Positions 1 to 37,087 of a stretch of 37,087 bases of DNA are shown piece by piece (position 1 is the first letter of the stretch; every line of letters starts with the position of its first letter). Under the pieces are notes generated by a model. That model made no database searches, was not told the DNA's origin, and saw only the letters and a list, made by a program, of their open reading frames with translations. Source of the stretch: Prevotella sp. (GTDB taxonomy: Bacteria > Bacteroidota > Bacteroidia > Bacteroidales > Bacteroidaceae); NCBI GenBank assembly GCA_017940545.1, contig JAGAYI010000043.1, positions 1 to 37,087 of the forward strand, in the 5' to 3' direction. A program made the position numbers and the translations under genes.

Positions 1-155
1 GTTTGTTCTAACAGCGGGCGGTGTTAGAACTAACAGCGGCCGCTGTGACCCAGAGACCCCCGTACTTTCTCCCCGACACCCCGGCACTCTCTCCCCGTCA
101 GTGCCGGGGTTTCTCCCAGTTTCCCCGGCACTTTCTGCCAGCGTCCACCACCGTG
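1..155 (-). repeat. Partial structured repeat related to the 19.4 and 36.9 kb elements
   Basis: Read on the minus strand this begins with a G-rich segment containing GCCGGGGAAACTGGGAGAAA, built from the same blocks as the head of the copies at 19372 and 36919. It ends in GCGGCCGCTGTTAG followed by TTCTAACA, a short spacer and TGTTAGAA, giving inverted and direct arms like the tails of those copies. The window starts inside it, so the far end is unknown. Similarity to the other two copies is by layout and building blocks; I cannot align it without gaps. Confidence 0.5.
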
Positions 156-251
156 GGGTGTCTGAACACCACTTACGACTAACTGAAGCAGGTAGAGCTT
201 GCGAAAGTTGAATAAACTTTTTTCTTGATAAGCACAAGTTTTTGGCAGTAT

Positions 252-285
252 TTTTTGGTGATTAGGGGTTTTATGACTAACTTTG
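252..285 (+). promoter_or_regulatory. Bacteroidota-type promoter of rubrerythrin gene
   Basis: TAACTTTG at 278-285 matches the -7 consensus TAnnTTTG. The T-rich TTTTTTGG at 251-258 lies about 20 nt upstream in the -33 position. The start codon follows 44 nt downstream. Confidence 0.6.
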
Positions 286-329
286 CCAAAAGATAGGAAT
301 TCTTATTAACTAAACAAATACAAACGATT

Positions 330-872
330 ATGAAAGAACTGAAAGGAACAAAAACCGAAAAGAACCTGCAGGAAGCATTTGCAGGCGAGTCAATGGCACG
401 CAACAAGTACAGCTACTGGGCTTCGAAGGCTAAGAAGGACGGCTACGTGCAGATAGCTGCCATATTCGAGGAAACGGCTGCCAACGAGAAGGAGCACGCC
501 AAGATGTGGTTCAAGCTCTTGGAGGGCGGCGCCATCAAGGACACGGCCAGCAACCTGGAGGCTGCTGCCGGCGGCGAGAACTTCGAGTGGACCGACATGT
601 ATGCCCGCATGGCACGCGAGGCTCGCGAAGAGGGATTCCCCGAGATTGCCGAGAAGTTTGAGGGCGTGGCAGCCATCGAGAAGGCTCACGAGGAGCGTTA
701 CCGCAAGCTGTTGGACAATGTGCAGAAGGAGCGCGTTTTCTCGAAGGACGGCGACGTCATCTGGCAGTGCGCCAACTGCGGTCACATCGTCATTGGCAAG
801 AAGGCTCCCGAGGTTTGCCCCGTGTGCGACCATCCGCAGTCATACTTCCAGGTGAAGGCAGAGAACTACTAA
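330..872 (+). CDS. rbr: Rubrerythrin
   Basis: Cytoplasmic non-haem iron protein that reduces hydrogen peroxide with electrons passed through its rubredoxin domain, a standard peroxide defence in anaerobes. The 180-residue protein has an N-terminal four-helix ferritin-like domain (about 1-135). Its di-iron ligands are E20, E53 with H56 (EKEH), E97/E100 and E117 with H120 (EKAH). A C-terminal rubredoxin-like domain (about 142-180) has two CxxC knuckles, C147/C150 and C163/C166. Length and domain order match classical rubrerythrins. The start is fixed by the upstream promoter and the [10 protein letters not shown] start typical of the family. The gene is monocistronic, ending in a strong terminator. 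The next gene, a methionine sulfoxide reductase, suits the same stress theme but has its own promoter. Confidence 0.96.
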
Positions 873-911
873 AAACGACAGGAAGGTTCCTGCCGCGAGC
901 AACGACTGGCA

Positions 912-950
912 CCCCAATGTCCAACAGTTGGCATTGGGGCGCTTTTTGTT
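912..950 (+). terminator. Rho-independent terminator after rubrerythrin
   Basis: Arms CCCCAATG (912-919) and CATTGGGG (932-939) enclose an inner CCAAC/GTTGG pair and are followed by GCTTTTTGTTT. Confidence 0.85.
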
Positions 951-1071
951 TAATGCCCCGGCGAGCGGGAGCCAATGGCATAGGCCTCGCTTGTAGCGTT
1001 GTTTTTGTGAGTATTTATGGTACAAAGATAACGAAATGATTTCTTTTCCCGGCAGATTTCTGAAAATAATT

Positions 1072-1103
1072 CTTTCCGGTTTCAAACAATTATCGTACCT
1101 TTG
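1072..1103 (+). promoter_or_regulatory. Promoter of the methionine sulfoxide reductase gene
   Basis: TACCTTTG at 1096-1103 is an exact -7 match. CTTTCCGGTTTC about 20 nt upstream occupies the -33 position. Confidence 0.6.
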
Positions 1104-1150
1104 CACACACAAGGAATGATGATGCCTCAGTAAATGGGGGACTTACGTAT

Positions 1151-1612
1151 ATGACCAAACAAGAACAATACGAACAACTGTTGCCACAGGTGTATGCGCT
1201 CATTGAGGGGGAGCATGACGAAGTGGCGGTGATGAGCAATGTGGTGGCCGCCCTGCACGAGACGATGGGTTTCTTCTGGACCGGCTTCTACCGCGTGGTG
1301 AATAACGAACTGCTGGTAGGCCCGTTTCAGGGACCGACGGCCTGCTTCCACATTGCCTACGGACGGGGCGTGTGCGGCACGGCGTGGAAGACGGGACTGA
1401 CTCAGGTGGTGGCTGACGTGGAACAGTTTCCCGGCCACATAGCGTGCAGCTCATTGTCGCGCAGCGAGATAGTGGTGCCGCTGTCTGACGCAGAGGGCAA
1501 CGTGCGTGCTGTACTCGACATTGACTCCAAGGAACTCGGCACGTTCGACGCAACGGACAAGGAGTATCTGGAACAGCTTTGCCGGCAGTTGGCACAACAG
1601 CTGTACTTATAA
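1151..1612 (+). CDS. msrC: Free methionine-(R)-sulfoxide reductase (GAF domain)
   Basis: Reduces free methionine-R-sulfoxide to methionine in the cytoplasm, using thioredoxin-type reductants. The 153-residue protein is a single GAF domain of the fRMsr family. The three cysteines expected of the family are present: C65 (TACFH), C75 (GVCGTAW) and C99 (HIACSS), along with the SEIVVPL strand and the VLDIDSK motif near the C-terminus. The length matches the E. coli and yeast enzymes. It has its own promoter and shares a bidirectional terminator with the convergent gene to its right. Confidence 0.93.
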   Translation: MTKQEQYEQLLPQVYALIEGEHDEVAVMSNVVAALHETMGFFWTGFYRVVNNELLVGPFQGPTACFHIAYGRGVCGTAWKTGLTQVVADVEQFPGHIACSSLSRSEIVVPLSDAEGNVRAVLDIDSKELGTFDATDKEYLEQLCRQLAQQLYL

Positions 1613-1633
1613 TAGCTTTGTTTGAGAAGTTTT

Positions 1634-1668
1634 CTGATTTTCGAGGTATGAGGTACCTCGAAAATCAG
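1634..1668. terminator. Bidirectional terminator between convergent genes
   Basis: A perfect 15-bp inverted repeat (1634-1648 and 1654-1668, loop TGAGG) sits between the stop codons of msrC and the leftward DUF4861 gene. T-rich tracts lie on both sides. Confidence 0.8.
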
Positions 1669-1682
1669 GAATTATTATTTGT

Positions 1683-2903
1683 CTATTCAACGGTGACCTT
1701 CAGCGGATTACGCAGGTTTTCCTGAAGCTCTGCTATCCGCATTAACCACTGGAGGAAGTTGGTGCAGTCGTACTTTGACCATGCAGAACCCCAGTAGTAA
1801 GTGACTCTCTGGCCTGGCTGCACACCACGACGGACAGCAAGGGCGTGACCGTTGATGCCGTTGGCAGCCCCTTCGTTAGGCACACGCAAGGTCTGCACCT
1901 GGTCGTATGGGAACACAACACCAACATAAATCTGGAAGTTCTGACCGGCAGGATTGTCTGTCGGGTCAGCATAGGCAACGAAAGGATGCTCCATATAAAC
2001 CGACATGGTGTCTTCGTTGTGAATGACAACACCCGAGGCTACGTCGATGGGCTTCGTGGCACCCTCGTACCAGACGGTCTGACGGTTGAAGTTGGAACCC
2101 TTGTCGAGCGACAACAGGCGGTGCTCCGTGACTTGCTCGCCATGGAACTCCTTGGTCTCGTAGGTCAGGCTGACGGTAAAGCGCAGCGGGCCATTGTCGA
2201 GTATCTCGTACTGCGTATAGCAATAGGGGAAGACTATCTGGTTGCCGTCCATGAGTGCCGGAGCACCACAGCCAAGCGACGGGCCCACCTTGTAGCAGTC
2301 GAGTCCGTAGCCGTGGTCGTAGTGGTAGGTGGTCAGCTCTTCGAGCGAGTCGGCAGCTGCCGTGTTGCCAGCCTTGCGCAGCGCCTCGACGGCAGCGTGG
2401 TTGCTCAGCTCCAGGTTGTAGCGCTGCTCGACAACGAGGTCGGGCGTGTTCTTCACCCACACGTCGTTACCGAAGGCACGCTCCTTGTTACGCTGAAGGG
2501 CAGGACCGTAAAGGCGATAGGCACCGCGGTCGTTCTCCCACGCAATGTCATCGACACGCTCAGGATACTGTCGGCCGCAGACGACCGTTTTCATGGGACG
2601 CGGCTGGCCCGGCACAACGGTGAAACGGGCGACACCCATGGGCCGCACACTGGCATCAATGAGCAGCTTGCCGTCGTAAGTCAGCTGGTAGGCCACTTCC
2701 TGCCTAAGCGCATTGAACACTTTGAAGGGCTTACCGTCGGCTATGCCAAGTTTCTCACGGACTGCCTTGGCATCTACCTCGACAAGTTCCTGTCGCTGAG
2801 ACTCTGCTGAATTAATAACGGTAACGGTAACTTGCTGGGCCTGTGCAGCAATGCCGCAGAAAGACGCGGCTGCAAATAAAAGTGCAAAACGTATTCTTTT
2901 CAT
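1683..2903 (-). CDS. DUF4861 domain protein, exported
   Basis: A 406-residue protein with a clear signal peptide (about 1-22, hydrophobic core followed by AQAQ), so probably periplasmic or surface exposed. The rest resembles DUF4861 proteins, which in Bacteroidota are often found near polysaccharide-degradation genes. Their biochemical activity is not known to me. Conserved-looking segments include WENDRGAYRLYGPALQ, GNDVWVKNTPDLV, HGYGLDCYKVGP and SAWSKYD. The start lies 2 nt after the stop of the dipeptidyl peptidase gene, so the two are almost certainly co-transcribed. A second, more distant DUF4861 protein is at 6206-7435 on the other strand. Confidence 0.75.
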   Translation of the reverse strand: MKRIRFALLFAAASFCGIAAQAQQVTVTVINSAESQRQELVEVDAKAVREKLGIADGKPFKVFNALRQEVAYQLTYDGKLLIDASVRPMGVARFTVVPGQPRPMKTVVCGRQYPERVDDIAWENDRGAYRLYGPALQRNKERAFGNDVWVKNTPDLVVEQRYNLELSNHAAVEALRKAGNTAAADSLEELTTYHYDHGYGLDCYKVGPSLGCGAPALMDGNQIVFPYCYTQYEILDNGPLRFTVSLTYETKEFHGEQVTEHRLLSLDKGSNFNRQTVWYEGATKPIDVASGVVIHNEDTMSVYMEHPFVAYADPTDNPAGQNFQIYVGVVFPYDQVQTLRVPNEGAANGINGHALAVRRGVQPGQRVTYYWGSAWSKYDCTNFLQWLMRIAELQENLRNPLKVTVE

Positions 2904-2905
2904 AT

Positions 2906-5134
2906 TTAATCTTTTAATTTCTCATTAAAGTGATTGATAGCCTGGCGGTAGAGGTGCAGACGCGTATTTCCGCCATAAATGCTGTGATTGCGGTTGGTGT
3001 AGGTCACCTGCCGAAAGTCCTTGTCTGCCTGCACCAGTGCCTCGGTATATTCTGCCGTGTTGCGGAAGTGAACGTTGTCGTCGGCCAGACCATGACAAAG
3101 GAGCAACGCTCCATGCAACTGCCCAGCACGGGCAATGGGGTTCACGCGGTCGTAACCATCGGCATTCTCCTGAGGCGTGCGCATATAACGCTCGGAATAA
3201 ATAGTGTCATAGTAGCGCCAGCTGGTGGGCGGGGCAATGGCCACGCCGGCAGCAAAGGCATTGCGGCCTTCCGACATGGACATCAGGGTGTTCCATCCTC
3301 CATAGGACCAGCCCCAGATACCGATGCGGTCCTTATCGACGTATGACTGCCGCCCTAACCACAAGGCAGCCTCTACCTGGTCGCGGCTTTCCAGTTCACC
3401 TAACTTCATGTAAACAGACTTCTCGAAGTCAGCACCACGTCCGCCCGTGCCACGGTTATCCACACAGACACAAATGTAGCCTTGCTGACAAAGATACTGT
3501 TCCATGATGGCACCGGCACCGCACATGCCGATGTCCCAGGCGTTCCGAACCTGCTGGCTGCCGGGCCCGCCATACTGATACATAATGACGGGATAGCGTT
3601 TCGAAGCGCTGAAATCTGCCGGTTTGACCATCCAGCCGTTCAGCTGCACACCGTCGCCGGTAGTAAACGTGAAGAGTTCGCGCGTACCTATTTGATATTG
3701 GGACAGCTTTTCACTAAGGGCCTTGTTGTCAATGAGCACGGCCGTCTGCTTCTTGCCCTCGTGCAGGCTGTAGGTGGTGGGCGTGTTCATGTCGCTCCAC
3801 GTGTTGATGAAGTACTTATAGTTCTTCGAGAAGATAGCACTACTCCACCCTGCCTTCGGGGTCAGACATTCCACCTTGCCGTTCTTATGAGCCACGAAGA
3901 CCTGCTGTTCCGTCGCACCGTTGGCATGGGAGGCGAAATAGGTGTCGCCGGTGACCTCGTCGTAACCATAGACATCAGAAACCTCATAGTCGCCCTGCTC
4001 CACCTGGCGCACCAGCTGTCCGCCAATGGTATAAAGATACAGGTGCATGAACCCCGAACGGTCACTCGGCAAAAGAATGTGCTGAGGTGTCAGTTGCAGT
4101 TGCTCCAGCACTTCCTCCTTGACATACTTGTCGGCCGTCTCTTCCAAAATTAACTGGCTCAGCGTCGAGAGCGCATTGACAGCATACAGGCGCAGGCAGT
4201 CCTGATGGCGGTTCATGGTCATCACAATAATCTGCGAACTGCCCTGACCCTCGGCATCTGCTAACGGGTAGGTCTTAATGCGGGGTATGTAGCCGTCGGC
4301 ATCTAACGGGACACTCAGCGTGCGGGTCTTATGGCTCTTAATGTCATAGCTCATCACGCTGACCTTTGAATTCTGCTCGCCTGCTATGGGATATTTATAG
4401 GCATAGAGACCGGGATAATCGGCATACTGGTCGTTGGCAGGATTAGCCCCACGATAAAGGGGGAAGCAGAACTCCTTGACCTGCGACTCGTCGTAACGTA
4501 TCCAGCAGAGCTGCTTGGAGTCGGGCGTGAAGGCCATGCTTTGTGCCGTGGAGAATTCTTCCTCATACACCCAGTCAGGCACACCGTTAATCACTTCGTT
4601 GAACTTACCGTCCTTCGTGATCTGGCTCTCGGCGTTGTTGTATAGCAACTTCACCAGGAATATATTATTATCACGAACGAAGGCAACCTGCAAACCGTCA
4701 GGCGAGAACAGCGGAGCCCGCTGGGGACCACCATCGGAAAGTGTCTCTAACTTCTTGTTCTGAATATCATAGATATAGTACTTTGCCGTAAACGAACGCC
4801 GGTAAATGTAGTTGGACTCCGTTTGTATCAGCAGGCGCTTGCCGTCAGGACTCACAATGTAGTTTTCAATGTTGCGTACCTTTGCACCGTGGGTGTCCTG
4901 AAGGTCGAGCAGGGTGCTCACCAGCTTACCTGTCTTGAAAGAATACTGTTCAATACGCTGACCGTCAGGCGAAATCTGCAAATAGCTTTCTCCGTCCTGT
5001 GCGGGCCTCAATGCCGCCATACGCTGAGAACGGAATTTACCTCGCGCCACGTCCTGTAGTTCCAGCGTGCCGCCGGCCAACATCTGACTTGCTGCCACCA
5101 TAAGCATCATTAATAAAATGGGTATGCGTTTCAT
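2906..5134 (-). CDS. Dipeptidyl peptidase IV (S9B serine protease), exported
   Basis: Releases X-Pro or X-Ala dipeptides from peptide N-termini, probably in the periplasm. From M at 5134 the protein has 742 residues: a signal peptide, an N-terminal beta-propeller (to about residue 470) and a C-terminal alpha/beta-hydrolase domain. Catalytic residues are Ser of GWSYGGW (about 610), Asp of GLADDNVHF (about 685) and His of NRNHSIYGG (about 717). The propeller carries the double-Glu motif VYEEEFS that binds the substrate amino group in DPP4. A start 22 codons upstream (5200) is open, but the promoter boxes at 5158-5187 lie within that extension, so 5134 is preferred. The DUF4861 gene follows after 2 nt. 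Confidence 0.92.
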   Translation of the reverse strand: MKRIPILLMMLMVAASQMLAGGTLELQDVARGKFRSQRMAALRPAQDGESYLQISPDGQRIEQYSFKTGKLVSTLLDLQDTHGAKVRNIENYIVSPDGKRLLIQTESNYIYRRSFTAKYYIYDIQNKKLETLSDGGPQRAPLFSPDGLQVAFVRDNNIFLVKLLYNNAESQITKDGKFNEVINGVPDWVYEEEFSTAQSMAFTPDSKQLCWIRYDESQVKEFCFPLYRGANPANDQYADYPGLYAYKYPIAGEQNSKVSVMSYDIKSHKTRTLSVPLDADGYIPRIKTYPLADAEGQGSSQIIVMTMNRHQDCLRLYAVNALSTLSQLILEETADKYVKEEVLEQLQLTPQHILLPSDRSGFMHLYLYTIGGQLVRQVEQGDYEVSDVYGYDEVTGDTYFASHANGATEQQVFVAHKNGKVECLTPKAGWSSAIFSKNYKYFINTWSDMNTPTTYSLHEGKKQTAVLIDNKALSEKLSQYQIGTRELFTFTTGDGVQLNGWMVKPADFSASKRYPVIMYQYGGPGSQQVRNAWDIGMCGAGAIMEQYLCQQGYICVCVDNRGTGGRGADFEKSVYMKLGELESRDQVEAALWLGRQSYVDKDRIGIWGWSYGGWNTLMSMSEGRNAFAAGVAIAPPTSWRYYDTIYSERYMRTPQENADGYDRVNPIARAGQLHGALLLCHGLADDNVHFRNTAEYTEALVQADKDFRQVTYTNRNHSIYGGNTRLHLYRQAINHFNEKLKD

Positions 5135-5157
5135 ATAGTTTGTTATTAGTTCGGCCA

Positions 5158-5187
5158 CAAAGGTAATAATAATTTGCGACTTATCAA
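5158..5187 (-). promoter_or_regulatory. Promoter of the DPP IV gene
   Basis: On the minus strand, TTG (5187-5185) is followed after 19-20 nt by TACCTTTG (5165-5158). It sits inside the longest open frame and therefore decides for the downstream start at 5134. Confidence 0.75.
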
Positions 5188-5207
5188 CCTGACAAGTCAC
5201 ATTTTCT

Positions 5208-5999
5208 TCAAATTCCCAATGAATCGGCTTTTTCTAATAACTGCGGAACAGTAACCTGACGGTGATTGTGCATGTAGTTCTCAACGGCCCGTACATGTTC
5301 ATTGACAAAGACACGCTTCTTCGTCACCTTATTAACCACCCACTGTATCTTCCCCATGTGCTGACGGCGAACTTCCAAGGCCGAATCGGCCTCGTGCAGC
5401 GGATACTTGCTAAGAATGAAGAAACTCATACAGTCGGGCACAATCATCTGACGGGTCATCTGCTTGCGCTGTCCTTCCGGATAATATAAGGAATACAACG
5501 GGAAATCTGCTCCCAGATATTTGTCGAGACTGATGCCTAACGTGCTGTCACCTACAATAACACTCTGCGTCAGGGCACCAATCTGCGCATAGACAACAGG
5601 AACCTGTATGTCGGGCAACAGTTTCTGCAACTCCCTGAAGGCAAGGGTCATCTCCTTGTTCAGCTCACTCAGGTCTGCATATTGCCTTTCTGCTTCGGTC
5701 ACAAGGGTCAGCAATATCGAGTCCTGGTAATATTGCAGGAATTTCGCATTGATAAGAGGGTCGTTTACTGCACCAATTTTCAAGACGTCTTCAATCAGCA
5801 TGCGCATTTGCTCGGGGTAGCGCGTGTTCAGCTGCTGCAACGCAGAACGGTCGCCCGTGGTCAGGTACAATGCCTGAATACGGTCGAAGCGCTCTACTTC
5901 AACTCCCTCTGAAGCATGTTCGTCAGCGGGTTTGAGGTGCCACTCACAGCCTATGCATATCAACATGCAAGCCAGCAATGCTATATATACTTTGCGCAC
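5208..5999 (-). CDS. gldB: GldB-like lipoprotein
   Basis: Resembles the GldB lipoprotein family. GldB is required for gliding in Flavobacterium, but homologues are widespread in non-gliding Bacteroidota and their role there is unclear. A GTG start at 5999 gives 263 residues beginning VRKVYIALL, with a lipobox LICIGC (Cys at residue 18), so an envelope lipoprotein. Family-like segments are VERFDR near the N-terminus, TRYPEQM, SLDKYLGADFP and YPLHEADS. The frame is open up to an ATG at 6071, but the promoter at 6041-6071 overlaps that part. The start at 5999 also yields a clean lipoprotein signal. It lies upstream of the DPP IV gene on the same strand. Confidence 0.7.
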   Translation of the reverse strand: MRKVYIALLACMLICIGCEWHLKPADEHASEGVEVERFDRIQALYLTTGDRSALQQLNTRYPEQMRMLIEDVLKIGAVNDPLINAKFLQYYQDSILLTLVTEAERQYADLSELNKEMTLAFRELQKLLPDIQVPVVYAQIGALTQSVIVGDSTLGISLDKYLGADFPLYSLYYPEGQRKQMTRQMIVPDCMSFFILSKYPLHEADSALEVRRQHMGKIQWVVNKVTKKRVFVNEHVRAVENYMHNHRQVTVPQLLEKADSLGI

Positions 6000-6040
6000 T
6001 GAAGTTATTAATTTTTGAAAGTTGATGTTAAAATCGACTG

Positions 6041-6071
6041 CAAATATACTAAAAAATCTAATTAATTCCAA
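6041..6071 (-). promoter_or_regulatory. Promoter of the GldB-like gene
   Basis: Minus strand TATATTTG (6048-6041) with TTGG (6071-6068) about 20 nt upstream. It supports the GTG start at 5999. Confidence 0.6.
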
Positions 6072-6205
6072 ATTTTAACCTAAAAAACCTCAAAAACCGA
6101 CTAATATTTGTTTACTATTTATAGTTTTGCATAGTTTATGCACTTAAAAAACGCCATTTTCTACTAACATACGAATGCTGGCTTTGCAACTAAAACAAAC
6201 ATGAT

Positions 6206-7435
6206 ATGAAACAAAAACTGCTTCTCTCGTTTGGGCTCATAACTGCCTGCCTGTCTGCCACGGCACAGACAAACCGGAACATAACCGTAGAAAACAAATC
6301 GAAAATGGAACTGAAGGCACAGCCGGTCGTATTCAATCTGAAACCGTACAAGGGCACCAAGACCGCACTGGTTACGCTCGACGGCAAGGAAATACCCTGC
6401 CAGTTGGACGACCTGGACGGCGACCGCCAGCCTGACGAACTGTTTTTCCTGACTGACTTGAAAAAGAAAGAAAAACAGGTATTCACCATACAGCTCTCTG
6501 ACCAAGGGGCACCGCGAAACTATGAGCCACAGGTGTATGCCGAAATGCTACTGGCAAACAAAAAAGTCAAAGAGGAGAACAAGCAAGACCTCTACATCAG
6601 CAGCCTTACCGCAGACAATGGCACGAACCCCTACTGGCAGCTGCACCACCACGGACCGGCTTTCGAGAACAAACTGGTAGCCTACCGCATATACTTCGAC
6701 CACCGGCAGACTGTTGACATCTATGGCAAATACCATCAAGGACTGGAACTGCACGACACACAGTTCTACCCTGACAGCACACAGAAGGCCAACGGTTATG
6801 GCGATGACGTACTTTGGGTAGGAAGCACACTTGGCCTGGGAACCTTACGAGGATGGAACGGACAGGAACCCGTCATGCTGGAAGACGTTGAGCACCGTAC
6901 ACTACGCATCGTTGCACGAGGCCCTCTGCGCACCATCGTTGAGGTGATTGACGAAGGCTGGAATGCCCCACGGACTACCGAAGGGGTGCAAGAACGCCTC
7001 ACCATGACCACGCACTATACGCTCTATGCCGGCCGACGCGACTGCATGGTTGACATCAGCTTTGACCGTCCGGCTACTGACTACCAGTTTTGTACCGGTT
7101 TCATTAACGTCAAAGGCTCTGAAGAATTCAGCGACCTGAACAGCATACGCGGCTGCTGGGGTACCGACTGGCCTGTATCGGCAAAAGACTCCGTTGGTCA
7201 TAAGCGCGAAACGGTCGGTCTCGGCATCTATATTCCATTCAACAATGTGGTCAAGGAACTAAAGCGCGACAAGCGCAACTATGCCTTTGTCGTAGCTACG
7301 CCTACCAACGAGTTGCATTATGCCATTACGTTCGGTTCTGACAATGAAGACTTCGGCTACCACTCAGCTGACGAATGGTTTGCTTATCTGAAGGAATGGA
7401 AACGGCGGCTGACTGCTACCGTCAGCGTCAAGTAA
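6206..7435 (+). CDS. DUF4861 domain protein, exported (second paralogue)
   Basis: A 409-residue exported protein (signal peptide about 1-20 ending in ATAQ) of the DUF4861 family. Typical segments are IPCQLDDLDGD, NPYWQLHHHGPAFEN, VAYRIYFDHRQTVDIYGKYH and YGDDVLWVGSTLGLG. The reaction is unknown to me; aromatic and His-rich segments would suit carbohydrate binding, which is only inference. It differs strongly from the other DUF4861 protein at 1683-2903, so this is not a recent duplication. It is transcribed away from the GldB/DPP IV set and convergent with the glycosyltransferase. A weak -7-like TGGCTTTG lies about 20 nt before the start. Confidence 0.8.
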   Translation: MKQKLLLSFGLITACLSATAQTNRNITVENKSKMELKAQPVVFNLKPYKGTKTALVTLDGKEIPCQLDDLDGDRQPDELFFLTDLKKKEKQVFTIQLSDQGAPRNYEPQVYAEMLLANKKVKEENKQDLYISSLTADNGTNPYWQLHHHGPAFENKLVAYRIYFDHRQTVDIYGKYHQGLELHDTQFYPDSTQKANGYGDDVLWVGSTLGLGTLRGWNGQEPVMLEDVEHRTLRIVARGPLRTIVEVIDEGWNAPRTTEGVQERLTMTTHYTLYAGRRDCMVDISFDRPATDYQFCTGFINVKGSEEFSDLNSIRGCWGTDWPVSAKDSVGHKRETVGLGIYIPFNNVVKELKRDKRNYAFVVATPTNELHYAITFGSDNEDFGYHSADEWFAYLKEWKRRLTATVSVK

Positions 7436-7473
7436 TCTACAAGAACTGGCAGAAACCGTTGCCCCATAAGGAA

Positions 7474-8496
7474 TCAAGGCAACTCTGAAAAGCGCTTACG
7501 ACCTTTGGCATAATACTGCCAAAGGAGTGAGAAGGTGCGCCGTTCGGCTATTTGTGCGGTCTGACGGGTGGACTGTATCTGCTGACGGTCGGCCTCAAAA
7601 TCCTTTCGCCAGTGTTTGAAGGCACGACGGGCACGGAACACGGCACGGAAATCTCCCCAATTACGCTTGAGAATAAGCATTTCAAAGGATGCCAGATAGT
7701 CGAGAAACCAACGCATTCGCATGACGTGGCGCAACTCGTCGTCAGGCAGACACTTATAGAGCATGGTCAGGTTATTTCGGAAATTCAGATAGGTTTTCAT
7801 GGGGTTACTCTTCGGTAGCGTACCACCTCCGACGTGATAGACAAACGAATCAGGAACACAGCATACCCGACGGCCACGGATGCGGAGACGCCAGCAGAGG
7901 TCTATCTCTTCATTATGGGCGAAGAAACGTCCGTCCAGTCCACCGGCATCCCAATAGTCCTTTGCCCGAATCATCAAGGCAGCTCCCGTAGCCCAAAGCA
8001 CATCCTGAACAGTATCGTACTGTCCGTTGTCACACTCAACAGTGTCGAAAATGCGACCTCGGCAGAAAGGATAGCCGTAACGGTCAAGAAAGCCCCCACT
8101 CGCACCAGCATATTCGAAGTTGTCACGATGATAGACGGACAGCAGTTTGGGCTGGCAGGCAGCAACATTCTGATGGGCATCCATAAATTCTATGAGCGGC
8201 GTTAACCAATGGTGGGTCACCTCAATGTCGCTGTTCAGTAGCAGATAATACGTTGCATCTACCTGCTGAAGGGCTTTGTTGTAACCTTCGGCAAAGCCCC
8301 AGTTCTTATCGAGCTCTATCACGCGTACCTCTTCGCGGTATCGGGTATGAAGCAATTCCAGCGAGAAGTCGGTCGAAGCATTGTCAGCCACATAGACCGT
8401 CGCTTCGTCACGCGAATACTGCAAGACTGTTGGCAGATATTTTTGCAACATTCTCACACCGTTCCAGTTGAGTATGACAATAGCCAGTTTATCCAT
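7474..8496 (-). CDS. Family 2 glycosyltransferase
   Basis: Transfers a sugar from a nucleotide donor, probably in cell-surface polysaccharide synthesis. The 340-residue protein has a GT-A fold N-terminal domain: VILNWNG (about 7-13), VADNASTD, the LLNSDIEV region with the DxD-like metal site (S-D), FAHNEEIDLCWRL (the ED of the catalytic region) and the HVGGGT motif seen in rhamnosyltransferase-like members. The C-terminal about 80 residues are basic and may contact the membrane. It follows mtaB by 16 nt and is probably co-transcribed with it, though no shared function is obvious. A short GTTGCC/GGCAAC inverted repeat at its 3' end may help termination. Confidence 0.88.
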   Translation of the reverse strand: MDKLAIVILNWNGVRMLQKYLPTVLQYSRDEATVYVADNASTDFSLELLHTRYREEVRVIELDKNWGFAEGYNKALQQVDATYYLLLNSDIEVTHHWLTPLIEFMDAHQNVAACQPKLLSVYHRDNFEYAGASGGFLDRYGYPFCRGRIFDTVECDNGQYDTVQDVLWATGAALMIRAKDYWDAGGLDGRFFAHNEEIDLCWRLRIRGRRVCCVPDSFVYHVGGGTLPKSNPMKTYLNFRNNLTMLYKCLPDDELRHVMRMRWFLDYLASFEMLILKRNWGDFRAVFRARRAFKHWRKDFEADRQQIQSTRQTAQIAERRTFSLLWQYYAKGRKRFSELP

Positions 8497-8512
8497 CTCA
8501 CATTTTTTCGGT

Positions 8513-9886
8513 TTACTGATTTTCTATTTTCAATTGGAGTGCCGTGCGGTCATGGTTGAAATCACCCAACCGCACCGGAAATATCTGGTTGTCGTACTCC
8601 TCGCGAGCCTCTGCAGCAGGCAGCTCCACCCGTATGTAGTTTCTTGTAAATCCGTGCATGGCACGACCACGAGAGGCTTTCTCAAAGAGCACCTCAGCCT
8701 CCTGACCGATGTGACGGGCATAAAAAGCCCGGGTCTTCCGGTCAGAGAGATCGAGCAGACGCTTGCTTCGCTGTTTTTTCGTCACATCGTCAACGACGTA
8801 TGGAATGCTTAATGCTGACGTGCCCGGTCGCTCCGAATAAGGAAAGACGTGCAGCTGCGTCACGTCGAGCTCATCAAGAAACTGGTAGGTTTCTTCAAAA
8901 CACGCCGGCGTCTCGCCACGGCAGCCCACCATGACATCAACCCCAATGAAGGCATCGGGCATCACTTGCTTGATGCGCTGTATTTTATCGGCAAACAACT
9001 GACGGTCGTAGTGGCGGTGCATCAGCCTCAGAACGGTGTCGCTACCGCTTTGAAGAGGTATATGGAAGTGAGGCATGAATGCCCGGCTGCCTGCACAGTA
9101 GTCAATAAGTTCGTTACTGAGCAAGTCGGGCTCCAGACTGCTGATGCGATAGCGCTGAATGCCTTGTACTGCATCAAGGGCTTTGACCAAGTCAATAAAC
9201 TTCTCACCCGTCGTCTTTCCGAAGTCACCTATGTTAACACCTGTCAGCACAATCTCCTTGCCTCCTTCGTGAGCAGCCTGTTCTGCCTGAGCCACCAGGG
9301 AACTGATGGTCGGGTTGCGACTGAAGCCACGGGCATAGGGAATGGTGCAATAGGTGCAAAAGTAATCACAACCGTCCTGCACCTTGAGGAAATAACGGGT
9401 ACGGTTGCCTCGCGAACAGCTGGGGGCAAAAGTCTTGATGTCCTTCGTCTTCCGGGTGTAAGCCTTGGTTTCCCTCTGCAGCCCGTCCTGACTGTTTGTT
9501 GCCATGCGAAGCTCTTTCTCCTGCCAGGCATCAGAAAGGAACTGAATCAGATGGGCCTTCTCGTCAGAGCCTAACACGAGGTCCACACCGTCTATCTTGC
9601 TGACCGCCTGCGGTTCCAGCTGGGCATAACATCCGGTCACTACCACGAAAGCCCCGGGGTTTTCACGAACAAGCCGGTGAATAGCCTGCCTGCACTTATG
9701 GTCAGCAACCTCTGTCACAGAGCAGGTATTAATCAAGCAAATATCGGCAGGCTCACCTTTCTCAACGGTACGCACACCCATCTGCTGAAGCATCTTGCCA
9801 AAAGTAGAAGTTTCAGAGAAATTGAGTTTGCATCCCAATGTAAAGTAGGCTGCCGTCTTACCTTGAAAGGCCGAAGTATCTATCAT
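8513..9886 (-). CDS. mtaB: tRNA threonylcarbamoyladenosine (t6A37) methylthiotransferase MtaB
   Basis: Radical-SAM enzyme that adds a methylthio group to t6A at position 37 of ANN-decoding tRNAs. From M at 9886 it has 457 residues: an N-terminal UPF0004 domain with cluster cysteines (FTLGCKLN, INTCSVT, GCYAQLEP), a radical-SAM core with CDYFCTYC followed by TIPYARG, and a C-terminal TRAM domain. The sequence matches MtaB rather than MiaB or RimO by GCKLNFSET near the start. The frame is open for 55 further codons upstream, but those contain the promoter at 9947-9978 and low-complexity AT-rich leader, so the extension is rejected. Confidence 0.92.
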   Translation of the reverse strand: MIDTSAFQGKTAAYFTLGCKLNFSETSTFGKMLQQMGVRTVEKGEPADICLINTCSVTEVADHKCRQAIHRLVRENPGAFVVVTGCYAQLEPQAVSKIDGVDLVLGSDEKAHLIQFLSDAWQEKELRMATNSQDGLQRETKAYTRKTKDIKTFAPSCSRGNRTRYFLKVQDGCDYFCTYCTIPYARGFSRNPTISSLVAQAEQAAHEGGKEIVLTGVNIGDFGKTTGEKFIDLVKALDAVQGIQRYRISSLEPDLLSNELIDYCAGSRAFMPHFHIPLQSGSDTVLRLMHRHYDRQLFADKIQRIKQVMPDAFIGVDVMVGCRGETPACFEETYQFLDELDVTQLHVFPYSERPGTSALSIPYVVDDVTKKQRSKRLLDLSDRKTRAFYARHIGQEAEVLFEKASRGRAMHGFTRNYIRVELPAAEAREEYDNQIFPVRLGDFNHDRTALQLKIENQ

Positions 9887-9946
9887 CCTTATATGATATA
9901 TATAATGTACGCGATAATATATATATGTACGCGCGACAAACCGATG

Positions 9947-9978
9947 CAAAGGTACTAATAAGAATGCAGAATGCCAAA
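9947..9978 (-). promoter_or_regulatory. Promoter and AT-rich leader of mtaB
   Basis: Minus strand TTTG (9978-9975), 20 nt, then TACCTTTG (9954-9947). The leader between it and the start at 9886 contains two GCG-TACAT motifs, each followed by a run of TA repeats. The role of these motifs is unknown. Confidence 0.75.
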
Positions 9979-10146
9979 TATATTTTCTACAAACAACTCC
10001 TTTTTTCACGGATTTCTCAATAAATGTCTTTTTGACACAAAATTTTAACATTTCGTAATTAGTTGGTTTTCAGCTGTTTGTAAAAAAGTTACAAAAAGAG
10101 GGTAAAAAAAATGCTAAAAAAAGATACAACGTATCAAAAAAATATA

Positions 10147-10154
10147 TACCTTTG
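10147..10154 (+). promoter_or_regulatory. -7 element of the small lipoprotein gene
   Basis: TACCTTTG followed by C, about 53 nt before the start at 10208. No clear -33 element is visible. The AT-rich stretch from about 9990 to 10146 holds no gene that I can see. Confidence 0.55.
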
Positions 10155-10207
10155 CATCGTTTTAATAAACAAATGATTGTTTTACAGATTTAAAAAGCAT
10201 TAGAAAA

Positions 10208-10390
10208 ATGAAGAAATTAGTATTTATGTTCGTGGCTATGGTAGCTATCTCTTTCGCATCTTGTAACAATGCAAAGAAGCCCGCTGCTGAGGTTGTTGAT
10301 TCTACAAACGTAGAAGTTGCTGTTGCTGACACTGCTGCTGCTGTTGCTGACACTGCTGCTGTTGCTGACACTGCTGCCGTTGTAAAGTAA
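10208..10390 (+). CDS. Small repetitive lipoprotein (60 aa)
   Basis: No recognised family. The first 19 residues form a lipoprotein signal ending in SFASC, so the mature protein is about 42 residues, anchored in an envelope membrane. It is made almost entirely of A, V, D, T and E and contains three tandem copies of VADTAA encoded by imperfect 18-24 nt DNA repeats. The reading frame is credible because of a promoter upstream, a strong terminator directly after the stop, and an intact lipobox. Repeat number is likely to vary between strains by slippage. Function unknown. Confidence 0.75.
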   Translation: MKKLVFMFVAMVAISFASCNNAKKPAAEVVDSTNVEVAVADTAAAVADTAAVADTAAVVK

Positions 10391-10421
10391 TTAGTCCTAC
10401 ACGAACTAATTGAGAGAATCG

Positions 10422-10450
10422 AACCGTCGGATGATATCCGACGGTTTTTT
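10422..10450 (+). terminator. Terminator of the small lipoprotein gene
   Basis: Perfect arms AACCGTCGGAT and ATCCGACGGTT (10422-10432, 10436-10446) followed by TTTTTT. Confidence 0.9.
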
Positions 10451-10528
10451 GTATCCACCGTCGCCATAGGAAGGAACCCAAGAGGCATACACCTTCCACC
10501 ATAAGAGGATTTCTCCGGTACCCCCATG

Positions 10529-10559
10529 AAAAATCCCGGCCGCTTGGTGCAGCCGGGAT
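10529..10559 (-). terminator. Terminator of the rpsF-rpsR-rplI operon
   Basis: On the minus strand ATCCCGGC and GCCGGGAT pair across an 11-nt loop, followed by TTTTTC. It sits 35 nt after the rplI stop. Confidence 0.85.
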
Positions 10560-10593
10560 CATTCATTTATAAAAATGTTGCTTTACAGCGGGC

Positions 10594-11166
10594 TTATGCT
10601 TCTTCTGCAGGTGCAGCCTCGGCAGCTTCTTCAGCTACAGGAGCCTCCTCAGCGGGAGCTTCCTCAACAACTTCAGGAGCCTCCTCTACCTTAGCCTCTT
10701 CCTTAGCGGCTTTCAGCTCTTCAGCATTCTCTGCAACGACTGTTACAGGAATCTCGACGAGCACTTCCTTGTGGAAGTGAACAACAGCCACATAGCTGCC
10801 AACCTTCTTGATATCACGCATGGTGATAATCTTACGGTCAACCTCATGACCAAGCTTCTTCAGTTCCTCGGCAACCTGAGCTGCATTAACGGAACCATAG
10901 AGCTGACCGGTAGCGCTGACCTTAGCGGCAATTGTAAGGGCAACGCCTTCAAGAGCCTGTCCATTCTTCTCAGCCTCGGCCTTGATAGCAGCCAGTTTGT
11001 GAGCCTGCTGCTTCAGGTTCTCAGCGAGAATCTTCTTTGCTGACGGAGATGCAATAACAGCCTTTCCCTGAGGAATGAGGTAGTTACGGCCATAACCCGA
11101 CTTTACTTTCACGATATCGTTCTTGAATCCCAGACCGATAATATCTTCTTTCAGTATTAATTCCAT
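10594..11166 (-). CDS. rplI: 50S ribosomal protein L9 with acidic C-terminal extension
   Basis: Binds 23S rRNA in the large subunit and helps maintain reading frame. Residues 1-148 are a normal L9: an N-terminal domain with VKSGYGRNYLIPQGKA, a long connecting helix, and a C-terminal domain ending near VTVVAE. The protein is 190 residues rather than about 148. The extra tail, from about residue 153, consists almost only of E, A, P and V (for example EEAPAEEAP). It is the last gene of the rpsF-rpsR-rplI operon, the usual order in Bacteroidota, and is followed by a terminator. Confidence 0.95.
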   Translation of the reverse strand: MELILKEDIIGLGFKNDIVKVKSGYGRNYLIPQGKAVIASPSAKKILAENLKQQAHKLAAIKAEAEKNGQALEGVALTIAAKVSATGQLYGSVNAAQVAEELKKLGHEVDRKIITMRDIKKVGSYVAVVHFHKEVLVEIPVTVVAENAEELKAAKEEAKVEEAPEVVEEAPAEEAPVAEEAAEAAPAEEA

Positions 11167-11184
11167 GCTTGCGTCCTCCTTAAA

Positions 11185-11451
11185 TTATTTCATCAAATCG
11201 GTTACGTAAGGCAGCAGCGCAATCTGGCGGGCACGCTTCACGGCCTGAGCCACGCGACGCTGATACTTCAGAGAGGTGCCTGTGATGCGGCGGGGAAGAA
11301 TCTTACCCTGCTCGTTCAGGAACTTCTTGAGGAACTCGGGATCTTTGTAGTCGATATACTTGATACCACTCTTCTTGAAACGGCAATACTTCTTCTTCTT
11401 GGTGTCGATAGAAGGAGCCGTCAAATAACGAATTTCACTCTGTTCTGCCAT
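11185..11451 (-). CDS. rpsR: 30S ribosomal protein S18
   Basis: Small-subunit protein that forms a heterodimer with S6 on 16S rRNA. The 88-residue protein has the family core: [16 protein letters not shown], then [20 protein letters not shown], then [19 protein letters not shown]. It lies 3 nt after rpsF and 18 nt before rplI. Confidence 0.96.
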
Positions 11452-11454
11452 AGT

Positions 11455-11802
11455 TTAAGCCTCCTCTGATTTTGTAGCGTACTTGTTTCTTCTCTTCTCA
11501 GCATACTGTACAGCATACTTGTCAAGCTTTACAGTCATGTAGCGGATTACTTTCTCGTCGCGGCGGAAAGCTGTCTCGAGAACGTCGATTACTTGTGGCT
11601 CAGCCTTGAACTCAAGCAGATTGTAGAAACCTGTTGATTTCTTTTGAATAGCATAAGCCATCTTCTTCAATCCCCAGGTCTCTTCGTTCAGAATCTCTGC
11701 ACCCTTATCGGTGAGTACTTTCTTGAATTTAGCGACCGCTTCCTTCATCTGATCATCAGACAAAACGGGAGTTAAAATGAAAACGGTTTCGTATTGATTC
11801 AT
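11455..11802 (-). CDS. rpsF: 30S ribosomal protein S6
   Basis: Small-subunit protein paired with S18. The 115-residue protein has the S6 fold markers [13 protein letters not shown] at the N-terminus, the [20 protein letters not shown] strand and [19 protein letters not shown]. First gene of the operon. Confidence 0.96.
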
Positions 11803-11848
11803 GTTGTTAAATAAATGAATAAAATATTACTTTGCAAAATTGCGGGTG

Positions 11849-11856
11849 CAAAGGTA
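11849..11856 (-). promoter_or_regulatory. -7 element of the rpsF operon
   Basis: Minus strand TACCTTTG followed by C, 47 nt before the rpsF start. The leader between is AT-rich. A TTAAC about 20 nt upstream is a weak -33 candidate. Confidence 0.6.
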
Positions 11857-11916
11857 CAAATATTTACTGAGAGTTAAGGGTGTATGGCTGCGGGCAATAC
11901 TAATATTTAATAATAT

Positions 11917-12096
11917 TTAATACTTCCCGTCCCGTTTTATGCAATATATGTGGACACAAACGCCTGCAATGACGCACGACAGTCCTGCCAGGAGCACCCA
12001 GTTACCGCAGAGCCACTTCAGGTATTCGGACAGTAAAAGGATGGCGCCGATTACTATCAGCGCCACTCCCCCATATTGTTTCAGACTTTTCGTCAT
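11917..12096 (-). CDS. Small two-helix membrane protein downstream of rprY (59 aa)
   Basis: Not a family I recognise. Translation from ATG at 12096 gives MTKSLKQYGG, then two hydrophobic segments (about 11-22, VALIVIGAILLL, and 33-51, starting WVLLAGLSCVIAGV) separated by a short turn with SEYLKWLCGN, then a basic tail ending KRDGKY. Both termini would lie on the same side, probably the cytoplasm. The start is 3 nt after the rprY stop codon, so translation is probably coupled to the response regulator. This position suggests an accessory or target gene of the RprX/RprY system. Evidence is the intact frame, hydrophobic pattern and operon position; there is no homology evidence. Confidence 0.65.
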   Translation of the reverse strand: MTKSLKQYGGVALIVIGAILLLSEYLKWLCGNWVLLAGLSCVIAGVCVHIYCIKRDGKY

Positions 12097-12099
12097 GAC

Positions 12100-12804
12100 T
12101 TACTTTCCGTCCTCCTCAGGAGTAATCAGTTTGTATCCCTTGCCGTGTATGTTGATAATCTCTATCTGCTCGTCGTCCTTCAGGTGTTTGCGCAGCTTGG
12201 TGATATAGACATCCATCGAACGGGCATTGAAGTAATTGTCGTCAATCCAGATGGTCTTCAGGGCGAAGTCACGCTGCAGTATTTCGTTGGCGTGCGAGCA
12301 GAGCAGTGCCAGCAGTTCGTTCTCTTTCGTGGTGAGTTTGGTCTGCTTGTCGCCAATGGAGAGCAGTTGCTTCTGTGTGTCGAAGTTAAAGCGTCCGATG
12401 CGGTACTGCGTGCTCTCCTTGTTCTTCTTTCCACGCACGCGGCGCAGGATTGCCTCAATGCGCAACACGAGTTCTTCCATCGAGAAGGGCTTGGTAATAT
12501 AGTCGTCGGCGCCAATCTTGAATCCTTCCAGGATGTCTTCCTTCAAGGTCTTGGCTGTCAGGAAGATGATAGGAATCTCTGCATTTGCCGTCCGTATTTC
12601 CTGTGCCAGCGTAAAGCCATCCTTCTTCGGCATCATCACGTCGAGGACACATATATCAAACTTCGTTTTCAGGAATGCCTTGTAACCGGCATCGCCGTCA
12701 GGACAAAGTTCTGCGGTATAGCCTTTTGCTGCCAGATATTCACGCAACAACATTCCCAAATTCTCATCGTCCTCACAAAGTAAAATCTTCAGGTTCTCTT
12801 CCAT
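12100..12804 (-). CDS. rprY: Response regulator RprY (OmpR/PhoB type)
   Basis: DNA-binding response regulator of the RprX/RprY two-component pair first described in Bacteroides fragilis. The 234-residue protein has a receiver domain (about 5-120) with the acidic pair CEDDE, phospho-acceptor Asp in CVLDVMMPKKDG (about residue 55), a conserved Thr in FLTAKT and Lys in YITKPFS. A winged-helix DNA-binding domain (about 135-228) contains LTTKENELLALL and YFNARSMDVYITKLRKHLK. The sequence recalls B. fragilis RprY closely from memory. It follows rprX after 48 nt. Confidence 0.92.
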   Translation of the reverse strand: MEENLKILLCEDDENLGMLLREYLAAKGYTAELCPDGDAGYKAFLKTKFDICVLDVMMPKKDGFTLAQEIRTANAEIPIIFLTAKTLKEDILEGFKIGADDYITKPFSMEELVLRIEAILRRVRGKKNKESTQYRIGRFNFDTQKQLLSIGDKQTKLTTKENELLALLCSHANEILQRDFALKTIWIDDNYFNARSMDVYITKLRKHLKDDEQIEIINIHGKGYKLITPEEDGK

Positions 12805-12852
12805 AATCGTAAAGTTTTTAATTTATAATATTTAATGTCTAATTTTTAATCT

Positions 12853-14409
12853 TTAATCTTCCTGTATGACCGGCAGGCTGACGGTAAACTTCGTACCCTT
12901 TCCCAGTTCGCTTTCGGCCTTGATTTCTCCCTGGTGCAGGTCAACGACTTTCTTTACGTAGGCAAGCCCCAGGCCAAATCCTTTCACGTCGTGTTTGTTT
13001 CCGGTATGCACCCGATAGAACTTGTCAAATATCTTCTTTAAGTTCTCTTTCTTAATGCCCATACCGTTGTCCTGTATGGAGAAGTACAGCCGTTTGTCGT
13101 CATTCCATGTTTTCAGAATCAGTTCCAAGGGCTTGTCCGGATTGCGGTACTTCACGGCATTGTCCATCAGATTGTGAATAACGTTCGAGAAGTGCACCTC
13201 GTCAACATATATCTTCGAGTCGATGGCTCCTATGTCGGTCATGATTTTACCGCCGGTATGCTCAACACGCAGGGTGAAGGAGTTGGCAATATTCTCTAAC
13301 AGTTCGTTGAGGTCCATTTCCTTTTTCTTGAATACGGCATCCTTCTTGTCGAACATCGACATCTGCAGCACCTTTTCCACGAGGAATCGCAGGCGTTTCG
13401 ACTCGTCGGCAATGACTCCCCCCAAGTGCTTCATCATGTGTTCGCTCTTCGGCACGCTCTCGTCGTTGAGCATCTGCGCGGCCAACGAGATGCTGGCTAT
13501 CGGGGTCTTCAGCTCGTGCGTCATGTTGTTCACAAAGTCGTTCTTCATCTCCGAATAACGCTTCTGCCGGAAAATGACGACGATGGTAAAGATGAACGTG
13601 ATAATCAGCACACCGGTGAACACAATGCTCGGAATCATGAAGCGCACGCCAGAGAAGATGTAGCTGTTCATTTCGGGAAAATGAATCTTCACGACACCCA
13701 TCTTCGACGACGGGTCGTAGCGGAACAGCGGCTGCGTATAGCTGTACTCCTCACCTTCCTCAGAATAGTCAGAGCAGCGATACACCTCACGCCCGTCGGC
13801 TGTTGACACGGTCAGGTGGTACGGAATATCAATACCGTTGTTAATCAGTTCCGAACGTATATCCAAGTCGAGCATCTTGAAGTTCACGCGCTCCTTCAGC
13901 GGCTTGTCGCTGGCCGTGTATAAGATGTTATAGATTACCTCATCCAGCAGAGCCTTCTGATAGACATAACGCGTGCGGATAATCTCCTGCATGGTCTTCG
14001 AGGCCTCGGCCAGCGTATTCTTGTCCTTACGCATAATGATGGCCTTTGGCACACTGGACGGTTTCATCTTAAACGTATTCAGCTCAAACGACGAATATAC
14101 CGTGCCATCGTCGGCAGCGACGGCAAACTGGTGGGAATGCCTGACAGTGCCGTCCAGTCCGTCAACAATGACGGAATCTTGTTTGAATGCGCGGCGCTCC
14201 GTTTTATTCACGTCTTTTTCCAGATAGCGCTGCGTCTCGTCCATCTCCAAATTGCGCGATGCCTGATAGAGCGCACGGTTCACCGATTCGTCAAACTGCT
14301 CTTTCTTCATTTTCGCCATCTCCTCAATATAGGAGAGCTGCAGGAAGAGCAGGCCGAGGAACGAAAGTCCCATCACAATGGCTATTGTCCAAATCGTACT
14401 TTTCTTCAT
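12853..14409 (-). CDS. rprX: Sensor histidine kinase RprX
   Basis: Membrane sensor kinase that phosphorylates RprY. The 518-residue protein has a first membrane helix at about 7-26 (TIWTIAIVMGLSFLGLLFLQ), a periplasmic sensor region of about 230 residues, and a second helix near 265-285 (SIVFTGVLIITFIFTIVVIF). A HisKA domain follows with the phospho-acceptor His in NNMTHELKTPIASISL. The HATPase domain has the N box HNLMDNAVKY, the G1 box DNGMGIKKE and the G2 box GFGLGLAYVKKVV. No separate HAMP domain is evident. The gene is first in the rprX-rprY-small membrane protein operon. Confidence 0.92.
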   Translation of the reverse strand: MKKSTIWTIAIVMGLSFLGLLFLQLSYIEEMAKMKKEQFDESVNRALYQASRNLEMDETQRYLEKDVNKTERRAFKQDSVIVDGLDGTVRHSHQFAVAADDGTVYSSFELNTFKMKPSSVPKAIIMRKDKNTLAEASKTMQEIIRTRYVYQKALLDEVIYNILYTASDKPLKERVNFKMLDLDIRSELINNGIDIPYHLTVSTADGREVYRCSDYSEEGEEYSYTQPLFRYDPSSKMGVVKIHFPEMNSYIFSGVRFMIPSIVFTGVLIITFIFTIVVIFRQKRYSEMKNDFVNNMTHELKTPIASISLAAQMLNDESVPKSEHMMKHLGGVIADESKRLRFLVEKVLQMSMFDKKDAVFKKKEMDLNELLENIANSFTLRVEHTGGKIMTDIGAIDSKIYVDEVHFSNVIHNLMDNAVKYRNPDKPLELILKTWNDDKRLYFSIQDNGMGIKKENLKKIFDKFYRVHTGNKHDVKGFGLGLAYVKKVVDLHQGEIKAESELGKGTKFTVSLPVIQED

Positions 14410-14447
14410 GATTTCTTTTTTACCTTTTTCTCTGTTTTTTCTGGGTG

Positions 14448-14455
14448 CAAAGATA
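14448..14455 (-). promoter_or_regulatory. -7 element of the rprX operon
   Basis: Minus strand TATCTTTG followed by C, about 40 nt before the rprX start. The -33 region is only T-rich (CTTTTAC). Confidence 0.5.
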
Positions 14456-14567
14456 AGGTTTATAATTGATACCGTAAAAGTATTTTGTTAATTATTTCCG
14501 TTAAATTTAACGTTATTAACAAAATTGGTATGTTTTAGATTCTAATACAAACATAAAATTCTATCTA

Positions 14568-14606
14568 TAAAAGAAAGGGGAGAGCATTTCCGCAATACTA
14601 TCCCCT
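14568..14606 (-). terminator. Possible terminator after the DUF4878 lipoprotein gene
   Basis: On the minus strand AGGGGA and TCCCCT pair across a 19-nt loop and are followed by a TTCTTTT tract. The stem is short, so this is weak. Confidence 0.4.
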
Positions 14607-14628
14607 CGTCTTTTTCCAGTCGTCTTTT

Positions 14629-15027
14629 TTATTTCCCGGCATCCAGTTTCCAGTCGCCGTCCGGTGTCTTGACCACGGCAATGGTCTGCTTCTTGACAGA
14701 CTCGTCGGCATACGTTATCTCTACGGGTACGCTGCCCTTGTCGCCGTTCAGTTCAGGTATTCCGATCTTGAAGTCCTTGATGCCGCCGTTCTTCTCAGCC
14801 TGTTTTCCAACTTTGTCCTCCACCAGTGCCACAAACTGTTCCCGTTCTTCCTTGCTCAGTTTCTTGTCACATTTGAAATAGACAAGGTCAACGTAGCCCT
14901 CGTAGTCCTTGTCGGCCATACACTGCATGGCGGCCGTGGCAACACCTTCCGGTGTATTGGTATGTCCGCAGGCAGTAAATAGTGCCAACAGCAGCCCGAT
15001 GGCTGCAAACGAAAAAATCTTCTTCAT
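14629..15027 (-). CDS. DUF4878-type lipoprotein
   Basis: A 132-residue exported lipoprotein: signal ending in LFTAC (Cys 20), then a compact domain of about 110 residues with the pattern of DUF4878 (TPEGVATAAMQCMADKDYEG, a middle KLSKEEREQF helix and a C-terminal DGDWKLD). These domains resemble the NTF2-like fold and are common in Bacteroidota lipoproteins, but no activity is established. It follows the YiiX-like gene by 22 nt and is probably transcribed with it. Confidence 0.75.
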   Translation of the reverse strand: MKKIFSFAAIGLLLALFTACGHTNTPEGVATAAMQCMADKDYEGYVDLVYFKCDKKLSKEEREQFVALVEDKVGKQAEKNGGIKDFKIGIPELNGDKGSVPVEITYADESVKKQTIAVVKTPDGDWKLDAGK

Positions 15028-15049
15028 CTTTTTTATCTTTCTTTTTTAG

Positions 15050-15655
15050 TTAAAATTGTATTAATGGTCGTAAATCCCTGCAATGCAAGATGTCTGACGG
15101 AAGCACGCACTCCGTGTCCAAGTCGAGAAAGCGCAGGCCGTGGTGTCTGATTCCACTCAGCGGTTCTCCGGCACGGCTGAAGGCGAAAGTCACCAGCTCG
15201 GTGCAGTACATGCGCGTGGTGTCGCTGTCGTCATACTGGTGGTCAAAAGGCGTGTTGCGCCTGTATAGCTGCATGGCCACGGCAGCGGCTTTTGCGGCTA
15301 ACAGTGTGTCACGATGCCTGAGCACGGCGCCCTGCGAGGCTCTCGACTTCCGGAAGAACACCTCTGGAACATCTGCCTTCACGCGGTCGCTGTCGCCTTC
15401 GAAGTCCGGCTCGCCGGGCACGGCATGGACAATCATCTTCACGCCGGCAGAGTCAACCACGATGCCTACATGCGAATAGACGCCGTCGCCGTCAGCCAAC
15501 AGGACGGCATGACTGGTGACTCCCCCACCCCGCCGGAACACGATGTCGCCCGTCTGCAACTGTATGCCGTCAGGCAGCAGGCTCTTTTCCGGGTCGCGAT
15601 GACAGCCCGACGACAGCAGGCAACAGCCCACGGCAAGCAGCAGGATTTTCCGCAT
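15050..15655 (-). CDS. YiiX-like permuted papain-fold lipoprotein
   Basis: A 201-residue lipoprotein (lipobox LLSSGC, Cys 18) of the YiiX/DUF830 branch of NlpC/P60-like enzymes. Members are cysteine amidases or hydrolases acting on envelope substrates. Key motifs appear in the permuted order: LQTGDIVFRRG, YSHVGIVVD with the catalytic His, then MYCTELVTFAF with the presumed nucleophile Cys. Its start codon lies only 5 nt past the T-tract of the EF-G terminator. Unless a promoter is hidden in the terminator, it depends on readthrough from the EF-G gene. A DUF4878 lipoprotein follows. Confidence 0.82.
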   Translation of the reverse strand: MRKILLLAVGCCLLSSGCHRDPEKSLLPDGIQLQTGDIVFRRGGGVTSHAVLLADGDGVYSHVGIVVDSAGVKMIVHAVPGEPDFEGDSDRVKADVPEVFFRKSRASQGAVLRHRDTLLAAKAAAVAMQLYRRNTPFDHQYDDSDTTRMYCTELVTFAFSRAGEPLSGIRHHGLRFLDLDTECVLPSDILHCRDLRPLIQF

Positions 15656-15660
15656 GAATG

Positions 15661-15707
15661 AAAAAAAACTGGCCCAACCACCATGCAGCTCATGATAATC
15701 GGGCCAG
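15661..15707 (-). terminator. Terminator of the EF-G paralogue gene
   Basis: Minus strand ACTGGCCC (15707-15700) and GGGCCAGT (15674-15667) pair across a loop of about 25 nt and are followed by seven T. It lies directly before the start of the YiiX-like gene. Confidence 0.75.
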
Positions 15708-15722
15708 TCGTTAAGTCAGATA

Positions 15723-17882
15723 TTAATCTTCGTCCTTCATCTCAGCCTCGTGCTCCTTGATCAGCGTCTGCTGGATGTCGTTCGGAACGAGCTCGTAGCT
15801 GGAGAACTTCGTGGTGAACGAAGCGCGGCCACCCGTCAGCGAGCTCAGGGCTATAGAGTAGCTGGAGAGCTCCTTCAGAGGAATCTTGGCGGTCAGCTTC
15901 TGGTAGCCGGCCTCTGAGTCCATGCCCATGATGATGGCGCGGCGACCCTGCAGGTCACTCATCACGTCGCCCATGTAGTCGGCAGGCACGAGCACCTCAA
16001 GGTCGTAGATGGGCTCCAGCACCTTCGGTCCTGCCTCCTTGAAGGCTGCCGAGAAGGCATTGCGTGCTGCCAGCATGAACGACAGCTCGTTGGAATCTAC
16101 GGGGTGCATCTTTCCGTCATAGACGATGACGCGTACGTCGCGGGCGTAGCTGCCGGTCAGCGGGCCCTGCTCCATGCGCTCCATGACACCCTTCAGAATG
16201 GCGGGCATGAAGCGCAGGTCGATGGCGCCACCGACGACGGAGTTGATGAAGACGAGCTTGCCGCCCCACTCCAGGTCAATTTCTTCCTTGCCCTTGATGT
16301 TCATCTTGAACTCCTGACCGTTAATCTTGAACGACGTCGGGTCGGGCATGCCCTCGGTGTAGGGTTCCAGGATGAGGTGTACCTCACCAAACTGTCCGGC
16401 ACCACCCGACTGTTTCTTGTGGCGGTAGTCGGCACGGGCCATCTTCGTGATGGTCTCGCGATACGGAATCTTCGGCTCTATGTACTCTATGTTTATCTTC
16501 TCGTTGTTCTCCATGCGCCACTTCAGCGTGCGCAGGTGGAACTCACCTTGTCCGTGAACAATAATCTGGCGCAGTTCCTTCGACTGCTCCACCACCCACG
16601 TCGGGTCTTCCTGGCGCATCTTCTGCAGGGCGGCCATCATCTTCTCCGTCTCTGCCTCGTTGACGGCCTTGATGGCACGCGAGAACTTCGAGTTGGGATA
16701 CTTGATGAAGTCGAACTTATTGTCGCAGTCCTTGCCGTTCAGCGTGTTACCGGTCTTCACGTCCTTCAGCTTCACCGTGCAGCCTATGTCGCCGGCCACC
16801 AGCTGATCTACCTGAATGCGGTTGGCACCTGCACAGGCATACAGCGTGCCTATGCGCTCCTTTGAGCCGCGGTCAACATTTGTCAGGTCGTCACCGCTCT
16901 TCACCGTACCGCTCATCACCTTGAAGTAGGACACCTCGCCAATGTGCGGCTCCACACCGGTTTTGAAGAAATACAGCGACTCGGGGCCTGCAGCATCGGG
17001 AGTGATTTCCTGGCCGGCCACGTTCTTCACCTTCGGCATGTCGCTCACGAAGGGGACCACGTTGCCCAGGAACTCCATCAGGCGGCGTACGCCCATGTCC
17101 CTGCCTGCACAAACGCAGAAGACGGGGTAGATGCTGCGCGTCACCAGTCCCTTGCGGATACCCTCGCGCATTTCGTCCTCGGTGAGGCTCTCGCTCTCAA
17201 AGAATTTCTCCATCAGGCTCTCGTCGTTTTCGGCAGCTGCCTCCACCAGGGCCTTGTGCAGCTCCATGGCCTTGTCCATCTGGTCGGCGGGAATATCCTC
17301 AATGATGGGGGCTCCACCTTCGGGCTTCCACGAGTATTTCTTCATCAGCAGCACGTCAATGACGGCATTGAAGCCTGCTCCCGTAGCTATAGGATACTGT
17401 ACGGGCACGCACTTCGAGCCATATACCTCCTTCAGGTTCGACAGTATCTGGTCGTAGTCGCAGTTGTCGCGGTCCAGCTGGTTCACCAGGAAGATGACGG
17501 GTTTCTTCAGCTTCTCTGTGTAGCGGAAGGCATTCATCGTTCCCACCTCGGGACCATACTGTCCGTTCAGCAGAATCACGGCCTGGTCGGTCACGTTCAG
17601 GGCTGTAATGGCACCGCCCACGAAGTCGTCGCTGCCCGGGCAGTCAATGATGTTCAGCTTCTTGTTGTTCCACTCTACATGGAAAACCGTAGAGAACACA
17701 GAATAGCCATACTCCTGCTCTACGGGGAAATAGTCGCTCACCGTGTTTTTGCCCTCTACCGTGCCGCGGCGCTTAATGATACCTGCTTCGAAAAGCATAC
17801 TTTCGGCAAGAGTGGTCTTGCCGCTACCCGCACTGCCAAGCAATGCAATGTTCTTAATCTCGTTTGTCTGATAAACTTTCAT
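15723..17882 (-). CDS. fusA2: Elongation factor G paralogue (EF-G2 type) with altered GTPase centre
   Basis: Translational GTPase-family protein of 719 residues with the five EF-G domains. Residues 1-280 form the G domain with P-loop GSAGSGKT (16-23). Domains II-V follow, including HGQGEFHLR and GSYARDVRVIVYDGKMHPVDSNE. Three GTPase signatures depart from canonical EF-G. The switch II motif reads DCPGSDDF (80-87), with Ser84 where the catalytic His normally sits (DTPGHVDF). The switch I Thr position reads GYSV instead of GITI. The guanine-specificity motif is NQLD (134-137) instead of NKxD. Such paralogues occur beside normal EF-G in gut Bacteroidota. In B. thetaiotaomicron one is reported to support translocation without GTP hydrolysis and to matter for gut colonisation. 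The gene stands alone, divergent from hemW. Confidence 0.9.
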   Translation of the reverse strand: MKVYQTNEIKNIALLGSAGSGKTTLAESMLFEAGIIKRRGTVEGKNTVSDYFPVEQEYGYSVFSTVFHVEWNNKKLNIIDCPGSDDFVGGAITALNVTDQAVILLNGQYGPEVGTMNAFRYTEKLKKPVIFLVNQLDRDNCDYDQILSNLKEVYGSKCVPVQYPIATGAGFNAVIDVLLMKKYSWKPEGGAPIIEDIPADQMDKAMELHKALVEAAAENDESLMEKFFESESLTEDEMREGIRKGLVTRSIYPVFCVCAGRDMGVRRLMEFLGNVVPFVSDMPKVKNVAGQEITPDAAGPESLYFFKTGVEPHIGEVSYFKVMSGTVKSGDDLTNVDRGSKERIGTLYACAGANRIQVDQLVAGDIGCTVKLKDVKTGNTLNGKDCDNKFDFIKYPNSKFSRAIKAVNEAETEKMMAALQKMRQEDPTWVVEQSKELRQIIVHGQGEFHLRTLKWRMENNEKINIEYIEPKIPYRETITKMARADYRHKKQSGGAGQFGEVHLILEPYTEGMPDPTSFKINGQEFKMNIKGKEEIDLEWGGKLVFINSVVGGAIDLRFMPAILKGVMERMEQGPLTGSYARDVRVIVYDGKMHPVDSNELSFMLAARNAFSAAFKEAGPKVLEPIYDLEVLVPADYMGDVMSDLQGRRAIIMGMDSEAGYQKLTAKIPLKELSSYSIALSSLTGGRASFTTKFSSYELVPNDIQQTLIKEHEAEMKDED

Positions 17883-17922
17883 AATAATATAGTTTTAGGT
17901 TTATTTTTTCAATAAGCGAGGC

Positions 17923-17930
17923 TAAAGTTA
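17923..17930 (-). promoter_or_regulatory. Possible -7 element of the EF-G paralogue
   Basis: Minus strand TAACTTTA, one mismatch from TAnnTTTG, 40 nt before the start. No good -33 match is seen, which would suit an activator-dependent promoter. Confidence 0.35.
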
Positions 17931-17983
17931 GACATTTTACATGGAAAAACCAAAAAAAACTTTCAAATATTAAACTTAATTAG

Positions 17984-17991
17984 TACTTTTG
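17984..17991 (+). promoter_or_regulatory. -7 element of hemW, very close to the start codon
   Basis: TACTTTTG at 17984-17991 lies only 8 nt before the hemW ATG. TTTC about 18 nt upstream may serve as -33. Transcription would begin at or just before the start codon. Confidence 0.5.
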
Positions 17992-17999
17992 CGTTCAAA

Positions 18000-19193
18000 A
18001 TGGCAGGATTATACATACATATTCCATTTTGTAAAAGCCGCTGCATCTACTGCGCCTTCTACTCGACCACGCAATTGGAGTTGCGCCAGCAGTACGTCGA
18101 TGCGCTTTGCAAGGAGATGGACACCCTGCCCCCCGGACTGCCTGACGGAACACCCATCAGCACCATCTACCTCGGCGGCGGCACACCCAGCCAGCTCACC
18201 ATGCCCCAGCTGCAGCAGCTCTTCACACATATATATATTAGGTATAGGGTGGCGCCCGGTGCCGAAGTCACCATCGAGTGCAACCCCGACGACATAGCCG
18301 CCACCAGTCCCCCCTCCCCTGCCGTCGGGGGCCTGCATGCTGAGGCTCTGCCTCAGTTGGGCATCACCCGCGTCAGCATGGGAGCCCAGACGTTCTCCGA
18401 CAGCCGCCTGCGTTTCCTGAACCGCCGCCACACGGCGGCCCAGGTGCCCCAGGCCGTCAGCCGTCTCCGTCAGGCAGGCATCCGCAACATCAGCATCGAC
18501 CTGATGTACGGTTTCCCGGGCGAGACGCTGCACGACTGGCAGCGCGACATCGACGCTGCGCTGGCACTCGGCGTGGAGCACCTCTCCGCCTACTGTCTGA
18601 TGGTCGAGGAGGGCACGGCGCTCTACGAGCAAATGAGCAAGGAGAAACGGGAGAAGAACAACGACACTAACGACGAACTGGAGCGCCAGATGTACGAGAT
18701 GCTCATCGACCGGCTGGAGGCTGCCGGCTACGAGCACTACGAAATCTCCAACTGGAGCCTCACCCCCCACCCTCTCCAAGGAGAGAGGGGGCTGAAGAGC
18801 TACCGCGCCATTCATAACAGCAATTACTGGCACGACGTGCCCTACATCGGACTGGGTGCCGCTGCCCACTCCTACGACGGACAGCGCCGCTACTGGAACG
18901 TCTCTGACCTGCAGGAATACATACGCCGCGTGGAGAACGGCATCTCGCCCGTCGAGGACAGCGAAGCCATTATGGGCTGGACGCGCTACAACGACCGCCT
19001 GACCGTCGCACTCCGCACCTGCGAGGGGCTCGACCTCGCCACCCTCTCACCCGAGCAGCGTGACTACTGCACAGCGGCAGCCCGCCGCTTTCTTGACGAC
19101 GGGCTGCTGAGGGCAGACTCCAGTCACCTCATACTCACCCGGCGCGGACTGTTTGTCAGCGATATGGTCATCTCTGAGCTCATGTTTGTCTGA
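18000..19193 (+). CDS. hemW: HemW, radical-SAM haem chaperone / coproporphyrinogen oxidase-like
   Basis: A radical-SAM protein of the HemN/HemW family. Most short members like this one (397 residues) are HemW haem chaperones rather than true HemN. Features are MAGLYIHIPF then the cluster C11-x3-C15-x2-C18 (CKSRCIYC), the IYLGGGTPS SAM-binding strand, RVSMGAQTFSD, IDLMYGFPGET and the C-terminal HemN domain with IGLGAAAHSYDG. Two stretches look like in-frame inserts relative to family members: ATSPPSPAVGGLHAEAL (about 101-117) and LTPHPLQGERGLK (about 253-265). The second is encoded by a palindromic GC-rich element. The start is fixed by the conserved N-terminus. Confidence 0.92.
   Translation: MAGLYIHIPFCKSRCIYCAFYSTTQLELRQQYVDALCKEMDTLPPGLPDGTPISTIYLGGGTPSQLTMPQLQQLFTHIYIRYRVAPGAEVTIECNPDDIAATSPPSPAVGGLHAEALPQLGITRVSMGAQTFSDSRLRFLNRRHTAAQVPQAVSRLRQAGIRNISIDLMYGFPGETLHDWQRDIDAALALGVEHLSAYCLMVEEGTALYEQMSKEKREKNNDTNDELERQMYEMLIDRLEAAGYEHYEISNWSLTPHPLQGERGLKSYRAIHNSNYWHDVPYIGLGAAAHSYDGQRRYWNVSDLQEYIRRVENGISPVEDSEAIMGWTRYNDRLTVALRTCEGLDLATLSPEQRDYCTAAARRFLDDGLLRADSSHLILTRRGLFVSDMVISELMFV
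18758..18797. repeat. Palindromic insert within hemW
   Basis: CCCCCACCCTCTCC, AA, then GGAGAGAGGGGG form a near-perfect hairpin inside the hemW frame, encoding TPHPLQGERG. It resembles a short palindromic repeat of the CCCTCTCC-GGAGAGGG type that I recall from Bacteroidales genomes. Confidence 0.6.
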
Positions 19194-19228
19194 GCCGAAT
19201 GACTGCCAAAGCACGGAACTCAGAAAGA

Positions 19229-19336
19229 ATTACAAATGCACCTACCGACGGCGGTCGAATTGCAAATGCACCTACCGACGGCGGTCGAATTGCAAATTCG
19301 ACCGGACGGGAATATTCGACCGAACGATTGAACGAG
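19229..19336. repeat. 30-bp tandem repeat and inverted arms after hemW
   Basis: Two copies of a 30-bp unit (19229-19258, 19259-19288; one mismatch) contain CACCTACCGACGGCGGTCGA. A partial third copy runs into GGTCGAATT / AATTCGACC inverted arms and then a further direct arm, ATATTCGACCG. The arrangement of one inverted arm and two direct arms is the same as in the larger element that follows at 19372. No gene is visible here. The rest of the gene-free stretch, 19541-19838, is AT-rich with nothing I can name. Confidence 0.7.
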
Positions 19337-19371
19337 AAAAATCCCTGAAATGCTAAATAGAAATAATCCTT

Positions 19372-19540
19372 GGAGAAACTGCCGGGGAACGAGGGAGAAA
19401 GGTACGGGGAAACGGGGAGCTTCTGCCGGGGTAGCCGGAATTTTGCGGGCGGCAGAAACAATTTGGGCGCCCGCCCCAATGCTTTTGGTCGGGCGCCCAA
19501 ATATCTTTGGTCGGGCGGGCCAATCCCTATTCTCCTGGAA
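19372..19540 (+). repeat. 169-bp structured repeat, copy B (constant head, variable three-arm tail)
   Basis: Aligns without gaps over 169 bp to 36919-37087. The first 63 bp differ at 2 positions. The 82-bp tail (19459-19540) holds one inverted arm, TTTGGGCGCCCG, and two direct arms, CGGGCGCCCAAA and CGGGCGGGCCAA. The arm sequences differ from copy C but still pair. An inner CCAA/TTGG pair also covaries. Intergenic, downstream of hemW and on the same strand. Confidence 0.85.
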
Positions 19541-19838
19541 ATGTGTCGCACAGACAGGTGGTGCGGCTATGCTGCAAAGTTACAAATAAAATATGGAAAC
19601 ACAAAAGAAAATGACCATTTTCTCGCTTGCGCGTGCGCAAATATTAATTAAGGTATTCAAGCTACTGAAATTGTTTTGACCTCGCGCCCGTTTATTCAAA
19701 AGCGAAAAAGAACACCTCTTGGTGCCACTGCCTGACGTAGAAGGCGAGAAAAGCAGGAGGCAGTTTAATCGCAAACGATTTTCTATTAAAAGATATTAAA
19801 AAAAAGACAAACATATACTTTCTATCAGAAATAATGCG

Positions 19839-19846
19839 TATATTTG
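19839..19846 (+). promoter_or_regulatory. -7 element of the MarR-family gene
   Basis: TATATTTG followed by C, 32 nt before the start at 19878. The upstream -33 match is weak. Confidence 0.5.
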
Positions 19847-19877
19847 CATCGTGAACGACTAAAACAAACATATCTGT

Positions 19878-20321
19878 ATGATTAATGACAATCTGAGACT
19901 GAACCGCCAAGGCTGCTTCCGTCTTTACACGGCGGCACGACTGCTGATACAGGTGTATCAGCCCTGGTTTGCACAGTTAGGCATCACCTACACACAGTAT
20001 CTGGTGCTGATGGTGCTCTGGGAGCAGGATGCGCAGCCCCTGAATGCCATTTCGCGGCGGCTCTATCTGGAGAGCAACACGCTCACACCACTCATCAAGC
20101 GCATGGAGGCCATGAAAATGGTGACGCGCAAGAAGAGCAAGGACGATGCCCGGCAGACCATCATCGTGCTGACCGAACACGGACGGGCCTTGCAGCAGCA
20201 GGCAAGCAGCATACCCGACTGCATGGCTGATGTACTGCACGAAAAGGGAATGACAGACGAGGAGTTTGCTGCCATCACACCCACGCTCGACCACCTGATA
20301 GAGGCACTCTCCAATAAGTGA
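19878..20321 (+). CDS. OhrR-like MarR-family transcriptional regulator
   Basis: A 147-residue winged-helix regulator close to the OhrR branch of MarR, which senses organic peroxides through an N-terminal cysteine. The diagnostic region is QGCFRLYTAARLL with Cys13 at the OhrR redox position, followed by LGITYTQYLVLMVLWE. The wing and recognition helix lie around ESNTLTPLIKRMEAMKMVTRKKSKDDAR (about 69-96), with LTEHGRAL after it. The next gene, 40 nt downstream on the same strand, encodes a ferritin-like protein, consistent with a peroxide- or iron-linked operon. No ohr peroxidase gene is adjacent. Confidence 0.85.
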   Translation: MINDNLRLNRQGCFRLYTAARLLIQVYQPWFAQLGITYTQYLVLMVLWEQDAQPLNAISRRLYLESNTLTPLIKRMEAMKMVTRKKSKDDARQTIIVLTEHGRALQQQASSIPDCMADVLHEKGMTDEEFAAITPTLDHLIEALSNK

Positions 20322-20361
20322 AGAAAAACTATTTTTTAACAACTAATAAAAAAACAAAGCA

Positions 20362-20826
20362 ATGATGACAAAAGATGAAGCATTGAAGCAGTTTGCCAAT
20401 CTCGGCGCTGTATGGTTTGGAAACAGTAAGCAACACTTCGCCTTCTCGGCCTACTGCCGCCTGAACGGCTGGAACAAGCTGGCCGACAAGTGGAAGGAAG
20501 AGGCTGAGGAAGAATGGGAAGAGGCCGAAGAGGTGCTACAGCGCCTGGTGGAAATGGGTTGCAAGCCCGCCGACCTGCAGGAGGCCATGAAGACCATCGA
20601 GTTCCCCTTCTGCGACGACCCGAAGCAGCAGATTGAAGGCGACTACGAACCCGAGGCCATCAAGACACTGAGCGAGCTGGCTGCCGCCTTCAGCGACGAC
20701 TACATCACTCAGAAGCTCATCTACAAGTGGATTGAGGACGAGAAGAACCACATGGCCTGGGAGGCTCAGTACCTGAACTACATCGAGAAGCTGGGCTACG
20801 AGAACTTCCTCGTGGCCATGATGTAA
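20362..20826 (+). CDS. Ferritin-like protein
   Basis: A 154-residue helical protein with a ferritin/rubrerythrin-like four-helix pattern. The helices with acidic ligands are KWKEEAEEEWEEAEEVLQRL (about 42-61) and KWIEDEKNHMAWEAQYLN (about 124-141), the latter with an ExxxH arrangement. Canonical EExxH spacing is not fully present, so metal binding is likely but not certain. It could be a bacterioferritin-like or DPS-like protein. Transcribed after the OhrR-like regulator and ended by a strong terminator, it may store iron or scavenge peroxide under that regulator's control. An alternative start is the second Met at 20365. Confidence 0.7.
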   Translation: MMTKDEALKQFANLGAVWFGNSKQHFAFSAYCRLNGWNKLADKWKEEAEEEWEEAEEVLQRLVEMGCKPADLQEAMKTIEFPFCDDPKQQIEGDYEPEAIKTLSELAAAFSDDYITQKLIYKWIEDEKNHMAWEAQYLNYIEKLGYENFLVAMM

Positions 20827-20854
20827 AGGAAACGCCGCCGTCACGGCAATGACT

Positions 20855-20910
20855 AAAAAAGAAGAGCGGATGCCATCACACAAACGGCATCCGCTCTTCT
20901 TTTTCTTTTT
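20855..20910. terminator. Strong bidirectional terminator
   Basis: GAAGAGCGGATGCC (20861-20874) and GGCATCCGCTCTTC (20886-20899) are perfect arms with an 11-nt loop. An A-tract precedes and a T-tract follows, so it serves both the ferritin-like gene and the convergent acetyltransferase gene. Confidence 0.92.
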
Positions 20911-20915
20911 TCACG

Positions 20916-21464
20916 TCACAGCTTGCGGATGACCCGGCAGGGATTGCCTACGGCCATCGAATCAGAAGGGATGTCCCTGGTCACCACGCTGCCCGCACCG
21001 ACGATGCAACGGTCGCCGATGGTTACCCCCGGGCACACCGTCACACCACCGCCCAGCCAGCAGTCCTCGCCAATGCTAATCGGAGAGCAACGCTCTGTAG
21101 GTTTGCGGCGTTCAACATAGTCGATGGGGTGGTTCGGAGTCAGGAACTGGCAGTTCGGACCAATCTGGGTGTTGCGCCCGATGGTTATCAAGCCGCCGTC
21201 GAGCATGGTGCCGTTGTAGTTGATAAACACATTCTCACCCAACCTGATGCCATGTCCGTGATCGCAATGAAAGGGTGGTGCCACCGTAGCCGATTCGGGA
21301 ATGCCGGGAATCAGCTCTTCTATCGTCGCCCTGTAGTCCTCATCCTCTACTGTCATGGTCTGCAGTCTTGCACAAATATGCTTGGCCCTGTAATAACTCG
21401 CCAGACATTCCTCGCTCGTAAAGTCATAGAACTCCTCGCTGCGCATCTTTTCAAATTCTGTCAT
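20916..21464 (-). CDS. Maltose O-acetyltransferase-like hexapeptide-repeat acetyltransferase
   Basis: Acetyl-CoA-dependent O-acetyltransferase of the left-handed beta-helix family. The 182-residue protein has the MAC N-terminal domain (TEFEKMRSEEFYDFTSEE), then hexapeptide repeats (GIRLGENVFINYNG, ITIGRNTQIGPN, ISIGEDCWLGGGVTV, VTIGDRCIVGAGSVVT). The catalytic His lies in TPNHPID, and the C-terminus is GNPCRVIRKL. The length matches E. coli Maa. The natural acceptor sugar is not predictable. Its start codon lies inside the end of a small lipoprotein gene on the same strand. Confidence 0.88.
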   Translation of the reverse strand: MTEFEKMRSEEFYDFTSEECLASYYRAKHICARLQTMTVEDEDYRATIEELIPGIPESATVAPPFHCDHGHGIRLGENVFINYNGTMLDGGLITIGRNTQIGPNCQFLTPNHPIDYVERRKPTERCSPISIGEDCWLGGGVTVCPGVTIGDRCIVGAGSVVTRDIPSDSMAVGNPCRVIRKL

Positions 21465-21591
21465 AGCCTTGCCGTGCCTCCGTGTTGTTCTCGTTCACGT
21501 TTGCGTCACTCTTCTGCTCCTTGTTTCCACAGGCGACGATGAGCAGCACGCCTGTCAGCACGAGTGCTGATGTCTTCATAAAATGCTTCAT
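21451..21591 (-). CDS. Small lipoprotein overlapping the acetyltransferase start (46 aa)
   Basis: From ATG at 21591 the frame reads MKHFMKTSALVLTGVLLIVA followed by Cys21, a clean lipoprotein signal with lipobox LIVAC. The 25-residue mature part is hydrophilic (GNKEQKSDANVNENNTE) and ends QGYDRI. Its stop overlaps the first 14 nt of the acetyltransferase gene, suggesting translational coupling. A canonical promoter lies 66 nt upstream. A second Met at residue 5 is an alternative start. No homologue is recognised; small Lys/Asn-rich lipoproteins like this are frequent in Bacteroidota. Confidence 0.65.
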   Translation of the reverse strand: MKHFMKTSALVLTGVLLIVACGNKEQKSDANVNENNTEARQGYDRI

Positions 21592-21656
21592 GTTGCGTAA
21601 AATTTTTTTTGACAATCCGGTTTATCCGAGAACCACATACAATTTGTGATTCGCCG

Positions 21657-21685
21657 CAAAGGTACGGAAACTTTTGTAAACCAAA
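21657..21685 (-). promoter_or_regulatory. Promoter of the small lipoprotein / acetyltransferase pair
   Basis: Minus strand TTTG (21685-21682) and TACCTTTG (21664-21657), separated by 17 nt. Confidence 0.65.
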
Positions 21686-21730
21686 GAAGAATTTACATGG
21701 AAATCATCTTCATGGGCATGGTGACGGTGT

Positions 21731-22729
21731 TCATGCTTGTTCGTGTTTGGTCACAAAGAATGAGAGCAACATGGACAACGCAAGGACACCGAAGATAACA
21801 GCCAAGCTGACAGGGGTGGGCACCTCTATATGAGGAATATTCAAGTTCAGACCTACGACAACACCCAGCCCATTGATATACTCGTTCATAGCAAGCAGCA
21901 TCTTGAGGCCGACGAAAATCAGGATGATGCCAAGCCCGTACTTCAGATACTTGAAGTATTTGGCCACAGCTGCCAGCGCAAAGTACAGGGCTCGGAGGCC
22001 GAGAATGGCAAAGATGTTGGAGGTAAGCACAATGAACGGGTCACGACTGACGCTGAATACGGCAGGGATGCTGTCTACGGCAAAGGCGACATCGGTAGTC
22101 TCGATGACCAGCAGTGCTACGAACAGCGGCGTGGCCATTCGTCGGCCGTTCTCCATGATGAAGAAGCGGTCGCCGTGCATGCGGTCGGTCACGGGATAGA
22201 GCTTGCGGAACCAGCGCACGATGATGTTCTGCGAGGGGTCTGTCTGCTCATTTTCATCGTGGGCAAACATCTTGCCGCCGGTATAGAGCAGGAACAATCC
22301 AAAGAGTCCCAACACCCACTCGAAACGCTCCACCATGGCTGCACCGGCAAAGATGAAGATGCTGCGCAGCACCAATGCGCCGAAGATGCCCCAAAAGAGC
22401 ACCTCGTGCTGATACTTACGCTCGATGCCGAAGAAGGAGAACAGCATGAGAAACACAAACAGGTTGTCCATCGACAGCGACTTCTCTATCAGGTAGCCAG
22501 CCAGAAACTCCAGCGCCATCTCGTGTGAGTCGCCGGGATAGAAGAAGTAGATGCCTGCGCAGAACAACAGCGAGACGCCTATCCACACGGCGGTCATCTT
22601 GAGAGCCTCGCCCACTCTCACCTCATGCTGTCCTTTCTTGCCGAACATCTTCAGGTCGGCCACCAGCATGAGTAATACTAACACATAGAAAACAATCCAG
22701 GCCCAAAGGGGCAATACCATTAAATTCAT
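21731..22729 (-). CDS. TerC-family integral membrane protein
   Basis: A 332-residue membrane protein of the TerC/Alx family, linked in other bacteria to tellurite resistance and manganese export. About eight hydrophobic helices can be seen. Family motifs include a charged residue pair in ADLKMFG, FLAGYLIEKSLSMDNLFVFLMLF with the Asp and Asn conserved in the family, and ALLVIETTDVAFAVDSIPAVFSVSRDPFIVLTSN with paired acidic residues likely to bind metal (about 200-230). The start at 22729 (MNLMVLPLW) is preferred over an ATG 12 codons upstream because the -7 element at 22735-22742 would fall inside that extension. Confidence 0.88.
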   Translation of the reverse strand: MNLMVLPLWAWIVFYVLVLLMLVADLKMFGKKGQHEVRVGEALKMTAVWIGVSLLFCAGIYFFYPGDSHEMALEFLAGYLIEKSLSMDNLFVFLMLFSFFGIERKYQHEVLFWGIFGALVLRSIFIFAGAAMVERFEWVLGLFGLFLLYTGGKMFAHDENEQTDPSQNIIVRWFRKLYPVTDRMHGDRFFIMENGRRMATPLFVALLVIETTDVAFAVDSIPAVFSVSRDPFIVLTSNIFAILGLRALYFALAAVAKYFKYLKYGLGIILIFVGLKMLLAMNEYINGLGVVVGLNLNIPHIEVPTPVSLAVIFGVLALSMLLSFFVTKHEQA

Positions 22730-22734
22730 GGGTG

Positions 22735-22742
22735 CAAAATTA
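22735..22742 (-). promoter_or_regulatory. -7 element of terC, very close to the start codon
   Basis: Minus strand TAATTTTG then CACCC then ATG. The 5-nt distance implies a leaderless or nearly leaderless transcript. Confidence 0.5.
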
Positions 22743-22802
22743 CATATAATAAGTGGTAATGGCACTAATGGTACGATTACGATATGGTTACATTTCTACG
22801 AA

Positions 22803-22853
22803 CATCAGCATGGCGGGGGCACGCCGCGACGGTACGCCCCCCGCTTGCTGATG
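22803..22853. repeat. GC-rich hairpin after the 129-residue protein gene
   Basis: CATCAGCATGGCGGGGGC and GCCCCCCGCTTGCTGATG are 18-nt arms pairing with two mismatches across a 15-nt loop. It lies just downstream of the leftward gene at 22860. There is no T-tract, so it is either an imperfect terminator or another palindromic repeat. Confidence 0.6.
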
Positions 22854-22859
22854 ACGCTG

Positions 22860-23249
22860 CTACAGCAGCAGCGCGATGGTCTCTACATCCTTGCCCTCGT
22901 AGAAACGCGGCTCGAAGACGGGATTGTACCTGAAGTCTCCGAAGCGGAACAGCTGCAGCGCGCAGAACTGGCGGTCGTCACTCAGACAAAGCTCCAGACG
23001 GAAGTTGCCGTTGACACCCGTTGCGGGCTTGCCCTTCTCTTGAATGTCGGCAGCCATCTTGTCGAGCGGCATTTCCAAAAGACGTTCCACGCGCTCACCC
23101 TCCGAGGGGCTGTATTCCAAGACAATGGCCCTGGCCCGACTCTGAGTAGGCGTATAGACAGCCTTGGTTGAAAACAGTGATTTCTTAATCTCGATATGCT
23201 GATAGGCGGAGAGGGCAGCAGCCATCTCCAAATTTTTGATACTTGACAT
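22860..23249 (-). CDS. Conserved-looking hypothetical protein (129 aa)
   Basis: No family recognised. The protein lacks a signal peptide or membrane segment and is probably cytoplasmic. It starts MSSIKNLEMAAALSAYQHIE, has a mixed charge pattern (EYSPSEGERVERLLEMPLDKM) and an aromatic C-terminal part (LQLFRFGDFRYNPVFEPRFY). The codon pattern and intact length support a real gene. The upstream region has only a poor -7 match (minus strand TACCTTCA at 23287-23280). Confidence 0.65.
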   Translation of the reverse strand: MSSIKNLEMAAALSAYQHIEIKKSLFSTKAVYTPTQSRARAIVLEYSPSEGERVERLLEMPLDKMAADIQEKGKPATGVNGNFRLELCLSDDRQFCALQLFRFGDFRYNPVFEPRFYEGKDVETIALLL

Positions 23250-23315
23250 AGTTGTATAAGCCCCCTGAGTTCTTTGTCCTGAAGGTACAAAGCGGCGTAG
23301 CCGAGCGGGGGGATG

Positions 23316-23420
23316 GGGGTCTGAACGACCACTCTTTAATGATTAAATATATTGTGAATTGTTAAACTGTCCAGGTCTGCTTGTTCAGACCCCTGTAGCC
23401 CCCGAAACTTAGGGGGCATA
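23316..23420. repeat. Inverted-repeat-bounded spacer (MITE-like or palindromic repeat)
   Basis: GGGGTCTGAAC (23316-23326) and its exact reverse complement GTTCAGACCCC (23383-23393) bound an AT-rich 56-bp segment. Directly after comes a second hairpin, GCCCCC-GAAACTTA-GGGGGC. It lies between two leftward genes. No coding potential is seen. Confidence 0.6.
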
Positions 23421-23428
23421 AGATAGTT

Positions 23429-23836
23429 TCAACGAATGATGTGCCTCAGTGCGATGACGTAATAATCGCACGAAGCCGACATGCAGAAAGGAGCCGTTTC
23501 CAAACGGCATCTGCAGTCGTAGCAGGAGTAAAGAGGTTTGACGTTATGCTGCCGGAAGGCAAGACTGCCATACGGCGTGACGGTTCTTTCCGTCTTTGAG
23601 CCTTGAGTAGGCAGAATGCGCTGAGGCCGCGAACTGCAAATGCGGTAAGTCTGCGAGGCATCAGTCAGCGTGGCTTCCTGGCGATGCTGGTGCTGCGGAG
23701 CCACAATGGCCAACTCGAGATGCTGACAGGCAGTTTCGACAGCCGCACCGTCATGGTGCTGCCAGCCTGTAAAAACCGCCAGGAACACGGCGCAAAAAGC
23801 CGCCAAAATCCTTGTCATTAACAGAATCCGTCTCAT
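23429..23836 (-). CDS. Hypothetical cysteine-rich exported or membrane-anchored protein (135 aa)
   Basis: Not a named family that I know. From M at 23836 there is a hydrophobic N-terminus (MRRILLMTRILAAFCAVFLA) that could be a signal peptide or anchor, then a His-rich segment (QHHDG, PQHQHRQ). The C-terminal half has a regular pattern of cysteines (YRICSS, YSCYDCRCRLE, PFCMSASCDYYVIALRHIIR). The closing segment feels conserved from similar Bacteroidota proteins, but I cannot name one. The frame is open to 23869, but the promoter at 23845-23875 overlaps that extension. Confidence 0.6.
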   Translation of the reverse strand: MRRILLMTRILAAFCAVFLAVFTGWQHHDGAAVETACQHLELAIVAPQHQHRQEATLTDASQTYRICSSRPQRILPTQGSKTERTVTPYGSLAFRQHNVKPLYSCYDCRCRLETAPFCMSASCDYYVIALRHIIR

Positions 23837-23844
23837 TCCAGCTG

Positions 23845-23957
23845 CAAAGTTACGAAAAGTCGAGAGCATAACAAAGAAACTTGTTCCTTTTTTACCGAGA
23901 CGGAGTAATTTTGCGACTTTTGTCGCAAAGTTACGAATAGTCGAGAGAAGGACAAAA
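23845..23957 (-). promoter_or_regulatory. Tandem duplicated promoters with an inverted repeat
   Basis: Two copies of a promoter lie 81 bp apart: TTTG (23875-23872), 19 nt, TAACTTTG (23852-23845), and TTTTG (23957-23953), 19 nt, TAACTTTG (23933-23926). The core GCAAAGTTACGAAAAGTCGA differs at one base between them. TTTGCGAC-TTTT-GTCGCAAA (23910-23929) overlaps the upstream -7 element and could be an operator. Confidence 0.65.
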
Positions 23958-24103
23958 CAAACGCGTTTTTTTTTATGTCGAGGCAGAGAATTCGCATACG
24001 CTTTACATCTTCAGGTCAAAGTTTTTTGCCGTTGCAGACGGCAAAGGAACAATAAAACAACCGTATTTAAAAGACTTGTTAATTAGAGAAAGAGAGCAAT
24101 ACC

Positions 24104-24979
24104 TCATTTTCCCCGATATTCCTTGGGCGTCAAGCCCGTCTCACGCTTGAAGAAGTTATTGAAGGCTGGAGGGTTGGCAAAATGAAGGCGTTCGGCTATC
24201 TCGTAGGTCAGCAGGCCGCTGGTGTGCAACAACACCTTGGCACGCAACACGACGGCACGGTTAATCCAATACATCGCACTGTGGCCGCTGGCTCGGCTGA
24301 TGACCGCCGAGAGGTGGTGGGGAGTGATGTGTAGCTGGTCGGCATAGAAGGGAATCTTGCGCTCACGTTCGCAATGACGACTCACCAGCGTCTTGAACTG
24401 CTGGAACAGCTTCTGGTGGCGTGAAGTGGCAGTTTTGTCCACCATGCTGTCAGAGGCCTGCTTGATATACTGCACATCGGCCACCATCGCCCTGAGCAGC
24501 TGCAGCACGGTTTCACGGCGGTAGGGAGACTGTGTGGCCACATCCCAAAGCAAATACATCATACGCAGCAGCAGTTCGCAATCCTTGTCAGAAGCGTTGG
24601 TGACGTTACGCTCAACCACCTGCACGGCTTCTTTCATGGCAATGCCACACACTTCTACGTTCTGGCCGATATGGTCAAACTCCAGTATCACATCGGGCGT
24701 GGTGAGTATCACGGTTCCCCGCTCGAAATGATACTGTTCCAAGTCCAGAAGCACGTCAGCCTCGCCGTTGATGAACAACAGCAGGCGCGGTTCCGGCAAC
24801 TGATAAACTTCGCCCTCACGGAAGAACGTCTTGTCTGACGGTCGCCCGTTCAGGATGATGCTGAGGTCATCGTTGTTGAATACGTGACTCTCGGCTCCGG
24901 CAAAGTTCTGCAGGTTGATGGAGTCGATGGGGAAGTAATTGATGTTTTTGCTGTCGGTCATCATTGCATTTTTTTCCAT
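24104..24979 (-). CDS. AraC-family transcriptional regulator next to the efflux operon
   Basis: A 291-residue regulator: an N-terminal cupin-like sensing domain of about 150 residues (VLLDLEQYHFERGTVILTTPD) and a C-terminal AraC DNA-binding domain with two helix-turn-helix motifs (FYADQLHITPHHLSAVISRA and TYEIAERLHFANPPAFNNFF), ending GLTPKEYRGK. M at 24979 is preferred: a longer frame reaches 25159, but the -7 element at 25063-25070 lies within it. Divergent from the TolC/HlyD/ABC operon, it probably controls that operon through the direct repeats at 25111-25140. Confidence 0.87.
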   Translation of the reverse strand: MEKNAMMTDSKNINYFPIDSINLQNFAGAESHVFNNDDLSIILNGRPSDKTFFREGEVYQLPEPRLLLFINGEADVLLDLEQYHFERGTVILTTPDVILEFDHIGQNVEVCGIAMKEAVQVVERNVTNASDKDCELLLRMMYLLWDVATQSPYRRETVLQLLRAMVADVQYIKQASDSMVDKTATSRHQKLFQQFKTLVSRHCERERKIPFYADQLHITPHHLSAVISRASGHSAMYWINRAVVLRAKVLLHTSGLLTYEIAERLHFANPPAFNNFFKRETGLTPKEYRGK

Positions 24980-25062
24980 ATTAGCGATTCCGCTCACGTT
25001 CGGCCATCTGCATGCAAGTATGCACAGGTGCTGTTCAATTGCGGAATTGTACGATTCGATTG

Positions 25063-25070
25063 CAAAATTA
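25063..25070 (-). promoter_or_regulatory. -7 element of the AraC-family gene
   Basis: Minus strand TAATTTTG followed by C, 84 nt before the start at 24979. Confidence 0.45.
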
Positions 25071-25110
25071 GTACTTTTTTGGGAGAATAACGAACGGAAA
25101 GGGTGGAAAT

Positions 25111-25140
25111 CGTACAAATTCATACTTTTTTCATACAAAT
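25111..25140 (+). promoter_or_regulatory. Direct repeats, likely AraC-family operator of the efflux operon
   Basis: CGTACAAAT (25111-25119) and CATACAAAT (25132-25140) match at 8 of 9 positions and are 21 bp apart, two helical turns. They lie immediately upstream of the expected -33 region of the tolC promoter, the usual place for an AraC-type activator. Confidence 0.6.
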
Positions 25141-25168
25141 GGGTAATAGCTTCGTCCAAGAAAAACTG

Positions 25169-25176
25169 TATATTTG
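25169..25176 (+). promoter_or_regulatory. -7 element of the efflux operon
   Basis: TATATTTG followed by C, 17 nt before the start at 25193. No TTG is present at -33, consistent with activator dependence. Confidence 0.6.
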
Positions 25177-25192
25177 CACCAGAAAAAACAAA

Positions 25193-26521
25193 ATGATTAT
25201 GAAGAAGAGAATACTTACCGTAGCCTTGTCAGCACTCTGCATAACGTTGCACGGACAGACGCTGGAGGAATGTCAGCAGGCAGCAGAGCGCAACTATCCG
25301 CTAATCCGACAGTATGGTCTTATAGAAAAGACTACTGATCTGACGATGGCTAACTTCCAGAAAGGTTGGCTGCCGCAGGTGTCGGTCTCGGCTCAGACGA
25401 CCTGGCAGAGTGACGTGACGTCGTGGCCCGACCAAATGAAGACCGTCTATCAGCAGATGGGCATTGACATGAAAGGGCTGAAGCGGAATCAGTATCGTGT
25501 GGGCATCGACGTGCAGCAGACCGTCTATGACGGTGGTGCCATCAGCAGTCAGAAGGCTATTGCCCGCGAGCAGGGTAATGTGCAGTCGGCACAGGTGGAG
25601 GTGAGTCTCTACGCTGTACGGAAGCGTGTGAACGAGTTGTATTTCTCGCTGCTCATGTTGGACGAGCAGATTCTGCTGAACCGTGACCTGCAGGAGCTGT
25701 TGGCCGGCAACGAGCGGAAATTAGAAGCAATGGTGAAGGGCGGTACTGCGGCCGCGAGCGACTGGCAGAGCGTGAAGGCTGAGCGGCTAAACGTCGTACA
25801 GCAGGCCAGCAGTCTGGAGTCGCAGAAGCGAATGCTGACGGCGATGCTCTCAGCCTTCTGCGGCATGGAGGTGAAAGAAATACAGAGGAGTGAAGAGTTA
25901 AGAGTGAAGAGTGAAAATGGTGTAGAATGTAAACTCTACACTAAAAAATTCTTCACTCTTCATTCTTCATTTAATCGTCCCGAGTTGCGACTCTTTGATG
26001 CCCAGCTCCGATTGGCCGATGCTAAGGAGAAGGGACTGAACTCAGCACTGATGCCCCGGCTCAGCGTGTTTGCGCAGGGCTATTACGGCTATCCCGGCCT
26101 GAACATGTTTGAGGACATGATGCGCCACAAGTGGAGTCTGAACGGCATGATAGGTGCCCGGCTCACTTGGAGCATCGGTGCTCTCTATACCCGCAAGAAC
26201 GACAAGACGAAGCTACGGCTGGAACGCGAAGTGACGGAGACGAACCGTGAGGTGTTCCTCTTCAACAACCGCTTAGAGCAGATTCAGCAGCAGGAGGAGA
26301 TTGCCCGTTACAGGAAGCTGATGGCTGACGACGAGGAGATTATTGCGCTGCGCTCAGCAGTGAGGAAAGCTGCCGAGTCGAAACTCGCACACGGCATCAT
26401 CGACGTGAACGACCTGGTGCGCGAAATCAACCAGGAGAATGCGGCCCGGCTGCAACAGTCGATGCACGAGATAGAGATGCTGAAGGAAATCTACGACAAT
26501 AAATTTACCACGAACAATTAA
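25193..26521 (+). CDS. TolC-family outer-membrane efflux protein
   Basis: Outer-membrane channel of the efflux system encoded downstream. The protein has 442 residues: signal peptide (MIMKKRILTVALSALCITLHGQ), then two OEP repeats rich in long helices (LEECQQAAERNYPLIRQYG, YFSLLMLDEQILLNRDLQELL, and LEQIQQQEEIARYRKLMADDEEI near the C-terminus). In the middle, RSEELRVKSEN to FFTLHSSF (about 232-260) is encoded by a palindromic DNA element also found in neighbouring genes. It looks like an in-frame insertion. The frame is open back to 25103, but the -7 element at 25169 rules that out. An ATG at 25199 is an alternative start. Confidence 0.87.
   Translation: MIMKKRILTVALSALCITLHGQTLEECQQAAERNYPLIRQYGLIEKTTDLTMANFQKGWLPQVSVSAQTTWQSDVTSWPDQMKTVYQQMGIDMKGLKRNQYRVGIDVQQTVYDGGAISSQKAIAREQGNVQSAQVEVSLYAVRKRVNELYFSLLMLDEQILLNRDLQELLAGNERKLEAMVKGGTAAASDWQSVKAERLNVVQQASSLESQKRMLTAMLSAFCGMEVKEIQRSEELRVKSENGVECKLYTKKFFTLHSSFNRPELRLFDAQLRLADAKEKGLNSALMPRLSVFAQGYYGYPGLNMFEDMMRHKWSLNGMIGARLTWSIGALYTRKNDKTKLRLEREVTETNREVFLFNNRLEQIQQQEEIARYRKLMADDEEIIALRSAVRKAAESKLAHGIIDVNDLVREINQENAARLQQSMHEIEMLKEIYDNKFTTNN
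25883..25972. repeat. Palindromic GTGAAGAGTGAA element in tolC
   Basis: AAGAGTGAAGAGTG on one side and CTTCACTCTTCATTCTTCATT on the other surround an inner TGTAGA/TCTACA hairpin. The whole is read in frame. Confidence 0.8.
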
Positions 26522-26528
26522 TACTGGA

Positions 26529-27428
26529 ATGAATATGAGAAAGATATTGACTCTGGCAGGCACGGCCCTGATGATGGCCGCCTGCGGTGGAAATGAGAAA
26601 GCGCAAGACGCCACCGGCACGTTTGAAGCTACGGAGACGACCGTGTTTGCAGAACAAAGCGGCACCTTGCTGACATTCGGCATCAACGAGGGCGATGAAG
26701 TGGCACAGGGTGCCGAGGTGGGTCTGATAGACACCACCCAGACGTGGCTGAAGATACAGCAGACGGAAGCGACGAAGGCGGTGTACCAGAGTCAGAAGCC
26801 TGACACGGAACGGCAGATTGCCGCCATTCGTCAACAACTGGCAAAGGCTCGCCAGGAGCAGCAGCGCTACAAGGAGCTGGTGGCCGACGGGGCAGCACCG
26901 AGCAAGATGCTCGACGATGCGACGAGCCAGGTGAAGGTACTGCAAAAGCAACTGGATGCCCAGATTTCGTCACTCTCGACGAGTGCCCGAGTACTGGACA
27001 AGCAGACTGCTGCCGCCGAGGTGCAGGTGGCCAGTCTGCGTGACATGCTTCGCAAATGCCACATCACAGCACCGACCCAAGGAACTGTATTAGAGAAATA
27101 TGTGGAGCGTGGCGAGTTTGTAGCCACTGGCAAGCCGCTATTCAAGATAGCTGACACACAGGCTATGTATCTGCGAGCCTACGTCACCTCTGCCCAGTTG
27201 CAAAACGTCAAGTTGGGACAACAGGTGAAGGTGTTCGCAGACTATGGTGACCAGCAGAAGAAGGAGTACGTGGGCACCGTAGCGTGGATTTCATCCCGTT
27301 CAGAATTTACGCCCAAGGCCATCCTGACCGACGATGAGCGGGCCGACTTGGTGTATGCCGTAAAGATAGCCGTCAGGAACGACGGCTATATAAAAATAGG
27401 TATGTACGGGGAGGTTTGTTTTAAGTGA
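26529..27428 (+). CDS. HlyD-family periplasmic adaptor lipoprotein
   Basis: Membrane-fusion protein linking the inner-membrane ABC transporter to the TolC-type channel. The 299-residue protein has a lipoprotein signal (MMAAC, Cys about 19), a biotinyl-lipoyl domain split around a long coiled-coil hairpin (about 70-165, with QIAAIRQQLAKARQEQQRYKE), and the closing half of the lipoyl domain (CHITAPTQGTVLEKYVERGEFV). A beta-barrel domain follows (MYLRAYVTSAQLQNVKLGQ). It resembles YbhG/YhiI-type adaptors. It starts 7 nt after tolC. Confidence 0.9.
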   Translation: MNMRKILTLAGTALMMAACGGNEKAQDATGTFEATETTVFAEQSGTLLTFGINEGDEVAQGAEVGLIDTTQTWLKIQQTEATKAVYQSQKPDTERQIAAIRQQLAKARQEQQRYKELVADGAAPSKMLDDATSQVKVLQKQLDAQISSLSTSARVLDKQTAAAEVQVASLRDMLRKCHITAPTQGTVLEKYVERGEFVATGKPLFKIADTQAMYLRAYVTSAQLQNVKLGQQVKVFADYGDQQKKEYVGTVAWISSRSEFTPKAILTDDERADLVYAVKIAVRNDGYIKIGMYGEVCFK

Positions 27429-27462
27429 AATGTGAAGAGTAAAAAAGTAAAAAGTGAAAAAT
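27426..27462. repeat. Half element GTGAAGAGTAAAAAAG before the ATPase start
   Basis: One arm of the GTGAAGAGTGAA-type element lies between the adaptor stop and the ATPase ATG at 27474. It can be read in the ATPase frame from a GTG at 27432 (KSKKVKSEKF), but that part is not conserved ATPase sequence. Confidence 0.6.
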
Positions 27463-27473
27463 TTACTGCTGCA

Positions 27474-28955
27474 ATGAATGCAATAGAAGTAAATCACGTT
27501 TCAAAGTCCTACGGACAGGTGAAGGCCCTCGACGATGTGTCGTTCTCAGTCTCAAAGGGTGAGGTGTTCGGGCTCATCGGCCCTGATGGGGCTGGCAAGA
27601 CCACGATGTTCCGCATTCTCTGTTCGCTGCTGCTGCCTGACCGGGGATTACAAATCCCCTCCAACGCAACGGTAGATGGTTTCGATGTCGTCCGCCAGAT
27701 ACGCGAGGTACGCTGCCGTGTGGGCTACATGCCGGGCAAGTTTTCGCTCTATCAAGACCTGACGGTGCAGGAGAACCTGGAGTTCTTTGCCACGCTTTTC
27801 GGAACGACTGTCGAAGCGGGCTATGACAGCATACGTGCCATCTACTCACAGATAGAGCGGTTCAAAGACCGTAAAGCCGGAGCATTGTCGGGTGGCATGA
27901 AGCAGAAGCTGGCACTCTGTTGTGCGCTTGTCCACTCGCCCAGCGTACTCTTCCTCGATGAGCCCACCACGGGTGTTGACCCTGTGAGCCGCAAGGAGTT
28001 CTGGGAGATGCTCCTGACGCTGAAGGAACGGAGCATCACCATCGTGGCCTCTACGCCCTATCTCGATGAAGTGCGCTGTTGCGAACGTGTGGCATTTCTC
28101 GACCGCGGACAGTTAAGGGGCATCGGTACACCCGATGCCATATTAGACGAGTTCAGGGATATCTTCAATCCGCCAGGTATTGAGAAGGCTGAGACAGAGT
28201 TGCAGCATACGGAACAGGAGAATGTGATTGAGGTGGAACACCTGGTAAAGGCCTTCGGCACGTTTCATGCTGTAGATGACATCTCGTTCAGCGTCAAGCG
28301 AGGCGAGATTTTCGGCTTCCTCGGAGCCAACGGTGCAGGCAAGACCACCGCCATGCACATGCTGACAGGACTAAATCAGCCCACCAGCGGCACGGGAACC
28401 GTATGTGGATTCAACATACGCACCCAACACGAACAGATTAAGAAACACATCGGTTATATGTCGCAGCGGTTCTCACTCTATGAAGACCTGACCGTCAGCG
28501 AGAACATCCGCCTCTTCGCCGGCATCTACGGCATGAAAAGTGAAGAGATAAGGGTGAAGAGTGAAGAATTGCTACGCAGGCTACAATTCACGGAGCACAA
28601 GGACACGCTGGTCAAGAGTCTGCCGTTAGGGTGGAAACAGAAGCTGGCGTTCTCCGTCAGCATATTCCATGAGCCGGGCGTGGTGTTCCTCGACGAGCCG
28701 ACGGGCGGTGTCGATCCTGCCACGCGCCGCCAGTTCTGGGAACTCATCTACGACGCGGCCCGTCGCGGCATTACCGTGTTCGTCACTACCCACTACATGG
28801 ACGAGGCCGAATACTGCGACCGCATCTCCATCATGGTTGACGGCAAGATTAGCGCACTCGGAACCCCCGACGAACTGAAGGCACGATTCCACCAGCCCGA
28901 CATGGACCACGTATTTACCTATCTGGCACGGCAGGCTAAAAGGAGTGAAAAGTGA
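27474..28955 (+). CDS. ABC transporter ATPase with two nucleotide-binding domains (YbhF-like)
   Basis: Cytoplasmic ATPase that powers the exporter. The 493-residue protein has two fused ABC domains. Domain 1 (about 1-225) has Walker A GPDGAGKT, signature LSGGMKQK and Walker B LFLDEPTTG, but its H-loop reads STPYLDE without the usual His. Domain 2 (about 245-485) has Walker A GANGAGKT, a degenerate signature LPLGWKQK, Walker B VFLDEPTGG and a normal H-loop TTHYMDE. Such asymmetry occurs in YbhF/RbbA-like proteins. The insert MKSEEIRVKSEE (about residues 354-365), in the helical subdomain of domain 2, is encoded by the GTGAAGAGTGAA element. The next gene starts 43 nt downstream. Confidence 0.9.
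   Translation: MNAIEVNHVSKSYGQVKALDDVSFSVSKGEVFGLIGPDGAGKTTMFRILCSLLLPDRGLQIPSNATVDGFDVVRQIREVRCRVGYMPGKFSLYQDLTVQENLEFFATLFGTTVEAGYDSIRAIYSQIERFKDRKAGALSGGMKQKLALCCALVHSPSVLFLDEPTTGVDPVSRKEFWEMLLTLKERSITIVASTPYLDEVRCCERVAFLDRGQLRGIGTPDAILDEFRDIFNPPGIEKAETELQHTEQENVIEVEHLVKAFGTFHAVDDISFSVKRGEIFGFLGANGAGKTTAMHMLTGLNQPTSGTGTVCGFNIRTQHEQIKKHIGYMSQRFSLYEDLTVSENIRLFAGIYGMKSEEIRVKSEELLRRLQFTEHKDTLVKSLPLGWKQKLAFSVSIFHEPGVVFLDEPTGGVDPATRRQFWELIYDAARRGITVFVTTHYMDEAEYCDRISIMVDGKISALGTPDELKARFHQPDMDHVFTYLARQAKRSEK
28533..28567. repeat. Single-arm GTGAAGAG element inside the ATPase gene
   Basis: AAAAGTGAAGAGATAAGGGTGAAGAGTGAAGAA-type sequence read in frame as KSEEIRVKSEE, nearly identical to SEELRVKSEN in TolC and permease 1. 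Confidence 0.75.
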
Positions 28956-28977
28956 AGAGTGAAGAATGAAGAATCTG
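28941..28977. repeat. GTGAAGAGTGAAGAATGAAG element at the ATPase/permease boundary
   Basis: It forms the last codons of the ATPase gene (RSEK) and continues into the spacer before permease 1. Confidence 0.75.
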
Positions 28978-28998
28978 AACGCTTGAATTGAAACAATT

Positions 28999-30084
28999 AT
29001 GAAACAGTTTGTCAGTTTTGTCATCAAAGAAGCCAAGCACATCCTGCGCGACAAGCGCACGATGCTCATCCTTTTCGGCATGCCGGTGGTGATGATGTTG
29101 CTCTTCGGCTTTGCCATCACTACCGACGTAAAGAATGTGCGGACGGTGGTGGTTACGTCACAGATAGACCACCTGACGCAGCAGGCCGTGGAGCGGCTCT
29201 CGCAATCAGAGTACTTCACCATCACCGCCACCGTCGGCACGCCACGCGAGGCGGAGCAGCTCATCCGCAGCCAACAGGCAGACATGGCCGTGGTGTTCGC
29301 CAGCAATTTTGCAAGCAAGAAGAATGGCCTGCAGTTGATTATCGACGGCTCCGACCCCAACATGGCCCAGCAGTGGGCCACCTATGCGCAGGGCATTCTT
29401 TTAAATGAAGAATTAAGAGTGAAGAGTGAAAATTCTTCACACTACACTCTACACTCTACACTCCTCTACAACCCGCAGATGAAGTCGGCCTACAACTTCG
29501 TGCCGGCCATCATGGGCATGCTGTTGATGCTCATCTGCGCCATGATGACTTCCATCTCCATCGTCCGCGAGAAGGAACGGGGCACGATGGAGGTGCTGCT
29601 TGTGTCGCCCGTCCGTCCGCTGATGGTGATTATAGCCAAGGCCGTACCCTATTTAGTACTGGCATTCATCATCCTCGTCGTCATTCTGCTGATGGCCCGT
29701 TACGTACTCGGTGTCCCACTTGTCGGCTCCCTGTTCTGGATTATCGCGGTGAGCATCATCTACATCCTGCTGGCACTCTCGCTCGGACTACTCATTTCCA
29801 ACATCGCCCAGACACAACTCGTCGCCTTGCTCCTCTCGGCCATGGTGTTGCTCATGCCTGTAGTGATGCTCTCGGGCATGATGTTCCCCATAGAGTCTAT
29901 GCCACAAGTCCTGCAATGGATAGCCGCCATCGTGCCGCCCCGTTACTACATCGAGGCCATGCGCAAACTGATGATTATGGGCGTGGGCATTGGCGAGGTG
30001 ACGAAGGAGGTCACCGTACTTGCCGGCATGACCGTGCTGCTGCTCACCATCGCGCTGAAGAAGTTTAACGTAAGATTAGAATAG
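28999..30084 (+). CDS. ABC-2 type permease (YbhS-like)
   Basis: Inner-membrane subunit of the exporter, 361 residues. N-terminal helix preceded by KEAKHILRDKRTMLI, a periplasmic domain of about 130 residues with IDGSDPNMAQQW, then five helices in the C-terminal half. Family motifs include REKERGTMEVLLVSPVRP, LLISNIAQTQLVA, MLSGMMFPIESMP and the IVPPRYYIEAMR end. Just before the second helix, NEELRVKSENSSHYTLHSTLLYNP contains the palindromic-element insert. The second permease follows after 3 nt. Confidence 0.9.
   Translation: MKQFVSFVIKEAKHILRDKRTMLILFGMPVVMMLLFGFAITTDVKNVRTVVVTSQIDHLTQQAVERLSQSEYFTITATVGTPREAEQLIRSQQADMAVVFASNFASKKNGLQLIIDGSDPNMAQQWATYAQGILLNEELRVKSENSSHYTLHSTLLYNPQMKSAYNFVPAIMGMLLMLICAMMTSISIVREKERGTMEVLLVSPVRPLMVIIAKAVPYLVLAFIILVVILLMARYVLGVPLVGSLFWIIAVSIIYILLALSLGLLISNIAQTQLVALLLSAMVLLMPVVMLSGMMFPIESMPQVLQWIAAIVPPRYYIEAMRKLMIMGVGIGEVTKEVTVLAGMTVLLLTIALKKFNVRLE
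29404..29465. repeat. Palindromic GTGAAGAGTGAA element in permease 1
   Basis: GAAGAATTAAGAGTGAAGAG on one side, then CTTCACAC and repeated ACACTCTAC units on the other. Read in frame directly before the YNPQ motif. Confidence 0.8.
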
Positions 30085-30087
30085 CTG

Positions 30088-31113
30088 ATGACACTGAAAT
30101 ATCTCATACAAAAGGAATTCCTGCAGATTCGCCGCAATGCCTTTCTGCCGCGACTCATCGTCATATTCCCTATCATGATAATGTGCGTCATGCCGTGGGT
30201 CATGAATATGGAGGTGAAAAATATTGTTGTGGATGTGGTTGACATTGACCATACCGTCGAGTCGCAGCGGCTGGTCAGGCAAATTGCCGCCTCCCGCTAT
30301 TTCATCTTCGGCGGGCAGAAAGCCACCTACGCTGAGGCCATGAAGGACATCGAAAAAGGCCAGGCCGACATCATTCTGGAGATTCGCAACGGCCAATATC
30401 TCATTGCCGCCAATGCCGTCAACGGCACCAAGGGCTCTATGGGCAGTGCCTACCTCTCGCAGATAGTAAGTGAAAAGTCCACTCTTCACTCCTCACTCCT
30501 TTACAACCCTCACCAGAACTACAAGCTCTACATGATTCCTGCCCTGCTGGCCATTGTGATGATGCTGATGACGGGCTTCCTGCCCACGCTCAACATCGTC
30601 GGCGAGAAAGAAACAGGCACCATCGAGCAAATCAACGTCACTCCCGTGTCGAAGTGGGCCTTCATTCTCTCCAAACTCATACCCTACTGGCTCATTGCCC
30701 TCTTCGTCGTCACCGTCTGCCTCCTGTTGGCATGGCTCGTCTATGGCATCACCTCTGCCGGACCGCTCTGGCTCGTCTATGTGCTCGCCATGCTGCTGGC
30801 ACTGTTTTTCTCCAGCTTCGGCCTCATCATCTCCAACTACAGCGACACCATGCAGCAGGCCATGTTCGTCATGTGGTTCTTCATTGTCTGCATCATGCTG
30901 CTCAGCGGTCTCTTCACCCCTACCCGCTCCATGCCACACTTGGCCTACCTGACCACCTACATCAACCCCATGCACTACTTCATCGACGCCATCCGCACCG
31001 TTTTCATCCGTGGCGGCAGCTTCGGCGAGGTGGCTCATCAGGTGGGCGCACTCCTCTCCATCTCACTTTTCATGGCCACCTGGGCGGTTCTAAGTTACAA
31101 AAAGAACAGTTGA
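30088..31113 (+). CDS. ABC-2 type permease (YbhR-like)
   Basis: Second inner-membrane subunit, 341 residues, with the same layout as permease 1: an N-terminal helix (FLPRLIVIFPIMIMCVMPWV), a periplasmic domain, then five helices. Motifs are GEKETGTIEQINVTPV, FGLIISNYSDTMQQAMF, MLLSGLFTPTRSMP and YINPMHYFIDAIRTVFIRG. The segment VSEKSTLHSSLLYNPH carries a shorter version of the palindromic insert, at the position matching the insert in permease 1. It ends the operon; no clear terminator is seen. Confidence 0.9.
   Translation: MTLKYLIQKEFLQIRRNAFLPRLIVIFPIMIMCVMPWVMNMEVKNIVVDVVDIDHTVESQRLVRQIAASRYFIFGGQKATYAEAMKDIEKGQADIILEIRNGQYLIAANAVNGTKGSMGSAYLSQIVSEKSTLHSSLLYNPHQNYKLYMIPALLAIVMMLMTGFLPTLNIVGEKETGTIEQINVTPVSKWAFILSKLIPYWLIALFVVTVCLLLAWLVYGITSAGPLWLVYVLAMLLALFFSSFGLIISNYSDTMQQAMFVMWFFIVCIMLLSGLFTPTRSMPHLAYLTTYINPMHYFIDAIRTVFIRGGSFGEVAHQVGALLSISLFMATWAVLSYKKNS
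30468..30504. repeat. GTGAAAAGTCCACTCTTCAC element in permease 2
   Basis: AGTGAAAAGT pairs loosely with ACTCTTCACT. Read in frame as SEKSTLHSSLL immediately before YNPH. Confidence 0.75.
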
Positions 31114-31197
31114 CCGACGGTTCTTTCCTGCCAGAAAAGTTGATGCTCACCACATAAAAAAGTTGGTGCTTACTGCTTTTTTCTGATGGAAAATGTG

Positions 31198-31205
31198 TAA
31201 TTTTG
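31198..31205 (+). promoter_or_regulatory. Possible -7 element before the zinc-ribbon gene
   Basis: TAATTTTG with a T-rich stretch (TTTTTTC) about 20 nt upstream. It lies ahead of the truncated gene copy at 31235. Confidence 0.4.
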
Positions 31206-31234
31206 TCCCCCGATAAGAAATATTCAGAACATGA

Positions 31235-31320
31235 TGTCAATACGGCGGCCTGACTATTCTTGGTGTTGAGGACTATTGCCGGTTGAAGAATAGGGTCAGG
31301 CGGAAGGAAAAGTTAACTGA
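31235..31320 (+). pseudogene. C-terminal remnant of a small membrane protein gene
   Basis: Translates to CQYGGLTILGVEDYCRLKNR and a basic tail, matching CQYGGLTILGVEGYNRLKNW at the end of the intact small protein at 31752-31952. The N-terminal two thirds are missing and a 1-nt shift near the end changes the original stop. DNA similarity continues up to and into the ATG of the zinc-ribbon gene. Confidence 0.8.
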
Positions 31321-31718
31321 TGGCTTGGAAACTGAAATATCGCTGCAAGGCTTGTGGATATGAAGTCGAAGTGTATGACGGACGCGGATTGTTCCGTCAG
31401 CAGATAACAGCCATGTTTTGCCCAGACTGTAAGACTGTCCAAAATATCGTCGTGGGCGGTATCATTGCTGACGTGGCACCTTCCTTCAGAAGCGAAGTAG
31501 GCCGTCTGTGCTTACAGTGTGGCAGTGACCGTATCAGGATATGGGATAAGAAAACCTGTCCAAAGTGTACGAGTAAGCGAGAGCAGAATGATGCTTGCAT
31601 CGATTCTGCCGAGCGTGAGCACACTCGACCGGAGGTCAAGTGTACGAGTAAGCGAGAGCAGAATGTTAAGTTTCAGGGAACAATGGAACCTACAGGAGAA
31701 AAAGAGTTTTGGACATGA
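31320..31718 (+). CDS. Double zinc-ribbon protein with a repeat insertion
   Basis: A 132-residue cytoplasmic protein with two presumed zinc sites: C9/C12 with C34/C37 (CKACG, CPDCK) and C64/C67 with C80/C83 (CLQCG, CPKC). Between them is the segment IVVGGIIADVAPSF. The natural end is probably GTMEPTGEKEFWT. It is separated from the last CPKC by about 35 residues (84-118) encoded by two identical 28-bp DNA repeats and a hairpin, so this part is an insertion. Function unknown; a metal-dependent nucleic-acid or protein-binding role is only inference. The start overlaps the remnant of the small membrane protein gene (TGATG), pointing to former translational coupling. Confidence 0.75.
   Translation: MAWKLKYRCKACGYEVEVYDGRGLFRQQITAMFCPDCKTVQNIVVGGIIADVAPSFRSEVGRLCLQCGSDRIRIWDKKTCPKCTSKREQNDACIDSAEREHTRPEVKCTSKREQNVKFQGTMEPTGEKEFWT
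31563..31665 (+). repeat. Two 28-bp direct repeats and a hairpin inside the zinc-ribbon gene
   Basis: GTGTACGAGTAAGCGAGAGC-containing units at 31563-31590 and 31638-31665 are identical. Between them GCAGAAT-GATGCTTGCATCG-ATTCTGC forms a hairpin. Read as TSKREQN twice. Confidence 0.85.
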
Positions 31719-31751
31719 ACAGGAATTATCAGAAAAGCAAGGCATACGGAC

Positions 31752-31952
31752 ATGTGCGAGATGACATTACCCTTCTATATTCTATCGTTTGCCCAAATGG
31801 TGCTCCCGATAAGTGCTGCTGCAAAAGGTGTGTTATGGACGATACTCTTCGGACTGGCAAAGACCTGCCAGTATGGTGGCCTTACCATTCTTGGAGTTGA
31901 AGGCTATAACCGATTGAAGAATTGGTTCAAACATAGGAAAAAAAGTGACTGA
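31752..31952 (+). CDS. Small membrane protein (66 aa)
   Basis: Not a named family. One long hydrophobic stretch, or two short helices, over about residues 5-47 (LPFYILSFAQMVLPISAAAK and then VLWTILFGLAKTCQYGGLTI), followed by GVEGYNRLKNWFKHRKKSD, a basic cytoplasmic tail. An ATG at 31761 gives an equally good start. A truncated paralogue lies at 31235-31320. The stop TGA overlaps an ATG followed by GCC TGA, matching the start of the zinc-ribbon gene at 31320. This copy therefore seems to have once been followed by its own zinc-ribbon gene. Confidence 0.7.
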   Translation: MCEMTLPFYILSFAQMVLPISAAAKGVLWTILFGLAKTCQYGGLTILGVEGYNRLKNWFKHRKKSD

Positions 31953-32001
31953 TGGCCTGAATAGTTACGTATCTTTACAACCATAAGGCAGCGAAACTGC
32001 G

Positions 32002-32907
32002 ATGACAATAGACTTGTATATCAACGAAGCAAATGACTACGCACAGGATATTGGTGCGCCCGTCCTGCACACCCACGTCTCGGTGATACGTTACGACGAG
32101 GTGGGTGAGATACGTCATACGATGAACCGGTTCAACTGCTATGGCATATTCCTGCAACAGGAGTTTCCCGAGGGACTGACGTACGGAATCGGCAGCTACC
32201 ATGACGGCGACGGTTCGCTGATAGCTTTATCGCCCGGACAGATAGGCGGCAAGCATGATGACGGTACACGCCGGCAGTACCACGGCTGGGTACTGCTGTT
32301 CGACAATGAGTTCATTCAGGGGACCGTCATAGAGCAGAAGCTCGACAGCTACCAATTCTTTTCCTACCATTCCAACGAGGCACTCATCCTGACCCCTGAC
32401 GAGAAAGGCATACTGTATCAGCTCATGGCCAACCTGCGTCAGGAGCTGGCCACGCAGTCGCAGGCATTCGGACACGACGACATCGTCAGAAACTACATCC
32501 TGCTCATTCTCGACTACTGCAACCGTTTCTATTTCCGTCAGTATAAGGAGATGACGGCAGAGGGAAGCGACATCCTCAGCCGCTTCCAGCAGGTGCTGAC
32601 CGACTATTATGCCCAAGGCATGCAACGGAAAAACGGACTGCCGAGCGTGAAATACTGCGCCAGCGAGCTGTGTCTGTCACCTGGCTACTTTGGTGACATT
32701 ATCAGAGACGCCCTTGGTGAGAGTCCGAAGGACTATATGCGCAACTTCGTGGTGATGCGTGCCAAGAACCTCATTCTCAGCGGCAAATCCATCGACAGTG
32801 TGGCCCAAGAACTGGGTTTTGAATATCCGCAGCACTTCACCCGTATGTTCAAGAATGCCACAGGACAGACCCCCCGCCAATTCTCCGACAGCCAACGCAA
32901 AAAGTAA
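32002..32907 (+). CDS. AraC-family transcriptional regulator
   Basis: A 301-residue regulator with an N-terminal ligand-sensing domain (about 1-170, HTHVSVIRYDEVGEI, YHGWVLLFDNEF) and a C-terminal AraC DNA-binding domain: first helix-turn-helix CASELCLSPGYFGDIIRDAL, then SPKDYMRNFVVMRAKNLI, second SVAQELGFEYPQHFTRMFKN and the closing GQTPRQFSDS. A weak -7 TATCTTTA lies upstream. Such regulators often control an adjacent oxidoreductase gene. Here the downstream gene is a deleted RibD-like frame, so its current target is unclear. Confidence 0.88.
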   Translation: MTIDLYINEANDYAQDIGAPVLHTHVSVIRYDEVGEIRHTMNRFNCYGIFLQQEFPEGLTYGIGSYHDGDGSLIALSPGQIGGKHDDGTRRQYHGWVLLFDNEFIQGTVIEQKLDSYQFFSYHSNEALILTPDEKGILYQLMANLRQELATQSQAFGHDDIVRNYILLILDYCNRFYFRQYKEMTAEGSDILSRFQQVLTDYYAQGMQRKNGLPSVKYCASELCLSPGYFGDIIRDALGESPKDYMRNFVVMRAKNLILSGKSIDSVAQELGFEYPQHFTRMFKNATGQTPRQFSDSQRKK

Positions 32908-32962
32908 TCGCTCGGCCAAAGGACGCTTGCAAGGCAAGAACCTCATTTTGGGTAGTTTTGCC

Positions 32963-33006
32963 CGTAATCTGTCTATGCAGGTTACGCAATTTTTGACGTA
33001 CCTTTG
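32963..33006 (+). promoter_or_regulatory. Promoter with overlapping inverted repeat before the broken RibD-like gene
   Basis: TACCTTTG at 32999-33006 is the -7 element. CGTAATCTG (32963-32971) and CAGGTTACG (32978-32986) form a 9-bp inverted repeat with one mismatch covering the -33 position, a plausible operator for a neighbouring regulator. Confidence 0.6.
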
Positions 33007-33030
33007 CAGCAGTTTCTAAACAAAACAGCA

Positions 33031-33266
33031 ATGAGACCATACATTATTTACCACATGATGGCTTCGCTCGACGGCAGGATTGACTGCGCGATGACCGAGC
33101 AGATAGACGACACCAACCATTATTATGATGCCTTAGCATCGACGGACGGGCAGGCATGGCAGCGGCTTTCGATGGCCGCCCGAAGGAGCGCAAACCCGTG
33201 CGGCTCACCTTCAAGAGCGTGGAAGAACACGACGGCATCGTCTGGATGAGGTATCAAGTAAAATAA
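33031..33266 (+). pseudogene. RibD C-terminal-domain-like (dihydrofolate reductase fold) gene with internal deletion
   Basis: The first about 45 codons (MRPYIIYHMMASLDGRIDCA through HYYDALAS) are a good N-terminus for RibD_C/DHFR-like reductases. After about position 33165 the matching sequence jumps to another frame, which reads FDGRPKERKPVRLTFKSVEE and ends VWMRYQVK with a stop at 33266, the expected C-terminus of the same family. The middle, roughly 150 residues by comparison with the family, is missing and the ends are out of frame. The first frame stops at 33249 after 72 residues. The promoter is still intact. Confidence 0.8.
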
Positions 33267-33277
33267 TTAGTTATATA

Positions 33278-33877
33278 ATGAAGACAAAGACATTCGTTCA
33301 TCGCCTCTTAACGGCAGCCGTGGCCCTGCTCGTCATGTCGTGCAGCAGCGGCGAAGCTCAGGCACAAGAGCCTGACCATAGTACAATGGCACAGAAAATG
33401 AATATAACGATTGATGGCCAGACGGCGACTGTGACCCTCGCCGACAACAGTGCGACACAGGCACTTGTGGGAAAACTCCAGGAGCATCCCGTCACGGCAA
33501 CGCTCAGTTCGAGTGGCGGTTTTGAAATCTGGGGGGCCTTAGGCTTCGCGCTGCCCACAAGCGACCAGCAGACAGATGCCCAGCCGGGCGACGTCATTCT
33601 CTATAACGGCAGCAACATTTGCATCTTCTATGGCACCAACACGTGGAGCTACACCCGCCTGGGACATATCGACGGTCTGACAGAGAGCGAGTTGCGCACA
33701 TTTCTCCATGCCGGCGAGACGGACATCCATGTGACGCTCTCGCTCTACCAATCCACAGCCATCCGCTCTGTCAGCGTCAGCGGGAGCCCGTCAAGAAGCT
33801 ACACGCTGCAAGGCACACTGGCTCAAAGAGGAACAAAGGGAATTATCATCAGTAACGGAAAGAAAGCACTAAGATGA
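33278..33877 (+). CDS. Exported cyclophilin-like fold protein with T9SS-like C-terminal tail
   Basis: A 199-residue protein. The N-terminus is a signal sequence with either a lipobox (VMSC, Cys22) or a normal cleavage site after AQA (about 29). Residues about 41-150 match the bacterial cyclophilin-like domain (MNITIDGQTATVTLADNSAT, GDVILYNGSNICIFYGTNTWSYTRLGHID), for which no enzyme activity is established. The last about 25 residues (YTLQGTLAQRGTKGIIISNG and KKALR) resemble the end of type IX secretion C-terminal domains seen in Prevotella. The stop overlaps the start of the hydrolase gene (ATGA), so translation is coupled. Confidence 0.72.
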   Translation: MKTKTFVHRLLTAAVALLVMSCSSGEAQAQEPDHSTMAQKMNITIDGQTATVTLADNSATQALVGKLQEHPVTATLSSSGGFEIWGALGFALPTSDQQTDAQPGDVILYNGSNICIFYGTNTWSYTRLGHIDGLTESELRTFLHAGETDIHVTLSLYQSTAIRSVSVSGSPSRSYTLQGTLAQRGTKGIIISNGKKALR

Positions 33878-35004
33878 AGAAACTGACAATGATAGCAATG
33901 CTCGTGGCCAGTGTGCTGACCGCATGCAACCATAAAGACAATCAAGCTAAAACAGAAGAAAATATGCAGCAGTTAGTATTAACACAGGAGTGGGACAAGG
34001 TGTTCCCGCTGAGTGACAAGGTGAACCACCGTAAGGTGACGTTTGAAACACAGTATGGACAGACGCTTGCAGCCGACCTCTACGAGCCGAAGGACGCTCA
34101 GGGCAAGCTGGCTGCTATCGCTGTCAGCGGCCCGTTTGGTGCCGTGAAGGAGCAGTCGAGCGGCCTCTATGCCATGCGGATGGCCGAGCGCGGTTTTGTG
34201 GCCCTGGCCTTCGACCCCTCCTATACCGGTGAGAGCAGTGGCGAGCCGCGCCGCACAGCCTCGCCCGACATCAACACCGAGGACTTCATGGCCGCCGTTG
34301 ACTTCCTCTCGAAGCAGGAGAATGTGGATGCTGACAAAATCGGCATCATCGGCATCTGCGGATGGGGAGGCATCGCCCTGAACGCTGCGGCTGCTGACAC
34401 GCGTATCAAGGCGACAGTGGCCTCGACGATGTACGATATGACCCGCGTCAGCGGCAACGGCTATTTCGACAGCGAAGACAAGGAAGAGTCGCGCCATGCA
34501 GCCCGTGCATTCGTGTCCATACAACGCCTGACCGACCCGACGGCGATGGCCGGCGGTGTGGTGAACCCGCTGCCCGACGATGCTCCGCAGTTCGTGAAGG
34601 ACTACTACGACTACTACATCACCCCGCGCGGCTACCACAAGCGCAGCGGCAACTCGAACGACGGCTGGCGCACCATCGGCACCCAGGCTTACGCCAACGC
34701 CCGCTTCCTCTACTACATCAACGAGATACGTTCTGCCGTCCTCGTCATGCACGGCGAGAAGGCCCACTCGCGCTACTTCGGCGAGGCTGCCTATCACTAC
34801 ATGGTGGACGGCAAGGCTGAGGGATATAACGTCGTGGGCAAGCCCAATCCCAATCCTGAGAACAAAGAGTTGCTCATCATCCCCGGCGCCTCGCATTGCG
34901 ACCTCTACGACGGCGGCTACACCGAACTCGTCGGCAAGTGCGAACCGAAGAATCTCATCCCCTGGGACAAGCTCGCAGACTTTTTCAATAAGTCTTTTAG
35001 TTGA
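33874..35004 (+). CDS. Alpha/beta hydrolase lipoprotein (YcjY-like)
   Basis: A 376-residue exported protein (lipoprotein signal ending in VLTAC, Cys18) with an alpha/beta-hydrolase domain. Family segments are GPFGAVKEQSSGLYAMRMAE, FVALAFDPSYTGESSGEPR, DINTEDFMAAVDFLS and a C-terminal His in IPGASHCDLYD. The nucleophile elbow reads GICGWGG (160-166). Related proteins with GICAGGG have Cys in the nucleophile position, so Cys162 would be the nucleophile here, but the elbow is unusual because a Trp replaces the following Gly. Substrate unknown. It is translationally coupled to the cyclophilin-like gene. Its last 8 nt overlap a gene remnant on the other strand. Confidence 0.85.
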   Translation: MKKLTMIAMLVASVLTACNHKDNQAKTEENMQQLVLTQEWDKVFPLSDKVNHRKVTFETQYGQTLAADLYEPKDAQGKLAAIAVSGPFGAVKEQSSGLYAMRMAERGFVALAFDPSYTGESSGEPRRTASPDINTEDFMAAVDFLSKQENVDADKIGIIGICGWGGIALNAAAADTRIKATVASTMYDMTRVSGNGYFDSEDKEESRHAARAFVSIQRLTDPTAMAGGVVNPLPDDAPQFVKDYYDYYITPRGYHKRSGNSNDGWRTIGTQAYANARFLYYINEIRSAVLVMHGEKAHSRYFGEAAYHYMVDGKAEGYNVVGKPNPNPENKELLIIPGASHCDLYDGGYTELVGKCEPKNLIPWDKLADFFNKSFS

Positions 35005-35116
35005 CAAGATTTGAGGTCATTTCGCCGGTCATCAAGTCAAAGTGCAGACACGCTGGTGGCGTAGGCTGCAGGTCGTAGTAGTCCATTTCGGCTATCGGCA
35101 GACAGAAATACGCCAA
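34997..35116 (-). pseudogene. C-terminal coding remnant (unknown family)
   Basis: On the minus strand a 39-codon frame reads LAYFCLPIAEMDYYDLQPTP and then PACLHFDLMTGEMTSNLVN before a stop at 34997. There is no start codon and a stop lies just upstream. The composition looks like genuine protein sequence rather than a random frame, so it is probably the 3' end of a deleted gene. I do not recognise the family. Confidence 0.4.
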
Positions 35117-35127
35117 TCAGCTCGTTT

Positions 35128-35331
35128 TTACCATTTCAGCGCTTCCTGCAGAATCACGCCGTCGGTCATGGGGCTGTCGGCCTCAGTGAAGGCATTGGCC
35201 TTATACTGTATGCAGAGCATGGTCAGGTTCTCCGTGCCCGTGTTCTTCAACGCACGCTTGCCATCGGGAGCCACACGCACGATGGTGCCCTCGCCGGCGG
35301 GGCGCAAGAAAGGTGGGCCGATGCTAATCAT
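35128..35331 (-). pseudogene. C-terminal part of a cupin-like protein
   Basis: A 67-codon frame starting at ATG 35331 reads MISIGPPFLRPAGEGTIVRV and later RALKNTGTENLTMLCIQYKA. This looks like the second half of a small cupin barrel. The N-terminal half is absent, and the sequence just upstream is the end of the WbuC-like gene, so the gene is truncated. It could still be translated from its ATG, 4 nt after that stop. Confidence 0.55.
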
Positions 35332-35334
35332 AGC

Positions 35335-35736
35335 CTATTTCTTTATCTCCAAGATTCCGTCCACTTCATGCTCCACGAACGGACCCTCCTTGCACTCTAA
35401 GAGTACGCTGGATTCAAGGCATTCCAACCCGTGCCACACGTTTTTGGGAATATCCACACCATAGGTTTCACTATCTTGGCTGATGACACAGGACTCCAGG
35501 ACCTCACCGTCATCATTGTAGGTAGAAACCCTAACCTTACCCTTCAGTATGACAAACGTCTCGGACTTGGTGGGATGGTGATGCACTGGGATGAATGTAC
35601 CAGGCTCCAGACAATTGAGGAACCGGTGGCACTTTTCATCCAGACGCTCGTAGAAATTGTAATTCATCCTCAGCCGTGGTGACTTCTTGGCTTGTTCCAC
35701 CACGCCATTGATCAGATTGTTGTCTATTATCTTCAT
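35335..35736 (-). CDS. WbuC-family cupin-fold protein
   Basis: A 133-residue cytoplasmic cupin of the WbuC family, found near surface-polysaccharide genes in many bacteria. The reaction is not established. Features are an N-terminal helix (NNLINGVVEQAKKSPRLRMN), RFLNCLEPGTFIPVHHHPTKSETFVILKG (cupin motif 1 with His residues and Glu for metal binding), VDIPKNVWHGLE (motif 2 with His) and the ending KEGPFV. The length fits the family. It lies 32 nt after the YbjQ-like gene on the same strand. Confidence 0.82.
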   Translation of the reverse strand: MKIIDNNLINGVVEQAKKSPRLRMNYNFYERLDEKCHRFLNCLEPGTFIPVHHHPTKSETFVILKGKVRVSTYNDDGEVLESCVISQDSETYGVDIPKNVWHGLECLESSVLLECKEGPFVEHEVDGILEIKK

Positions 35737-35768
35737 CTTTCAGTTTTAAATCATTTAGGATAATTGAC

Positions 35769-36089
35769 TCAGATAACGACTGCCGTTCCACTGGTGGCAA
35801 CCATCAGCATGGAGCCGTTAGCTCCTATAGTCTCATAGTCGATGTCTATACCTACGATAGCATTGGCTCCAAGTCTCTGTGCGCGTTGCATCATTTCCTG
35901 TATGGAGGTGTCTTTTGCCTCACGAAGTACCTCCTCGTAACTGCCTGAGCGTCCTCCTACAATGTCTCGGATGCCAGCCATGAAGTCACGGAACACGTTG
36001 GCTCCAATTATTGTTTCACCTGTCACCACTCCCTTGTACTCGCGGATGGTGTGACCTTCAATCTGCGGGGTTGTTGATAGTATCATCAT
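35769..36089 (-). CDS. YbjQ/UPF0145-family protein
   Basis: A 106-residue protein of the UPF0145 (YbjQ) family, thought to form pentamers. Function unknown. The family pattern is complete: [23 protein letters not shown], the [18 protein letters not shown] helix, [20 protein letters not shown] and a closing SGTAVVI. It begins MMIL; either Met could be the start. The probable promoter is at 36138-36145. Confidence 0.9.
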
Positions 36090-36137
36090 TGTTTTTTTTA
36101 AAAAAAATTCTATTTGTTAGACGTAAGAAGGACGCTG

Positions 36138-36145
36138 CAAAATTA
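36138..36145 (-). promoter_or_regulatory. -7 element of the YbjQ-like gene
   Basis: Minus strand TAATTTTG followed by C, 49 nt before the start. Confidence 0.45.
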
Positions 36146-36290
36146 GCAAAAATAGTTTGAACAGTGGGTTTCTTGCATCTTAAAAAATTGAAAAAATGAG
36201 TCTCTAAAGCATTCGTAAAATCGACGTTTTTCGGAAAAAATTAAGCACGAATGAGATTTTTTTCGTATCTTCGCCGAAAATATTTTCAGT

Positions 36291-36380
36291 ATGTATTATC
36301 AGAGGCTGTCAGACAAGGCTATTATCAACGGATTCCGAAGAGGCGATGCCGACATCATCCGCGAGTATTTCTACGGATAG
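36291..36380 (+). pseudogene. N-terminal remnant, sigma-70-like Bacteroidales protein
   Basis: A 29-codon frame reads MYYQRLSDKAIINGFRRGDA and DIIREYFYG and then hits TAG. LSDKAII-GFRRGD--IIREYFYG recalls the start of a sigma-factor-like protein family in Prevotella and Bacteroides, usually about 150-190 residues. Only the first helix pair is left. The text between here and 36455 gives no clear continuation. Confidence 0.5.
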
Positions 36381-36454
36381 GCGAGCAAGGCTCTTTGGCA
36401 GACAGTTACGAGCCGACGGCTTACAAGGATATTAATTTTTCAAAAGCAGAGATT

Positions 36455-36829
36455 ATGGAACAGAGAAGAACAACACCAAAATTTATCACATCATTAGAGC
36501 CAAACGAGATCTTCGTCTTCGGCAGCAACTTGAAGGGAATGCACGGTGGCGGGGCGGCTTATATCGCCTTCCGTAAGTTTGGGGCTATCATGGGGCAGGG
36601 CGTGGGCTTGCAAGGTCATAGCTACGCCATTCCAACGATGCAAGGCGGTGTGGAAACCATCCGTCCGTATGTCGCTGAGTTTATCGAATTCGCCAAGCAG
36701 CACCCCGAACTGACGTTCCTCGTTACTCGCATCGGCTGCGGCATCGCCGGCTTCACAGACGAAGAAATCGCTCCGCTGTTTGAAGAGGCGCACGGCGTGG
36801 AGAATATCGTGCTGCCTCCGAATTGGTAA
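36455..36829 (+). CDS. Macro-domain-like / A1S_2505 phage-related family protein
   Basis: A 124-residue cytoplasmic protein. The core has FVFGSNLKGMHGGGAAYIAF (about 22-41), then GVGLQGHSYAIPTMQGGVETIRPYV and FLVTRIGCGIAGFTDEEIAPLF. These glycine-rich loops match a small family annotated as phage-related in some genomes and resembling ADP-ribose-binding macro domains. Substrate unknown. The start MEQRRTTPKFI fits the family. The frame is open to 36251, but that extension overlaps the gene remnant at 36291. Confidence 0.75.
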   Translation: MEQRRTTPKFITSLEPNEIFVFGSNLKGMHGGGAAYIAFRKFGAIMGQGVGLQGHSYAIPTMQGGVETIRPYVAEFIEFAKQHPELTFLVTRIGCGIAGFTDEEIAPLFEEAHGVENIVLPPNW

Positions 36830-36918
36830 GCAGGTGCAGGTGGGAACCGGAACGTTGTCATCATTCACCGTCTCAATAACTGATCGTTTTCTGAGCACGA
36901 AGCAGTACTATCTCTCTG

Positions 36919-37087
36919 GGAGAAACTGCCGGGGAACGAGGGAGAGAGGTACGGGGAAACGGGGAGTTTCTGCCGGGGTAGCTGGGATTTCGCGGGCGCG
37001 ATAAACAATTAACACGCCCGTGATAATCGTTTATCGCGGGCGTGTTAATTGTCTATCACGGGCGTGTTAATCCCTTTCCTGTTGGAA
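36919..37087 (+). repeat. 169-bp structured repeat, copy C (may continue past the window)
   Basis: Gap-free match to 19372-19540. Its tail (37006-37087) holds an inverted arm ATTAACACGCCCGTGAT and direct arms ATCGCGGGCGTGTTAAT and ATCACGGGCGTGTTAAT. The inner GATAA/TTATC pair also differs from copy B but still pairs. Intergenic, downstream of the macro-domain-like gene and on the same strand. Confidence 0.85.

What the first reader, a model, noticed from the sequence alone, without database searches (positions are those of the whole stretch)
19372..37087. Dispersed repeat with a constant head and a sequence-variable, structure-conserved three-arm tail
Copies at 19372-19540 and 36919-37087 align over 169 bp without a gap. 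The 63-bp head differs at 2 positions. In the 82-bp tail a GCCCG/CGGGC core is constant, but the flanking arm bases change in concert: TTTGGGC/GCCCAAA in one copy, TTAACAC/GTGTTAA in the other, and the third arm follows the same change. The inner CCAA/TTGG versus GATAA/TTATC pair also covaries. A related, rearranged element lies inverted at 1-155. Compensatory change between paralogous copies suggests the folded form matters, as RNA or as a single-stranded DNA intermediate. It could be a mobilised palindromic element (REP/MITE-like) or a family of structured RNAs with individual pairing arms.
Basis: partly seen in the sequence, partly recalled or inferred. Interest (0 to 1): 0.78.

Follow-up and report, generated by a model that had tools for sequence, protein, structure and literature searches.

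The report
HU-protein genes with dispersed palindrome arrays
The repeats are gene-less copies of a small genetic unit found in Prevotella and its relatives, in which a gene for a DNA-binding protein is followed by a set of evenly spaced palindromes that are probably that protein's own binding sites; the sequence of the palindromes changes from copy to copy while their geometry stays fixed.

Summary
In detail: the copies align without gaps (128 of 169 identical, head 61 of 63), and 8 pairs of the folded tail changed on both sides and still pair. They belong to a large family: 71 hits to the 21-bp head unit, reversed control 0; 54 copies parsed.

Tail: four near-palindromic 22-bp units. Head: G-rich 22-bp direct repeats. 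Lag 22 is the best lag in 48 of 48 arrays and 46 of 46 heads. Three copies directly follow intact genes for an HU-HIG (PF18291) protein with a predicted winged helix; two follow gene remnants. In relatives, 74 of 80 loci usable, 22-bp self-identity follows the same gene (0.48; controls about 0.25), also in other genera. Array copies without an intact gene are dispersed there too (29 of 40 loci).

Reading: an HU-winged-helix gene with its own DNA-site array, scattered as gene-less derivatives that mostly keep an inward promoter box (36 of 44). An RNA fold is not favoured: no consistent G.U excess. Binding and mode of movement are inferred.

The parts
   Evidence: lag 22 is the best lag in 46 of 46 heads; G skew positive in 54 of 54 copies
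19438..19525 (-). copy 1, array of four near-palindromic 22-bp units (6-bp cores start at 19446, 19468, 19490, 19512), arm type TTTGGGC/GCCCAAA
19574..19582 (-). Bacteroidetes-type -7 box (TAACTTTGC on the - strand) that would transcribe into the array
   Evidence: 36 of 44 copies have such a box within 200 bp; the name of the box is recalled
36919..36981 (-). copy 2, direct-repeat region
36985..37072 (-). copy 2, array of four 22-bp units (cores start at 36993, 37015, 37037, 37059), arm type TTAACAC/GTGTTAA; the contig ends at 37087, promoter side missing
61..139 (+). third copy, inverted: direct-repeat region
1..52 (+). third copy, inverted: the array part present (two units of arm type AACA/TGTT; cores at 15-20 and 37-42), cut by the contig start

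Best explanation
The repeat is the 3' part of a small genetic unit whose complete form is: promoter - gene for a ~211-aa DNA-binding protein (HU-like domain, PF18291, plus a C-terminal domain predicted to be a winged helix) - array of about four near-palindromic 22-bp units - several ~22-bp C-rich direct repeats. SHOWN: this order, the 22-bp period and the palindromy in many species; gene-less and gene-remnant copies dispersed in the genomes; an inward promoter-like box on most copies of the own genome; within a copy the units share one arm type while types differ between copies. INFERRED: the array is the DNA site of the protein of the same unit. Copies of the protein would bind the 22-bp-phased dyads, whose symmetry is kept because each half-site meets one half of a dimer, and the HU part would bend or wrap the phased DNA; so any arm sequence is allowed as long as both halves of every unit change together. 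INFERRED: gene-less derivatives persist and spread because a protein made elsewhere still acts on them in trans, so that the genome carries tens of sites able to regulate or bridge DNA. How the units are copied to new places is unknown; a few have been carried inside an IS-type terminal inverted repeat.
Confidence: 0.6

Rival explanations
1. Structured RNA: the array is transcribed (3' UTR of the HU gene, or its own promoter in gene-less copies) and the long hairpin RNA works with the HU-like protein, much as E. coli HU works with naRNA4 from REP325 in condensing the nucleoid.
For: 36 of 44 copies carry a -7-type box within 200 bp pointing into the array, against 11 pointing away and 1 and 2 of 43 in control stretches; array RNA folds with mean z -7.6 (48 copies here) and -4.6 (71 in relatives); naRNA4/HU precedent (passages of PMC6907758).
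Against: No consistent G.U over A.C excess on the transcript strand (the one nominal excess, 211 vs 158 in relatives, is reversed here, 37 vs 56); both strands fold about equally; no Rfam match in the window at gathering scores (other loci not searched); the direct repeats and the strict 22-bp phase are not needed by one long hairpin. On the head side of the element 15 of 46 flanks also carry a box of the same direction, so boxes are not confined to the array side.
Confidence: 0.2
2. Ordinary non-autonomous transposon (MITE) moved by an IS transposase through terminal inverted repeats; the array is passive cargo, made regular by slippage and quasi-palindrome correction.
For: One copy (L010) is bounded on both sides by AACGTGAGTTCGAYGTAAG, and three more (L005, L009, L013) have it on one side: 5 of 13 genome sites of that sequence, at 4 loci, each with TA before ACGTGAG; it resembles MITE239 of P. 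gingivalis (PMC4596501, Table 2). Palindrome correction could give covariation without selection.
Against: In the fetched loci of the own genome the repeat was found at no other copy, and copy ends differ between the 16 pairs compared. The array is tied to one protein family across genera, which passive cargo would not be.
Confidence: 0.12
3. REP/REPIN elements moved by a RAYT (Y1) transposase.
For: One Y1 transposase gene lies at C33:1787-2653, near copy L044; GTAG occurs near the array foot in 21 of 49 copies.
Against: That gene is flanked on both sides by its own palindrome (GATCATGGGGACAGG...CCTGTCCCCATGATC), unlike the 22-bp units; GTAG is absent from the foot window in 28 of 49 copies and, where seen, is part of the head sequence.
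Confidence: 0.03
4. Bidirectional transcription terminators or attenuators that only happen to be repeated.
For: Strong hairpins between genes; in the gene-bearing form the array follows the stop codon.
Against: No constant T-run after the hairpin in the copies printed (by eye); the direct repeats and the exact 22-bp spacing are not needed for termination; no clear orientation bias towards neighbouring genes (by eye).
Confidence: 0.05

Closest known systems
HU-HIG domain proteins (Pfam PF18291, 'HU domain fused to wHTH, Ig, or Glycine-rich motif')
   Same: The protein belongs here by profile score and by predicted fold.
   Different: An attached 3' array of phased palindromes and its dispersal were not found described: HU-HIG with Bacteroidetes gave 0 papers; two searches gave 0; no title or abstract start among the few papers listed described it (listings only, capped).
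PINSR of Prevotella intermedia/nigrescens (PMC4755523; abstract and section 3.4 read)
   Same: Intergenic ~188-bp imperfect repeat, lineage-specific, high copy (177 and 184), no terminal inverted repeat, probably no coding sequence, origin unknown.
   Different: Its sequence is only in a figure that is not held, so homology could not be tested; no link to a HU gene or to 22-bp palindromes is stated in the parts read.
BrickBuilt MITE of Porphyromonas gingivalis (PMC4596501; abstract, start of the text, section 7 part 1 and passages seen)
   Same: Intergenic dispersed element with 23-nt tandem repeats, predicted stem-loops and promoter activity; another P. gingivalis MITE (MITE239) has an end resembling the inverted repeat of four copies here.
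   Different: One direct repeat without spacers, IS5-like terminal repeats; no HU gene is mentioned as part of it in the parts read.
E. coli HU with REP325/naRNA4 (PMC6907758, passages)
   Same: An HU protein works with a palindromic repeat that is transcribed.
   Different: There HU is the general housekeeping protein and is not encoded by the repeat (recalled); here a dedicated HU-winged-helix gene is part of the unit.
REP/REPIN with RAYT transposase (abstracts of PMC3733652 and PMC3116915)
   Same: A protein gene next to palindromes, with gene-less palindromes dispersed in the genome.
   Different: The protein is a transposase and the palindromes are 20-40 bp; here an architectural-type protein and phased 22-bp arrays.

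Membership tests
HU-HIG (PF18291) | profile score above Pfam's cut-off | tested here: met
   37.4, 42.0 and 41.5 bits against a cut-off of 26.2, 3 of 3 intact proteins
HU-HIG (PF18291) | HU domain fused to a winged helix (one of the fusions in the family's description) | tested here: met
REP/RAYT | RAYT gene flanked by the same palindrome | tested here: not met
   the one Y1 gene found is flanked by another palindrome; genome 70.5% complete
REP/RAYT | GTAG or CGTC tag at the foot of the palindrome | tested here: inconclusive
   GTAG within a 20-nt foot window in 21 of 49, neither tag in 28
MITE of an IS element | terminal inverted repeats | tested here: not met
   one such repeat found at 4 loci only; copy ends vary in 16 pairs compared
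MITE of an IS element | target-site duplication | tested here: inconclusive
   TA outside the inverted repeat at 5 of 5 ends of those 4 loci; not assessable for the others
BrickBuilt | 23-nt direct repeats without spacers, in an element with IS5-like ends | tested here: not met
   22-bp units, half of them palindromic; the BrickBuilt end itself was not searched for
PINSR | homology to the 188-bp consensus | not testable with these tools
structured RNA family of Rfam | match at the gathering score | tested here: not met
   0 matches in the window; other loci not searched
structured RNA family of Rfam | pairing kept through G.U on the RNA strand | tested here: not met
   no consistent G.T over A.C excess
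HU-naRNA4/REP325-like nucleoid system | HU-dependent DNA-DNA bridging through palindromes | not testable with these tools
   needs experiment

The most novel reading that the evidence does not exclude
A self-spreading architectural module: a dedicated HU-winged-helix protein and its own 22-bp-phased site array form one unit that multiplies in the genome as gene-less satellites. Protein and site type diversify together, so one genome holds several mutually distinct sets of protein and sites that fold the chromosome or regulate genes at tens of places: a REP/RAYT-like way of life without a transposase.
Probability: 0.35. Interest if true: 0.88.

Novelty: new variant of a known kind. Interest (0 to 1): 0.72.

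Why it matters
Dispersed Prevotella repeats such as PINSR have had no known source or function (PMC4755523, section 3.4). A parent gene turns the question into a test: does the HU-winged-helix protein bind its own array, and do the satellites answer to it? If so, this would be a natural series of DNA sites that keep phase and symmetry while replacing much of their sequence, useful for learning how HU-type proteins gain sequence specificity and how bacterial chromosomes acquire new architectural sites. It also warns against reading compensatory change in repeats as proof of RNA structure.

Tried and rejected
RNA structure as the main cause: set aside for want of a consistent G.U signature, although transcription is likely. 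RAYT/REP: rejected by the flanking palindrome of the RAYT found. IS-type MITE for the whole family: rejected; only 4 loci (a thirteenth site, L253, has one spaced core pair and no head, left unclear). Winged helix as the part that sets the array type: not supported by partial Mantel tests. Solved structures by sequence: none at E up to 1. Plasmids: no match; phages: one weak match (24% identity, a 5.5-kb unannotated record, fetched but not analysed). Viral contigs: head pattern 0, protein 0 of 52 candidates. The head 21-mer in the named genome collection: 0 exact matches, though the tool may leave out near records; the first 89 bases of copy 1 in relatives: 0 of 59 (G080, which does have related heads, was not among them). 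A strict empty site was not obtained: where the relatives' hemW-like gene (name recalled) aligns, the alignment stops at or before its 3' end, so presence or absence at the same junction cannot be read. Two-sided-change counts do not clearly exceed shuffles: 26 and 23 here (shuffle maxima 29 and 23), 39 and 32 in relatives (maxima 39 and 31); extra pair types do exceed them in relatives (96 against at most 80, 80 against at most 60), not in the own genome. Distant HU homologues: of 11 loci L267-L277 only L267 and L269 clearly show a 22-bp lag. L260 had too little 3' flank; L266 (partial protein) showed no array. Remnant calls go down to E 0.01; two of the seven (L133, L148) have E 0.004-0.005. 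Foldseek itself could not be run; VIA-align 2 was, a second look at Foldseek's ranking only.
Full report
What was checked. In the tail, folded as one hairpin of 41 pairs, 8 pairs are changed on both sides and still pair, none on one side only. The inverted element at the left edge is a truncated third copy. The window is a complete contig (C5) of a 2.22-Mb, 65-contig, 70.5%-complete genome (probably a MAG, my inference). Copies 2 and 3 sit at contig ends, where assemblies break on repeats, and the end of C5 repeats the end of C8; a few other contig ends likewise share sequence (C48/C52, C54/C60), so the copy count may be slightly inflated and copy 2's tail may be shared by two real copies.

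Family in the genome. Copy 1 has 44 blastn matches; the 21-bp head unit GGGAGAAACTGCCGGGGAAAC has 71 matches at up to 3 mismatches, the pattern read backwards 0. I parsed 59 candidates and kept 54: L025 was cut by a contig end and four hits were spurious. 49 have a recognisable array next to the head, 48 long enough for the tests. The tail is four near-palindromic 22-bp units: a 6-bp core (mostly CGSSCG) with flanking arms that are alike within one copy and differ between copies: AACA/TGTT, TTGACAC/GTGTCAA, TTAACAC/GTGTTAA, TTTGGGC/GCCCAAA, TGCCAG/CTGGCA and others. The arrays had been phased with a 22-bp score, so the period was tested separately: lag 22 gives the highest self-identity in 48 of 48 arrays (mean 0.71, other lags 0.14-0.32) and 46 of 46 heads (0.66, others 0.20-0.40), and in 0 of 43 control stretches. 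At 72% identity the 48 arrays fall into 10 clusters of 23, 10, 4, 3, 2, 2, 1, 1, 1 and 1; one singleton, L056, is a shortened array. Heads are shared across types: 48 of 819 pairs of different type have heads at least 90% identical, with mean array identity of only 0.56. The head is G-rich on one strand (G skew positive in 54 of 54).

Is pairing more than chance? Over 47 distinct arrays, 68.8% of cells pair in the long hairpin and 72.7% in the unit palindromes; shuffled partners give at most 53.5 and 54.3, slid partners at most 32.9 and 34.2. In relatives (66 distinct arrays) the figures are 56.5 and 62.9% against at most 43.1 and 45.9 for shuffles. The count of pairs with two-sided change does not clearly exceed shuffles, so it adds little. 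Dyads recur every 11 bp.

Relatives. 44 of 150 genomes of the genus (own included) have a homologue at E<=1e-8. Of 29 relatives' loci fetched, 28 had enough 3' flank; averaged over them the palindrome score peaks at period 22: 15.0 against 11.9-12.9 at other periods, 12.2 in 5' flanks and 11.9 in shuffles; 22 was best or tied in 21 of 28 loci. A named collection gave 214 coding loci, of which the best 80 were kept, all labelled Prevotella or higher taxa that contain it. Of 80, 74 were usable (6 dropped for odd reading frames): 22 is the best or tied period in 46 of 74, against 8 of 74 random stretches and 3 of 72 5' flanks; self-identity at lag 22 is 0.483 at 0-110 bp and 0.432 at 90-240 bp after the stop, 0.26 and 0.24 in the two controls. 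The best-scoring run of palindromes starts 17 bp after the stop codon in 25 of 74. Beyond the array the coding strand is C-rich in 72 of 74, and 25 of 74 show YTCYCC motifs at 22/44-bp spacing (0 of 72 in 5' flanks, 0 of 284 random stretches). At family level 49 of 251 genomes match (own included), in 13 of 30 genera; in the close set L254-L265, lag 22 is the best lag in 11 of 11 loci with enough flank, 9 of them from genera g34, g38, g43, g45 and g54, and 22 is the best or tied palindrome period in 8 of 11. Surroundings vary: the commonest neighbour family occurs in 6 of 80 loci.

Gene-less copies. From the matches I took 40 array loci in 12 relatives: 11 had an intact-like gene, 7 remnants (E up to 0.01) and 22 none. 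Remnants include a promoter and N-terminus fused to the array (L129) and C-terminal pieces (L124, L140). In the own genome C33 keeps parts near codons 7-31 and 174-208 and has lost what lies between. Two gene-less copies 98.4% identical over 257 bp stand at unrelated places (L039/L040). A second, distant branch with TTCCGACTTAAGTCGGAA units is dispersed in G206, a 99%-complete genome: 40 match rows at about 17 places by my reading; the own genome has one copy that combines this array type with the usual head (L011/L290). This speaks against an artefact of one draft genome.

Transcription. Of 44 copies with 200 bp beyond the array, 36 have a TAnnTTTGC box (the Bacteroidetes -7 element, recalled) pointing into the array and 11 one pointing away; in control stretches 1 and 2 of 43. 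On the head side, 1 of 46 flanks has a box pointing at the element and 15 of 46 one of the same direction as the proposed transcript. Gene-less copies thus look like transcription units. Against RNA structure as the selected feature: mismatches in the palindromes are G.T 37 and A.C 56 here, 211 and 158 in relatives (nominal p 0.007, cells not independent); for the long hairpin 75 and 59, 247 and 242; both strands fold with nearly equal z; no Rfam match in the window.

Mechanism proposed. The simplest reading of 22-bp phasing, dyads and free arm sequence next to a gene for an HU-winged-helix protein is a DNA site array for that protein. Over 68 loci array and protein distances correlate (Mantel 0.53 with the HU domain, 0.47 with the C domain, p 0.001), but the partial test does not single out the winged helix (0.02, p 0.38) and favours the HU domain (0.28, p 0.001); linkage may explain all of it. 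So 'the array belongs to this protein' is supported by constant association; 'the winged helix reads the arms' is not. Dispersal is shown, its enzyme is not. Four loci carry an IS-type inverted repeat like that of P. gingivalis MITE239, one of them on both sides of a 444-bp unit. The only Y1/RAYT gene found has its own flanking palindrome.

Comparison. PINSR (PMC4755523, section 3.4) is the most similar described repeat that I found: intergenic, 188 bp, 177-184 copies, no inverted termini, no known source; whether it is the same kind could not be tested. BrickBuilt (PMC4596501, parts seen) shares tandem ~23-nt units and promoter activity but not the gene or the palindromic units. E. coli HU with REP325/naRNA4 (PMC6907758, passages) is the nearest working analogy. 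Searches for a description of HU-HIG genes with 3' palindrome arrays found none (listings only); the library lacks most subscription journals, so this is weak evidence of novelty.

Verdict. Real, general, and not a REP/RAYT or plain MITE family: a new variant of the kind 'protein gene with dispersed gene-less palindromes', with an architectural-type DNA-binding protein in place of a transposase. Anatomy is well supported; function is inferred.

Noticed in passing
window 18765-18791: A palindromic stretch (CCCCACCCTCTCCAAGGAGAGAGGGGG) lies in frame inside the hemW-like (name recalled) coding sequence (SLTPHPLQGERGLKSY); the same query stretch (about 755-791) is matched at 8 places in G032 and 2 in G080: a dispersed palindrome, here inside a gene.
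   Followed up: partly
window 19230-19299: A 30-bp tandem repeat (TTGCAAATGCACCTACCGACGGCGGTCGAA), two copies and the start of a third, just before copy 1.
   Followed up: no
L240 (C33) 1787-2653 and flanks: RAYT-like Y1 transposase gene flanked on both sides by its own long palindrome, next to an element with a gene remnant.
   Followed up: partly
copies of the own genome, array to promoter box: Distances from array to promoter box cluster near 26, 37, 48, 59 and 81 bp, i.e. steps near 11 bp; shared ancestry of subfamilies may explain this.
   Followed up: no
L036 and L039, left flanks: Their alignment (394 bp, 74.9%) runs 162 bp into the left flank, yet they carry different elements at the same junction, as if one element replaced another.
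   Followed up: no
heads of the own genome's copies: 46 of 54 heads contain four G3+ runs with short loops (G-quadruplex-like pattern) on one strand; 12 of the 74 relatives' regions do.
   Followed up: no
G206 (L289, L291-L296): Second array type TTCCGACTTAAGTCGGAA, 22 bp, at about 17 places in a 99%-complete genome, beside a distant HU-winged-helix gene.
   Followed up: partly
L077 (C30), 3' of a distant HU-like gene: A tract of ~22-bp repeats containing GGACAATCGTTTGAC follows the gene; related to the second array type by eye.
   Followed up: no
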